Part shown: one piece after another, positions 1 to 50,022 of the stretch
Layout: the number at the start of each line of letters is the position of its first letter
Position numbering within the stretch: the first letter of the stretch is position 1
Assembly (NCBI GenBank): GCA_016212665.1
Contig: JACREZ010000014.1
Span: forward strand, 1-50,022
Direction of reading: 5' to 3'
Source: Ignavibacteriota bacterium
Lineage (GTDB): Bacteria; Bacteroidota; Ignavibacteria; UBA10030; SZUA-254
Length of the DNA: 50,022 bases
Translations under genes and position numbers: made by a program
The notes under the pieces: generated by a model
Database searches by the model: none
The model's input: the letters and a program-made list of their open reading frames with translations, nothing else
Told to the model about the DNA's origin: nothing

Positions 1-1
1 A

Positions 2-160
2 TTCTTCAATCCGAACGTAACCAACACCTTCAACCTCGGTGGTGGTGGTACCTGCAATCTTCGCCTCGGTTATGTGTTCACAGTTCCTGCGAACACAAAC
101 ATCGCTGGTGATGCATATGTTGGTCAAATTCTCACCAATGCTTACTACACTGGTCTATAA
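2..160 (+). CDS. C-terminal end of an exported or structural protein (partial)
   Basis: The frame is open from the window edge to a TAA at 158-160 and encodes the last 52 residues of a protein whose start lies outside the window. The fragment is glycine-, asparagine- and threonine-rich (it includes FNLGGGG and VPANTNIAGDAYVG) and alternates hydrophobic and polar residues as beta strands do. A strong terminator follows at once, then a chaperone and an usher gene. By position it could be the subunit of that system. The tail is loosely like that of DUF4402-type secreted subunits, but the match is too short to assign. The classical pilin signature (Gly at -14 and penultimate Tyr) is not exactly present, although the end is Gly/Tyr-rich. 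Confidence 0.55.
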   Translation, partial: FFNPNVTNTFNLGGGGTCNLRLGYVFTVPANTNIAGDAYVGQILTNAYYTGL

Positions 161-183
161 TATTTAACCTAGAAACGTAAGTG

Positions 184-239
184 AGGGGATTTGCGGGTTT
201 GACATGACTCGAAATGTATCCCGTCAAGTCCCCTTTTTA
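184..239 (+). terminator. Intrinsic terminator after the upstream partial gene
   Basis: AGGGGATTTG (184-193) pairs with CAAGTCCCCT (225-234) with one G-T wobble. The stem continues as GGG/CCC after a small bulge, and a T-run follows. It separates the upstream gene from the chaperone-usher genes and could allow the upstream product to be made in excess over them. Confidence 0.7.
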
Positions 240-295
240 TTTTTATGTTTCCGAATGTGGCTGAATTAAGGAATGATAATCATTTGACTACGAAG

Positions 296-1126
296 ATGAG
301 AACAAGGTTTTTTTATTTTGTAATAATTGCAGCATTATTCATCATACCGATATGTGAAGTTGATGCTGGTGTTGTAGTACGTCCACAATATTTATTTATT
401 GATGCACCATCGAAATCCGGTGTATTAACAATAAGTAATTCCGGGGATCAAACAATGGAAGTATCCATTGAACTAAAATATGGTTATCATTCAACAGACG
501 ATACAGGGAAAATATTAATTTTAATGCCTGACCAATTGCAGGCAGACGACCGTTCGATGGTTAATTGGATCCGTGCTTATCCATCGAGATTTATACTAGG
601 TCCATCAGAGTCTCAAGGTGTAAGAATATTTGCTAACCCACCCAGTGGTATGCCACCGGGCGAGTATTGGGCAAAAATGATTGTTACACCCAAAATATCT
701 AAATCAATACAGCAAAAAAATCGAAGAGGTCCTGCTATTGAAATGATTACAGTTGTTACCGTACCTCTTCATTATCGCGTAAAACCAGTAGTTGCCGGAA
801 TTGAGCTTGTTGGAATAAAAGATATTAACCGCGAAAGTGGTTTGGTTAAAACGCAGGCAAATTTTAAACGTGTTGGAAATTCTTCTTTCTGGGGTACATT
901 GCAATGCAGAGTTCTTAATAGCTCTGGTAGGGTTGTTGGGACGTTGGATAGAAATCTTGTTATTTACAAAGACCTCAAAATGAATCTTGAAATACCAACC
1001 GATTTTACAGGAGGGGGACCATATACGCTTGAATTAACGGCAGTAACAAAGCGCACAGATATTCGCGCAGATTTATTGGTGAATGCAGAACCACAACGTT
1101 GGACATTTCCTATAACACTACAATGA
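296..1126 (+). CDS. PapD-like periplasmic chaperone
   Basis: A 276-residue exported protein. An in-frame ATG lies 51 nt upstream (245), but translation from 296 puts a clean signal peptide (MRTRFF, a hydrophobic core, then VDAG) at the N terminus, so I prefer 296. Residues about 25-150 read as a PapD-type immunoglobulin domain: VVVRPQYLFID as strand A, a short beta strand VLTISNSG, and RFILGPSESQGVRIFA, which matches the P.xF.LxP..Q.VRI motif of fimbrial chaperones. The second half is beta-rich. Such chaperones bind pilus subunits in the periplasm by donor-strand complementation and deliver them to the usher. The stop overlaps the start of the usher gene (ATGA), which indicates translational coupling. 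The pattern of motifs is convincing, but the sequence is divergent from enterobacterial chaperones. Confidence 0.75.
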   Translation: MRTRFFYFVIIAALFIIPICEVDAGVVVRPQYLFIDAPSKSGVLTISNSGDQTMEVSIELKYGYHSTDDTGKILILMPDQLQADDRSMVNWIRAYPSRFILGPSESQGVRIFANPPSGMPPGEYWAKMIVTPKISKSIQQKNRRGPAIEMITVVTVPLHYRVKPVVAGIELVGIKDINRESGLVKTQANFKRVGNSSFWGTLQCRVLNSSGRVVGTLDRNLVIYKDLKMNLEIPTDFTGGGPYTLELTAVTKRTDIRADLLVNAEPQRWTFPITLQ

Positions 1127-3711
1127 CCAAAATCTGGATACTTATAATCATTTTGTGTTTGCTTACTTGTTCATTCGGTACGAGTTTATATGCCGGAGGT
1201 GAAGGAGCAACAAGTTCTTCGAATGAAGAGTCTATTCCTGTCGAATTACGATTAAAGGGCGCGGGGAGTGTCGAATTGTTTATTCTCCGTAAAGATGGTC
1301 GTACATATCTTCCGGTAATCGAACTCTTTAAATTCTTACGCATTAATTTAAATGTATCGGCTGACAGGCGTCAAGTTAATGGTTTTTTTCTTAGTAAAGA
1401 CACTGCCTATACGTTAGATTTTGATAATCGCATATCTACAATTCGCGGAAGAAGGATTTCTATAACAGATGAACTCTTTATTATTTCTACTCAGGATATT
1501 TATTTAGATACTGAGTTACTTTATGAAATCTTTGGCATAAAATCCGATTATAATGCGCGTCGTTTAGTTGTTACGATTACAAGTTCCAGGGAAATGCCTG
1601 TCGTAACAATATCGAAAAGACAAAAAAACCGTGAAAGAATGTTCCAAACCCAGGAAATGCCGACCGCTGGGTTAAGTTTAGATCGCTCTCCTTTTTTCTT
1701 TGGCGGAGCGAGAGTAGATTATCGGTTTAATACGATTGTTGGACAGCATCGAAAACCACTTCATCACTATCAAATAGGATTTGGAACGCATATTATTGGC
1801 GGGGATTTACAAGGGAAGTTCCAAGGAGTGCATAATAAAAAAGTTACCGAAAATAATTTTACAGGATTTATACGGTGGCCTTTTTTTGACGGTGAAATTG
1901 TTCGTCAAGTAATTGTAGGTGACTTGCAACCGGATTTGGAGCCTTTGTACATTGGAAGTATAAGAGGTATCGAAGTAACAAATCGTCCTGCGCCAAGACG
2001 TTTAACGCTGGCATCAGAACTTTTTTCTATTGATGCACCTGCATCGCAGGAAGTTGAACTCTATCAAGGTGGTAGACTTTTATCTTACTATCCCGGTTCG
2101 ACCGATGGTCAATATAAATTTCAATTAGGTATCCCTTATGGCAATTCCGATATTGAAGTCCGTGCTTATGATGATTGGGGCGGACTGGAAATTCAACGAT
2201 ATCGGTTTAATGTTTCACAGTTAATGGTGCCACCCGGAGAATTCCAGTATAGTATAAAGGGGGGAGAATTACGTCGTTACAAAAAAGATTTTTATGCAAA
2301 AGGTAGAGTTGATTATGGTGCATCATCATCATTGACTGTTGGACTTGATGCTCAATATGTTGATATCCGGGATGATGGTCAACAATTTTACCCGGCAATA
2401 ACTGCGGAAGCAGCATTGCGAGTTACTCCCGGTATTTTAGGTGAATTTGCTTTTTCTCCTCTGCTTGCTTCAAAGTTTTTATTGAACGGTTCATTTCCTT
2501 CGCAAGCATATATTACGTTCGCCCATTACTGGTATAAACGAACTTCACCTCTTAACTTAAGTAGGGCGATTGAACAAACGAGTTTATCTGTCAATGTTCC
2601 GTTTTATTTTAATACTTACGGTGTTGTGTTTAATGCACAAGCAGAGCAAAGCATTTATGAGGCTCTTCGTCGCCGTGCAATACTACCCCGACTTGAAGGT
2701 TATACTCAAGGATTGCGCTTGTCCATCAGTATGAATATCGGAAGGATTAATTATTCTAGTGACAGATTTTCTGATTTTTGGACAACACGGTTAAGTTCTT
2801 CCGTACGAGCCCCTTTGAGTTTTATTGTTTCGGCTGCAATCCAGTATGACCATAAAGCAAAAAAATTGCAAAATGTGCAGTTGACTGCAAGTCGTGGAAT
2901 AGGGAAGAATTTGCTTGTGATAGGGTCGTACAATCGTTCGTTTTTACCGTCGTTTGTATCAGCATTCATACAGTTGTCCTATGATTTGCCGTTCTTACGT
3001 ATTGATGTTCGTGGAATGCGTGTCGATGGAGAATTCCAGTATAACCAAGTGTTAAGTGGAAGTGCGCTAACTTCAAGTACTCTGACCGATTTCTTCTTTG
3101 ATAATCGGTTGCGTCTTGGAAGATCTGCAATTCATTTTCGCCCATTCATTGACCAAAATTCTAATGGATTATTAGATGGTTCAGAAAGATATATTCCTGA
3201 TGTTTCAGTGAAAACATATGGTCCTCAAGTTACTGGTATCGGCTACAAAACAAAGAGCGGTCTCATGATTCCTAATGCTGAGGCTTACCAAAATTACATT
3301 GGTTATTTACCAAAACAATCGTATGAAGACCCACACTGGATTCCGAGATTTGGTGCAGTATCTGTGATGCCCGACCCCAATATTTTGAAGGTGGCAGACT
3401 TGCCAATCGTTGTCGGTGGTATTATCAATGGAAAAGTGACACAAACCGTTGCCGGAATTTCAGGACAGGCAACTGAAGGAGTCACTGTCACAATCAGCGA
3501 TGGTACATTCAGTATGAAAACAAAAACGTTTTCAACCGGTGAGTTTAGTTTTATTGGTGTGCCTCCCGGTCGGTACGTCATTTCCATCGCTCGTGATGAA
3601 TTAACTGCCGCGGGTCTGCGTCCAATTCAATCAGAGGTAAATATTGAAGTTCGGGCTAGACCTGAAGGTGACATTGTTGAAAATGTTAACTTTGAAGTGG
3701 TTGAACGCTAA
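1123..3711 (+). CDS. Outer-membrane fimbrial usher-like protein
   Basis: A protein of about 862 residues, starting at the ATG that overlaps the chaperone stop. The in-frame ATG at 1099 would only lengthen the stretch before the signal peptide. After the signal (MTKIWILIIILCLL) an N-terminal region like usher N-domains precedes a long beta-barrel. GDLQPDLEPLYIGSIRGIEV and the plug-like stretch with EVELYQGGRLLSYY and IEVRAYDDWGG fit the middle/plug domain of ushers, followed by a LMVPPGEFQYSIKGG-type strand. The C-terminal part has LRPFIDQNSNGLLDGSE, an extracellular-type calcium-like loop also seen in CS1/alpha-type ushers, and ends in a carboxypeptidase-regulatory-like beta-sandwich (TFSTGEFSFIGVPPGRY). 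Ushers are the assembly pore for surface fibres. The length fits the family (about 800-900 aa). Confidence 0.72.
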   Translation: MTKIWILIIILCLLTCSFGTSLYAGGEGATSSSNEESIPVELRLKGAGSVELFILRKDGRTYLPVIELFKFLRINLNVSADRRQVNGFFLSKDTAYTLDFDNRISTIRGRRISITDELFIISTQDIYLDTELLYEIFGIKSDYNARRLVVTITSSREMPVVTISKRQKNRERMFQTQEMPTAGLSLDRSPFFFGGARVDYRFNTIVGQHRKPLHHYQIGFGTHIIGGDLQGKFQGVHNKKVTENNFTGFIRWPFFDGEIVRQVIVGDLQPDLEPLYIGSIRGIEVTNRPAPRRLTLASELFSIDAPASQEVELYQGGRLLSYYPGSTDGQYKFQLGIPYGNSDIEVRAYDDWGGLEIQRYRFNVSQLMVPPGEFQYSIKGGELRRYKKDFYAKGRVDYGASSSLTVGLDAQYVDIRDDGQQFYPAITAEAALRVTPGILGEFAFSPLLASKFLLNGSFPSQAYITFAHYWYKRTSPLNLSRAIEQTSLSVNVPFYFNTYGVVFNAQAEQSIYEALRRRAILPRLEGYTQGLRLSISMNIGRINYSSDRFSDFWTTRLSSSVRAPLSFIVSAAIQYDHKAKKLQNVQLTASRGIGKNLLVIGSYNRSFLPSFVSAFIQLSYDLPFLRIDVRGMRVDGEFQYNQVLSGSALTSSTLTDFFFDNRLRLGRSAIHFRPFIDQNSNGLLDGSERYIPDVSVKTYGPQVTGIGYKTKSGLMIPNAEAYQNYIGYLPKQSYEDPHWIPRFGAVSVMPDPNILKVADLPIVVGGIINGKVTQTVAGISGQATEGVTVTISDGTFSMKTKTFSTGEFSFIGVPPGRYVISIARDELTAAGLRPIQSEVNIEVRARPEGDIVENVNFEVVER

Positions 3712-3723
3712 GAACCTACAATC

Positions 3724-5997
3724 ATGAGTTTATCATCACATGTTATCTCTCGATATGTTACGAGGGGGAATTTATTTTTTATTCTTGCGTTGTGGTTTTT
3801 CATTGCGCTATCTACTTTGTTTGCACAAAATATTTCCAAACAAAGTGAAAAGCAGATTGAAATTATCAGTAATGCAGTTGATGAAAACCAATCGGTAATT
3901 TTTGAAAGTCAATACGATTCGGATTCTTTCGAGGAGCAAAGTTCCCGTCTTGTTTCCCCGAACGATTTATGGTTTTGGTTAAATCCATATCCACAGGGGA
4001 ATGCGTTGTATGGACTTTCGATAACACCCTCAGGTAATATTCTCGCAGTTGGGCAATTTGGTTCTGCCGTTGGTTCTACCGACGCCGGAACAACATGGTC
4101 ATTTCTTCCCGCCTCATTAGTATCACAAAACAGACTGACGTGCATAGAAATGATTGATGACAATATCGGTTTTGCAGGTGGACTGTATGGTACTATTCTC
4201 ACAACTAATGACGGAGGCGCAAGTTGGTCAAAATTGCCAACCACGTTCAGTCATTCAGTGAACAATCTTAGCTTTTTAGATGCAAACACAGGATGGATTG
4301 TCGGAAACGCAGGTATGGTAGGACAAACCAACGATGGAGGTGCATCATGGTCCCTTCAATCACTTTCTATTACGAAAACTTTACGTGATATTGATTTTGT
4401 ATCACCGGGAAATGAAGGTTGGCTCGTCGGTGATGCTGGTGAAATTTATTATTCGAATGATGGGGGTGGTACATGGACGTTACAAACATCGAATACATCC
4501 AACACACTATCCACAGTTTTTTTTCTTGACGCGAATACAGGATGGGCGGCAGGTAAAAGCGGAACCGTATGTCGGACTGTTGATGGCGGTACAACCTGGA
4601 ATGTTGTAAATTCATTTCCGCAGTGGGTAACAGAAATATTTTTTATTGATGCTAACACGGGGTGGGTTGTTACAAGTAACGGAAAAATTTACCGTTCAAA
4701 TAATGGCGGCGCAACATGGGTAACACAAAGTTCGGGCGTTTCATCATATGAGTGGCTGTCGAGTATTAAGTTTCTTGATGTGAATAATGGCTTTGCTGTT
4801 GGACTGAGCGGTAGTATTTTGAAAACAACGAATGGAGGAACTGCATGGACAAAAGCATCGCGCGGTTTTAATGCGGATATCTGGTCAATGCATTTTCCGG
4901 ATACATCTTCCGGTTGGACGGTTGGCGCGTCCGGTTCTGTGTACAGAACGACAAATGGCGGACGTAACTGGACGAGTAAATCAATTACGCTTTCCGGGTA
5001 TTTGCGCGATGTATTTGCATTTGACACTTCCAATGTTGTTGTTGTTGGAGATAGAGGAAAAATATACCAGTCAGTGAACGGCGGAGGAGTCTGGCTTTCA
5101 CGAATTGCTGGTACAAATGCAAATATTAATGGAGTGTATTTTACCGATGCTTCAACCGGATGGGCGGTAGGTTCCAGAGGTACGATTTTAAAGACGACAA
5201 ATGGTGGAACGAGTTGGGTATCTCAGTTATCCGGAATTCCGGCAACTCTGAACGATGTGTATTTTACAGATGCAAACACAGGTTGGGTGTGTGGATTTAC
5301 GGGAATCATTCTCGGCACAACCGACGGCGGAGACGTTTGGACAGCGTTACCTTCACTTACTGGTAAACCACTATACGGGTTATCTTTTGCAGATGCTAAT
5401 CTTGGAATTGCGGTAGGTGAGCGCGGGACTATTCGTCGAACAACCGATGGTGGGTTTAACTGGGATTCAGTTGCTTCTGGTGTAGCGGCATTACTCTATT
5501 CAGTGAAGATGACAGACCTTTCGAATGGTTGGGCAGTTGGAACAAAAGGAACAATACTCTTTACCAACGATGGCGGGTTGTCATGGTCAAATCAGTTTGC
5601 ACCGACGACGCAACAACTTCGTGCAATCAGCGCTGTGGATAGCACTATTGTGTGGGCTGGCGGGAAAGCCGGGGTTGTGTTACGTTTCGGGACAGGCACG
5701 CTTTTGAACACTTCAACCTCAGCAATTACAAATTTAGAATCACGAAATTATCCCAATCCTTTTAATCCTTCAACTTCTGTTATTTTTGATTTACCTGAAA
5801 ATGAATTTATTACTGTAAAAGTATTTGATATCCTTGGGCGAGAGGTACATACTTTGATACAAAACAAGGAACTTGAACGAGGAAACCATTCACTTAGTTT
5901 TACCGGTGATGATTTACCGTCAGGTCCTTACTTCTATAGAATAATTTCATTATCCGGAAAATATTTTGCCACTGGAAAAATGTTACTCCTAAAGTAA
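3724..5997 (+). CDS. YCF48/BNR-type beta-propeller protein with T9SS sorting domain
   Basis: A 757-residue secreted protein starting 12 nt after the usher stop, so probably in the same operon. The first 35 residues form a signal peptide ending in LFAQ. Residues about 75-665 hold 13 repeats of about 43-45 aa with the motif (T/S)(N/V/T)(D/N)GGxxW and, between them, FLDANTGWxVG. This pattern is that of YCF48-like and BNR/sortilin repeats and would form two propellers of six or seven blades. The last 85 residues are a T9SS type A sorting domain (NYPNPFNPSTSVIFDLP ... KMLLLK), so the protein should cross the outer membrane by T9SS and be anchored or released at the surface. There is no catalytic motif. 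It may bind a partner or the fibre made by the preceding genes, which is inference from position. Confidence 0.85.
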   Translation: MSLSSHVISRYVTRGNLFFILALWFFIALSTLFAQNISKQSEKQIEIISNAVDENQSVIFESQYDSDSFEEQSSRLVSPNDLWFWLNPYPQGNALYGLSITPSGNILAVGQFGSAVGSTDAGTTWSFLPASLVSQNRLTCIEMIDDNIGFAGGLYGTILTTNDGGASWSKLPTTFSHSVNNLSFLDANTGWIVGNAGMVGQTNDGGASWSLQSLSITKTLRDIDFVSPGNEGWLVGDAGEIYYSNDGGGTWTLQTSNTSNTLSTVFFLDANTGWAAGKSGTVCRTVDGGTTWNVVNSFPQWVTEIFFIDANTGWVVTSNGKIYRSNNGGATWVTQSSGVSSYEWLSSIKFLDVNNGFAVGLSGSILKTTNGGTAWTKASRGFNADIWSMHFPDTSSGWTVGASGSVYRTTNGGRNWTSKSITLSGYLRDVFAFDTSNVVVVGDRGKIYQSVNGGGVWLSRIAGTNANINGVYFTDASTGWAVGSRGTILKTTNGGTSWVSQLSGIPATLNDVYFTDANTGWVCGFTGIILGTTDGGDVWTALPSLTGKPLYGLSFADANLGIAVGERGTIRRTTDGGFNWDSVASGVAALLYSVKMTDLSNGWAVGTKGTILFTNDGGLSWSNQFAPTTQQLRAISAVDSTIVWAGGKAGVVLRFGTGTLLNTSTSAITNLESRNYPNPFNPSTSVIFDLPENEFITVKVFDILGREVHTLIQNKELERGNHSLSFTGDDLPSGPYFYRIISLSGKYFATGKMLLLK

Positions 5998-6059
5998 CAC
6001 CACAAGTCATCTAACCGCTCTGACGGCGATTGCATTGCCGTATTCATTATCATTTTATT

Positions 6060-6091
6060 TTTGCAATCAGGTTCTATAATTCATAATTATT
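6060..6091 (+). promoter_or_regulatory. Possible sigma-A (Bacteroidota type) promoter
   Basis: TTTG at 6060-6063, a 20-nt spacer, then TAATTATT at 6084-6091, 26 nt before the ATG at 6118. The -33 box is perfect and the -7 box is weak. Its 20-nt spacing is the same as in the stronger sites of this window. Just upstream (6023-6041) is a weak hairpin, ACGGCGA/TTGCCGT, without a clean T-run. Confidence 0.3.
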
Positions 6092-6117
6092 TATAGAGAA
6101 TATTTAAAAGTAATTCA

Positions 6118-6813
6118 ATGAAAAAATCAATAGCGACCATTATTATTTTCTTATTTCTATTTGTCGTGCAAAGCCTTATTGCACAAGAACCTGATTCTGC
6201 TGATAAATCAAACCAAACTCAGGAAAATCCTATTGAAAAAATCAGTGAGAATACGTACCGTATTGGAAAACTGATTCTCAATAGTCTTGATGGTACTGTG
6301 AAACTCAATGGTACATTCAATATGGAAAAAGGAATAATTGAATTACTCGCGTGTGCGACAGGCGGCAAAACGCATGAGAGTGTCATTGTCCTCGATGTCG
6401 TTCCATATCATCTTCAAGTTGCAATGATTTTGCTGGGACTGAAATACAAGGGGGGTGTTGAATATCAGGGGGACCCAAGTACGCCCCAGGGCGACTCGGT
6501 AGAAATTTGGGTAACATGGAAGCATGAGAATAACGATATAACGGTTCGTGCTGAGGATTTAATTTGGGATGTCAAACAGTCAACTTCTATGGAACATACG
6601 CCATGGGTTTTTGTCGGGTCAAAAATGGTCGAAGGAAGATTTATGGCAGACCAGGAAAAATCGTTGATTACGACATTCCACGACCCATTCACAATTTTTG
6701 ATAATCCTTTACAGGGTGGTTCGAATGACGAACTGTACACAGTGAACGAAAAACTTGTCCCGAAAAAAGGAACTCCGGTTACACTTACAATCAAAACCTT
6801 ATCTAAAAAGTAG
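6118..6813 (+). CDS. YdjY-domain exported protein
   Basis: A 231-residue protein with a signal peptide (MKKSIATIIIFLFLFVVQSL-IAQ). Residues about 45-190 match the YdjY domain. The diagnostic stretch GGKTHESVIVLDVVPYHLQ lies at 82-100 and is followed by MILLGL and a late WVFVGSK segment. YdjY-domain proteins are exported and of unknown biochemical role; the Escherichia coli member is in a ferredoxin-associated operon. There is no lipobox cysteine right after the signal, so it is probably periplasmic. The TonB-dependent receptor begins about 110 nt downstream and may be co-transcribed, but a functional link is not shown by the sequence. Confidence 0.7.
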   Translation: MKKSIATIIIFLFLFVVQSLIAQEPDSADKSNQTQENPIEKISENTYRIGKLILNSLDGTVKLNGTFNMEKGIIELLACATGGKTHESVIVLDVVPYHLQVAMILLGLKYKGGVEYQGDPSTPQGDSVEIWVTWKHENNDITVRAEDLIWDVKQSTSMEHTPWVFVGSKMVEGRFMADQEKSLITTFHDPFTIFDNPLQGGSNDELYTVNEKLVPKKGTPVTLTIKTLSKK

Positions 6814-6926
6814 TCACCTGACTATTTTTGGGAATAATATTCTCAAATGAAAATTTGAGTTGCTCTTTCTCTCAGTTTTGCAGTCAACAAAAATATCACT
6901 ACTCACAACATTTATTTAGGATTTAT

Positions 6927-9062
6927 ATGAAAACAAAATCTTATCTCTTAATATTTCTCTTGACTACACAAACAGTTCTCAGCGCTTACGATGCAAAAGA
7001 GTTGTTCTTTCGTCCAATCAATTCACAAACTTCTGTTCTCTTTCAAGAAATGACTGAAGGAAACTCAGATGTGCGTTTGGATTCTGATTCAGACAAAGTG
7101 TTTCCCCTTCCGCAAATGGTTATTACAGCAACCCGTACTTCACAAAACAGTTTTGAAATCCCCCGTGAAATCGTAACGGTTCAGCAAGAGCAATTTGAAA
7201 AGAGAGCCACGCGTTTTACACCCGATGCGCTGTCCGAATCGCCCTCCATTACTGTGCAGAAAACAAACTACGGCGCCGGCGCTCCGATAATTCGCGGGAT
7301 GATAGGAAATCAGGTGCTATTATTAGTAGATGGAATCAGATTGAATAACTCCACATTTCGTTTTGGTCCGAATCAATACTTAAATACAGTCAGTCCGTTT
7401 CTTATTGATAGAATCGAAATTGTGGAAGGTCCCGGTTCGGTGTTATTTGGGAGTGATGCGTTAGGCGGAACAGTGAACCTCATTACGCGAGATATAAAAA
7501 ATCAGTCTGTTTCTGGTGTGCGTTTACTGACCACGCTCTCAACTGCTGACCAGAGTGGTGTAAGTCGGTTAGATTATACAACGCATGTTGGAAATATCAG
7601 TATGAATCTCGGAGGCGGCTATCGAAAGCATGAGGATTTGCGGAGTGGTCAGGGAGTTCAACCAGCCACAGGTTTTTCCGGTTATGAAGGAGATGTGAAG
7701 TTACGATATTCTGTAAACGAACAGGATGAATTGAATGCCTCATATCAGTTTACACAATATGAGGATGTTCCGAGAACGGATAAAATTGCATCGGGCGATG
7801 ATAAAAAATATATGTTCAATCCTCAGCGAAGGGAACTATCGTATCTTTCGTATGATGCGTACGGCATAACAGAGTTTGTTCAACTGATGAGAGTTACGTT
7901 GAGTTATAACCGTCAGGTGGAGGGGCGTGAAGAAATCACCACGAAGAAACCAACAATGGAAACACGAGACATGGATGAGATTCAAACAGTAGGGGCTTCA
8001 GTCGAACTTCATTCATCCTTGAATGAGCAGAATTTACTGACATATGGTTTGGAATGGTATTCAGATTACGTTTCCAGTCGAAGAGATACGGTGAATTTAG
8101 CAACGAATTTTTCCGGTTCGGTGAAATCTCAGTTCCCGGATGGAACACGATACAGAACATTCGGCGCATTTCTTCAAAATCAATTTTCATACAACCCATT
8201 TTCCGTTATTGCTGGTGTCCGATATAGTGCGTTCAAGTTCCAGGGAACACTAGGTGTACCGTTTGGGGAGACAGTGAGCACTCCGAGCGATGTAACATTC
8301 AGTCTCAACGGTCTTTATAAAGTAGTGGAAAATCATCTCAATTTTATTGCAGGAATTTCTCAAGGATTTCGCGCACCCAATGTTGATGATATTGCCGTAT
8401 TCGGAAAATCAGGTTCGGGCGCGGGTGCACGGTTTGATACGCCGAGTCCTGAATTACATCCGGAAAAAAGTATCAATATCGAATCCGGGTTGAAATATCA
8501 GGATGAAAAATCGAACGCAACTCTGTTTTTCTATACATCAAATTATACAGACCTCATCGTTCCTAAACCCGGGATATATAACGGCGATGATTCATTATCC
8601 GGCTTGCGTGTGTATCAAAGACAGAATGTCGGTGAAGCGAAAATTCAGGGCATTAATTTTTCCGGGAGGTATAGACTTACACCCACCCTATCACTCCGTT
8701 CCGAACTAAGTTGGACGGAAGGAACCAATACTTCAGATAATGAACCGCTTTCAAGGATTCCGCCGTTTCGAGGAATCATTGGATTGACTTTCCAAGAAGA
8801 GAAATATTGGTTCGAGTACCAGAATTTATTTGCAACCGAGCAAACACATCTCTCGACTAATGATAAAAAGGATTTTCGTATCGGTCCAAACGGTACAGCC
8901 GGATATTGGATTGTGAATCTCCGAGGGGGATATTCTTTTTCCGAGCAATTATCGGCAAACATGATGTTGGAAAATGTCTTAGACCGGCATTATAAAATAC
9001 ACGGCTCTGGAGTTTATTCGCCGGGACGAAATGTTATTTTGAGTTTAAAAATTGGTTTGTGA
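6927..9062 (+). CDS. TonB-dependent outer-membrane receptor, heme/hemoglobin-receptor-like
   Basis: Translation from the ATG at 6927 gives 711 residues with a signal peptide (MKTKSYLLIFLL ... LSA) and an AGGA ribosome site a few bases upstream. An ATG at 6828 only adds 33 non-signal residues. A TonB-box-like MVITATRTS is at residues about 64-72. The plug follows, with APIIRGMIGNQVLLLVDGIR, IEIVEGPGSVLFGSDALGG and VNLITRD, and then a 22-strand-type barrel. GFRAPN (about residue 480) and SPELHPEKS (about 507) resemble the FRAP and NPxL boxes of heme and hemoglobin receptors, so heme or another metal chelate is a reasonable substrate guess. No SusD-like partner is nearby, which argues against glycan import. 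The barrel ends in LSLKIGL without the usual terminal aromatic residue. Confidence 0.85.
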   Translation: MKTKSYLLIFLLTTQTVLSAYDAKELFFRPINSQTSVLFQEMTEGNSDVRLDSDSDKVFPLPQMVITATRTSQNSFEIPREIVTVQQEQFEKRATRFTPDALSESPSITVQKTNYGAGAPIIRGMIGNQVLLLVDGIRLNNSTFRFGPNQYLNTVSPFLIDRIEIVEGPGSVLFGSDALGGTVNLITRDIKNQSVSGVRLLTTLSTADQSGVSRLDYTTHVGNISMNLGGGYRKHEDLRSGQGVQPATGFSGYEGDVKLRYSVNEQDELNASYQFTQYEDVPRTDKIASGDDKKYMFNPQRRELSYLSYDAYGITEFVQLMRVTLSYNRQVEGREEITTKKPTMETRDMDEIQTVGASVELHSSLNEQNLLTYGLEWYSDYVSSRRDTVNLATNFSGSVKSQFPDGTRYRTFGAFLQNQFSYNPFSVIAGVRYSAFKFQGTLGVPFGETVSTPSDVTFSLNGLYKVVENHLNFIAGISQGFRAPNVDDIAVFGKSGSGAGARFDTPSPELHPEKSINIESGLKYQDEKSNATLFFYTSNYTDLIVPKPGIYNGDDSLSGLRVYQRQNVGEAKIQGINFSGRYRLTPTLSLRSELSWTEGTNTSDNEPLSRIPPFRGIIGLTFQEEKYWFEYQNLFATEQTHLSTNDKKDFRIGPNGTAGYWIVNLRGGYSFSEQLSANMMLENVLDRHYKIHGSGVYSPGRNVILSLKIGL

Positions 9063-9149
9063 CTTCTGTAACACGGAGATAAATCAAATTATTGTATTTT
9101 TTGACAGATTTTTCGTGCTTGCTTGCATTGAGACATCAACAACGCTATT

Positions 9150-10286
9150 ATGAAAACATTACAACAAAACATCCTTTTTCTATTTCTGGTTTACCTTTGT
9201 CTTTCTGTGACATCACAAGCGCAGGGGCAAATTGATATATCCTTGAGAAAAGAGGCTGAACATTCAATTGACTTCGGATTGAAGTGGTTCGAGAAGAATC
9301 AGGCAGAAGACGGTTCATGGTCTCATTATCCGGCAATTACTGCGCTTGCGGTTTCAACATTTCTCAACAGCCCGCAAGGGTACAGCGAAGTAAATAATAC
9401 CTCCGTAGCGAGAGGGATAGATTTTATTCTTCAATGCCAAAAACCAAATGGTGGAATTTATATTGATGACCTTGCAGGATATAATACTGCAATTTGTTTG
9501 ATGGCGTTATCGGAGACAAAAAATCAGAAATACACAGATGCAATTCAGAAGGCGCGCGACTTTTTACTTTCACTTCAATACAGCGAAGCAAGCGGAGTTA
9601 CCGCCGAGGATGCTCGCTTCGGTGGTATCGGATATAAAGACAAAGAACGGCCTGATTTATCAAACCTACAGTGGGCGATTGAAGCAATGAAGGAATCGGA
9701 AAATTATAAAAAAGTCAGTGAAGCAAGCGGTAAGGAACAGGAATATTCCGGGACGAAAACAAATCTCGCAGTTAGCGCTCAGTTGTTTTGGGATAATGCA
9801 ATTGTCTTTATTGAGCGATGTCAGAATTTCAAAACGAACAAACAATCATGGGCAGGGGATGACGGTGGATTCATTTACAGTCCGAGTGAAAGCAAGGCAG
9901 GCTCATACACCTCATACGGAAGTATGACCTACGCCGGTATGAAGAGTTTTATTTATTCCGGATTGGAAAAAGAGGACGAACGAGTTCAGGCAGTCTTTAC
10001 ATGGATTCAAAAAAATTATACTGTTGAAAAAAATCCTGAGATGGGTGAGCAAGGGCTGTTTTATTATTATCAAACAATGGCAAAAGCGCTTGATGTGTAT
10101 GGCGATGATGTCATCACCGATTCATCGGGCAAACAGCGCAACTGGCGAAAAGAGATGATTGAAAAGATTATCAGCATTCAGGACGGCGAGGGTTTTTGGG
10201 TAAACAAAAACAATCGTTGGTGGGAAAATAAAAAGGAATTAGCAACAGCGTATGCTTTGTTAGCGCTTGAACATGCGCTGAAATAA
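9150..10286 (+). CDS. Secreted prenyltransferase/squalene-oxidase-repeat (alpha/alpha toroid) protein
   Basis: A 378-residue exported protein (signal MKTLQQNILFLFLVYLCLSV ... QAQ). The mature part carries squalene-cyclase-type repeats: KNQAEDGSWSHYPAITALAV at about residues 50-70, CQKPNGGIYIDDLAGYNTAI, FGGIGYKDKERPDLSNLQWA, DDGGFIYSPSES and GEQGLFYYYQTMAKAL. These are the QW-like repeats that build an (alpha/alpha)6 barrel. The DxDD acid motif of class II terpene cyclases is not visible and the protein is exported, so terpene cyclisation is unlikely; a binding role is more probable. It has no T9SS sorting domain, so it should stay in the periplasm or leave by another route. The next two genes carry related toroid domains inside giant T9SS proteins, which suggests a functional cluster. 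Confidence 0.75.
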   Translation: MKTLQQNILFLFLVYLCLSVTSQAQGQIDISLRKEAEHSIDFGLKWFEKNQAEDGSWSHYPAITALAVSTFLNSPQGYSEVNNTSVARGIDFILQCQKPNGGIYIDDLAGYNTAICLMALSETKNQKYTDAIQKARDFLLSLQYSEASGVTAEDARFGGIGYKDKERPDLSNLQWAIEAMKESENYKKVSEASGKEQEYSGTKTNLAVSAQLFWDNAIVFIERCQNFKTNKQSWAGDDGGFIYSPSESKAGSYTSYGSMTYAGMKSFIYSGLEKEDERVQAVFTWIQKNYTVEKNPEMGEQGLFYYYQTMAKALDVYGDDVITDSSGKQRNWRKEMIEKIISIQDGEGFWVNKNNRWWENKKELATAYALLALEHALK

Positions 10287-10352
10287 ATGGAGTTTTTAAA
10301 TTTAGAACTTAAATAAATATTACTCATTCAAAACAATAGAGGAGAATCTCTT

Positions 10353-13300
10353 ATGAAACAAGTGATACTTCGTTCATTAACAGCATTCATTTGTGTGGTG
10401 TCAATGTTGACAGGAACAAATATCTTGTTTGCTCAAAATCAAAATAGCATTCTACAGCAAGGACAAGATTTATTAAACAATTATGAACCTCCAAAGATGG
10501 TGACTCCGGTGGAAACTATGACACCGGAAGAATCGTGGAGAGAAAAGATGGTACAACAACAAAGTCTGATGTCGTCTATTCGATATGCATCAACGGTGTT
10601 GGCATATAGTACCCAGTACAGCGGGACGAGTTGGTCGGCGGCACGAGCATTAGGTGCGCCAGATGTATATCCAAATTACGGTGATAATAGCTATGCATGG
10701 GCTTCTGGCAGCCCTGACGGACAACGAGAATATCTTGAATTCTTGTTCAACAATCCTGCACCCGTATCAAGCATTGCAATTTGGGAAACGTATAACCCCG
10801 GTGCTGTTGATACAATCTACGTTAAAAATCCCAGCACTTCTTTGTGGGAAGTTGTTTGGTCGGGCAGTGCGGTAAGTGCGGGTAGTTCGTCAAGAATATT
10901 CAGTGTGAATTTTACATCAACAGCATACAATGTTTCAGAAGTACGAATCGCAATCAATTCTCCGGCAGTGGGCGGCTATAATGAGATAGATGCAGTAGGA
11001 ATTTCATCCTCAGCAATTAATCAATTGCGCGTGAACACTATGCCAAGTTATACAACAAGTACAACCTATGGTAATGCGTTGGCTGGTCAACAGATAATGG
11101 TTTGGGGTAATGCGAACGGAGGGACGGGGCCATACTCTTACGTTCTTGATTTTGGAGATGGCACGAATACTACCGGAAGTGTTTCTTCACCGAATAATCG
11201 GATGATTGGGGCGAATCATACCTATGCCACTGCCGGAAACAAAATGATGAAATTGACGGTCACCGATGCATTAGGCGCTGTGAGTTCCGATTCATCCGTA
11301 ATCCGAGTGTATGCCGCGGCAACCACCACAATCAGTGTTAACATGGCGATTGAAAAAGGATTGTTGTATCTCTATCAGAACCAGTATAGTGATGGTCATT
11401 GGGCTGATAATTCAAATGTAAAAGCATCTACCGGCGCGGCATTACTCTGTTTTGAGGAGAATGGTCACAAGCCGACAAACGATTTCGACCGTGATATTTA
11501 TGCAGAATATGTACGTTTAGGTTTGAATTATCTTCTCTCGGGAGCTTCACAGTACAATATCTATGCACAAACTGCTGGTAATCCCGACACAGATGGTGAT
11601 GGAAAAGGCGCATATCTGGAAGGTTCCAGTCATGCAACGTATGTGAATGGTATTGCAAATTTGGCTGTAATAGGTGCGCATAACAATGCTGCAAATGCAC
11701 AACTTGACACTATAACTGTAGGAGTATATGCCGGGAAAACATTCTATGATTATGGTGTTGATATGGTTGACCAATGGGCGTTTAGCCAGACAGAAAGCGG
11801 AACTCCAGCATATCGCGGTGGTTGGCGATACGGTGTTGCAACTGCGAACTACGGAGATGCAGATAATTCAACAACGCAGTGGCCCGCTTTAAATTTAGAA
11901 GCCGCTGAAAAAAGTTGGGGAATTGTAGCGCCTTCATTTGTGAAATCGGAACTTGCATACACTCTTGCTAATACACAAGATGGCACAGGCGGTTTCGGTT
12001 ATTCTCAAATGAGTTACTGGAACAATATAACAAAAACAGCTGCTGGTATCGGTTCGTTAGTCTATAAGGGGGAGAATTCATCCAGCGCTTCAGTTATTTC
12101 AGCAATTAATTTTTTAAATAACAACTGGAATTCCGGGAACTTAGATGCGTATAGTTGGTCAAATCATTTTTATGGCAATACATACGCTATGTATGGTGTA
12201 GCAAAAGGTATGCGTATCATGGATAACCATACCGGTTTACAATTCATCGGTACCCACGATTGGTATGCAGAATATGTTGACCATCTTTTGAATAACGCAA
12301 CGTGGAAACAAAACTCGAATGGTTCATGGCCCAGAAATGCAAGTTATGCACCGACGAGTTATATGGGTGATCCATTGAATTCATCTTTTGCAATTCTTGT
12401 CTTAACACAGGGTGTTGTTATTCCTCCACCTGTTGCAGTTATTGACCCGGTTTCACCTCGTCCTTCGAATACAGCATTTCAGGTATTTGGAAATAGTTCC
12501 TACCATCAGGACCCGAATAAGTCCATTGTTTCTTATTCATGGGATTGGGACGCATCAAATGGAATTAACTTTACCACGCCGGACGCTTCCGGGCAAAACC
12601 CGATTAACCCCGGATATCCATCACCGGGCGCATATACAATTACCCTGCGTGTTGTTGATAACGGGGACCCGGCACAATATGATGATGTAAGTGCAACTGT
12701 TGAAATCAATGACACAGCAAATCACCCGCCTGTCGCGGTTGCTATTCCTCCGGGTTCGGGCGGGGTCTATGCCGGTCGTGTCGGAGAACCTATCACACTC
12801 GATGCAACATTTTCTTATGACCCTGACGAACCGAACGACTCTGTCGTTGCATATAACTGGGACACAGATGGTAATGGAATCTATGGTGATGCGACTACTC
12901 CTCAAGTAACTCTGACGTTCAATAACGAATACAATGGTCAGGTCGGAGTGAAAGTCTATGACACGCATGGCGATTCAAGCATTAACAATGCGTACATTAC
13001 TATCTATGCATCACGTCGTGATTTATTTGTTGAATCTTTTACCTCGACGCCATATTATGCTTCCGTTGGTGGTCAGTTACATGTCGTTGCAGTATTTAAG
13101 AATAATGATACTTCCGATGCGGCGGCAAATAGTGTTCAGGTGAAGTTCTACGATGAAGACCCATACACGACAGGAAATCAAATCGGCAGTCCGTTCACTG
13201 TTGATTTACCGATTGGTGGTCGGGATACAATTGACACGTATCTCACTATTCCGTCACTTCCCTATGGTGACAGACAGTTCTATGTCTTCGTTGATGCAAA

Positions 13301-16300
13301 CAATCAATTTGCTGAGTGGAATGAGCAGAATAACGTTATGGGTTCTGATGTCAACATCGGAACATGGTTAACGCTTCGTGGAATGAAGTGGAATGACCTT
13401 GATGGCAATGGCGTCAAAGATGAAAACGAACCCGGAATAGCCGGTTGGACGATATCTCTTGATAATGAAGGGACCACCACCACCGATGCAAACGGGAATT
13501 ATGAGTTTGTCGGTGTACCCGCAGGTACGCATACTGTATCTGAGTTCAATGATACAGCATGGACACAGACGTATCCGCCTACAGGAACATATTTCTTCTC
13601 CGTTTCGGTTGAAAGTACGCTTACCGGTTTGAACTTTGGTAATAAGAGAATTCCTAACGGCGTTATCTCCGGATTGAAATTCTATGACAAAAACGGAAAT
13701 GGACAACAGGATGAATTTGAAAACAGCTTGAGCGGATGGGTCATCGAATTGTTCTTGCCAGGCGATCCCGGACAAACATGGTACGATACGACAGATGCAA
13801 ATGGTATGTACTCATTCAGCGGACTTGCACCCGGAACCTATACTGTTTCAGAACAGAATCAGTCAGGGTATGTACAAACGGCGCCGGTATCTCCCGGAAC
13901 TTATACACTTACAGTTGATTTCGAGGCAGTATTTTCAAATAAAAACTTTGGAAATTTTGCATACGATAATTTCTTCGGTTATAAATTTGAAGATGTCAAC
14001 GGTGACTCTACCGATAATGACGAGCCGCGTTTATCCGGTTGGACAATTTTGCTGATGAAGGGCGAAGATACAGTTGCAACAACTGTCACAGGCTCTGAAG
14101 GCGAATTCAGTTTTGATAACGTCGGTCCGGGAACATACACAATCCGTGAAGTCAATCAGGCAGGATGGGACCAAATAGTTCCCGGCTCTCCCGGTTATTA
14201 CACAGTGAATGCGTACAGCGGTTCGGAACGAGACCCGTTTGTTTTTGGTAACAGGCATAGTGCTGGAATTTCAGGAATGAAGTTCAACGACCTGAATGGT
14301 AACGGTTCACGCGATGAAGGTGAACCCGGCTTAGCAAACTGGCAGATCGTTCTACGCGGCGCCGCATCCGATACGGCTATAACAGATGTGGATGGAGCAT
14401 ATTCATTTGCCATCACATCGAGCGGAAAATATCTGGTGAGTGAAATTCAACAGAATGGTTGGGTTCAAACGACAACGAATCCGGACTCCATCAGTGTTGT
14501 TCTCGGTCAGAATGTTAGCGGTGTGAATTTTGGAAACTATCAGACTGCCTCAATTTCCGGTATGAAATTCCTCGATGCCGATGCAGACAGTGTGAAAGAC
14601 CAGAGTGAAAACGGTTTACAGGGCTGGACAATCAAAGCGACAAAGGGATTATCTCAGAAAACTGCAGTGACCGATGCTAATGGTGCATACTCATTCTCGT
14701 TCGGTCCTTCGGAAACGGGAACATGGATTATTAATGAAATGTTGCAAGTTGGCTGGACACAAACGTTCCCTGCAAACTCGACATATTCGATTAATATTCA
14801 ATCAGGGACTGCAAGTGCAAATGTAGATTTTGGAAACTATCAGGGTAGTTCAATCTCCGGTAAAAAATTCGAAGATGTTGCCGGTGATGGAGATACTGCG
14901 GGTGACCCGACCTTAAACGGATGGACGATTGAATTGTACAGCGGTGAAACATTGGTTGCTTCTACAACAACTTCCGGTGATGGAGAGTATGAATTCGGAA
15001 ATCTCGCCCCCGGAAGTTATATCGTTCAGGAAGTATTGCAACAAGGATGGTTACAAACATATCCGGAGAACGGTTCATATTCTGTTACCATCGCGTCAGG
15101 TTCAAATGTAACAGGGAAGGACTTTGCAAACTTTGAACTCGGCTCAATCAGCGGCGTGAAGTTTCTTGACTTTGATGGTGACTCGGTGAAAGATGCCGGT
15201 GAAGTTGGTTTGGCAAATTGGGAAATCACCTTAAAAGAGGGAGAAGCAACAGTTGCCACAGATACGACAGATGAACTCGGTCAGTATAGCTTCACGGGGT
15301 TAACCGCCGGTTCATATGTAGTCGCTGAAGTAATGCAGGATGGTTGGTATCAAACAACTCCTGTAAGCGGAGAGTATCAAATAGATGTTGTCAGTGGTAC
15401 GGTTGAATCAGGGAAAAATTTCGGTAACTTTGAGTACGGTACAATCAGCGGTACGAAATGGTTCGACCGTGATAGTAGCGGAACGCGCAATATCGCCTGC
15501 GAAGGAATGTTACCAAATATCAAGATGGTGTTGTATGGAACAAACACTGCCCCCGATACAGTCACCACGGATGAAAACGGTGAATTTACGTTCAGCAATG
15601 TTCCAGCCGACGTATTTACATTGACAGAAGCAAGTAATCCTCTCTGGAACCAAACATATCCGTCAAATGGAACGCCGTATTCGATTACAATGGTGAGCGG
15701 TTTAGATACTACGGGATTGGAATTTGGAAATTTCTATGTCCCAGACACAGGTAAATTCCGCACATTTATTCTTACTGATTATAACGCCGCACGTCGATCC
15801 CCACAAAAATCAGGGTTCATTAGAAATCCAACGGCAGGTAATGTTCGTGACACAGTCTTTATTCGTAAAGGATTCGGTCTCGAAAATGCCAATGATAGTG
15901 GCTATCTCCGCATCGGTATCAAAAGACCCGATAGCGCATTAATAAATACGTGGGGATGGTTCTTCCATCGTTGGCAGGTTTATAAAGGACCTGCAGTGAA
16001 ACATTGGATTTACAACAAGAAAGCGTGGGGAACAAAGCGTGACCCAAAAACAAAACAACAGGTTCCGCGTAATCCCGCATTCTATCTCAATGGAGTTGTC
16101 GGTGAACAAGTTACAGAAACATACTTTGGCAATGCCGGTAACCACCTCACAATGGAATTGACAACACTGAAAACAAACGTAGCGGCGAGCGATCTTGGAA
16201 TCACTCCGAAAGGATTGGGTGATTTGATTTATGTTTGTCGTGATACTACAGCAGACAGTGTTTTTGTTGGAAAGTCAATCAGAACGATTATCGCTCATGC

Positions 16301-16874
16301 TGATACAGCATTAACGATGGGTCGGGCAATTCGGAATGTCAGCGCAAACCATATTGATACTACGTATCGTCATCCGGTTTCCTATCTCACGTTGCTCGAT
16401 TCTGTTATCGCACGTATCAATCGCGAATTCAGAGCGACAAAAATTGATACAATATCAACCAAGCCTTTGAAATTGAAAGGCGTGAAAGGTTTGTACAAGG
16501 TATCATACTTAATGCGCGATAGTATCGCTCCGGTTCCGTTAGCACACTTCGAACCGAATTATGCGACAGAAGAAATTCCGGCAACGTTCAAGTTAGAACA
16601 GAACTATCCGAATCCGTTCAACCCGATGACGACGGTACAGTTTGAGTTGCAGGTTCCATCAAAGGTGACGCTCAAGATTTATAACCTTCTCGGACAGGAA
16701 GTTGCTACTATCCTGAATGATGTTGACATGGAAGATGGAGTTCAGGCAATCGAACTCGATGCAACAAGTTTCTCTTCGGGCGTCTATTTCTACAAACTTG
16801 AAGCGAATGGATTTGACGAAGATGGTCAGAAACATTCGTTCCAAAGTGTAAAGAAAATGACATTAATTAAGTAA
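10353..16874 (+). CDS. Giant T9SS surface protein: discoidin-like, PKD, toroid, CARDB, eight SdrD-B domains
   Basis: 2173 residues. AGAGGAGA at 10338-10345 supports the ATG at 10353. Order: signal peptide to about 27; conserved LLNNYEPP ... TPEESW motif (40-62); discoidin/F5-8C-like domain (about 76-219); PKD (225-325); squalene-cyclase-like toroid (327-690) with GGWRYGVA, STTQWPALNLEAAEKSWG and a calcium-type loop DTDGDGKG; two PKD domains (692-885, WDWDAS and NWDTDGNG); CARDB (887-1004); eight SdrD-B-like repeats of 90-100 aa (1006-1794), most with a DxNGNGxKDxxEPG calcium loop and ending in FGN; a 275-aa module shared with five neighbours (1798-2072); and a T9SS type A sorting domain (2083-2173). 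It is probably a stalked surface adhesin or binding protein. The toroid lacks DxDD, so catalysis is not expected. Confidence 0.88.
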   Translation: MKQVILRSLTAFICVVSMLTGTNILFAQNQNSILQQGQDLLNNYEPPKMVTPVETMTPEESWREKMVQQQSLMSSIRYASTVLAYSTQYSGTSWSAARALGAPDVYPNYGDNSYAWASGSPDGQREYLEFLFNNPAPVSSIAIWETYNPGAVDTIYVKNPSTSLWEVVWSGSAVSAGSSSRIFSVNFTSTAYNVSEVRIAINSPAVGGYNEIDAVGISSSAINQLRVNTMPSYTTSTTYGNALAGQQIMVWGNANGGTGPYSYVLDFGDGTNTTGSVSSPNNRMIGANHTYATAGNKMMKLTVTDALGAVSSDSSVIRVYAAATTTISVNMAIEKGLLYLYQNQYSDGHWADNSNVKASTGAALLCFEENGHKPTNDFDRDIYAEYVRLGLNYLLSGASQYNIYAQTAGNPDTDGDGKGAYLEGSSHATYVNGIANLAVIGAHNNAANAQLDTITVGVYAGKTFYDYGVDMVDQWAFSQTESGTPAYRGGWRYGVATANYGDADNSTTQWPALNLEAAEKSWGIVAPSFVKSELAYTLANTQDGTGGFGYSQMSYWNNITKTAAGIGSLVYKGENSSSASVISAINFLNNNWNSGNLDAYSWSNHFYGNTYAMYGVAKGMRIMDNHTGLQFIGTHDWYAEYVDHLLNNATWKQNSNGSWPRNASYAPTSYMGDPLNSSFAILVLTQGVVIPPPVAVIDPVSPRPSNTAFQVFGNSSYHQDPNKSIVSYSWDWDASNGINFTTPDASGQNPINPGYPSPGAYTITLRVVDNGDPAQYDDVSATVEINDTANHPPVAVAIPPGSGGVYAGRVGEPITLDATFSYDPDEPNDSVVAYNWDTDGNGIYGDATTPQVTLTFNNEYNGQVGVKVYDTHGDSSINNAYITIYASRRDLFVESFTSTPYYASVGGQLHVVAVFKNNDTSDAAANSVQVKFYDEDPYTTGNQIGSPFTVDLPIGGRDTIDTYLTIPSLPYGDRQFYVFVDANNQFAEWNEQNNVMGSDVNIGTWLTLRGMKWNDLDGNGVKDENEPGIAGWTISLDNEGTTTTDANGNYEFVGVPAGTHTVSEFNDTAWTQTYPPTGTYFFSVSVESTLTGLNFGNKRIPNGVISGLKFYDKNGNGQQDEFENSLSGWVIELFLPGDPGQTWYDTTDANGMYSFSGLAPGTYTVSEQNQSGYVQTAPVSPGTYTLTVDFEAVFSNKNFGNFAYDNFFGYKFEDVNGDSTDNDEPRLSGWTILLMKGEDTVATTVTGSEGEFSFDNVGPGTYTIREVNQAGWDQIVPGSPGYYTVNAYSGSERDPFVFGNRHSAGISGMKFNDLNGNGSRDEGEPGLANWQIVLRGAASDTAITDVDGAYSFAITSSGKYLVSEIQQNGWVQTTTNPDSISVVLGQNVSGVNFGNYQTASISGMKFLDADADSVKDQSENGLQGWTIKATKGLSQKTAVTDANGAYSFSFGPSETGTWIINEMLQVGWTQTFPANSTYSINIQSGTASANVDFGNYQGSSISGKKFEDVAGDGDTAGDPTLNGWTIELYSGETLVASTTTSGDGEYEFGNLAPGSYIVQEVLQQGWLQTYPENGSYSVTIASGSNVTGKDFANFELGSISGVKFLDFDGDSVKDAGEVGLANWEITLKEGEATVATDTTDELGQYSFTGLTAGSYVVAEVMQDGWYQTTPVSGEYQIDVVSGTVESGKNFGNFEYGTISGTKWFDRDSSGTRNIACEGMLPNIKMVLYGTNTAPDTVTTDENGEFTFSNVPADVFTLTEASNPLWNQTYPSNGTPYSITMVSGLDTTGLEFGNFYVPDTGKFRTFILTDYNAARRSPQKSGFIRNPTAGNVRDTVFIRKGFGLENANDSGYLRIGIKRPDSALINTWGWFFHRWQVYKGPAVKHWIYNKKAWGTKRDPKTKQQVPRNPAFYLNGVVGEQVTETYFGNAGNHLTMELTTLKTNVAASDLGITPKGLGDLIYVCRDTTADSVFVGKSIRTIIAHADTALTMGRAIRNVSANHIDTTYRHPVSYLTLLDSVIARINREFRATKIDTISTKPLKLKGVKGLYKVSYLMRDSIAPVPLAHFEPNYATEEIPATFKLEQNYPNPFNPMTTVQFELQVPSKVTLKIYNLLGQEVATILNDVDMEDGVQAIELDATSFSSGVYFYKLEANGFDEDGQKHSFQSVKKMTLIK

Positions 16875-16881
16875 GAGTAAA

Positions 16882-16920
16882 AAGGGCTGGTTGAACAAAC
16901 AACCAGCCCTTCTTATTTTT
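16882..16920 (+). terminator. Intrinsic terminator after the 2173-aa gene
   Basis: A perfect 12-bp stem, AAGGGCTGGTTG (16882-16893) with CAACCAGCCCTT (16900-16911), has a 6-nt loop and is followed by CTTATTTTT. It starts 8 nt after the stop codon and makes the next gene a separate transcription unit. Confidence 0.9.
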
Positions 16921-17222
16921 GGAGGTACGCGGGGTAAAATTTTTGTAATAACTTCCTTGAAATTGTAAAAGGAAGTCAGTACATTCACAAAGCATATCAT
17001 ATGCCTCACTTATGAAAAATAAGTGACAGTCAGTTCTTTCCATTTAACTATCAGTTCTTTCCCCGATGTATCAACGTCGGAATATCATTCGTTGAGTCTC
17101 GTTAACGAACATTGCTAACGAGCAAGTATTACAATAAATATATTTTCATTTTTTTGCGCGGCAACGAAGTGTGCCGGCTATTTTTTTCTAACACTAAACA
17201 ACAACTATTAGTTGAGGAAGTT
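16921..17222 (+). promoter_or_regulatory. Structured upstream region of the 2820-aa gene
   Basis: No gene is visible here. The DNA holds four hairpins: ACTTCCTT/AAGGAAGT (about 16951-16977), TCACTTAT/ATAAGTGA (17006-17026, perfect 8 bp), CTCGTTA/TAACGAG (17098-17122) and CGGCA/TGCCG (17159-17176). The last is followed by a T-run at 17179-17187. A 12-bp direct repeat TCAGTTCTTTCC occurs at 17030-17041 and 17051-17062. A TTTG (17153-17156), N22, TATTTTTT (17179-17186) pair is a possible promoter overlapping the last hairpin. Which of these acts in regulation is not clear. Confidence 0.4.
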
Positions 17223-20200
17223 ATGAATACTGTTACTCGTTTACTATTTGCAACCTGTGTTGTTGCAACAATTGTATTTTTTTCCACGTCATTTGCACAG
17301 AAGCAACAACCGTCAAAAGACGTAATGTCTAAAGGCATGGAGTTACTGAAGAATTATAAAATTCCGGCGCCATCAAATCCGCCTGAAGTGGAAACTCCAC
17401 AACAATCGTGGGAAAGGCGTTCTCGTGAGCAGTCGAAGTTCACGAACAAACCTACCGTCGTTCCTGAACAAAAAATTGAGCCAGCCGAAACACAATATCT
17501 CGGCGGAGGTTCAAACAAAAAACTGATAGACCAATTTCAGCAACAATCCAGTCAACAAACTCCTGAAAAAATGAGAGCGGTACTCGAAGAGAAAATCCGA
17601 AATGGAGAAGTGAAAGATTATCGCACACTTTCAATTGAAGAGCAGAAGAAACAACTTCAAGATAAAATTCAACGTGGGGAAGTGAAGGATATGCGCCAGT
17701 TGTCTGTGGAAGAAATGAAGTGGCAACTTGATGAAAAAATTCAGAAGGGTGAAGTGAAAGACTTACGTTCGGATGAGCAGAAAAATATTCAAGGCAACAA
17801 TGTACAGGGAACTCGACGCGATGGAAGAACTTTGGGTGAAGAATTGAGTATTAAGCCCAAGGCGACAATCAATGAAAAAGGATGGACACCGATAGAGCCA
17901 TTCAATGATATTTCAAATTTTCAGATTATTCATAATGCTGATATGGTAGCGGCGGGGTATGGAGGAATGCGAACAATAGGAACGGGAACATTGACGCTTG
18001 CAGGCGTAAGTGGAACAATTCAGAAGGCGTATCTTTATTGGAGCGGTCCGACATTATCACTGAACCCCAATGCCAATGCCAATGTGATGTTCGCAGGGAA
18101 TCCAGTGACCGGTGTGAACATTGGCTTTTCCAACGATAATTGCTGGGGCGGTACGAACAGTCAAGCGTACAGAGCGGATGTTACTTCACTGGTGACGGGA
18201 AACGGAAGTTATAGCCTTGCAGGATTTTTACAATCGGATGCAGATATTAATGGAGTATCACTGATAGTATTTTTTAATGACGGTAACTCAGCCAACGACC
18301 GCGATTTTGTCATCTTCGATGGGAACGATTCAAACATTAATAATCCGTATGATGCAGTAGGTTGGAACGTACTTCTTTCGGGAATCAACTATACTTCAGG
18401 AACAGCAAACGTTGTTCTACACGTCGGAGATGGACAAAGTTGGGTAGATGATAATCTCTATATTAATGGTCTCGTGCTGGCTCCCGGACCACAAGTCTTT
18501 GCAGGAAACACCGTCCCGAACGGTCCTTCTGCAGCGAATACGAATGGAGGATTATGGGATATTAAGACATTTGATATTACGTCGTATATGTCACCGGGAA
18601 TAAATAATTTTTTGTTGACAACCGGTTATGCAACTGATGGTGACTGCTTAGGACTCGTTGCTGCAATTGTTGATTTACCGGCTGGTTCAGCGCCACAAGA
18701 ATTCGGCACGGCGAAAATTCAAGGAATGAAATTTAATGATACCAATGGCGATAGTTTGAAGGGTGTTGATGAACCGGGACTTCAAGGATGGATTATTCGG
18801 TTACACCAAGGGGATTCACTTGTCAGTACTGTAATAACCGATCCGATGGGTAATTACACTTTTGCGAACTTACTCCCTGGTACCTACACGGTAAGTGAAT
18901 CGTTGAAAAATGGATGGAACCAGACTGTGCCTGCTACTCCGGGAACTTATACCGTCATTGTGGATAGTGGACAGATAGTTACTGGTAAAGATTTTGGAAA
19001 TAAAATGGTTGCCACAAATTTTGTTTCCGGAATGAAGTTTCATGACCTCAACGCAAATGGTCAAAAAGACTCAGGAGAACCCGGCTTAGCAGGTTGGACG
19101 ATAAATGCGTATGGATATTATTATGGTGGTCAATGGTCGGCAGTCACTGATAATAATGGTAATTACACAATTGCAATTGTTTCTCAGCCGGATTATTACA
19201 GAGTTGATGAAACAGGGCAAGCAGGGTGGCTCCAGACAGTTGGTAATTGGGGATGGGATTGGCTGACTGCTAACGGTGATACGATTCATGTTGATTTTGG
19301 AAATCGTCTCGCGTTTCCGAATTATTTTACGGGAATGAAATTCAATGACCTTGACAGGAATGGTCTCAAGGATAGTGGTGAACCGGGTTTGCCCGGGTGG
19401 ACTATTACTGTAAACGGATATAATACTGGTGGTTCATGGTCGGCGGTAACGGATTCGAACGGAATGTATTTTATCACTTCGCATTCTTATCCTGATTATT
19501 ATTTTATCAATGAGACAAACCAGACGGGTTGGACTCAGACGTTGGGTAATTATAGTTGGATATATCGTAATGCTGTTGGTGATACGGGAGTTTATGATTT
19601 CGGCAATCGTGCTAACTATCCGAATTATTTTACAGGCATGAAATTCAATGACATAAATCATAATGGTGTGAAAGACCAGGGAGAACCGGGAATGGCGGGA
19701 TGGACTATTACGGTTAGCGGATATTATAATGGCGGTTCGTGGTCTGCTGTTACCGATACGAATGGAATGTATTTCATAGCGACTCATGCCTATCAGGATT
19801 ATTATTTTGTCAATGAAACGAATCAACCGGGATGGTACAAGACGACACCCGCATACGACTGGTGGTATCAATATGCAACCGGAGACACTGCCTTTAATAC
19901 TGATTTCGGTAATTGGCTTGTTCCTCTTGGCTCAATCCGCGGAATGAAGTTTCATGATTTAAATTATAATTATTCCAAAGACCCGGGTGAGCCGGGAATT
20001 CCGGGATGGACTATTCATGCAACGAAACAATCGGATGGTACTATTTACACAACCGTTACCGATGCAAATGGGATGTATGCCTTTGATAGTCTTACTATGG
20101 TCAGTTACTATACTGTTTCGGAAGAGCAGCAAATGGATTGGATACAAACATACCCGAATGGAAATTGGTCCTTCCAGGTTGCCGGCGATACGGTAGTAGA

Positions 20201-23200
20201 TATTAATTTTGGTAATTACTTACCACCGCAAGGACCGCTTCGTGTAAATACGCTTCCAAGTTATAGTGTGAATACCAATTACGGTAACGCGTTAGCTGGT
20301 GTTCCTCTGGCAGTGTGGGGAAATGTCCATGGTGGAGTCGTGCCGTTACAATATGTTTTGGATTATGGTGATGGTACAATAGAATCCGGTACCGTAACGT
20401 ATCGCCGGTATATCGGTACAAACCATACGTATGCTACTGCGGGGTATTATTCAATGACATTAACAATTACCGATAATCTCGGCGCTGTTGATGTAGATGG
20501 TTCGGTCGTCCGAGTGTTTGCCGGTTCCACTCCGGAGATACAAAGGAACATGGCAATTGAAAGGGGATTGTTATACGATTATCTGCATCAATATGCTGAT
20601 GGGCATTTTACCGGTTCAGATGCACAAGCTGCAACCGGTGCATCGGTTCTGTCATTTGAAGAGAATGGGCATCTCCCGAATAACAATATCAATACGGACA
20701 TCTATGCTGAATACGTTAAGCAAGGACTTGACTATTTGTTCAGCACGGCTGCAACATCAATTATTTATGCTCAAACAGCAGGTAACCCTGATAGCGATGG
20801 AGATGGAATTGGCTCCTTCTTGAGTGGTTCGGTGTACGCTAATGGAATAGCGCTCCTCTCTGTCATCGGGGCACATCCCTCTGCGATTAGCGCTCAGGCA
20901 GATATTATTACAGTCGGACCGTATAACGGGCAATCATATTATGAATTCATTGTGGATGCGCTTGACCAAATAGCATTCAGTCAGACTGATGTCGGGGAAT
21001 ATGGACGTGGCGGTTGGAGATACACGGCAAATTATGCATCGAATGGAAGCAGTGATAACTCTGCTGTTCAATGGCATTCGTTGGTGATTGAGGCGGCAGA
21101 AAAATTATGGGGGAGAACTATTCAACCCTTTGTAAAGAGTGAACTGTTAATCTGGTTACAGTATTCTCAGGATGGAAGTGGTGGTTTTGGATATACTGAC
21201 CCGGGTAACTGGAACAATCCGGCAAAGACCGGTTCAGGTATCGGTTCGTATGCCGCCCTTGACTATCTCTCAACTTCAGCCCCCGTTACAAATGCAATTT
21301 CATTTCTCGATGCCTACTGGAATTATGATAACTTCGGCAATCTCTATGCGATGTATGCCGTCAAGAAAGGAATGAGTATCATTGATAACCGTTCCGGCGT
21401 TTCACTGATAGGTGCGCATAACTGGAGAGATGAGTATAATAGTTATCTCGTTAGTACTCAGGGTGCAGATGGTTCATGGTCGAGCACTTGGGTAAATGGT
21501 CCCGATGCTTTATCAACTTCATTTGGTGTTCTCATTCTTACACCTGGTGTTTCCCAACTTCGCCCGGTTGCTGTCATTGCACCCATAAGTTCAAAACCGC
21601 CGAACACCTCGTTTGCGGTTGATGGTTCAGGTTCACATCATATGGATCCGAATAAAACCATCATTGAATATTTATGGGATTGGGATGTGTCTAATGGTGT
21701 TGATTGGAACAATCCGGATGCTGTCGGTCCCAATCCGACCAATCCCGGCTACCCAAATAATGGAACATATACCATCTCACTTCGTGTGAAAGATAACAGC
21801 GACCCCGCGTTGTTTGATTATGACACAAAACAAGTAATTGTTCAAAGTACAAACAACCCGCCGGTTGCTGTGCCGATACCGTTTGCTCGTGGTCCGGTCT
21901 ATGCGGCGAGAGTCGGTGAACCGATTCTCCTCGATGGACGAGATTCCTACGACCCGGATTACCCGGCTGATTCAGTCATTGCATTCAACTGGGATACGAA
22001 TGGCGATGGAATCCACGGCGATGTTACGACCGATACAATTACCGTTGTGTTCAATAATGAATACAACGGTCAGGTTGGATTGCGAGTGTACGATACACAT
22101 AATGATTCCAGCACAAACAATGCGTACATCACGATTGTATCATCAAGGAAAGATATTTTTGTTGAACAGTTTATCGTGAATCCCGGATTCGGTTCATCGG
22201 GTGATAGTCTTGATTTCTTTGCTGTGTTCAAGAACGATGACCTGTCGAACTTGAATGTAATGAATGTTCTCGTACGATTCTATGATGAAAATCCGAGAAC
22301 GACCGGCAACCAGATTGGCGGCGACTTCTACGTTGATTTACCAATCGGTACACGTGATTCTGTTTCGACTCGTTTGAAACTTCCAACACTCCCTTCGGGC
22401 GCGAGAAGTTTATACGTCTATCTCGACGCGAATGATAATTTCGCAGAATGGGATGAAGTAAATAACTTTGGCTCCTTCCAATTTTCTGTTGGTTCGTTTG
22501 CTTCAATTCTCGGACAAAAATTCGAGGATGTGAATGGAAACGGAGAGAAAGATGTTGACGAACCGGGAATTCCCAACTGGAAGATATTCTTAGGCGGGGC
22601 GAGGAATGATTCAACAATCACCGATGTAAACGGAAATTATTCCTTTGGGTATATCACTCCGGGGACATACACAGTCAGTGAAGATGATGAATCGCTCTGG
22701 GTGCAGACAAAGCCAGCCAATCCCAATTACTATACCATCAATGCAAGTTTAGATAGCGCTTATATGGGGAATGATTTCGGAAACTTCCACGTCGGAACTA
22801 TTTCCGGTATGAAGTTCCTCGATGTGAACCGTGATAGTTTGAAAGGTGAATCAGAACCCGGCTTGGAAGGATGGACAATCAATCTTATTGGTGTGAATGG
22901 AACTGTTTCAACCGTTACCGATGCGAATGGAAATTATTCGTTCACGAACGTTGGGCCGGGCGAGTACGACATCGAAGAAGTGATTGAACCGGGCTGGTTC
23001 CAGACATTCCCCAAGAGCATTGTCTATGAAGTTTCGATGCTCAGTAACAGTAATTTGTATGGTTATGACTTCGGAAATTATCAGAGCATGACCATTAGCG
23101 GAATGAAGTTCAATGATTTGAACGGTAACGGTGTCAAGGAAACAGGCGAACCGGGATTACCAAACTGGAAGATTGTGCTTCAAGGCGCAATTGCAGAAAC

Positions 23201-25685
23201 AACTTCGACGGCAATTGATGGAACATATCAATTCACCATCACCTCAGAAGGAACATACACAGTTACTGAAATCCAACAAGCAGGATGGGTGCAAACAACG
23301 CCGTCGTATCCTCCGTTTACCGTAGTGTTCGGACAAAACGTTACCGATGTTGATTTCGGAAACTATAAACAGCCGAAGATTACCGGAATGAAGTTCGAAG
23401 ATTTGAACGGCAACGGAATAAAAGAGCAAGGTGAACCGGGCTTGAGCGGCTGGACAATCAAAGGAACAAAAGGTCAATCAACAAAAACGACAGTGACAGG
23501 AGGAGATGGTTCCTACACCATGCTGTTTGATTCAACGGAAATCGGGTCGTGGACTATCAGTGAAATCCTGCAACAGAACTGGCAACAAACTTTCCCGGCG
23601 AACGGAACATATTCAGTGAACATCCAATCGGGTGTTGAAGTGAATAATCTCGATTTCGGGAATTTTTTGCCTGCTTCAATTTCCGGTCAGAAATTTAACG
23701 ATATGAACGGTGACAGTTTGACCTCAGGCGACCCGACGTTGAACGGATGGACAATTCAATTATGGAAGGGTGAAGTGTTAGTTGGAACTGTGGTTACTTC
23801 CGGTAATGGAAATTATTCATTCGGGAATTTGATGCCGGGAAATTACAATGTCATGGAAGTGGTTCAACAAGGATGGGTACGAACTGCGCCGCAAGGCGGA
23901 GTCCACCTCGTTACACTTACTTCCGGAATGAATGTCACCGGAAAAGATTTTGCCAACTTCAAACTTGTTTCCATCAGCGGGATGAAGTTCCACGATTATG
24001 ACGGTGATTCAATCAAAGATGTGAACGAAAGCGGATTACCCGATTGGCAAATTCTTCTTCAGAAGGATGGAGTTCCGTTTGATACGGCAATCACCGACGC
24101 GAATGGAAATTATTCGTTCACAGAATTGTTTGCAGGTGAGTACAATATCTGTGAAGAAGTTGTTGAAGGATGGTATCAGACAAAACCTACATCCGAATGT
24201 TATTCGGAGACGATTGTCAGTGGCGGTAATCTTGCAGACAGAGATTTCGGCAACTTTGAGTTCGGTACGATTGCCGGTTACAAATTCTTCGACCATGACA
24301 GCGCCGGAGATTTTGATACTCAGTTCGATGACTTCTTGGACAGTTTGAGAGTTGTACTTATCGGTACTCATACTCAGCCGGAAACTGTGTTAACGGATGC
24401 GAACGGACAATTTCTGTTCGGGCAAGTCCCGGCTGATAATTATACAATAAAAGAAGTTCCGCGGGCATTGTGGAGACAAACGTACCCGACACTTGGCGCC
24501 TCCTATTCATTAACGATGGTGAGCGGGTTGGATACAAGCGGATTCGTGTTTGGAAATTTCTACATGCCTGATACAGGGAAGTACAGAACGTTTATGCGAA
24601 CAGATTATTACAAAGCCGCTTCTGCGAAACCGAGAGGCAAAACACAAATTAAGAAGCCGAACGCAGGAAATATTCGCGACAGCGTTTTTCTCAATCGCGG
24701 CTACGGTTGGGATTCTCCGATTGACAGCGGGTATCTCCGTGTCGGTGTCCGGCGGTATGATAGCACCGATTGTTACGGCTGGTTCTTTTTCCCGTACGAT
24801 AGCATCCGGGAAAAGACTCAACGGAAACGCGGCTATCACGCTCCGTCAGTCTCGAAATATCAATTTGCCAAACCATGGAAGAAAGAACCGAAGACTAACT
24901 ACTCATGGTGGACAGGTGAAATCAATACGTCATCGCAGTTTGCGAATGCAACGAATCATCTTGGCTTTGAGTTGCTCACACTGAAAACAAACGTGGCCGC
25001 GAGCGACTTAGGACATACGCCTGTCGGTTTGGGTGATTTGGTGTTCGACAGAATTTCCGGTCCCGATACAATCTTTAACAACATGACCATCAGGCAAATA
25101 ATCGCGCAGTGCGATACGGCATTGACGATGGGAATAAAACATTGTCCCGCTCCGGCTCCGGTTGATACCATGATTCCGATTTCGCGATTGATTATCATGG
25201 ATAGTGTTGTCACCAGATTGAATCGCGATTTCTGGAAAGCGCTTGATTCGAGAAAGTTTACCGACTCGATTTCAACAAGTCCGTTGCGGTTCAAAGGAGC
25301 AGTTGCATTGTACAAAGTACCATACCTGAAACGAGATGTTACGAAGGTAAGTGCGCTGACTAGATTTATTCCGACGGTTACGCAATCTGCTATTCCGTAT
25401 GAGTATTTGTTGGAACAGAATTACCCGAATCCGTTTAATCCCAAAACTGTGATTCGTTATCAATTATCCGTTACAAGTACTGTAACATTGAAAATATATG
25501 ATATGCTCGGAAGGGAAGTTGTCTCAATGGCAGATAATGAAATAATGGATGAAGGTGATTACGAAATGGAATTCGATGCGTCCGATTTAGCATCCGGTGT
25601 TTACTTCTATCGCTTGTTAGCGAACGGTACGGATGATAACTCAGCAACATTCGTTGATGTAAAGAAGATGTTGCTTGTCAAATAG
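17223..25685 (+). CDS. Giant T9SS surface protein with toroid, PKD, CARDB and twelve SdrD-B domains
   Basis: About 2820 residues from the ATG at 17223, which has TTGAGGAAG just upstream and gives a signal peptide (MNTVTRLLFATCVVATIV ... SFAQ). The in-frame ATG at 17112 adds a non-signal stretch. Order: LLKNYKIP ... TPQQSW motif shared with the previous protein; three 24-aa charged repeats (about 114-189); a beta domain resembling DUF3344 (229-493, YLYWSG, GDGQSWVDDNLYING); five SdrD-B-like domains (498-999), three of them Tyr-rich; PKD; toroid (1105-1444, GGWRYTANY, SAVQWHSLVIEAAEKLWG, loop DSDGDGIG); two PKD; CARDB; seven more SdrD-B domains (1760-2446); the shared pre-sorting module (2451-2726); sorting domain (QNYPNPFNPKTVI to the end). 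It is a paralogue of the preceding gene with a large N-terminal insertion, and its likely role is surface binding. Confidence 0.88.
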   Translation: MNTVTRLLFATCVVATIVFFSTSFAQKQQPSKDVMSKGMELLKNYKIPAPSNPPEVETPQQSWERRSREQSKFTNKPTVVPEQKIEPAETQYLGGGSNKKLIDQFQQQSSQQTPEKMRAVLEEKIRNGEVKDYRTLSIEEQKKQLQDKIQRGEVKDMRQLSVEEMKWQLDEKIQKGEVKDLRSDEQKNIQGNNVQGTRRDGRTLGEELSIKPKATINEKGWTPIEPFNDISNFQIIHNADMVAAGYGGMRTIGTGTLTLAGVSGTIQKAYLYWSGPTLSLNPNANANVMFAGNPVTGVNIGFSNDNCWGGTNSQAYRADVTSLVTGNGSYSLAGFLQSDADINGVSLIVFFNDGNSANDRDFVIFDGNDSNINNPYDAVGWNVLLSGINYTSGTANVVLHVGDGQSWVDDNLYINGLVLAPGPQVFAGNTVPNGPSAANTNGGLWDIKTFDITSYMSPGINNFLLTTGYATDGDCLGLVAAIVDLPAGSAPQEFGTAKIQGMKFNDTNGDSLKGVDEPGLQGWIIRLHQGDSLVSTVITDPMGNYTFANLLPGTYTVSESLKNGWNQTVPATPGTYTVIVDSGQIVTGKDFGNKMVATNFVSGMKFHDLNANGQKDSGEPGLAGWTINAYGYYYGGQWSAVTDNNGNYTIAIVSQPDYYRVDETGQAGWLQTVGNWGWDWLTANGDTIHVDFGNRLAFPNYFTGMKFNDLDRNGLKDSGEPGLPGWTITVNGYNTGGSWSAVTDSNGMYFITSHSYPDYYFINETNQTGWTQTLGNYSWIYRNAVGDTGVYDFGNRANYPNYFTGMKFNDINHNGVKDQGEPGMAGWTITVSGYYNGGSWSAVTDTNGMYFIATHAYQDYYFVNETNQPGWYKTTPAYDWWYQYATGDTAFNTDFGNWLVPLGSIRGMKFHDLNYNYSKDPGEPGIPGWTIHATKQSDGTIYTTVTDANGMYAFDSLTMVSYYTVSEEQQMDWIQTYPNGNWSFQVAGDTVVDINFGNYLPPQGPLRVNTLPSYSVNTNYGNALAGVPLAVWGNVHGGVVPLQYVLDYGDGTIESGTVTYRRYIGTNHTYATAGYYSMTLTITDNLGAVDVDGSVVRVFAGSTPEIQRNMAIERGLLYDYLHQYADGHFTGSDAQAATGASVLSFEENGHLPNNNINTDIYAEYVKQGLDYLFSTAATSIIYAQTAGNPDSDGDGIGSFLSGSVYANGIALLSVIGAHPSAISAQADIITVGPYNGQSYYEFIVDALDQIAFSQTDVGEYGRGGWRYTANYASNGSSDNSAVQWHSLVIEAAEKLWGRTIQPFVKSELLIWLQYSQDGSGGFGYTDPGNWNNPAKTGSGIGSYAALDYLSTSAPVTNAISFLDAYWNYDNFGNLYAMYAVKKGMSIIDNRSGVSLIGAHNWRDEYNSYLVSTQGADGSWSSTWVNGPDALSTSFGVLILTPGVSQLRPVAVIAPISSKPPNTSFAVDGSGSHHMDPNKTIIEYLWDWDVSNGVDWNNPDAVGPNPTNPGYPNNGTYTISLRVKDNSDPALFDYDTKQVIVQSTNNPPVAVPIPFARGPVYAARVGEPILLDGRDSYDPDYPADSVIAFNWDTNGDGIHGDVTTDTITVVFNNEYNGQVGLRVYDTHNDSSTNNAYITIVSSRKDIFVEQFIVNPGFGSSGDSLDFFAVFKNDDLSNLNVMNVLVRFYDENPRTTGNQIGGDFYVDLPIGTRDSVSTRLKLPTLPSGARSLYVYLDANDNFAEWDEVNNFGSFQFSVGSFASILGQKFEDVNGNGEKDVDEPGIPNWKIFLGGARNDSTITDVNGNYSFGYITPGTYTVSEDDESLWVQTKPANPNYYTINASLDSAYMGNDFGNFHVGTISGMKFLDVNRDSLKGESEPGLEGWTINLIGVNGTVSTVTDANGNYSFTNVGPGEYDIEEVIEPGWFQTFPKSIVYEVSMLSNSNLYGYDFGNYQSMTISGMKFNDLNGNGVKETGEPGLPNWKIVLQGAIAETTSTAIDGTYQFTITSEGTYTVTEIQQAGWVQTTPSYPPFTVVFGQNVTDVDFGNYKQPKITGMKFEDLNGNGIKEQGEPGLSGWTIKGTKGQSTKTTVTGGDGSYTMLFDSTEIGSWTISEILQQNWQQTFPANGTYSVNIQSGVEVNNLDFGNFLPASISGQKFNDMNGDSLTSGDPTLNGWTIQLWKGEVLVGTVVTSGNGNYSFGNLMPGNYNVMEVVQQGWVRTAPQGGVHLVTLTSGMNVTGKDFANFKLVSISGMKFHDYDGDSIKDVNESGLPDWQILLQKDGVPFDTAITDANGNYSFTELFAGEYNICEEVVEGWYQTKPTSECYSETIVSGGNLADRDFGNFEFGTIAGYKFFDHDSAGDFDTQFDDFLDSLRVVLIGTHTQPETVLTDANGQFLFGQVPADNYTIKEVPRALWRQTYPTLGASYSLTMVSGLDTSGFVFGNFYMPDTGKYRTFMRTDYYKAASAKPRGKTQIKKPNAGNIRDSVFLNRGYGWDSPIDSGYLRVGVRRYDSTDCYGWFFFPYDSIREKTQRKRGYHAPSVSKYQFAKPWKKEPKTNYSWWTGEINTSSQFANATNHLGFELLTLKTNVAASDLGHTPVGLGDLVFDRISGPDTIFNNMTIRQIIAQCDTALTMGIKHCPAPAPVDTMIPISRLIIMDSVVTRLNRDFWKALDSRKFTDSISTSPLRFKGAVALYKVPYLKRDVTKVSALTRFIPTVTQSAIPYEYLLEQNYPNPFNPKTVIRYQLSVTSTVTLKIYDMLGREVVSMADNEIMDEGDYEMEFDASDLASGVYFYRLLANGTDDNSATFVDVKKMLLVK
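17563..17790 (+). repeat. Three tandem 24-aa charged repeats inside the 2820-aa protein
   Basis: The protein contains EKIRNGEVKDYRTLSIEEQ, DKIQRGEVKDMRQLSVEEM and EKIQKGEVKDLRSDEQ in register at a 24-residue period. The repeat core is xKIxxGEVKDxRxLSxEE. Charge and heptad spacing suggest alpha-helical or coiled-coil structure linking the signal-proximal motif to the beta domains. Confidence 0.8.
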
Positions 25686-25729
25686 TGACAAGTAACACTC
25701 GGGTAAAGACCCGATATAACTTAAGCCCA

Positions 25730-25765
25730 AGAGGTGCGGAATACAACCCGCACCTCTTTTTTTGA
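25730..25765 (+). terminator. Intrinsic terminator after the 2820-aa gene
   Basis: AGAGGTGCGG (25730-25739) pairs perfectly with CCGCACCTCT (25748-25757), with an 8-nt loop and a following T-run. A small hairpin CTCGGG/CCCGAT lies just before it. Confidence 0.88.
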
Positions 25766-25797
25766 TTTTGAGTTAGAACACATAGCCCAAAAAAACC

Positions 25798-25829
25798 CTT
25801 GTAAAACCTACCTAATCTCTCTACATTTA
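25798..25829 (+). promoter_or_regulatory. Sigma-A promoter (Bacteroidota type) for the first SBBP gene
   Basis: CTTG (25798-25801), a 20-nt spacer and TACATTTA (25822-25829) match TTTG-N20-TAnnTTTG in all but one base per box. It sits after the terminator and 41 nt before the ATG at 25871. Two other genes of the window (39846 and 43358) have the same CTTG-N20 arrangement. Confidence 0.5.
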
Positions 25830-25870
25830 CATCAAATAAAAGCAATCTAACAATTTTCAAGGAACCAGCT

Positions 25871-28222
25871 ATGAAATCTTGTAAACAATTTCTTTTTCTT
25901 TTGATATTGGCGGGCATCATGATTGAACCCCTGAGCGCTCAATATGTGCGGCAATGGGTCGCCCGCTACACCGGTCCGACGAAAAAGACAAACGAAGTCG
26001 CCTCGATGATGACAGCCGATGATTCGGGCTTTGTCTATGTTACGGGGTGGACAAAACGTAAATCCACAAACGTAGATTATGTAACACTGAAATATTCTCC
26101 CGATGGAGAACTCATCTGGCAGGCATTTTACGGAGCGACAGGGAAAGGTGACGATAAAGCGCTCGCCGTCGCGGTTGATACTTCACATAATGTCTATGTG
26201 ACGGGAACATCGGCAACAACAAGCAGTGGTTTGAATATCGTGACGGTAAAATATGATAGCAACGGGGTTATTCTCTGGACGAAATCGTATAGCGGCTCCG
26301 GCAACGGAGAAGATGTACCGGTTGCTATCGCCGTGAATGATTCTCAGCATGTTTATGTTTCCGGCTACAGTGTGGGTTCGGGGACGAGTTATGATTATGT
26401 AACAATCAAATACGATTCACTCGGAAATGAGGTATGGGCAAAACGATACAACGGTCCGGCGAATGGCGATGACCGTGCATACGCGATGGCGTTACGAGGA
26501 ACTACCGATGTCTATGTTACTGGTGCAAGCACCGATACGATGTATGATTATTTCACCATCAAATACAACGCGGCGACAGGTGATTCATTATGGGCGGTTC
26601 GATACAACGGCTCAGGCAACGGAGATGATATCGCGCGAGCGATTGTGTTACGAACCTCGACCGATGTAGTCATCACCGGAAGCAGTAAAGATTCTGTCAA
26701 CGGTTTTGATTATGTCACCATCAGATATAGTTCTGCCGGAGCGGAAGTTTGGAACGCGCGATATAACGGCAACGCAAACAGCGATGACCATGCGTACGCA
26801 ATTGATATTCACAGCAATAGCAGGATATATGTCACCGGGAGAAGTTTACAGGTGGGAAGTTTCAACGATGCGACAACAGTGAAATATAATTTCAGCAATG
26901 GCTCGGAAGATTGGGTGCAATCATTTAACGGCGCCGCGAACGATGATGATAAGGGATTGGCAATGCTCGGTGGCGGTACGCCGTACATTGCAGCGGCAAG
27001 CAGTGGTTTCGGTGTCGGGTATGACTACGCGTTGATTTCCTACAACGGAAGCAACGGCGATGAAAATTGGAATACAACGTACAATGGGACAGGAAACCTC
27101 GACGATGTTCCGGCAGATATACTTTCATCCGGCGGAGCGATTTACGTTACCGGGAAAAGCAGTCCTGACAGCAAAACAACCGATATTGTTACGATTAAAT
27201 ATGTTGACCAAAATAAACTGAAGTACCGGACAGTAATTCAGGATAGTTTGGCAGGAAAGGCGAACAATGTAACGAAGGTGGCGGCAAATTATGGGAACTT
27301 CCGCGATACGGCATTTGCACGGGCATTTCCGAAAATCAAAAAAGGATTTCCGGGCGCGCCGGGAGGAATGGTTCTTGGCAATGCACGACCTGACAGCGCG
27401 CTTGCATACGGATGGGTTCGCATGACAAGCGGGAAAGCGATTACGAAATTTATTCCTCAAACCGGTACGCCGCGCGGGTTTGATTTGTATGGCGGAGTTA
27501 CGTTTGTCGGTGAGAAAAAAGACGCGAAACTCGATAAGTACAACAACAAACTTGTCGGCAACCTGATTGCATTACGTCTCAACATCGGGGCGAGCGATGC
27601 GGAAGTTACGCCACCGACCTTTGGTGATTTAACCTACGAGGGATTTGATACTGTCGGCGGATTAGTATTAACGGGAATGTCGTTGCGACAGATTGCTTCA
27701 CTGACGGATAACTTCCTCACATACTGGCAAAAATATCCGACTCTCGAATGGAGCCGGCTTGATTCAGTTCTTGATAGAATCAACTCTGCATTTACCGGAG
27801 AGTTGAAGGTCGTCAGTGCGCAGCCATTAGTGTTTACGGGTGTAAAGTTGATTGACAGTGTTGCGTTCTTATCACCCGGAATTGCGCCAATCGCTGAACC
27901 GTTGAAATTCATTCCCGGCTCGCTCGATGAAACGCCGAACACGTTTGCGTTGAGTCAGAACTATCCGAACCCGTTCAACCCGACAACGGATTTCGGATTT
28001 CGGATTTCGGATTTCGGATTAGTGAATTTGAAGGTGTATGATATGATTGGAAGAGAAGTAGCAATCGTTGTTGATAATCAGGCAATGGAAGAAGGAGAAT
28101 ATGAGTTTTCCTTCGATGGTTCTTCGCTTGCAAGCGGTGTCTATTTCTATCGGCTGACCGCGACTTCTCTTGAGGACGGAACAACGTTTTCCGAAACAAA
28201 GCGGATGTTGATGATGAAATGA
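25871..28222 (+). CDS. SBBP-repeat beta-propeller T9SS protein (paralogue 1)
   Basis: 783 residues. AAGGA lies 9 nt before the ATG, and the signal peptide ends in LSAQ. Residues about 25-445 are seven to eight repeats of about 52 aa with the cores DYVTIKYDSxGNxVWxxRYNG, GDDxAxAxAL and VYVTGxS, which is the SBBP (beta-propeller) repeat pattern. Residues about 450-690 are the shared pre-sorting module (GNFRDTAFARAFPK, LNIGASDAE, FGDLTY, INSAF). The last 85 residues are the T9SS type A sorting domain, with a 7-bp DNA repeat written into it as DFGFRISDFG. SBBP propellers are extracellular and of unknown ligand. The next gene is a close paralogue, so a tandem duplication is clear. Confidence 0.87.
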   Translation: MKSCKQFLFLLILAGIMIEPLSAQYVRQWVARYTGPTKKTNEVASMMTADDSGFVYVTGWTKRKSTNVDYVTLKYSPDGELIWQAFYGATGKGDDKALAVAVDTSHNVYVTGTSATTSSGLNIVTVKYDSNGVILWTKSYSGSGNGEDVPVAIAVNDSQHVYVSGYSVGSGTSYDYVTIKYDSLGNEVWAKRYNGPANGDDRAYAMALRGTTDVYVTGASTDTMYDYFTIKYNAATGDSLWAVRYNGSGNGDDIARAIVLRTSTDVVITGSSKDSVNGFDYVTIRYSSAGAEVWNARYNGNANSDDHAYAIDIHSNSRIYVTGRSLQVGSFNDATTVKYNFSNGSEDWVQSFNGAANDDDKGLAMLGGGTPYIAAASSGFGVGYDYALISYNGSNGDENWNTTYNGTGNLDDVPADILSSGGAIYVTGKSSPDSKTTDIVTIKYVDQNKLKYRTVIQDSLAGKANNVTKVAANYGNFRDTAFARAFPKIKKGFPGAPGGMVLGNARPDSALAYGWVRMTSGKAITKFIPQTGTPRGFDLYGGVTFVGEKKDAKLDKYNNKLVGNLIALRLNIGASDAEVTPPTFGDLTYEGFDTVGGLVLTGMSLRQIASLTDNFLTYWQKYPTLEWSRLDSVLDRINSAFTGELKVVSAQPLVFTGVKLIDSVAFLSPGIAPIAEPLKFIPGSLDETPNTFALSQNYPNPFNPTTDFGFRISDFGLVNLKVYDMIGREVAIVVDNQAMEEGEYEFSFDGSSLASGVYFYRLTATSLEDGTTFSETKRMLMMK
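27990..28020 (+). repeat. 7-bp ATTTCGG tandem repeat inside a sorting domain
   Basis: Four perfect ATTTCGG units (27990-28017) plus ATT encode GFRISDFGL between FNPTT and NLKVYD. In the other sorting domains of the window this place holds a variable strand such as VIFDLP. The repeat stays in frame. Confidence 0.9.
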
Positions 28223-28230
28223 TGCAGTCG

Positions 28231-28269
28231 TTTCATTGGAAGTTCCGTACAGCGGGACTGTTAATGAAA
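28231..28269 (+). other. Long hairpin after the first SBBP gene
   Basis: TTTCATT (28231-28237) pairs with AATGAAA (28263-28269), and AGTTCCG (28241-28247) with CGGGACT (28253-28259, one wobble). A symmetric 3-by-3 internal loop separates the two stems. It lies 8 nt after the stop codon and may protect or end the transcript, but there is no T-run. Confidence 0.5.
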
Positions 28270-28288
28270 TAACACAAACGGTTTGAAA

Positions 28289-28359
28289 TGCGACTCATTT
28301 TTCTCACAGGATGTTCTGAACATCAAAGCAAGATAATCCTCAGAAAGAAATGAGTCGCA
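28289..28359 (+). repeat. TGAGTCGCAC repeat family, copy 1
   Basis: The arms TGCGACTCATTT (28289-28300) and AAATGAGTCGCA (28348-28359) are perfect 12-bp inverted repeats. They enclose GATGTTCTGAACATC, itself a near-perfect palindrome. Related copies follow the next gene. Confidence 0.75.
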
Positions 28360-28494
28360 CTTCCGGTACTCTGAAACTATACCGAACAAAAATAGTTACT
28401 ACCATTACAGCATTTAGTTCAAAGGTTGGTGTGGTTATGAAACCCGCCTTCTGATTTTTTTAATTATCATTTAACATGTTTTAGGGATATTACA

Positions 28495-30864
28495 ATGAAA
28501 AAAAGTTACCAATATATTTTACTACTTATTAGTTTTGCATTGTTGAGCGCATACACAGATGCTCAATTAGCCCGTGAGTGGAAAGCACAATTCGGGAGTA
28601 TTAAAAAAGGAACCGACGGTGGAACTGCAATCACGGTGGATGATTCGGGATATATCTATGTCGGTGGATATTCACAAAGGAAAACGACCGGGATTGATAT
28701 GGTTGTTCTAAAATATCATCCGGATGGTGAAGTTCAATGGACTGCATATTACTCTTCGGGAGGAAAACTTGCTGACAAAGCGTTGGCAATTGCCGTAGAT
28801 ACAGGCAACAATGTTTACGTAACAGGAACAACACTCACTTCCTCAAACGGATTAGATTACGTGACGGTCAAGTTTGATACTTCCGGCAGTTTGCTTTGGT
28901 CTGTTACATATAACGGAACAGGGAACGGAGACGATGTCCCTGTTGCCATTGCTGTAAACGATTCGCTGAATGTTTATGTGACCGGTTCAAGTCAAGGAAG
29001 CGGAGGAACGGGACTTGATTTCGCCACAGTGAAATATGACCGAGACGGTAATCTTGTTTGGGCAAAACGATTTACAGGAGATGGACATGGCAATAAACGT
29101 GAAGATAAAGCAACTGCAATGGCGCTTCGCGGCACAGAGGATTTATACGTGACCGGGTATTGTACGGAAGGAACAGCCAACTTCCTGACGATAAAATACA
29201 ATGCAATCACCGGCGATACTGTGTGGACAGCCCGCTATAACGGACCGTCAGATTTGCAAGATATGGCAACTGCGATTGTTCTTCGAAGTACCAGCGATGT
29301 TTTTGTGACGGGCTCCAGTCAGGATGTTGCCAATGGCTATGATTATCTTACCATCAAATATGACACCGCCGGAAATGAACAGTGGGTTTCCCGGTATAAT
29401 GGAAATGCAAACTCCGATGATATGGCGTGTGCGATAGCGATCAGCGGAACTACGAGAGTCTATGTTACCGGAAGAAGTTTACAGGTAGGGAGTTCCAATG
29501 ATATTGTTACGGTAAACTATAACATGTCAACGGGAGCGGAGGATTGGGTCTCAATATTAAATGGAACGGCAAACGATGAAGATGCCGGTGTAGCAATTCT
29601 TGGAGGAAATAATCCTCATGTGATTGGAAAAAGTACCGGGTACGGAGTGAAATACGATTATGTGTTTCAGGAAATAAAAGGAAGCAACGGCGACGAAAAC
29701 TGGAACACGCGGTACAATGGTTCGGGGAATGCAGATGACATCCCGGCGGCAATTGTTTCCTCCGGTACAGCATATTATATCACCGGCAGTACGAGCCCGG
29801 ATGGTAAGACAACAGATATTCTTACTATCAAATATAATGATAAGAAGAAAATGAAATTCAGAACATTCCTGCAGGATAGTCTCTATCAAAAAGGAGTGGC
29901 GCTGAAAACATTAGCGGTTGTTCCTAATTACGGAAATTTCCGGGATACATCCTTCGCACGGGCATTCCCGAAAATCAAATCCGGAAACCCCGGTGCGCCC
30001 GGTGGTATGGTGATTGGCAATCCGAGACCCGATAGCGCGACGCAATACGGGTGGATGCGGATAACGAAGGGACCTTCCATCATCAAGTTTATCACGCATA
30101 CATCTGCGCCCCGCGGGTTTGATACATACGATGGAAATCCTTTTGTCGGTGAAAAGAAAGACCCGAAACTTGAAAAATACAATAACAAACTTGTCGGTGA
30201 ACTGCTTGCGTTAAAACTCAATATCGGAGCCAGCGATGCGGAAGTCACCACGCCGATGTTCGGCGATTTAACATACGAAGGAGAAGATACGGTAGGCGGC
30301 GTTGTGCTTACCGGGATGACGTTACGGCAAATCGTCTCGCTCACCGATAATTTCCTTACGTACTGGCAAAAATACCCGACGCTCGAATGGGTAAAACTTC
30401 ATTTGATTTTGAAGACAATTAACAATTCATTTACAGGTCCGTTGAAGATTGTCAATCAACAGCCGCTTGCTTTTACCGGCGCGGTTCATATTGATAGTGT
30501 TCCGCTTTTTGGCGCGCCGACCATTGCACCGGCAAATGAGCCGTTACGGTTTGTCCCCGGCTCGCTCGATGAAACGCCGAATGCGTTTGCATTGAATCAG
30601 AATTATCCGAACCCGTTTAACCCGACAACGAATTTCGGATTTCGGATTTCGGATTTCGGAGTAGTGACGTTGAAGGTGTATGATATGATTGGACGGGAAG
30701 TGGCAACCGTGGTGAACAATCAGACAATGGAAGAAGGGGAATATGAGTTTTCCTTTGATGGTTCTTCGCTGGCAAGCGGTGTCTATTTCTACCGGCTGAC
30801 CGCGACTTCTCTTGAGGACGGAACAACGTTTTCCGAAACAAAGCGGATGTTGATGATGAAATGA
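28495..30864 (+). CDS. SBBP-repeat beta-propeller T9SS protein (paralogue 2)
   Basis: 789 residues, with a signal peptide (MKKSYQYILLLISFALL ... DAQ) and AGGGA before the start. It has the same architecture as the preceding gene: SBBP repeats (about 25-450, for example DYVTVKFDTSGSLLW, DVPVAIAV, VYVTGSS), the shared pre-sorting module (GNFRDTSFARAFPK, LNIGASDAEVT, FGDLTY) and a sorting domain with the same in-frame ATTTCGG repeat. The last 72 nt before and including the stop are identical to paralogue 1 while the N-terminal halves differ much more, which suggests gene conversion or strong constraint at the 3' end. Ligand unknown; surface location follows from the sorting domain. Confidence 0.87.
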   Translation: MKKSYQYILLLISFALLSAYTDAQLAREWKAQFGSIKKGTDGGTAITVDDSGYIYVGGYSQRKTTGIDMVVLKYHPDGEVQWTAYYSSGGKLADKALAIAVDTGNNVYVTGTTLTSSNGLDYVTVKFDTSGSLLWSVTYNGTGNGDDVPVAIAVNDSLNVYVTGSSQGSGGTGLDFATVKYDRDGNLVWAKRFTGDGHGNKREDKATAMALRGTEDLYVTGYCTEGTANFLTIKYNAITGDTVWTARYNGPSDLQDMATAIVLRSTSDVFVTGSSQDVANGYDYLTIKYDTAGNEQWVSRYNGNANSDDMACAIAISGTTRVYVTGRSLQVGSSNDIVTVNYNMSTGAEDWVSILNGTANDEDAGVAILGGNNPHVIGKSTGYGVKYDYVFQEIKGSNGDENWNTRYNGSGNADDIPAAIVSSGTAYYITGSTSPDGKTTDILTIKYNDKKKMKFRTFLQDSLYQKGVALKTLAVVPNYGNFRDTSFARAFPKIKSGNPGAPGGMVIGNPRPDSATQYGWMRITKGPSIIKFITHTSAPRGFDTYDGNPFVGEKKDPKLEKYNNKLVGELLALKLNIGASDAEVTTPMFGDLTYEGEDTVGGVVLTGMTLRQIVSLTDNFLTYWQKYPTLEWVKLHLILKTINNSFTGPLKIVNQQPLAFTGAVHIDSVPLFGAPTIAPANEPLRFVPGSLDETPNAFALNQNYPNPFNPTTNFGFRISDFGVVTLKVYDMIGREVATVVNNQTMEEGEYEFSFDGSSLASGVYFYRLTATSLEDGTTFSETKRMLMMK
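30632..30660 (+). repeat. 7-bp ATTTCGG tandem repeat inside the paralogue's sorting domain
   Basis: Four perfect ATTTCGG units (30632-30659) encode NFGFRISDFG at the same place as in the preceding gene. Confidence 0.9.
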
Positions 30865-30875
30865 CGCCAAAGATG

Positions 30876-30961
30876 AACGTGCGACTCACTTCTCCTTGAT
30901 AGTTGTCTGAACATTCAATTTCAGATGTTCTTTCGAGGGGTAAGTGAGTCGCACGTTTTTT
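30876..30961 (+). terminator. TGAGTCGCAC repeat copy 2, likely terminator
   Basis: The arms AACGTGCGACTCACTT (30876-30891) and AAGTGAGTCGCACGTT (30942-30957) are a perfect 16-bp inverted repeat. It starts 11 nt after the stop and is followed by a run of T. The 50-nt loop contains TGAACATTCAATTTCAGATGTTC, which can fold on itself. It resembles copy 1 after the previous paralogue, so the repeat may have been co-opted as a terminator. Confidence 0.65.
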
Positions 30962-31052
30962 TCATTCGTCCTCGTTATGCTTTGTGTGAGGTGAGATTGA
31001 AAAGGAAAGTACGTGGCACCTTTGCTTTTCCATTTCAAATGTTTGAATAGGT

Positions 31053-31084
31053 ATTGTTAATTGTTGAAAAGTTATTTATACTTG
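31053..31084 (+). promoter_or_regulatory. Possible promoter upstream of the 21-bp array
   Basis: ATTG (31053-31056), a 20-nt spacer, TATACTTG (31077-31084). One base differs from the Bacteroidota sigma-A pattern in each box, with the spacing used elsewhere in the window. A transcript from here would run through the tandem array. Confidence 0.4.
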
Positions 31085-31177
31085 CAACGTTTTGACGTGT
31101 AAGTAGTTATAGTAATAATTGTTAAATCATATTTTCTAACTTGTTAAATCTTTCAAGCCCGGACGTTCAATGCCTGA

Positions 31178-31219
31178 AGCCAAATTCAGACGTATTTTCA
31201 AGGGGCAAGTGAGTCGCAC
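31178..31219 (+). repeat. TGAGTCGCAC repeat family, copy 3 (half element)
   Basis: This segment aligns with the right half of copy 2: AAATTCAGACGTATTTTCA, then AGGGGCAAGTGAGTCGCAC. The left arm is missing, so it cannot form the long stem. Confidence 0.6.
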
Positions 31220-31286
31220 TTCTGTTAGGGAAGCACAATTTTTTGAAATATTGGTTTTTTGAGCCAAAATGAAGGGAATAGTGACT

Positions 31287-31622
31287 TACATTGAAGCAAA
31301 GGTAATCTACATTGCGATAAATACAATCTACATAGCCATAAAATCAATCTAAATGAAGGGAAAATCAATAATTTCAATGGCTATGTTTGTAAACACAACG
31401 CCGAAGTTTGTCAACACAATGGCGAAGTATGCCAACACAACGCCGATGTCAATCTACACATTGGTGAAGTATGCCGACACAACGCCAATGTTATTCAACA
31501 CAATGGCGAAGTATGTCAACACAACGCCAATGTTATTCGACACAATGGCGATGTAACGCACTGCAACGCCGATGTCTCTTAACACAATGACGATGGGTTG
31601 AGACTCAACAACGAAAACAGCC
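31287..31622 (+). repeat. 21-bp tandem array, 16 units, alternating unit types
   Basis: Sixteen degenerate 21-bp units run without gaps from 31287. Units 6-15 (31392-31601) alternate strictly between type A (core ACGCCGATGT or ACGCCAATGT) and type B (core ACAATGGCGA). The A and B cores are nearly reverse-complementary. Units 3 and 5 carry a perfect 10-bp inverted pair, ACATAGCCAT (31330-31339) and ATGGCTATGT (31377-31386). An open frame of 67 codons runs through most of the array (31353-31556), but a period of seven codons keeps any frame open, so this is weak evidence for coding. The rest of the 950-nt gap (30865-31814) holds the elements listed separately and no gene. Confidence 0.88.
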
Positions 31623-31719
31623 AAGACAAGGGTGGGTTGAGAACTGCATTCTCTTGACCATCACAGGTTAACAGTTTTTTGAACAACCTTCCAACGTAGG
31701 TGTACAATGCAATTTCTCC

Positions 31720-31750
31720 TTTGTCACCTTGAATAAAATAGTTACATTGT
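31720..31750 (+). promoter_or_regulatory. Possible promoter for the PLD-type nuclease gene
   Basis: TTTG (31720-31723), a 19-nt spacer, TACATTGT (31743-31750), 64 nt before the ATG at 31815. The -33 box is perfect; the -7 box matches in part. Confidence 0.38.
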
Positions 31751-31814
31751 AGCCGTACAGACTGACAAAGTCAACAATTTCCTAACCAGCAAACTTATTT
31801 AGAAAGCGTTTTTT

Positions 31815-34800
31815 ATGAAGAAATCATTCTTCAATGCTATTGTGTTCTCTTTTCTGTTTTTTGTGATGGGTGGAGGCGTAACTCAGGCACAGCAGGTAAT
31901 TATTAATGAATTATTTAATAGTGGTAATTCAAATGACGAATGGGTAGAACTGCTTGTTGTCCAAGATGGAGTGGATATGAGAAGTTGGGATATTCGCGAT
32001 TTCAGTTCGGGGGGTGTTGCTCAAAATCCCCTTAGATTTACAACCAGTACACTTTGGGGTAATTTGAACAAGGGAACACTCATTGTAGTAGGAAAATCAG
32101 GTATTACAACAGCAGAAGATACAGATCCATCCGATTATGTATTAGTGATTAAAGCTAACAACTCACTTTATTTTGCAGTTGATTCCAGTTTTCTTTTTGC
32201 AGGAACCAGCGATGCTGTTCAACTTCGGGATGCTTCTGATACTCATATTTTTGGAGTTTCATGGGGAACAAGTAATGCTTCAAGCCTTCCTTCCCCAAAA
32301 GTACATTTTACAGGTTCTTCAACATCGACCACTGCTATTTCTTTTAATGAAGACTCAACACCAGAGCTAACGACAACAACGAACTGGACATTCAATGATG
32401 CAACGCCAACGCAGGGTGCTGGCAACGGCGGCAATAATACTTCATGGATTACTTCTCTCCGCGCTGTCACCGATGGCGCGGGAACTGCAACCATCAATCC
32501 CGACACAGTTAATCATGGCGTGTTGACAAATTTTGAAATTACGTACGCGACTGATGCATCAGTCATCATCACCGATATGAGAATTGTTGTCCCTTCAAAC
32601 TTCAGTTGGTCGCACGATGCGGCAGATGTTGATTACACCGACATGACTGCAACAGAAAGCGTTTCCGGCGATACAATTTATTTTAATAACATCACGTTCA
32701 ATGCTTCATCAACAGTTATTACTATTAATAATGTAACACCGCCGGATAGTACTTCATCGTATCCGTTCAGAGTTCAGACAAAAGCGGTAACAAACTACGC
32801 GACGATTGTTTCTCCGACGAATGTTGTTGTGTTCGGTGTGCCTGTGGATATTGCAACCATTAAAACGAACGATGCGAATGGCGTTCCGCTCCGGCTTGGT
32901 CAGTTAGTAACGGTTCGCGGAATTATGACTGTCGGAAATGAATTCGGAGGTCCATCATACATTCAGGATAACACGGCAGGGATGGCAATTTTCGGTTCTG
33001 CTCTTTCTTCGGTTGTAGCAGTCGGGGATGAAGTGATTGTTACAGGAAAGATTGAACCGTTCAACGGGTTGTTTGAATTAGTAAGTCCATACGTTAATCA
33101 GATTGTCAGTTCGGGGAATGAAGTTATACCACTCACAGTGAATTGCTCTCAAATTGCCGGCGATGGAGTTGGTGGAATTGAATTGTATGAAGGTCTGTTG
33201 GTACGATTAAATGGAGTCACTGTCACCGGTTCGGGTTCTTGGGCGTATCAAAATTATCCGCTTGCAGACGCATCCGGAAGTACAGAAATACGAATTGATA
33301 ACACTACCAATATCATCGGCACGACTATTCCGGGAAGCGCCTTTGACCTCATCTGTGTAGTTTCCCAATTTGACAACTCATCACCATTTGCAAGCGGCTA
33401 TCAATTGATGCCGCGAACAACGACTGATATTATGGCTGATGGTCCATTGATTGTCACAACACCGTATGAAAGCGATATTACCTCCTCGTCGTTCAAAATC
33501 AATTGGACAACATTTAACAACGGCACAAGCAGATTGCGTTATGGAACCACATCAAGTTACGAACTTGGAACAGTTGCACCGGACAATACCGAACGAACAT
33601 CGCACGTGGTTGATGTCTCCGGACTTTCCGCCGCGACGATGTACCATGTGCAGGCGTTTTCCGTTGCAAGCGCGGAAACAAGTTTTGCCGGAGATATGAT
33701 TGTCAGTTCCGCTTCACCTGCCGGTTCGACCGGGCAAATCAATGTCTATTTTAATAAGACGGTGAACACGTCTGTTTCAAACGGTGAAAATGCAAATGGA
33801 AATTATGATTTGTTATCGAAAGTTATATCAAAAATCAACAATGCAAAGCGTTCGATTGATGCGTGTATTTACAGTTTGAGCGCGGCGAATTACGGAGATT
33901 TAGTCGCGGCGGCGTTGATTGCGGCAAAGAATCGTGGTGTCAAAGTTCGTGTCATTAGCGAATACGACAATCAATCGCAAAGCGGATTTCAGGATTTAGT
34001 TGCAGGCGGCATTACTCCGATCACCGACCGGTTTGATGCTTCATGGTTTGGCGCAGGGTTGATGCATAATAAGTTTATCGTGTTTGATGCGCGAGGCGGC
34101 GCGCCGGAAAGTATTTGGGTGTGGACCGGTTCATGGAATCTCACACAGCAAGGAACTGCCGATGACCGGCAGAACGTCATTGAAGTTCAGGATGTTGCGT
34201 TGGCGAACGCGTACATGGAAGAGTTCAACGAAATGTGGGGAAGCAACAATGACACACCGAACGCAAGCACAACACGCTTCGGCGGAAGAAAACTCGACAA
34301 CACGCCGCACCGGTTCAACGTGAACGGTGTTTCGATGGAAATGTATTTCAGTCCCGAAGATAAAACGACATCGAAAATCGGGAAGACATTAAGCAAGGCG
34401 CAGAGTTCTGTTTCTGCCGCGCTGTTAACATTTACGCGTGATGAACTTGGCGATACGGTCGTTGCGATGAAGAACAGGGGAAATAAAGTTCGGGTCGTCA
34501 TGGATAACAACACTGACACGGGAAATGAATACAGCAAACTCCAGACGGCAGGTGTAGACGTTCATCTTGCCGCAGGGAGCGGATTGTTGCATCATAAATA
34601 TGCATTAGTTGATGCAGAGAATTCCGCAGGAACGCCATACACGATTACCGGTTCGCACAACTGGTCGAGCAGTGCAGAAAACTCGAACGATGAAAACACG
34701 CTCATTGTTCAGGATGCGCGTGTAGCGAATTTATATTTACAGGAATTTGCCGCACGATATTATGAAGCGGGCGGTTCGGATTCGATACGACTTTCGTTGT

Positions 34801-36251
34801 CGGCATCGTTCACTCTTTCAGCATCAAGTTTTGATTTTGATAGCATTGATGTCGGAACGATTGTGCAGGATAGTTTCACGGTCACGAATGACGGTCCCGG
34901 AATTTTGAACGTAGCAAGTGTTACTTCTTCCAATGCTCGATTTAGTGTCACTCCGACGAATGCAACGGTTCCGGTTTCTTCATCACAAAAATTCTTTGTG
35001 ACGTTCGCACCGACTCAGCCCGGAAATCAAACAGGAATAATCGTTCTTGTTCATAACGCTCCGGGAAGTCCCGATACCGTTAGCGTCGTCGGTTATGGAA
35101 TTGACACGACAACGTACGCCTCAATTCAGTTAGGATTGAAAAACGGGTGGAATATGGTTTCTATGCCGGCAACCCTTTCAAGCACGGATAAAGATTCTGT
35201 GTTCCCGACTGCACAATCTCAGGCGTTCGCATATCAGGGGACGTATGTGTATCATCTTTCCTTGTTCTATGGAAGAGGATATTGGGTGAAATTTTCCGGC
35301 GAGCAAACCCGTTCATTCTCCGGTGTCGCAATTCAGCAGGATACCTTCGATTTGATTTCCGATTGGAACATGATCGGTTCAATTTCATACCCGGTACTTT
35401 CAAATTCCATCGCGCAAATTCCCGATGGGATTGTTCAAACAAGTTATTTCGGTTATGACAATGGATATTCGATTGCCGATACAATTCAGCCCGGAAAAGC
35501 ATACTGGGTGAAAGTAAATCAGGCAGGAAAATTAGTGCTTGCCGCTTCTGCGTTCAGCGAAATGACGAAGCAAACAAGTCAGTTGGAGAGTTTGAACAAA
35601 ATTGAAATTGTTGATGCGAACGGAAATTCATCCACGATGTATGTTGGCGCAAAACCAAATGAAGAATTTACAACGTTAGCATATGAACTACCGCCGCTTC
35701 CGCCGAACGAAGCGTTTGATGTTCGTTTCAGAAACGGAAATATGGTCGCGCTCATCAATCAGGAAAACGGAAGAAAAGAATTCCCGATTTCTGTTCAAGG
35801 TGCAACGTTGCCTTTGACAATCAAGTGGACCGTGAACGACAAATCAAATACGTATTCTTTATTGACAGGAAAAAATAAATCTGTTAAGATGAATGGAGCT
35901 GGCGAAGCGAAAATCAATGATGCGCAATCGCTCGTGCTGAAAGTTTCCGATGTTGCAATTCCGGAAGTGTATTCGCTCGGACAGAATTACCCGAACCCGT
36001 TCAACCCAATGACGACCGTTTCGTTCTCGCTTCCGTATCATTCACTCGTTTCATTGAAAGTGTACAACTCGCTTGGTCAGGTTGTACAGACGGTGTTTGA
36101 GCAACTGCAATTCGATGCGGGCTACCATGATGTAAAACTCGATGCAAGTTCGCTTTCATCCGGCGTCTATTATTATAGATTCGATGCCTCGGCGATGGGC
36201 GATGCAGCGAGGGAGTTTCATCAAACGAAGTCGTTGATGATTGTGAAGTAA
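31815..36251 (+). CDS. Secreted phospholipase-D-family nuclease-like T9SS protein with lamin-tail and OB-fold domains
   Basis: 1478 residues. Signal peptide to about 26 (GVTQAQ). Order: lamin-tail domain (27-209, IINELFNSGNSNDEWVEL); beta domain (213-342); YhcR-type OB-fold (346-539, LVTVRGIMTVGN, YEGLLVRLNGVTV); fibronectin-III-like domain (543-636); two PLD domains (641-812 and 836-984). Both HxKxxxxD motifs are intact: H751-K753-D758 (HNKFIVFD) and H926-K928-D933 (HHKYALVD), each followed by the usual GSWN or GSHNWS stretch. A choice-of-anchor/ASH-like domain (994-1099), a GWNMVSMP module (1104-1380) shared with the gene at 39846, and a T9SS sorting domain follow. PLD enzymes with this pair of motifs cut phosphodiesters; with lamin-tail and OB-fold partners, extracellular DNA is the likeliest substrate. 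That substrate is inferred. Confidence 0.88.
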   Translation: MKKSFFNAIVFSFLFFVMGGGVTQAQQVIINELFNSGNSNDEWVELLVVQDGVDMRSWDIRDFSSGGVAQNPLRFTTSTLWGNLNKGTLIVVGKSGITTAEDTDPSDYVLVIKANNSLYFAVDSSFLFAGTSDAVQLRDASDTHIFGVSWGTSNASSLPSPKVHFTGSSTSTTAISFNEDSTPELTTTTNWTFNDATPTQGAGNGGNNTSWITSLRAVTDGAGTATINPDTVNHGVLTNFEITYATDASVIITDMRIVVPSNFSWSHDAADVDYTDMTATESVSGDTIYFNNITFNASSTVITINNVTPPDSTSSYPFRVQTKAVTNYATIVSPTNVVVFGVPVDIATIKTNDANGVPLRLGQLVTVRGIMTVGNEFGGPSYIQDNTAGMAIFGSALSSVVAVGDEVIVTGKIEPFNGLFELVSPYVNQIVSSGNEVIPLTVNCSQIAGDGVGGIELYEGLLVRLNGVTVTGSGSWAYQNYPLADASGSTEIRIDNTTNIIGTTIPGSAFDLICVVSQFDNSSPFASGYQLMPRTTTDIMADGPLIVTTPYESDITSSSFKINWTTFNNGTSRLRYGTTSSYELGTVAPDNTERTSHVVDVSGLSAATMYHVQAFSVASAETSFAGDMIVSSASPAGSTGQINVYFNKTVNTSVSNGENANGNYDLLSKVISKINNAKRSIDACIYSLSAANYGDLVAAALIAAKNRGVKVRVISEYDNQSQSGFQDLVAGGITPITDRFDASWFGAGLMHNKFIVFDARGGAPESIWVWTGSWNLTQQGTADDRQNVIEVQDVALANAYMEEFNEMWGSNNDTPNASTTRFGGRKLDNTPHRFNVNGVSMEMYFSPEDKTTSKIGKTLSKAQSSVSAALLTFTRDELGDTVVAMKNRGNKVRVVMDNNTDTGNEYSKLQTAGVDVHLAAGSGLLHHKYALVDAENSAGTPYTITGSHNWSSSAENSNDENTLIVQDARVANLYLQEFAARYYEAGGSDSIRLSLSASFTLSASSFDFDSIDVGTIVQDSFTVTNDGPGILNVASVTSSNARFSVTPTNATVPVSSSQKFFVTFAPTQPGNQTGIIVLVHNAPGSPDTVSVVGYGIDTTTYASIQLGLKNGWNMVSMPATLSSTDKDSVFPTAQSQAFAYQGTYVYHLSLFYGRGYWVKFSGEQTRSFSGVAIQQDTFDLISDWNMIGSISYPVLSNSIAQIPDGIVQTSYFGYDNGYSIADTIQPGKAYWVKVNQAGKLVLAASAFSEMTKQTSQLESLNKIEIVDANGNSSTMYVGAKPNEEFTTLAYELPPLPPNEAFDVRFRNGNMVALINQENGRKEFPISVQGATLPLTIKWTVNDKSNTYSLLTGKNKSVKMNGAGEAKINDAQSLVLKVSDVAIPEVYSLGQNYPNPFNPMTTVSFSLPYHSLVSLKVYNSLGQVVQTVFEQLQFDAGYHDVKLDASSLSSGVYYYRFDASAMGDAAREFHQTKSLMIVK

Positions 36252-36266
36252 AATTGTATATCGGTT

Positions 36267-36383
36267 GGGGCTGTCTCACAAGTTAGATTTATTGTAGACG
36301 CAACCTTCATGGTTGCGTTTCCAAATCAAAAACGCAGACGTAAAGTCTGCGGCTACATCATATCAGACTTATGAGACAGCCCC
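36267..36383 (+). mobile_element. MITE-like element with 17-bp terminal inverted repeats, copy 1
   Basis: 117 bp from GGGGCTGTCTCACAAGT to ACTTATGAGACAGCCCC. Inside are two hairpins: CGCAACC/GGTTGCG, and CGCAGAC with GTCTGCG. It carries no gene. A second copy, about 92% identical by eye, is at 39496-39613. The ends resemble terminal repeats of IS1182/IS5-type transposons known from Bacteroidota, so it may be mobilised in trans. I see no clear target duplication. It follows a stop codon by 15 nt and may also end transcription. Confidence 0.7.
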
Positions 36384-36880
36384 CAATGAATAAATGATGT
36401 GGAGAGTCCGATTTTGAGATGGAATCTACGATGGGAAATTTGGGTATTTTCTAAAAAGGATTTATGAAATTCCCTTAAAATCAAACAAAACAAAGGAGAT
36501 TCGAGGATTCTCAAAAATCTTCAACTTTGAAAAATATTTTTTCTTGGAATGTAGATTTTGATAAAAATTTCTATTATATTCCTCAGCGAAATATCAGTAG
36601 CCGACTTGAAGAAGAAAATCGAGATTCATCTTCTCGTTGGTGCTGTGGTTTCGCACCTTGACAATCTTGAACAGGAAGTCGTATTGAAAATTTGGGACAA
36701 GTATTGTGTGTATGAAATGCGAACTGTGTGGGTGAAAATGAACTTCTATTGTTCAGGAGAGTTTTACAGAAACAGAAAATACAAAACGGAGAAGCGCGTT
36801 TCTGCGCGCCGGTTTCCGCTATTCGTTCAATTATCTAACATAATTTTTTCACAAAAAGTTTAACAAACTTCGAGAGTAGA
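36384..36880 (+). other. Intergenic region with one possible promoter, no gene seen
   Basis: About 500 nt between the element and the next gene. TTTG (36526-36529), N22, TAGATTTT (36552-36559) could be a promoter. That would leave a leader of about 310 nt. A 101-codon open frame (36558-36863) has no signal peptide, no ribosome site and no recognisable domain, and overlaps the promoter, so I do not call it a gene. Confidence 0.4.
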
Positions 36881-39325
36881 ATGAAAAAGTCTATACTACC
36901 TTTGTTGTTGTTGACCCTCTTCGTGGGGCAAACTCTCTTAGCCGATTGGCCCTGCCAAACAACTCAAAACGTCGTTGTCTCAATTAACAGTGGGATACAA
37001 TGGAACCCGCGCATCGCTTCCGATGGAAAAAGCGGGGCAGTTGTGGTCTGGCAAGACCGTCGCACAGGAATCGTTGACAAAGTCTTTGTACAACGAATCA
37101 ACAATCTTGGAAATGCAATGTGGCAGGATGGAGGAATTCCTCTTTCACTCAGTTCCGCCTATCAGGTGTTTCCACAAATCTCCGGCGATGGAACCGGCGG
37201 GTCGTTTGTCACGTGGATGGAAAACCGTAATGCCGTTGACTATGATATTTTTGTTCAGCGTGTCACATCGAACGGATTAACGCTCTGGAATCCGGGCGGC
37301 AACATCGTTTCCAACTACGGCGGTCATCAATATTACCCGATGATTGTCCGCGACCTCGGTGGTCAGGATGGAGTGATTATCGTTTGGCAAGACCAGCGAA
37401 GCGGGAACTATGATATTTACGCTCAGAAGTTTACCGGACTCGGACAGGCAATGTGGTCATCCGGCGGTGAAGTTGTTATTCAAATGAATGGCGACCAGGT
37501 GAATCCTTCAGTCATCAGCGATGGTCTCGGCGGCGCAATTATTACATGGACAGATTTTCGTTCCGAAAGCGGAACTTCGGATGTGTTCTGTCAGAGATTA
37601 CTTTCTGACGGGCGATTAGCATGGGTTCGTGAAGGTGTTCCGATTGCTGCGTTGACCAACGACCAACTCGCGCCACAATTAGTAACAGATGGAAAGAACG
37701 GCGCTATCATCGCATGGCAGGATAGACGCAGTGCAAGCATTGACAAAATTTTTGCACAACGAATAGATAAAGACGGAATTCAGCGCTGGATGGAAAATGG
37801 TGTTCCGCTGGCTTACTCAGCCGGAATTCAGGCAACACCGAAACTCGTCAGCGATAATCTTGGCGGCGCAATTGTAGTGTGGCAAGATAACAGAACCGGG
37901 AATGATTATGATATTTATGCCCAATATATCAATCAATACGGGCAGATGAAATGGTCAACGGAAGGATTATCGGTTTGTGTGATGAACGGTCAGCAATATA
38001 ATCCTACGCTTGTCTTTGAAGGTTCGTCCGCGCTTATCACATGGCAAGACAAACGGAATGAGGTAGATTTTGATATTTTTGCACAACGCATCAATTTATT
38101 CGGAGTTGCGTTGTGGTCACAAAACGGAAATCCGTTGCATACGAATTCATTCGACCAGGTGAACCCCCAACTCGACACCGATTTACTACGCGGCGGAATT
38201 GTCGTCTGGACTGATTACCGTGTCGGCGGCGGAAACACAGATTTATTTGCACAACGCATTGGTTCGAACGGAAAAATGGCGGGCGGATGCTACCGTTCGT
38301 TTACACAGGATAGTTTAGCGCAACGTTCGCTCCGTGTTCGTACGCCGATTCCCGGTACGCGTGCGCTTCGCGTTCACATGCCGAACACGGGAAATGTTCG
38401 CGATACAGTTTGGAAACGGGGCGCATTTCAGGATGGACTGATTGTTGGTGTTGACCGCCCGATTCGCTCTCGCGATTATGGTTGGATTTGGATTTCCATT
38501 CCGCATAACGTCCGACGAGCATTACCGATGCGCGGAACTCCCCGACCTTTCCGGTATCTTTCTTATCGTGATTTTAATAGTGTGTTGAGAAATCCACATG
38601 CTGCGCGCTACACAAACAGTCTTGTCGGCGAGTTGATAGCGTTGAAGCACAATATTGCCGCAAGCGATTCCCGTGTGACAGATCCGGGATTTGGAGATTT
38701 AGTCTATCGTGACCCAACGGGCAGACCGAACCCGTTAACGAACAGGTCAATGAGACAAATCGTCCCGTTCCTTGATAGTGCATTGACGTTCTGGCGAGAA
38801 TACACGTGGCTGAACTATGCACAAGCAGATACTGCATTGAAAGCCATCAATAAAGCATTCAGCGCCAGAGTGGATACGTTCTCTACGATTCCTTTGAGAA
38901 TCAAGCCGGTGAAAGCGCTTTTCTCTGTTCCGAATTTAATACCGAATCCCGACACTGCGCTTATGGCTCCGCCGATTGTTTATTCTCCCATGACAATTGA
39001 TGAAGAAGACAACATCACAGAGCCGTTCGAGTATGACTTACTTCAAAATTACCCGAATCCATTCAATCCGGCAACAACGATTGAGTTTTATCTGACAGAA
39101 CGTGCAAAAACGTCGCTTCGCGTCTATAATACGCTCGGTCAGGAGGTAGCGGTACTACTGGATAATGTAGATTTGGAAGCAGGAACACAGACCTTCGATT
39201 TCGATGCCTCCTCTCTCACTTCGGGTGTGTATTTCTATCAGTTAGTGATGGAACAATTTCCGACAAATGCAGACGAAGAAGTATATCCGGTAACGGTTAT
39301 GAAAAAAATGGTCTTGATGAAATAA
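36881..39325 (+). CDS. Eight-repeat WxDxR propeller-like T9SS protein
   Basis: 814 residues, with a signal peptide (MKKSILPLLLLTLFVGQTLL-AD) and GAGAG upstream of the ATG. Residues about 38-465 are eight repeats of 50-55 aa with the cores DGxGGAIVxWQDxR, (Y)DIxAQRI and GxxxWxxxGxPL, probably the blades of a propeller. Residues about 470-715 are the shared pre-sorting module (GNVRDTVWKRGAF, LKHNIAASDSR, GFGDLVY, LKAINKAF), and the end is a T9SS type A sorting domain (NYPNPFNPATTIEFYL ... KMVLMK). The repeat type is common in T9SS proteins with no known ligand. The two neighbours with a different C-terminal module flank it. Confidence 0.85.
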   Translation: MKKSILPLLLLTLFVGQTLLADWPCQTTQNVVVSINSGIQWNPRIASDGKSGAVVVWQDRRTGIVDKVFVQRINNLGNAMWQDGGIPLSLSSAYQVFPQISGDGTGGSFVTWMENRNAVDYDIFVQRVTSNGLTLWNPGGNIVSNYGGHQYYPMIVRDLGGQDGVIIVWQDQRSGNYDIYAQKFTGLGQAMWSSGGEVVIQMNGDQVNPSVISDGLGGAIITWTDFRSESGTSDVFCQRLLSDGRLAWVREGVPIAALTNDQLAPQLVTDGKNGAIIAWQDRRSASIDKIFAQRIDKDGIQRWMENGVPLAYSAGIQATPKLVSDNLGGAIVVWQDNRTGNDYDIYAQYINQYGQMKWSTEGLSVCVMNGQQYNPTLVFEGSSALITWQDKRNEVDFDIFAQRINLFGVALWSQNGNPLHTNSFDQVNPQLDTDLLRGGIVVWTDYRVGGGNTDLFAQRIGSNGKMAGGCYRSFTQDSLAQRSLRVRTPIPGTRALRVHMPNTGNVRDTVWKRGAFQDGLIVGVDRPIRSRDYGWIWISIPHNVRRALPMRGTPRPFRYLSYRDFNSVLRNPHAARYTNSLVGELIALKHNIAASDSRVTDPGFGDLVYRDPTGRPNPLTNRSMRQIVPFLDSALTFWREYTWLNYAQADTALKAINKAFSARVDTFSTIPLRIKPVKALFSVPNLIPNPDTALMAPPIVYSPMTIDEEDNITEPFEYDLLQNYPNPFNPATTIEFYLTERAKTSLRVYNTLGQEVAVLLDNVDLEAGTQTFDFDASSLTSGVYFYQLVMEQFPTNADEEVYPVTVMKKMVLMK

Positions 39326-39377
39326 AATATTTTTGTAAAAAATTTTGTAGTAAAAAAAAAAACACTTATATTTGTGT

Positions 39378-39450
39378 GGTGTGAGTGAGGCCCCCCCTGT
39401 CGTAATCAAGTCGCCTCCCCTTGGTTCGACCGCCTCGCTCGCACCTTTTT
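39378..39450 (+). other. Long RNA hairpin with wobble pairs, followed by TTTTT
   Basis: GGTGTGAGTGAGGC (39378-39391) pairs over 14 positions with GCCTCGCTCGCACC (39432-39445). All pairs form in the + strand RNA, two of them as U-G, which would be mismatches on the other strand. A run of five T follows, so it may be a first terminator. The 40-nt loop is C-rich and has GGTTCGACC. Confidence 0.55.
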
Positions 39451-39452
39451 AG

Positions 39453-39492
39453 AGTCGGGTCTTCATACCTCTTGGAGCCCGACTACTTTTTT
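39453..39492 (+). terminator. Second terminator-like hairpin after the 814-aa gene
   Basis: AGTCGGG (39453-39459) pairs with CCCGACT (39478-39484), and ACTTTTTT follows. It lies directly upstream of the second MITE-like element. Confidence 0.6.
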
Positions 39493-39495
39493 ATA

Positions 39496-39613
39496 GGGGC
39501 TGTCTCATAAGTAAGATCAATTGTAGGCGCAACCTTTATGGTTGCGTTTCCAAATCAAAAACGCAGACGTAAAGTCTGCGGCTACATCATTATCAGACTT
39601 ATGAGACAGCCCC
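39496..39613 (+). mobile_element. MITE-like element with 17-bp terminal inverted repeats, copy 2
   Basis: 118 bp from GGGGCTGTCTCATAAGT (39496-39512) to ACTTATGAGACAGCCCC (39597-39613), a perfect inverted pair. The two internal hairpins of copy 1 are kept, and the middle (GTTTCCAAATCAAAAACG and onward) is nearly unchanged. It carries no gene and no obvious target duplication. Confidence 0.72.
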
Positions 39614-39667
39614 TTCGTTTTTCCCTTGGTTCCTTCTTTTTTTATTGTAGAAAAACTCAATATTGTT

Positions 39668-39699
39668 CTTGCATATTAGAACTGATTTTCTTACAATTG
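39668..39699 (+). promoter_or_regulatory. Sigma-A promoter (Bacteroidota type) for the OB-fold protein
   Basis: CTTG (39668-39671), a 20-nt spacer, TACAATTG (39692-39699). One base differs from the pattern in each box. The leader to the ATG at 39846 would be about 140 nt. Confidence 0.5.
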
Positions 39700-39845
39700 T
39701 GCTGTCTCCACTCTGCCCTTCAATCAACCTTTAAATCACTCAACGGCAAGCGGAATCAATTTAATCTACCACAATCAACCATGAAGTTGAAATACGAAGA
39801 GTTACCTCATTTCGTTTACACTCACATTTCTTTTTGGAGAAATCT

Positions 39846-42800
39846 ATGAAACGTCTTATACCTTTTTTTATTCTCATCCTTATTCTATTCACACAAGTTG
39901 TCAGCGCCGATGTAAAATTTTCCAAGCGATATAATCGCCTGACGAACTCGTGGCACATGTATCCTGAAGTTACTATTCATGATATACAATACAATCAACT
40001 TGACTCATTACTTCAGGCAACAACTATACAACAGGGGAATAATTCAAGATGGCATCTACAAACAGCAGATAGAGTCGAATCTGCTACTACTATAGATGAT
40101 ACTGTTACAATTGTAGGTTTGTGTGTAGTTCCACCAAAGATAATTGGTTACACAGCTGTTGGATTTACTATGGTCCTGTATGATACAACAGCGAACCCCA
40201 GTGAATGGGCTGGAATAATAGTTAGATGTAATGTGTCAAGTACCTCGCCGGGAGATTCTGCACAAAATATTATTGATGGATTTCTAAATGTTGAGCGCGG
40301 TGATGTTATCCGAATTACTGGAGTACTTTCTGAATTTCCAGTAGGGAATATGAATAGTTTAACTCAATTCCAACCGGTACCCGGAATTTCTATAGACATT
40401 ATTGATTCAAAACCTTTACCTGCTACTATTTTAAAAGGCGACAGTATTGAACAATTTTATCAAGGGACATATATCTCAACTGGTCCGTATAACGTCCAGT
40501 ATCATACTGCGGAAAAATATGAAGGGATGATAGTTGAATTTCGTGACCTTGTTATTACGGGCTATGCAAATGTAGGTGGAAGAAATGCCATTATCATGAA
40601 TGACCCTGATGGTAATACGCTGGCAATGCATGATGCTTCACGTTGGTTTACTGTTACTGGTTCATGGAAAGATCCCTCGTCAACATGGACATTACCCCCT
40701 GTGTTCGCTGTAATAGATACCATACGCGGGGTCATGATTCAAATATCAGGAACGAGTGGGACGTATGGGTATGTTATTGCACCATTGTTTCCCGGAGATG
40801 TCGTTTTTGGTGTCGCGAAACCCACACTTAACAGTCATTCCCGAACACCAAATATTATTAAGGAAGAACAAACATTTAAAATACAAGCGCGCGCACGGAT
40901 GACAACTGGAGGATGGCCCGTAGAAAGTGTGGCTGTCAAGATGAGTATCAATTATGGTTCATTCGAAAAATATCCGATGGAAATGATTACCTTGGACTCA
41001 ATCTATGAAGCATCGTTCCTGGATTTACCTCCGAATTCATTTGTCAGATACTTCATTGAAGCAACAGATACGGGTGGACAGAAGTCACGCCTTGCGTATC
41101 AAGGCGTAGGAATCCTAGGAAGTGATACGTCGCTTGGCTTTTTCAATTTTACAGTTCTCAATCATGACCCCACGATTAGAGATATTCAATATACTCCATA
41201 TTCACATGGAGTAAGCCCATACTATGGTGCAACTACTACTTTGCGCGGCATTATTACCGCAGACTCTGCAGACATGGAATTAACTGCACATTCGAGTATT
41301 TATGGCACGAATGCCTACTATATGCAATCCGGAACTCTGCCGTGGAGCGGTATCTGGCTTGTCTCGGCAGTCGGTGATACTTCATTAGGTAAAGTTAGAA
41401 GAGGGGACAGTGTTTCTGTCAGTGGTACTGTAGGGGAATTGAATAATGTCACTCAGATATATAACATACTAAACACAGCAACAATTATCTCGTCGAATAA
41501 CCCATTACCTTCTCCACTTACTCTGCCAAGTAACACTTTTGCAATTGGCAATCCTGCCGCCGAGCAGTACGAGGGAATGTTAGTCAGAATCGTGAATGCG
41601 AAGGTAAATAATTTAGCTCCGATATTTTCTGACCAAAAGTTATTTGAAATTGATGACAATTCTGGCGGTGTATTGATTGACCCGGATGGAAAAAATATGT
41701 ATACAAATATTCCAGGAGATTCTACGGTTGGTAGAACGAATATTCTTTACCTCAATGATAAAGTTGATACCCTGATTGGAGTAGTATTTTTCTCCGGAGG
41801 AAGCAGGTATGCTATCTGTCCTCGACAAAACTCTGATTATGTTGCTGGCGAACCGTACGAATACAGTCAAGGATGGAATCTTGTCTCGGTCGCACGTGAG
41901 CAAACGCCCGGACAAACCGGCTACAACGTTTCCCGGCTCTTCCCGACGGCAACTTCTCAGCCATTCATGTTTGCCGGCGGTTATCTTGCCGATACGGCAA
42001 TCTGGCAGGGAATAGGATATTGGTTGAAGTTCGGTTCCAATCAGGTGGTGCGACAACTTGGAAAACCGTTTACGCTCGATACCATTGAAGTCGTTTCAGG
42101 ATGGAACCTTGTCGGAATGTTGGGAGAAGCAATTGCGTCCAGCACGGTTGATGCACTTCCCGAAGGAAATGCTCTTTCGTCATTCTTCGGTTACGATAAC
42201 GGTTACGACGTTGCAACAACGCTCAACCCGACACAGGGCTACTGGGTGAAATCGGATATGGATGGAAGTATTATCCTTTCAACAACAGGATTTGAAAAAT
42301 CCAATCGCCCGGTTGATATGAACCAATTCAACTCGATTACCATTACATCGAAGAACGGAACGAAGCAGACGTTGTATTTCGGAAACAATGCGGAAGGAAC
42401 AATCAACCTGAAAGCGTACGAATTACCACCGACTTCTCCCGAAGGGACGATGGATGCGCGATTTATCTCCGGCAGAATTCTCGAAACATATCCGTCGCGG
42501 TTGATTTCTCCGGCGCAGTTTGCTATCGGTTTGAAAAATGCCGAAGCGCCGTTGAAGGTGCAATGGAACATTGCTTCCAATGATTTGAAGCAGTTCGTTC
42601 TCGCAGAAGCGAAAGGCGGAAAAACAATCACCATGAAAGGTTCAGGCGAAGCAAGCATCTCGAAAGCGAGTGACTTGTTGTTCCTCACCGTTTCGGATGG
42701 CGGAGTGATGCCGAAAGAATTTTCACTCAGCCAGAATTACCCGAACCCGTTCAACCCGTCAACACAGTTCGTGGTCGGAGTGCCGCAAGCCTCGCATGTG

Positions 42801-42992
42801 GATGTTGGCGTGTATAATATTCTCGGACAAAAAGTCGCAACGCTCGTGAACGAAGACCGCGATGCAGGATTCCACACAGTGGTGTGGAACAGCACGCTGG
42901 AAAACGGTATGCTCGCATCGAGCGGCGTCTATTTTGTGAAGATGAACGCCGGCGAGTTTTCTGCGGTGAAGAAGATTGTGTTGATGAAATAA
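39846..42992 (+). CDS. T9SS protein with several OB-fold domains
   Basis: 1048 residues from the ATG at 39846, with GGAGA 7 nt upstream and a signal peptide (MKRLIPFFILILILF ... SA). An in-frame ATG at 39834 adds only MEKS. Residues about 50-310 and 440-665 look like YhcR/DUF5689-type OB-fold domains (VTIVGLCVVPPKI, GDVIRITGVLSEF, EKYEGMIVEFRDLVI; then TTLRGIITADS, GDSVSVSGTVGEL, EQYEGMLVRIVNAKV). An Ig-like domain lies between them (about 325-420). Residues 675-940 are the GWNLVS module shared with the PLD protein, followed by a T9SS sorting domain (QNYPNPFNPSTQF). OB-folds of this type bind nucleic acid in secreted nucleases; no nuclease domain is seen here, so a binding role is inferred. 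Confidence 0.82.
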   Translation: MKRLIPFFILILILFTQVVSADVKFSKRYNRLTNSWHMYPEVTIHDIQYNQLDSLLQATTIQQGNNSRWHLQTADRVESATTIDDTVTIVGLCVVPPKIIGYTAVGFTMVLYDTTANPSEWAGIIVRCNVSSTSPGDSAQNIIDGFLNVERGDVIRITGVLSEFPVGNMNSLTQFQPVPGISIDIIDSKPLPATILKGDSIEQFYQGTYISTGPYNVQYHTAEKYEGMIVEFRDLVITGYANVGGRNAIIMNDPDGNTLAMHDASRWFTVTGSWKDPSSTWTLPPVFAVIDTIRGVMIQISGTSGTYGYVIAPLFPGDVVFGVAKPTLNSHSRTPNIIKEEQTFKIQARARMTTGGWPVESVAVKMSINYGSFEKYPMEMITLDSIYEASFLDLPPNSFVRYFIEATDTGGQKSRLAYQGVGILGSDTSLGFFNFTVLNHDPTIRDIQYTPYSHGVSPYYGATTTLRGIITADSADMELTAHSSIYGTNAYYMQSGTLPWSGIWLVSAVGDTSLGKVRRGDSVSVSGTVGELNNVTQIYNILNTATIISSNNPLPSPLTLPSNTFAIGNPAAEQYEGMLVRIVNAKVNNLAPIFSDQKLFEIDDNSGGVLIDPDGKNMYTNIPGDSTVGRTNILYLNDKVDTLIGVVFFSGGSRYAICPRQNSDYVAGEPYEYSQGWNLVSVAREQTPGQTGYNVSRLFPTATSQPFMFAGGYLADTAIWQGIGYWLKFGSNQVVRQLGKPFTLDTIEVVSGWNLVGMLGEAIASSTVDALPEGNALSSFFGYDNGYDVATTLNPTQGYWVKSDMDGSIILSTTGFEKSNRPVDMNQFNSITITSKNGTKQTLYFGNNAEGTINLKAYELPPTSPEGTMDARFISGRILETYPSRLISPAQFAIGLKNAEAPLKVQWNIASNDLKQFVLAEAKGGKTITMKGSGEASISKASDLLFLTVSDGGVMPKEFSLSQNYPNPFNPSTQFVVGVPQASHVDVGVYNILGQKVATLVNEDRDAGFHTVVWNSTLENGMLASSGVYFVKMNAGEFSAVKKIVLMK

Positions 42993-43004
42993 TCCTTTTT
43001 TTCA

Positions 43005-43075
43005 CTCACGCAAAGCAGCGAAGTCGTAAAGGGTTTCTTCCCTTTTTGCCCTGCGATTTAGCCGCTTTGCGTGAG
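43005..43075 (+). repeat. Inverted repeat CTCACGCAAAGC, REP-like
   Basis: CTCACGCAAAGC (43005-43016) and GCTTTGCGTGAG (43064-43075) are perfect 12-bp arms. The inner part continues with partial pairing (GCGAAGTCG and TGCGATTTAGC) and AAAGGG/CCCTTT. It lies 12 nt after a stop codon and may stabilise or end the transcript. The rest of the gap (43076-43357) holds the promoter listed next and an unassigned leader. Confidence 0.75.
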
Positions 43076-43095
43076 GATATTTAACACAAATTTAA

Positions 43096-43127
43096 CTTGG
43101 CTCTTTACCAATTTTTTCATAACTTTA
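43096..43127 (+). promoter_or_regulatory. Sigma-A promoter (Bacteroidota type) for the last large gene
   Basis: CTTG (43096-43099), a 20-nt spacer, TAACTTTA (43120-43127). The leader to the ATG at 43358 is about 225 nt and no second promoter is clear in it. Confidence 0.5.
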
Positions 43128-43357
43128 CACCGAACATTTAGTACCCCAAACGCTTCTCAGCAGAACAATCAACAACAGCATGACAATGTACAGCATTTTT
43201 CAGGAAGTAGTGTCTCCGTATGCAAATTGAGAAAACCATACGACGACAAGAGAACACAGGCGAGGCGGCTGAGAGCATTCCACACGATTTTTACAAACCT
43301 ATTTTTTTAAGACAATTCACTAATTCACTAACCATAAACAACCAAAAAGGAACGTTT

Positions 43358-46300
43358 ATGAAACAACAACTAAACATATTTACACGGCTCTTCGTTGTCG
43401 CTGTAGTTGCTATTCTGACTATGGGAACGATGGCGCAAGGGCAGTTATTAACAAACGAAAACTTCGACTATAGTACGGGCCAACTGACCAACGTAAATGG
43501 TGGAGGTAATGTCAGTGGTGGTAACTGGGTAAGCTATTCCGGAACAACACTACCATTACAAGTAACAAGTGGAAGTTTGACTTTCACAGGTTATGCCTCT
43601 TCTGGTGTTGGGAATAAGGTTGTGACTCAACCTGGCTCAGCCGAAGATGCCTATCGACAATTTACAACGCAAACTACGGGAACAGTTTATTTTGGTTTCC
43701 TTCTTAACGTAACATCAACAACTGGGATGGTTGCAAATACTAGTACAACGGGGGACTATTCTTTTGCACTTACTCCAAGCAATTCAACCTCAGCATTGAA
43801 CGCCCGAGTTTCTGTTAGAGTAGGAAGCGTTGCCGGTACATATAATCTAGGGTTACGCGCTTCATCTTCGAACACGACATCTACATTTAAATCTACAGAT
43901 TATGCCACAGGAGTTACCCACTTAATTGTAGTCAGTTATCAAATTGTTGATGGTGCTACAAATGATATTGTGAAAATGTGGATTGATCCTGCTATTGGCG
44001 GAAGTGAATCTACTTCAGATTTATCTCAGACAGCGGGAATAGATCTAGCCGATGTTGCTCGAATGGCAATTAGGCAAGGTACAAACTCTGTTAATTCAGA
44101 AGTTGATGGTATTCGCATCGGTACAACTTGGGAAAGTGTTACCGGTGCTACCGGTGATGCAAACTCCGACATCGTTGCCGCAGGAAATGAAACATCAAAC
44201 ATTGATTATGCTTCATTCCAACTTGGCGCAATCGGTGCAACAACCGATGCTGTTAAAGTTTGGTCATTCACCATTCGTGATGGCGGCGGTGCTGCTGACG
44301 CTGATGCATTGCCAACTATTTTGACTGGGGTTACAATTGATAAAGGTGGTATTGGAAATCCATCGTGGGCAAGTACTATTCGTCAAGCCGCATTGTACAA
44401 CGGTTCAACGGAAGTTGGAGAAGTCAGCGTAACGGGTGAAACAATTTCTTTCTCCGGATTAAGTCTTTCAACGCCGGATGATGGCTCGACTACTCTCGAT
44501 TTATATCTGACGTTTGAAACAAGCGCAACAGATAATTCTCAATATCAATTTCAAATCACAAATGCGAATGTAACAGCACAAGGATTTAATGCTTCAACGT
44601 TCTCTGCATTCTCTGCTCAAACAAGCAGTACAACAAGCGATGCAAACAGAGTTGAAGTCACTGCAAGTAAATTGACATTCACTACCAATCCGGCGGCATC
44701 AGTCGCACAGAACGTTAATTTTGCCGCGGCTGTTACTGCCTACGATGTGAACAACAATGTTGACCTCGATTTCACGGGCAATGTTACTGTTGGTGTACAA
44801 ACGGGAACAGGCGCAGTTTCTTCAGTTGCTGGCTTAACACAAGCGGCAGCAAGCGGCGTTGCTTCATGGAGTGATTTGCGATATAACACAGCAGAAACAG
44901 GTGTCCAGTTGGACGCAAACTCAGGCGTTTTAACAGAAGGTGTCTCTTCATCGTTTGATGTTGTCGGTCTTTCTGCGGCTTCTGATATCGTTGCCGGACC
45001 AAACAGCGACCTCGCTTCATTTTCTTCATTGATTGATTCACAGGGGGAACAAGTTGAAGTCTATGATATTACCATTCGTGATGGCGGCGGTTCAGCCGAT
45101 GGCGATGCTGTTGGTACTATCGTTGACCAGATTGTGTTTGGTCAAAGCGGCGCAAACACCGCGGCAGACTGGTCACAATATATTCAGGGCGTCGAACTGT
45201 TCAACGGGCTTACGAGTCTCGGAACAGGAACGGTTGGCGCAACAACTCTTACGTTCAGCGGCTCACCGTTGGTAGCAACAACCGATGGCGGAAGTGTTGA
45301 TTTACAATTAAAAGTCTATTTGAATACTTCGATGCCGGCAGGCGCAGAAGGAATTGTGCTTGGATTCAAAGTCAATCAGAATACCGATGTGACAACAAAT
45401 TCATCCGGTTCACTCTTTGCCGCAGGCGGTTCTGATGTCGCAGGTTCATCAGCGATTAGCGTTGTTGCAACGCAGTTGGGTTTTGGCGCGAACATTGCCA
45501 ACCAAACATCAGGTGTAGCGTTTGCAACATCCGTGAAAGCAACCGACGTGAACGGCAACCTTGATGAAGATTATGCATCAACAGTTACGTTATCAATTTC
45601 TTCCGGTAGCGGCGCATTATCAGGAACAACTTCAGGAGCGGCATCCGGCGGAACTGCCTCGTTCAGCGGTGTTATCGTTACCGGTTCCGGCGACCATGTG
45701 TTGGATGCAGGCGATGGTTCATTGTTAACTTCATCGAACATTTTCAACGTAGTATTACCGGCGGCTCCGGCAGTGTTTAAGATTGCCAATTATACTCCGC
45801 CTCTCAAATCAAGAACAGTAAGCACTGTTGATACGCTTGATTGGGATGATGCGAATTCGTGGACACAGATTTCAGGGAACGATTTAAACAACATTCCTGA
45901 TGGTGATGATGATGTTATTCTTGATAACACATTTAAATCAGGAAGTTATGTCTTGTTACTGGCAAATATTCGCCGTGACACAGTGAAAACACTCACGATT
46001 GGATATGCAGGAAATACAAACACGATTGAAGCATTGATTCCGTCCACAAGCACACTTTCCTCACCGCTCAGAATCGGAGACGGTGTTGCAGGAAATCATG
46101 ACTTGTTAATCCTTCAAGGCGGTGTACTGAATAACAGAACAACAACAACATCAAGCACAGCAATTTTTGTCGTTGGTTTCAGCAGTCCCGCACGTGATAC
46201 AATGACCATCCGGTCGGGTGGTACATTAATTCATGCCTCGAAAACCGGAACGACATACATGTTCCGCGGTAGTCAGGCAAAAGATGGAGATTACGGAACA

Positions 46301-49300
46301 TTTATTTTCGACGTACCGGATAGCAATACAACCTATGCCGCGGTTGCAACAAGCGGCGCATGGTATCCGAATCTTATTTATAAATCTACCAATGCAGGCG
46401 GAAAGAAAGCATACAAACCTTCCAACTCAACCGGATTTGGTGATCAGTTTGTGAAAGGTAATTTAACCATTGAAGCCGGCGTTACCGATACAGTCGGCGG
46501 CGTATTCAATGAAGCATTGGAATTACATGGCGACCTGATCAACTACGGTACGTTGATGTCGGTTGCTTCTTCATGGGTAGAATTTGCAGGAAGCGATCAA
46601 CAGGAAATTAGCGGTAACCCCGTAACATTCTACAATGGTTTTGTTATGAACAATCCAAATGGAGTTGCATTGCAAACGAACGTGACTGTTGCAGGTGGAA
46701 CAGCAACATTCACCAATGGTGATATGTTAACAGTGACAAACTCTGTTTCACTTGACCCGGCAGGAACATTGCTGGAAACAAATGGAACAATCAAAGGAAC
46801 CGTTACTGCGACGCGTACACTTTCACAAAGCGTGAATAATACATTCGGTGATATCGGAATGGAAATCAATGCACTCAGTGCAGCGCCCGGTGTGACCACA
46901 GTAAATCGTACGACGGGTACATTCCTTACAGGAAATGATAATCAATCAATTCGCCGCTTCTTTGATGTTACGACAGCAGGAACACCACCGTTCAATGCAA
47001 CCGTTGTTCTCAAGTATGCTGAGTCCGAATTGAACGGCAATGATGAAGCAACGTTATTCCTCCACAAATCAACCGATGGTGGAACGACATGGAGCGGAAA
47101 AGGCGGTACGCCGAACACTTCGTTAAATAAAGTGACGACGACTGGAATTAATACCTTCTCACGATTCACACTCGCATCGTCATCAACTCCGTTATATGCA
47201 ACTCATACAATTACAATGCGCAAGTATGAAGATGCGGACGGAGATTTAGGAACTGCCGGTACATTGAAGAAATGGTACATGGAATTATATGAGAATTCCA
47301 TTGCTCCGGAAAACCTTGTCAACTCAGGGAACTTCAATACAGTGACGACAGAAAATCTCGCCGCAGGTATGTACATTGCCAAAGAAGCTGACAGTTCAGG
47401 CTGGGTACATGTCGGTACAATCGTTGATAATGGTTCAGGTGCGGTTTCCCGTTATGGTTCGCACAGTTACGATACAATTGTTGTCGGTGGCGCTGTTCCC
47501 GGTACAGTTGATTTCTATAATTCACGTGTTAGCAGTATTACGATTAATAAATACCGCGACCGTGACGGTGATGCAGGCACAACGGGAGACCAGACAGCAA
47601 AAGAATGGGGTCTTGCACTCTATAAAGATGCAGTCAGCGGTTCACCGATTGCAGAAGGAAATACATCTTCCCTCGTTGTTGAAAATCTTGCAGGCGGAAC
47701 GTATATCGCCGTAGAAGCAGACAGCGCAGGATGGTTCCCTGTCGGCGGTTCAAACTACGATACCGTCACCATTGCGTCGAATGAAAATGTTACTATCAAT
47801 TTCTACAACGTGAAAGCAAACACTCTCACAGTCAGAAAATATCAGGATGATGATGGCGACCCGCTTACGGTTGCAGACCAGACATTAAAGTCATGGTATC
47901 TCGAAGTTCACAGCGGTTCTGCATCGGGACCGGTTGTGTTCAGCGGTACAGCATCAAGCATCTCCAACTCAATGTTGGCTGATGGTATGTATTATGTCAC
48001 CGAAGCGGACAGCACTCCGTGGGTCAGTCTCGGCTTCAAAGTTGATGGAGTGTATGCAGAAAATTCAGCAGGACAGTTTACCGGTAGTGTTGAATTACTC
48101 GATGGACAAAGTTCAACATTCGATTTCTTCAACGCACCCGCAATTTACGGAAGCAAATTCCGTACGTTCAATCCGGATAGTATTGCGACTGCACGCGATA
48201 ACTTCGGAAAGATGGGGAAAGTTGTAAAGAAGAAAGCAGATAAAGTAGAATTCGTATTGTATACGGTCAATGACCAAACCGGTGTGAATGCTTTACACAT
48301 GGAATTCACGGTTGCAGTTGATACTGCAAAAGAATTCTATACAGAACCTACCTCGTCAGCAGTCGAAGTAGTAAAATCGGGACTCAAGAAATGGAACTTT
48401 ACCTTTAATTCTCCATTGAATAACGGCGATACAGTTCGTGTGTATGGATGGGGAAAGAAAGGTTCCATCCAGAAAGTTGGTAAATACTATTGGATGAACG
48501 GAACAACGAAAGTCGGCGTAGATAAAAAGAATCCAACCTTTACGCTGAATCAACTCCGTCTCCCGATGCCGAATCGCATCAATGTTGCTGAAGAAACATT
48601 CGTGCAGGGTGCATTCACTGCAACCAACGGAATGTTGATTGGTGCACGCACGGACAGCGCAAAAGCATACGGCTGGGTCATTATGAAAAAGGCAGGTGAC
48701 TTGCTCACATCACTTGGTAAACCATCAAAAGACATAGTGAATTTCCATGACAGTGCAGCACATGGCTTTGACAGACTTTCCAACGGAAAAGTTTTCCTTG
48801 GAAAGAAAACCTCATTGCCGGCAAAGACTCAGGACAACGTCTTGTTTGCAAACCTTGCCGCATTGAAGTTAAGTATTGCCGCATCTGCTCTTGAAAAAAC
48901 TCCTATTGGTTTGGGTGAATTGATTCTTGCAGATACGCAAGCAAACGTATTGAACGATATGACGCTCGCACAGATTGCCGTAAAGGGCGATTCCATGATG
49001 AGCGGCGGTGTCGGTCGCACGTTTGAATCAGCAGACGCATTTGCGAACCTCAGCAACACCATCCGCCGGGTTCTCGATGCGTTTGAAGGTGATATGGATA
49101 CTGTGACTTTCGGTTCAAAGTTAGTAACCAAAGGCGCACAGCGTTTGATTGATTGCACAATTCTCCGTGCAAACCCGACGGCAATTCCGGCACGCATCAT
49201 TCCGACGACAGAAAACATACTGCCCGAAACGTATGCGTTGTACCAGAACTATCCGAACCCCTTCAACCCGGCAACAACCATCGCATTCGACTTACCGTTC

Positions 49301-49519
49301 GTTTCGAACGTGACCTTGAAGATTTATAACATTCTTGGTCAGGAAGTCGCAACGTTGCTTGACAAACAGGAACTCGAAGAAGGCGCGCAGGAACTCTCGT
49401 TCGACGCCGCCAACTTCTCTTCCGGTGTGTATCTCTATCGCATCACCGCCGAATCGGTAGATGAAGATGGAATCAGCAACACGTTCACCTCTGTGAAGAA
49501 GATGGTGTTGATGAAGTAA
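43358..49519 (+). CDS. Large multi-domain T9SS surface protein with three SdrD-B-like repeats
   Basis: About 2053 residues from the ATG at 43358, preceded by AAAGGA and giving a signal peptide (MKQQLNIFTRLFVVAVVAIL ... MAQGQ). The in-frame ATG at 43220 adds 46 non-signal residues. Order: a lectin-like beta domain (about 30-265); two copies of a paired unit (about 265-545 and 545-805), each with AAGN or AGPNSDxASF, VxxxTIRDGGGxADxDA and an Ig-like part; a right-handed beta-helix-like region beginning DTLDWDDANSW (about 807-1280); three repeats with KYxDxDGDxxT and EADSxGW (1283-1597) resembling SdrD-B/SpaA domains; a variant of the shared pre-sorting module (LKLSIAASALE, GLGELIL); and a T9SS sorting domain (QNYPNPFNPATTIAFDLP). 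It is likely an adhesin or matrix protein at the cell surface. Confidence 0.86.
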   Translation: MKQQLNIFTRLFVVAVVAILTMGTMAQGQLLTNENFDYSTGQLTNVNGGGNVSGGNWVSYSGTTLPLQVTSGSLTFTGYASSGVGNKVVTQPGSAEDAYRQFTTQTTGTVYFGFLLNVTSTTGMVANTSTTGDYSFALTPSNSTSALNARVSVRVGSVAGTYNLGLRASSSNTTSTFKSTDYATGVTHLIVVSYQIVDGATNDIVKMWIDPAIGGSESTSDLSQTAGIDLADVARMAIRQGTNSVNSEVDGIRIGTTWESVTGATGDANSDIVAAGNETSNIDYASFQLGAIGATTDAVKVWSFTIRDGGGAADADALPTILTGVTIDKGGIGNPSWASTIRQAALYNGSTEVGEVSVTGETISFSGLSLSTPDDGSTTLDLYLTFETSATDNSQYQFQITNANVTAQGFNASTFSAFSAQTSSTTSDANRVEVTASKLTFTTNPAASVAQNVNFAAAVTAYDVNNNVDLDFTGNVTVGVQTGTGAVSSVAGLTQAAASGVASWSDLRYNTAETGVQLDANSGVLTEGVSSSFDVVGLSAASDIVAGPNSDLASFSSLIDSQGEQVEVYDITIRDGGGSADGDAVGTIVDQIVFGQSGANTAADWSQYIQGVELFNGLTSLGTGTVGATTLTFSGSPLVATTDGGSVDLQLKVYLNTSMPAGAEGIVLGFKVNQNTDVTTNSSGSLFAAGGSDVAGSSAISVVATQLGFGANIANQTSGVAFATSVKATDVNGNLDEDYASTVTLSISSGSGALSGTTSGAASGGTASFSGVIVTGSGDHVLDAGDGSLLTSSNIFNVVLPAAPAVFKIANYTPPLKSRTVSTVDTLDWDDANSWTQISGNDLNNIPDGDDDVILDNTFKSGSYVLLLANIRRDTVKTLTIGYAGNTNTIEALIPSTSTLSSPLRIGDGVAGNHDLLILQGGVLNNRTTTTSSTAIFVVGFSSPARDTMTIRSGGTLIHASKTGTTYMFRGSQAKDGDYGTFIFDVPDSNTTYAAVATSGAWYPNLIYKSTNAGGKKAYKPSNSTGFGDQFVKGNLTIEAGVTDTVGGVFNEALELHGDLINYGTLMSVASSWVEFAGSDQQEISGNPVTFYNGFVMNNPNGVALQTNVTVAGGTATFTNGDMLTVTNSVSLDPAGTLLETNGTIKGTVTATRTLSQSVNNTFGDIGMEINALSAAPGVTTVNRTTGTFLTGNDNQSIRRFFDVTTAGTPPFNATVVLKYAESELNGNDEATLFLHKSTDGGTTWSGKGGTPNTSLNKVTTTGINTFSRFTLASSSTPLYATHTITMRKYEDADGDLGTAGTLKKWYMELYENSIAPENLVNSGNFNTVTTENLAAGMYIAKEADSSGWVHVGTIVDNGSGAVSRYGSHSYDTIVVGGAVPGTVDFYNSRVSSITINKYRDRDGDAGTTGDQTAKEWGLALYKDAVSGSPIAEGNTSSLVVENLAGGTYIAVEADSAGWFPVGGSNYDTVTIASNENVTINFYNVKANTLTVRKYQDDDGDPLTVADQTLKSWYLEVHSGSASGPVVFSGTASSISNSMLADGMYYVTEADSTPWVSLGFKVDGVYAENSAGQFTGSVELLDGQSSTFDFFNAPAIYGSKFRTFNPDSIATARDNFGKMGKVVKKKADKVEFVLYTVNDQTGVNALHMEFTVAVDTAKEFYTEPTSSAVEVVKSGLKKWNFTFNSPLNNGDTVRVYGWGKKGSIQKVGKYYWMNGTTKVGVDKKNPTFTLNQLRLPMPNRINVAEETFVQGAFTATNGMLIGARTDSAKAYGWVIMKKAGDLLTSLGKPSKDIVNFHDSAAHGFDRLSNGKVFLGKKTSLPAKTQDNVLFANLAALKLSIAASALEKTPIGLGELILADTQANVLNDMTLAQIAVKGDSMMSGGVGRTFESADAFANLSNTIRRVLDAFEGDMDTVTFGSKLVTKGAQRLIDCTILRANPTAIPARIIPTTENILPETYALYQNYPNPFNPATTIAFDLPFVSNVTLKIYNILGQEVATLLDKQELEEGAQELSFDAANFSSGVYLYRITAESVDEDGISNTFTSVKKMVLMK

Positions 49520-49541
49520 CGCATTGGAGTACTGGATAGGT

Positions 49542-49583
49542 GGAGTAATGGAGTATAGAAATACTCCTATACTCCATAACTCC
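49542..49583 (+). repeat. Inverted repeat GGAGTAATGGAGTATAG
   Basis: GGAGTAATGGAGTATAG (49542-49558) pairs with CTATACTCCATAACTCC (49567-49583) with one mismatch and an 8-nt loop, 22 nt after the stop codon. It is built from GGAGTA-type units that also occur singly in the flanks. Confidence 0.75.
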
Positions 49584-49613
49584 AACAATCCAAATGTTCA
49601 TTGATTCAATAGT

Positions 49614-49653
49614 AAATCCCGTCCCGCTTTTTTGCGGGACGGGATTTTTTTTT
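49614..49653 (+). terminator. Strong intrinsic terminator
   Basis: A perfect 14-bp stem, AAATCCCGTCCCGC (49614-49627) with GCGGGACGGGATTT (49634-49647), has a six-T loop and a T-run to 49653. It ends the transcription unit of the preceding gene. Confidence 0.92.
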
Positions 49654-49757
49654 AATAGCCTTTCTTTCATCTTCTTCTGTAATGTGTGCTTCATGTGTGT
49701 TGTTTTACTGTCCGGTATACTTGAAGGTAATAAGGGAACGATATTTTTATTGTAATA

Positions 49758-49870
49758 GTTACTAAGGTTTTCATTTGTCGTACTTGTTTCTTAATTTCAC
49801 ATTTCAACTTATCTTCTCGTACTCGTTTGCTTTTTGGACAAAGATATTTTCTATTTGAAACCTTAGTAAC
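49758..49870. repeat. 113-bp segment bounded by 13-bp inverted repeats
   Basis: GTTACTAAGGTTT (49758-49770) and AAACCTTAGTAAC (49858-49870) are perfect inverted repeats. Inside is a near direct repeat, TCGTACTTGTTT and TCGTACTCGTTT. It could be a small non-autonomous element. From 49871 to the window end I see no gene; only a small hairpin TTCACC/GGTGAA is present. Confidence 0.55.
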
Positions 49871-50022
49871 ACTAGAAAATACCTTATCCCCGCTATAGAC
49901 ACCCCAATAATCATGTAACCTATTGAACAATAACGCGTATGACTGTTAGACGAATTCACCGGATGGGTGAAATATCAGGAAAATAGAACTTTTCACATTG
50001 ATGCGAATACAAATAGTACCAA

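Follow-up and report, generated by a model that had tools for sequence, protein, structure and literature searches.

A shared module ahead of six type A tails

The window, i.e. the whole analysed stretch of 50,022 nucleotides from an Ignavibacteriota bacterium, encodes six proteins in which a common module stands directly before a C-terminal sorting domain of the type IX secretion system (T9SS), the type A tail (Por_Secre_tail, PF18962 / TIGR04183). The features are as follows.

15756..16592, forward strand: module copy 1, in protein P0001 (10353-16874)
16605..16811, forward strand: T9SS type A tail of copy 1 (PF18962)
24582..25409, forward strand: module copy 2, in protein P0002 (17112-25685)
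25422..25628, forward strand: T9SS type A tail of copy 2 (PF18962)
27224..27949, forward strand: module copy 3, in protein P0003 (25871-28222); this copy was modelled alone
27962..28168, forward strand: T9SS type A tail of copy 3 (PF18962)
29857..30591, forward strand: module copy 4, in protein P0004 (28495-30864)
30604..30810, forward strand: T9SS type A tail of copy 4 (PF18962)
38291..39037, forward strand: module copy 5, in protein P0006 (36881-39325)
39050..39247, forward strand: T9SS type A tail of copy 5 (PF18962)
48158..49237, forward strand: module copy 6, whole, in protein P0008 (43220-49519)
48158..48562 (approximate end), forward strand: FRTF motif and Ig-like beta domain of copy 6, residues 1-135 of the structure model
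48563..49207 (approximate limits), forward strand: folded module of copy 6, model residues 136-350
49208..49261, forward strand: low-confidence linker preceding the tail of copy 6, model residues 351-368 (pLDDT <50)
49250..49456, forward strand: T9SS type A tail of copy 6 (PF18962)

A sequence-only reading of this DNA had located all six copies to within tens of bases and had given the fixed points, from FRTF to INxAF, in the order which the copies indeed show. Copy 6 exceeds the size of about 230-275 aa given there and spans 360 aa, owing to an Ig-like beta domain between FRTF and the helical part. Among the 36 copies detected in the genome, the distance from an FRTF-like motif to the profile match was 0-26 residues in 18 and 107-163 residues in ten, and the motif pattern was not found in the remaining eight. 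The N-terminal parts, thought to be mutually unrelated, are of several kinds, yet not of six: P0001 and P0002 are 46% identical across 1484 aa, P0003 and P0004 56% across 455 aa, and P0008 contains a stretch of about 230 aa with 28-32% identity to P0001 and P0002, so that about four architectures can be distinguished.

Profiles built from five copies recovered the sixth with 176, 154, 277, 256, 144 and 79 bits for copies 1-6, respectively (copy 6 was represented by just the part that follows its insertion); the best of 200 shuffles per copy reached 6.4, 5.3, 13.0, 1.7, 1.9 and 6.4 bits. The alignment thus survives profile scoring (79-277 bits vs at most 13 bits for shuffled sequences). The structure model of copy 3 has a folded core at about residues 25-215, with its FRTF end and its last 20 or so residues predicted at low confidence, and the model of copy 6 likewise contains a confident core, separated from the tail by the 18-residue low-confidence linker. 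Apart from these loose ends in the copy 3 model, nothing was found in favour of a mere linker or a chance resemblance; the leave-one-out scores and the confident cores rule this explanation out for practical purposes.

The module is absent from Pfam and NCBIfam

None of the NCBIfam families matched any of the six copies, Pfam gave no match to the module (best E 0.17), and a Pfam scan of 33 module-plus-tail members showed nothing in the module region besides the tail families and scattered single matches. A module already known to a domain database, which would have refuted the sequence-only reading, was thus not found: it is an undescribed folded domain listed in neither of the two. The titles and abstract openings retrieved from the literature named no described domain preceding the tail, and literature searches with the motif words GYWKNHP, GYWKTHP, TQGGWG and TQGYWKN found none of them. 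A likeness to AAKLNVANGAD-type helical segments of other secreted proteins, suggested in that reading, was not confirmed: pattern and consensus brought up no real example for comparison. The GYWKNHP DNA pattern occurred in six stretches of viral contigs with the domain in none of them, and the AAKLNVANGAD / GYWKNHP-type consensus matched nothing among plasmids.

Structure comparison against the PDB by Foldseek gave no clear match to the module (best E 3.1), and the second look at the PDB (VIA) reached a best Z of 2.7 with an rmsd of 5.0 over 105 residues. The fold lists for the second structure model mainly covered the tail, and a missing match does not prove that the fold is new. When solved structures were searched by sequence, the best E-value was 0.25 with the module and 0.53 with the wider domain described below. 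The Tupanvirus 'Ig family protein' A0A6N1NZ86 resembles the module (Foldseek E 5.7e-6, probability 1.00, 183 columns, 22% identity), but the match is to a predicted model only, has a TM-score of 0.48 by module length and concerns a protein of a giant amoebal virus. No paper pairing Tupanvirus with this 'Ig family protein' was found.

Distribution in the genome and in related bacteria

The six proteins of the window share the module as originally proposed, although they are only a part of the total: profile search found thirty further copies elsewhere in the genome. All 36 copies stand in frame and directly before a type A tail. The same arrangement was found at all 59 loci obtained in other genomes; these are best-scoring matches only, the number of matches per genome was capped, and some represent one gene reached via two collections. 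The alignment of the 36 copies runs into the first tail residues in 30 of its rows, which gives tail-bearing matches a slight advantage. The expectation that the module always adjoins a type A sorting domain was thus confirmed in every copy examined. Named relatives come from metagenome-assembled genomes deposited as Ignavibacteriae, Ignavibacteriales, Ignavibacteria, Bacteroidetes, Bacteroidota, Chlorobiaceae and uncultured bacterium.

The reverse does not hold. Only about a quarter of the T9SS tail matches in the genome (36/150) carry the module, and 114 lack it. Within the order, T9SS tails were detected in 98 of 98 genomes, the module in 22 of the 23 genomes of three families and in none of the 75 genomes of the other three. 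The 76 genomes without it all possess T9SS tails, and therefore the module does not belong to the general equipment of T9SS export. Components of this system are encoded in the genome itself: the sortase PorU scored 938 bits (cut-off 420) and the shuttle PorV 255 bits (cut-off 250), the latter being the one match over cut-off among ten matches to the PorV model.

Partner domains and a wider family of adhesin-like proteins

Upstream stretches of up to 500 residues, scanned for 30 of the 36 copies, contained SdrD_B in 14 cases; propeller repeats precede other copies. The thioester domain TED was not found in the five window proteins scanned (all except P0002). The module-bearing proteins resemble TED / SdrD_B adhesin-like surface proteins in the SdrD_B domains before the module, and differ from them in the module itself, which is no thioester domain.

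Profile-profile comparison linked the module to an unnamed domain of the TQGGWG type in adhesin-like T9SS proteins (98.3%, E 1.8e-14, 132 columns), and reverse profile matches ranged from E 5e-6 to 3e-4. By this similarity the module is a distant branch of a wider extracellular domain which is likewise missing from Pfam and NCBIfam. The alignment begins at profile column 23, after the TQGGWG N-terminal segment, which the module does not match; the module therefore counts as a relative in a form of its own rather than as a plain member. All 19 wider-family proteins end in a type A tail. Unlike the module, the wider domain lies at least 800 residues from this tail in 17 of them and directly before it in two, and once, in a Planctomycetota sequence, it follows a signal-peptide-like start. 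Four of the wider-family proteins were scanned, and pAdhesive_15 was found in four, SdrD_B in three and TED in two. A scan of viral contigs returned 104 pattern matches with no relative among them. A flavobacterial origin of the wider-family matches was considered and dropped in view of the tails at the ends of all 19 proteins and the deposited names of the module relatives.

Module-bearing tails form a distinct subtype

Tails that follow the module are characterised by a spacing of 56 and a long last hairpin, whereas ordinary tails have a spacing of 55 and a short hairpin. The subtype was present in 34 of 35 module tails of the genome vs nine of 104 module-less tails, after exclusion of one module tail cut at the fetched edge and ten module-less tails (one open, nine without the motif). 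In other genomes, where only module tails were measured, the subtype occurred in 48 of 56, a further three of the 59 being not measurable. The tails of wider-domain proteins were of the ordinary kind in all 17 cases measured (two of 19 were not measurable). The module-bearing tails are hence a distinct subtype, and this suggests a coupling between the module and the tail behind it. A tail tree constructed without the last hairpin also clustered the module tails, with 11 label changes compared to 31.2 in shuffles and none of 500 shuffles showing as few; the tree is based on 64 columns, has few supported forks and leaves out two further rows. Two pairs of nearby genes have near-identical tails with and without the module, and the distances between modules and between their tails correlate only modestly (r 0.28).

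Role of the module

We consider the module to be a non-enzymatic surface domain, placed last among the folded parts of the mature protein and inherited together with its own subtype of tail; to this reading we assign a probability of about 0.58. It is a folded extracellular domain and, as the profile-profile match shows, part of the wider adhesin-associated family. One clade of Ignavibacteria-related bacteria has it fixed as the last folded domain ahead of the T9SS tail, and there it has multiplied onto many cargo proteins along with the distinct tail subtype. By analogy with the T9SS of other species, the tail would take the protein through the secretion system and would then be removed by a cut in the disordered linker behind the module, which in copy 6 is expected to be the low-confidence region 49208..49261. 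The module would then form the end of the attached protein nearest to the surface, most likely serving as a base or binding domain that positions stalks and propellers on the cell surface. Like other T9SS type A cargo, these proteins carry the known tail, in a genome with PorU and PorV; that tail does not include the module.

Some observations fit this reading less well. A freely moving surface domain would need neither so strict a position nor a tail subtype, the subtype also occurs in module-less tails (9/104) and is lacking in a few module tails (1/35 and 8/56), and the correlation of module and tail distances is only modest. A direct role of the module in sorting or docking is possible. 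Specifically, module and tail might form a composite, clade-specific sorting unit in which the module docks on the longer last beta-hairpin of the tail subtype, the two giving a joint signal for a dedicated PorV-like shuttle. The strict adjacency (36/36 and 59/59), the distribution of the subtype including its absence from the wider family, and the ten PorV-model matches agree with this idea, as does the Porphyromonas gingivalis protein RgpB, in which a strand 6 mutation disturbing the contact of the tail with the preceding domain is reported to block secretion (PMC11285876). However, the linker between module and tail in the copy 6 model, the nine module-less tails of the same subtype and the two gene pairs with near-identical tails speak against it, and the PorV matches below the cut-off may represent other members of that family. 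We regard a composite unit as rather unlikely; if it were true, the clade would run a second class of T9SS cargo.

Two further proposals are far less probable. A general T9SS helper acting in export, processing or anchoring, as the sequence-only reading had envisaged, would explain why the module always adjoins a tail, but is largely refuted by the 114 module-less tails and the 76 T9SS-bearing genomes lacking it, and the wider family is mostly remote from the tail. Most tails, and most T9SS genomes within the order, lack the module, which shows that it is not required for T9SS export in general; what stands of the earlier proposal is an undescribed folded domain beside the type A tail, for which the tail subtype suggests a narrower coupling. 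An enzyme acting at the cell surface, compatible with the conserved folded core, is also very improbable: no recognisable catalytic set was seen in the columns kept in at least 60% of the 36 copies, where the best-kept polar columns are N108, N120, S124, N25 and D162, and one small domain is attached to very different partners. Not finding a catalytic set counts only weakly against an enzyme and for the non-enzymatic reading.

Probably, then, the module is a surface domain which came to be paired with a kind of secretion tail of its own. These results define a domain that is listed in neither Pfam nor NCBIfam and precedes about one in four T9SS tails in this genome, and they connect it with a wider domain, likewise unlisted, that occurs in adhesin-like proteins. 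Because the module is paired so strictly with a single tail subtype, it becomes directly testable how far the T9SS reads the domain before the tail in addition to the tail itself.

A shared domain before the sorting tail

The sequence-only reading had proposed that six proteins of the window, with unrelated N-terminal parts, share a module directly before their T9SS type A tail (PF18962, Por_Secre_tail). When each of the six copies in turn was left out, a profile of the other five recovered it at 79-277 bits, compared with a top score of 13.0 for shuffled copies (200 shuffles per copy), which bears out the shared module.

Module copies of the window, each directly before a T9SS tail
15756-16592, copy 1, in protein P0001
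24582-25409, copy 2, in protein P0002
27224-27949, copy 3, in protein P0003
29857-30591, copy 4, in protein P0004
38291-39037, copy 5, in protein P0006
48158-49237, copy 6, in protein P0008

Several N-terminal architectures are indeed present, but not six separate kinds: sequence comparison revealed two paralogous pairs among the six proteins, so that about four architectures remain. A Pfam scan of the proteins P0001, P0003, P0004, P0006 and P0008 placed PKD, CARDB and SdrD_B domains in P0001 and beta-propeller repeats in both P0003 and P0004; P0006 and P0008 showed no domain above cut-off except the tail. P0002 is related to P0001.

P0001 (10353-16874) is preceded by a gene matching prenyltransferase/cyclase-type alpha-alpha toroid families (9150-10286), and a stretch resembling this gene is visible by eye inside P0001 and P0002. 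Two further T9SS proteins of the window (31815-36251 and 39834-42992) do not carry the module; by eye, they have in common another repeated pre-tail stretch of the GWNMVS / GYWVK type, also visible before several module-less tails.

Predicted structure of the module

The AlphaFold2 model of copy 3 alone (33 rows; pLDDT 77.1, pTM 0.76) has a core at about residues 25-215, with values above 90 across most of 51-190 and low confidence at both ends. After short strands and a short helix come three longer helices; the LKLNIAAS motif lies in the first of these. For copy 6, modelled together with its tail (453 residues, pLDDT 88.3), the prediction places an Ig-like beta domain (residues 1-135) ahead of the module, and a low-confidence linker (351-368) leads to the tail, a beta-sandwich resembling Ig-like structures including the tail of PorU (6za2: Z 8.7, rmsd 2.5, 88 residues). 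A Foldseek search of the module against the PDB gave nothing below E 3 and a second structural comparison a best Z of only 2.7; the sole significant fold match (E 5.7e-6) was with a predicted protein from Tupanvirus, a giant virus of amoebae. The analysis shows the module to be a conserved folded domain.

Distribution and association with the tail

The profile of the six copies found 36 copies in the window genome alone, all in frame and 12-231 bases upstream of a PF18962 tail. As this tail has 150 matches there, 114 tails lack the module; upstream of these (up to 300 residues, speed filters off) the best score was 9.1 bits (E 0.005), compared with 46 bits for the lowest-scoring genuine copy. 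The tail also follows the module directly in all 62 loci examined, a set that counts some genes twice, as they were reached via two collections, and of which 59 loci come from other genomes. A scan of named genomes yielded 27 loci, from MAGs whose deposited names are Ignavibacteriae, Ignavibacteria, Bacteroidetes or the like. The position of the module relative to the type A tail is strict.

T9SS tails occur in 98/98 genomes of the order, and the module in 22 of them: 15/15 in the family of the window genome, 4/5 and 3/3 in two others, and 0/75 in the remaining three families. Phylum-wide, near full-length matches were found in only 3 of 395 genomes, including the window genome, all three within the order. 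The module is clade-restricted.

The module is also paired with a particular subtype of tail. Measured from SGVY to the end, all 35 module tails of the window genome have 29-38 residues, and 39/104 module-less ones have at least 27. The subtype, defined by this length together with a PNPFNP-SGVY distance of 56 residues, comprises 34/35 module tails versus 9/104 others (Fisher p 6e-23), as well as 48 of the 56 measurable module tails of other genomes; it is absent from 17 tails of proteins with the related TQGGWG domain. A tail tree built without the hairpin, on 64 columns and with few supported forks, required 11 changes of module label compared with 31.2 in shuffles (0/500 as low). Between module distances and tail distances there is a modest correlation (r 0.28, 0/2000 permutations as high; r 0.34 in 19 diverged copies, 4/2000 as high). 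In two pairs of nearby genes with and without the module (loci L190/L040 and L234/L037) the tails are near-identical, and since two module-less tails are near-copies in this way, tail exchange or module loss does happen.

Relationship to a wider domain family

Eighteen further genomes of the same class gave partial matches to the 36-copy profile, representing a domain with a TQGGWG start. Profile-profile comparison of the module with 20 examples gave 98.3% probability (E 1.8e-14, 132 columns), the alignment also taking in the region preceding the original partial matches, and the TQGGWG profile in reverse recovered copies of the module with E values of 5e-6 to 3e-4. Three members scanned matched no Pfam or NCBIfam entry. 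One protein was examined from each of 19 genomes, out of 20 in which the match was near full-length, and all 19 proteins carry a C-terminal type A tail. In 17 of them at least 800 residues separate the domain from the protein end, while the other two, from another family of the phylum, consist entirely of signal peptide, domain and tail. Domain scans of four proteins found pAdhesive_15 in four, SdrD_B in three and the TED thioester domain in two. The profile-profile match shows that the module is related to a wider domain found in adhesin-like proteins.

Two large T9SS-tailed proteins (L278:4616-9784 and L285:4426-8661) combine TED, TQGGWG, SdrD_B, DUF11, pAdhesive_15 and propeller repeats; they resemble thioester adhesins and come from T9SS bacteria of the window genome's class. 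On a plasmid of Planctomyces sp. SH-PL62 (L162:3902-4360) there is a relative of the wider domain, preceded by a signal-peptide-like start; its reading frame breaks off beneath an IS5 transposase annotated on the opposite strand. According to PMC11285876, phyla other than those of the FCB group have no T9SS genes; this relative would therefore work without T9SS.

Possible role of the module

The PorU and PorV genes adjoin each other in the window genome (contig C28:84241-88821). The PorV model also has nine matches elsewhere in this genome, all below cut-off, so that paralogous shuttle-like proteins may exist.

The earlier observation of a shared pre-tail module is confirmed and extended, while its suggested function as a general module for export, processing or anchoring is not supported, given the 114 module-less tails and the 76 T9SS-bearing genomes of the order that lack the module. 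For this clade, docking of the module on its tail is a credible competing explanation, because contact between tail and preceding domain matters for the secretion of RgpB, as PMC11285876 describes, although the predicted model of copy 6 lends no support to a rigid contact. Clade-specific coupling of the module to its tail is possible. In the most likely mechanism, the tail would direct export and then be cut off in the linker after the module, a position suggested by Prevotella intermedia, in which, as PMC11969387 describes, the cutting sites lie in the coiled stretch that separates the last structured domain from the tail. The module would then form the surface-proximal end of the protein and probably act there as a base or binding domain.
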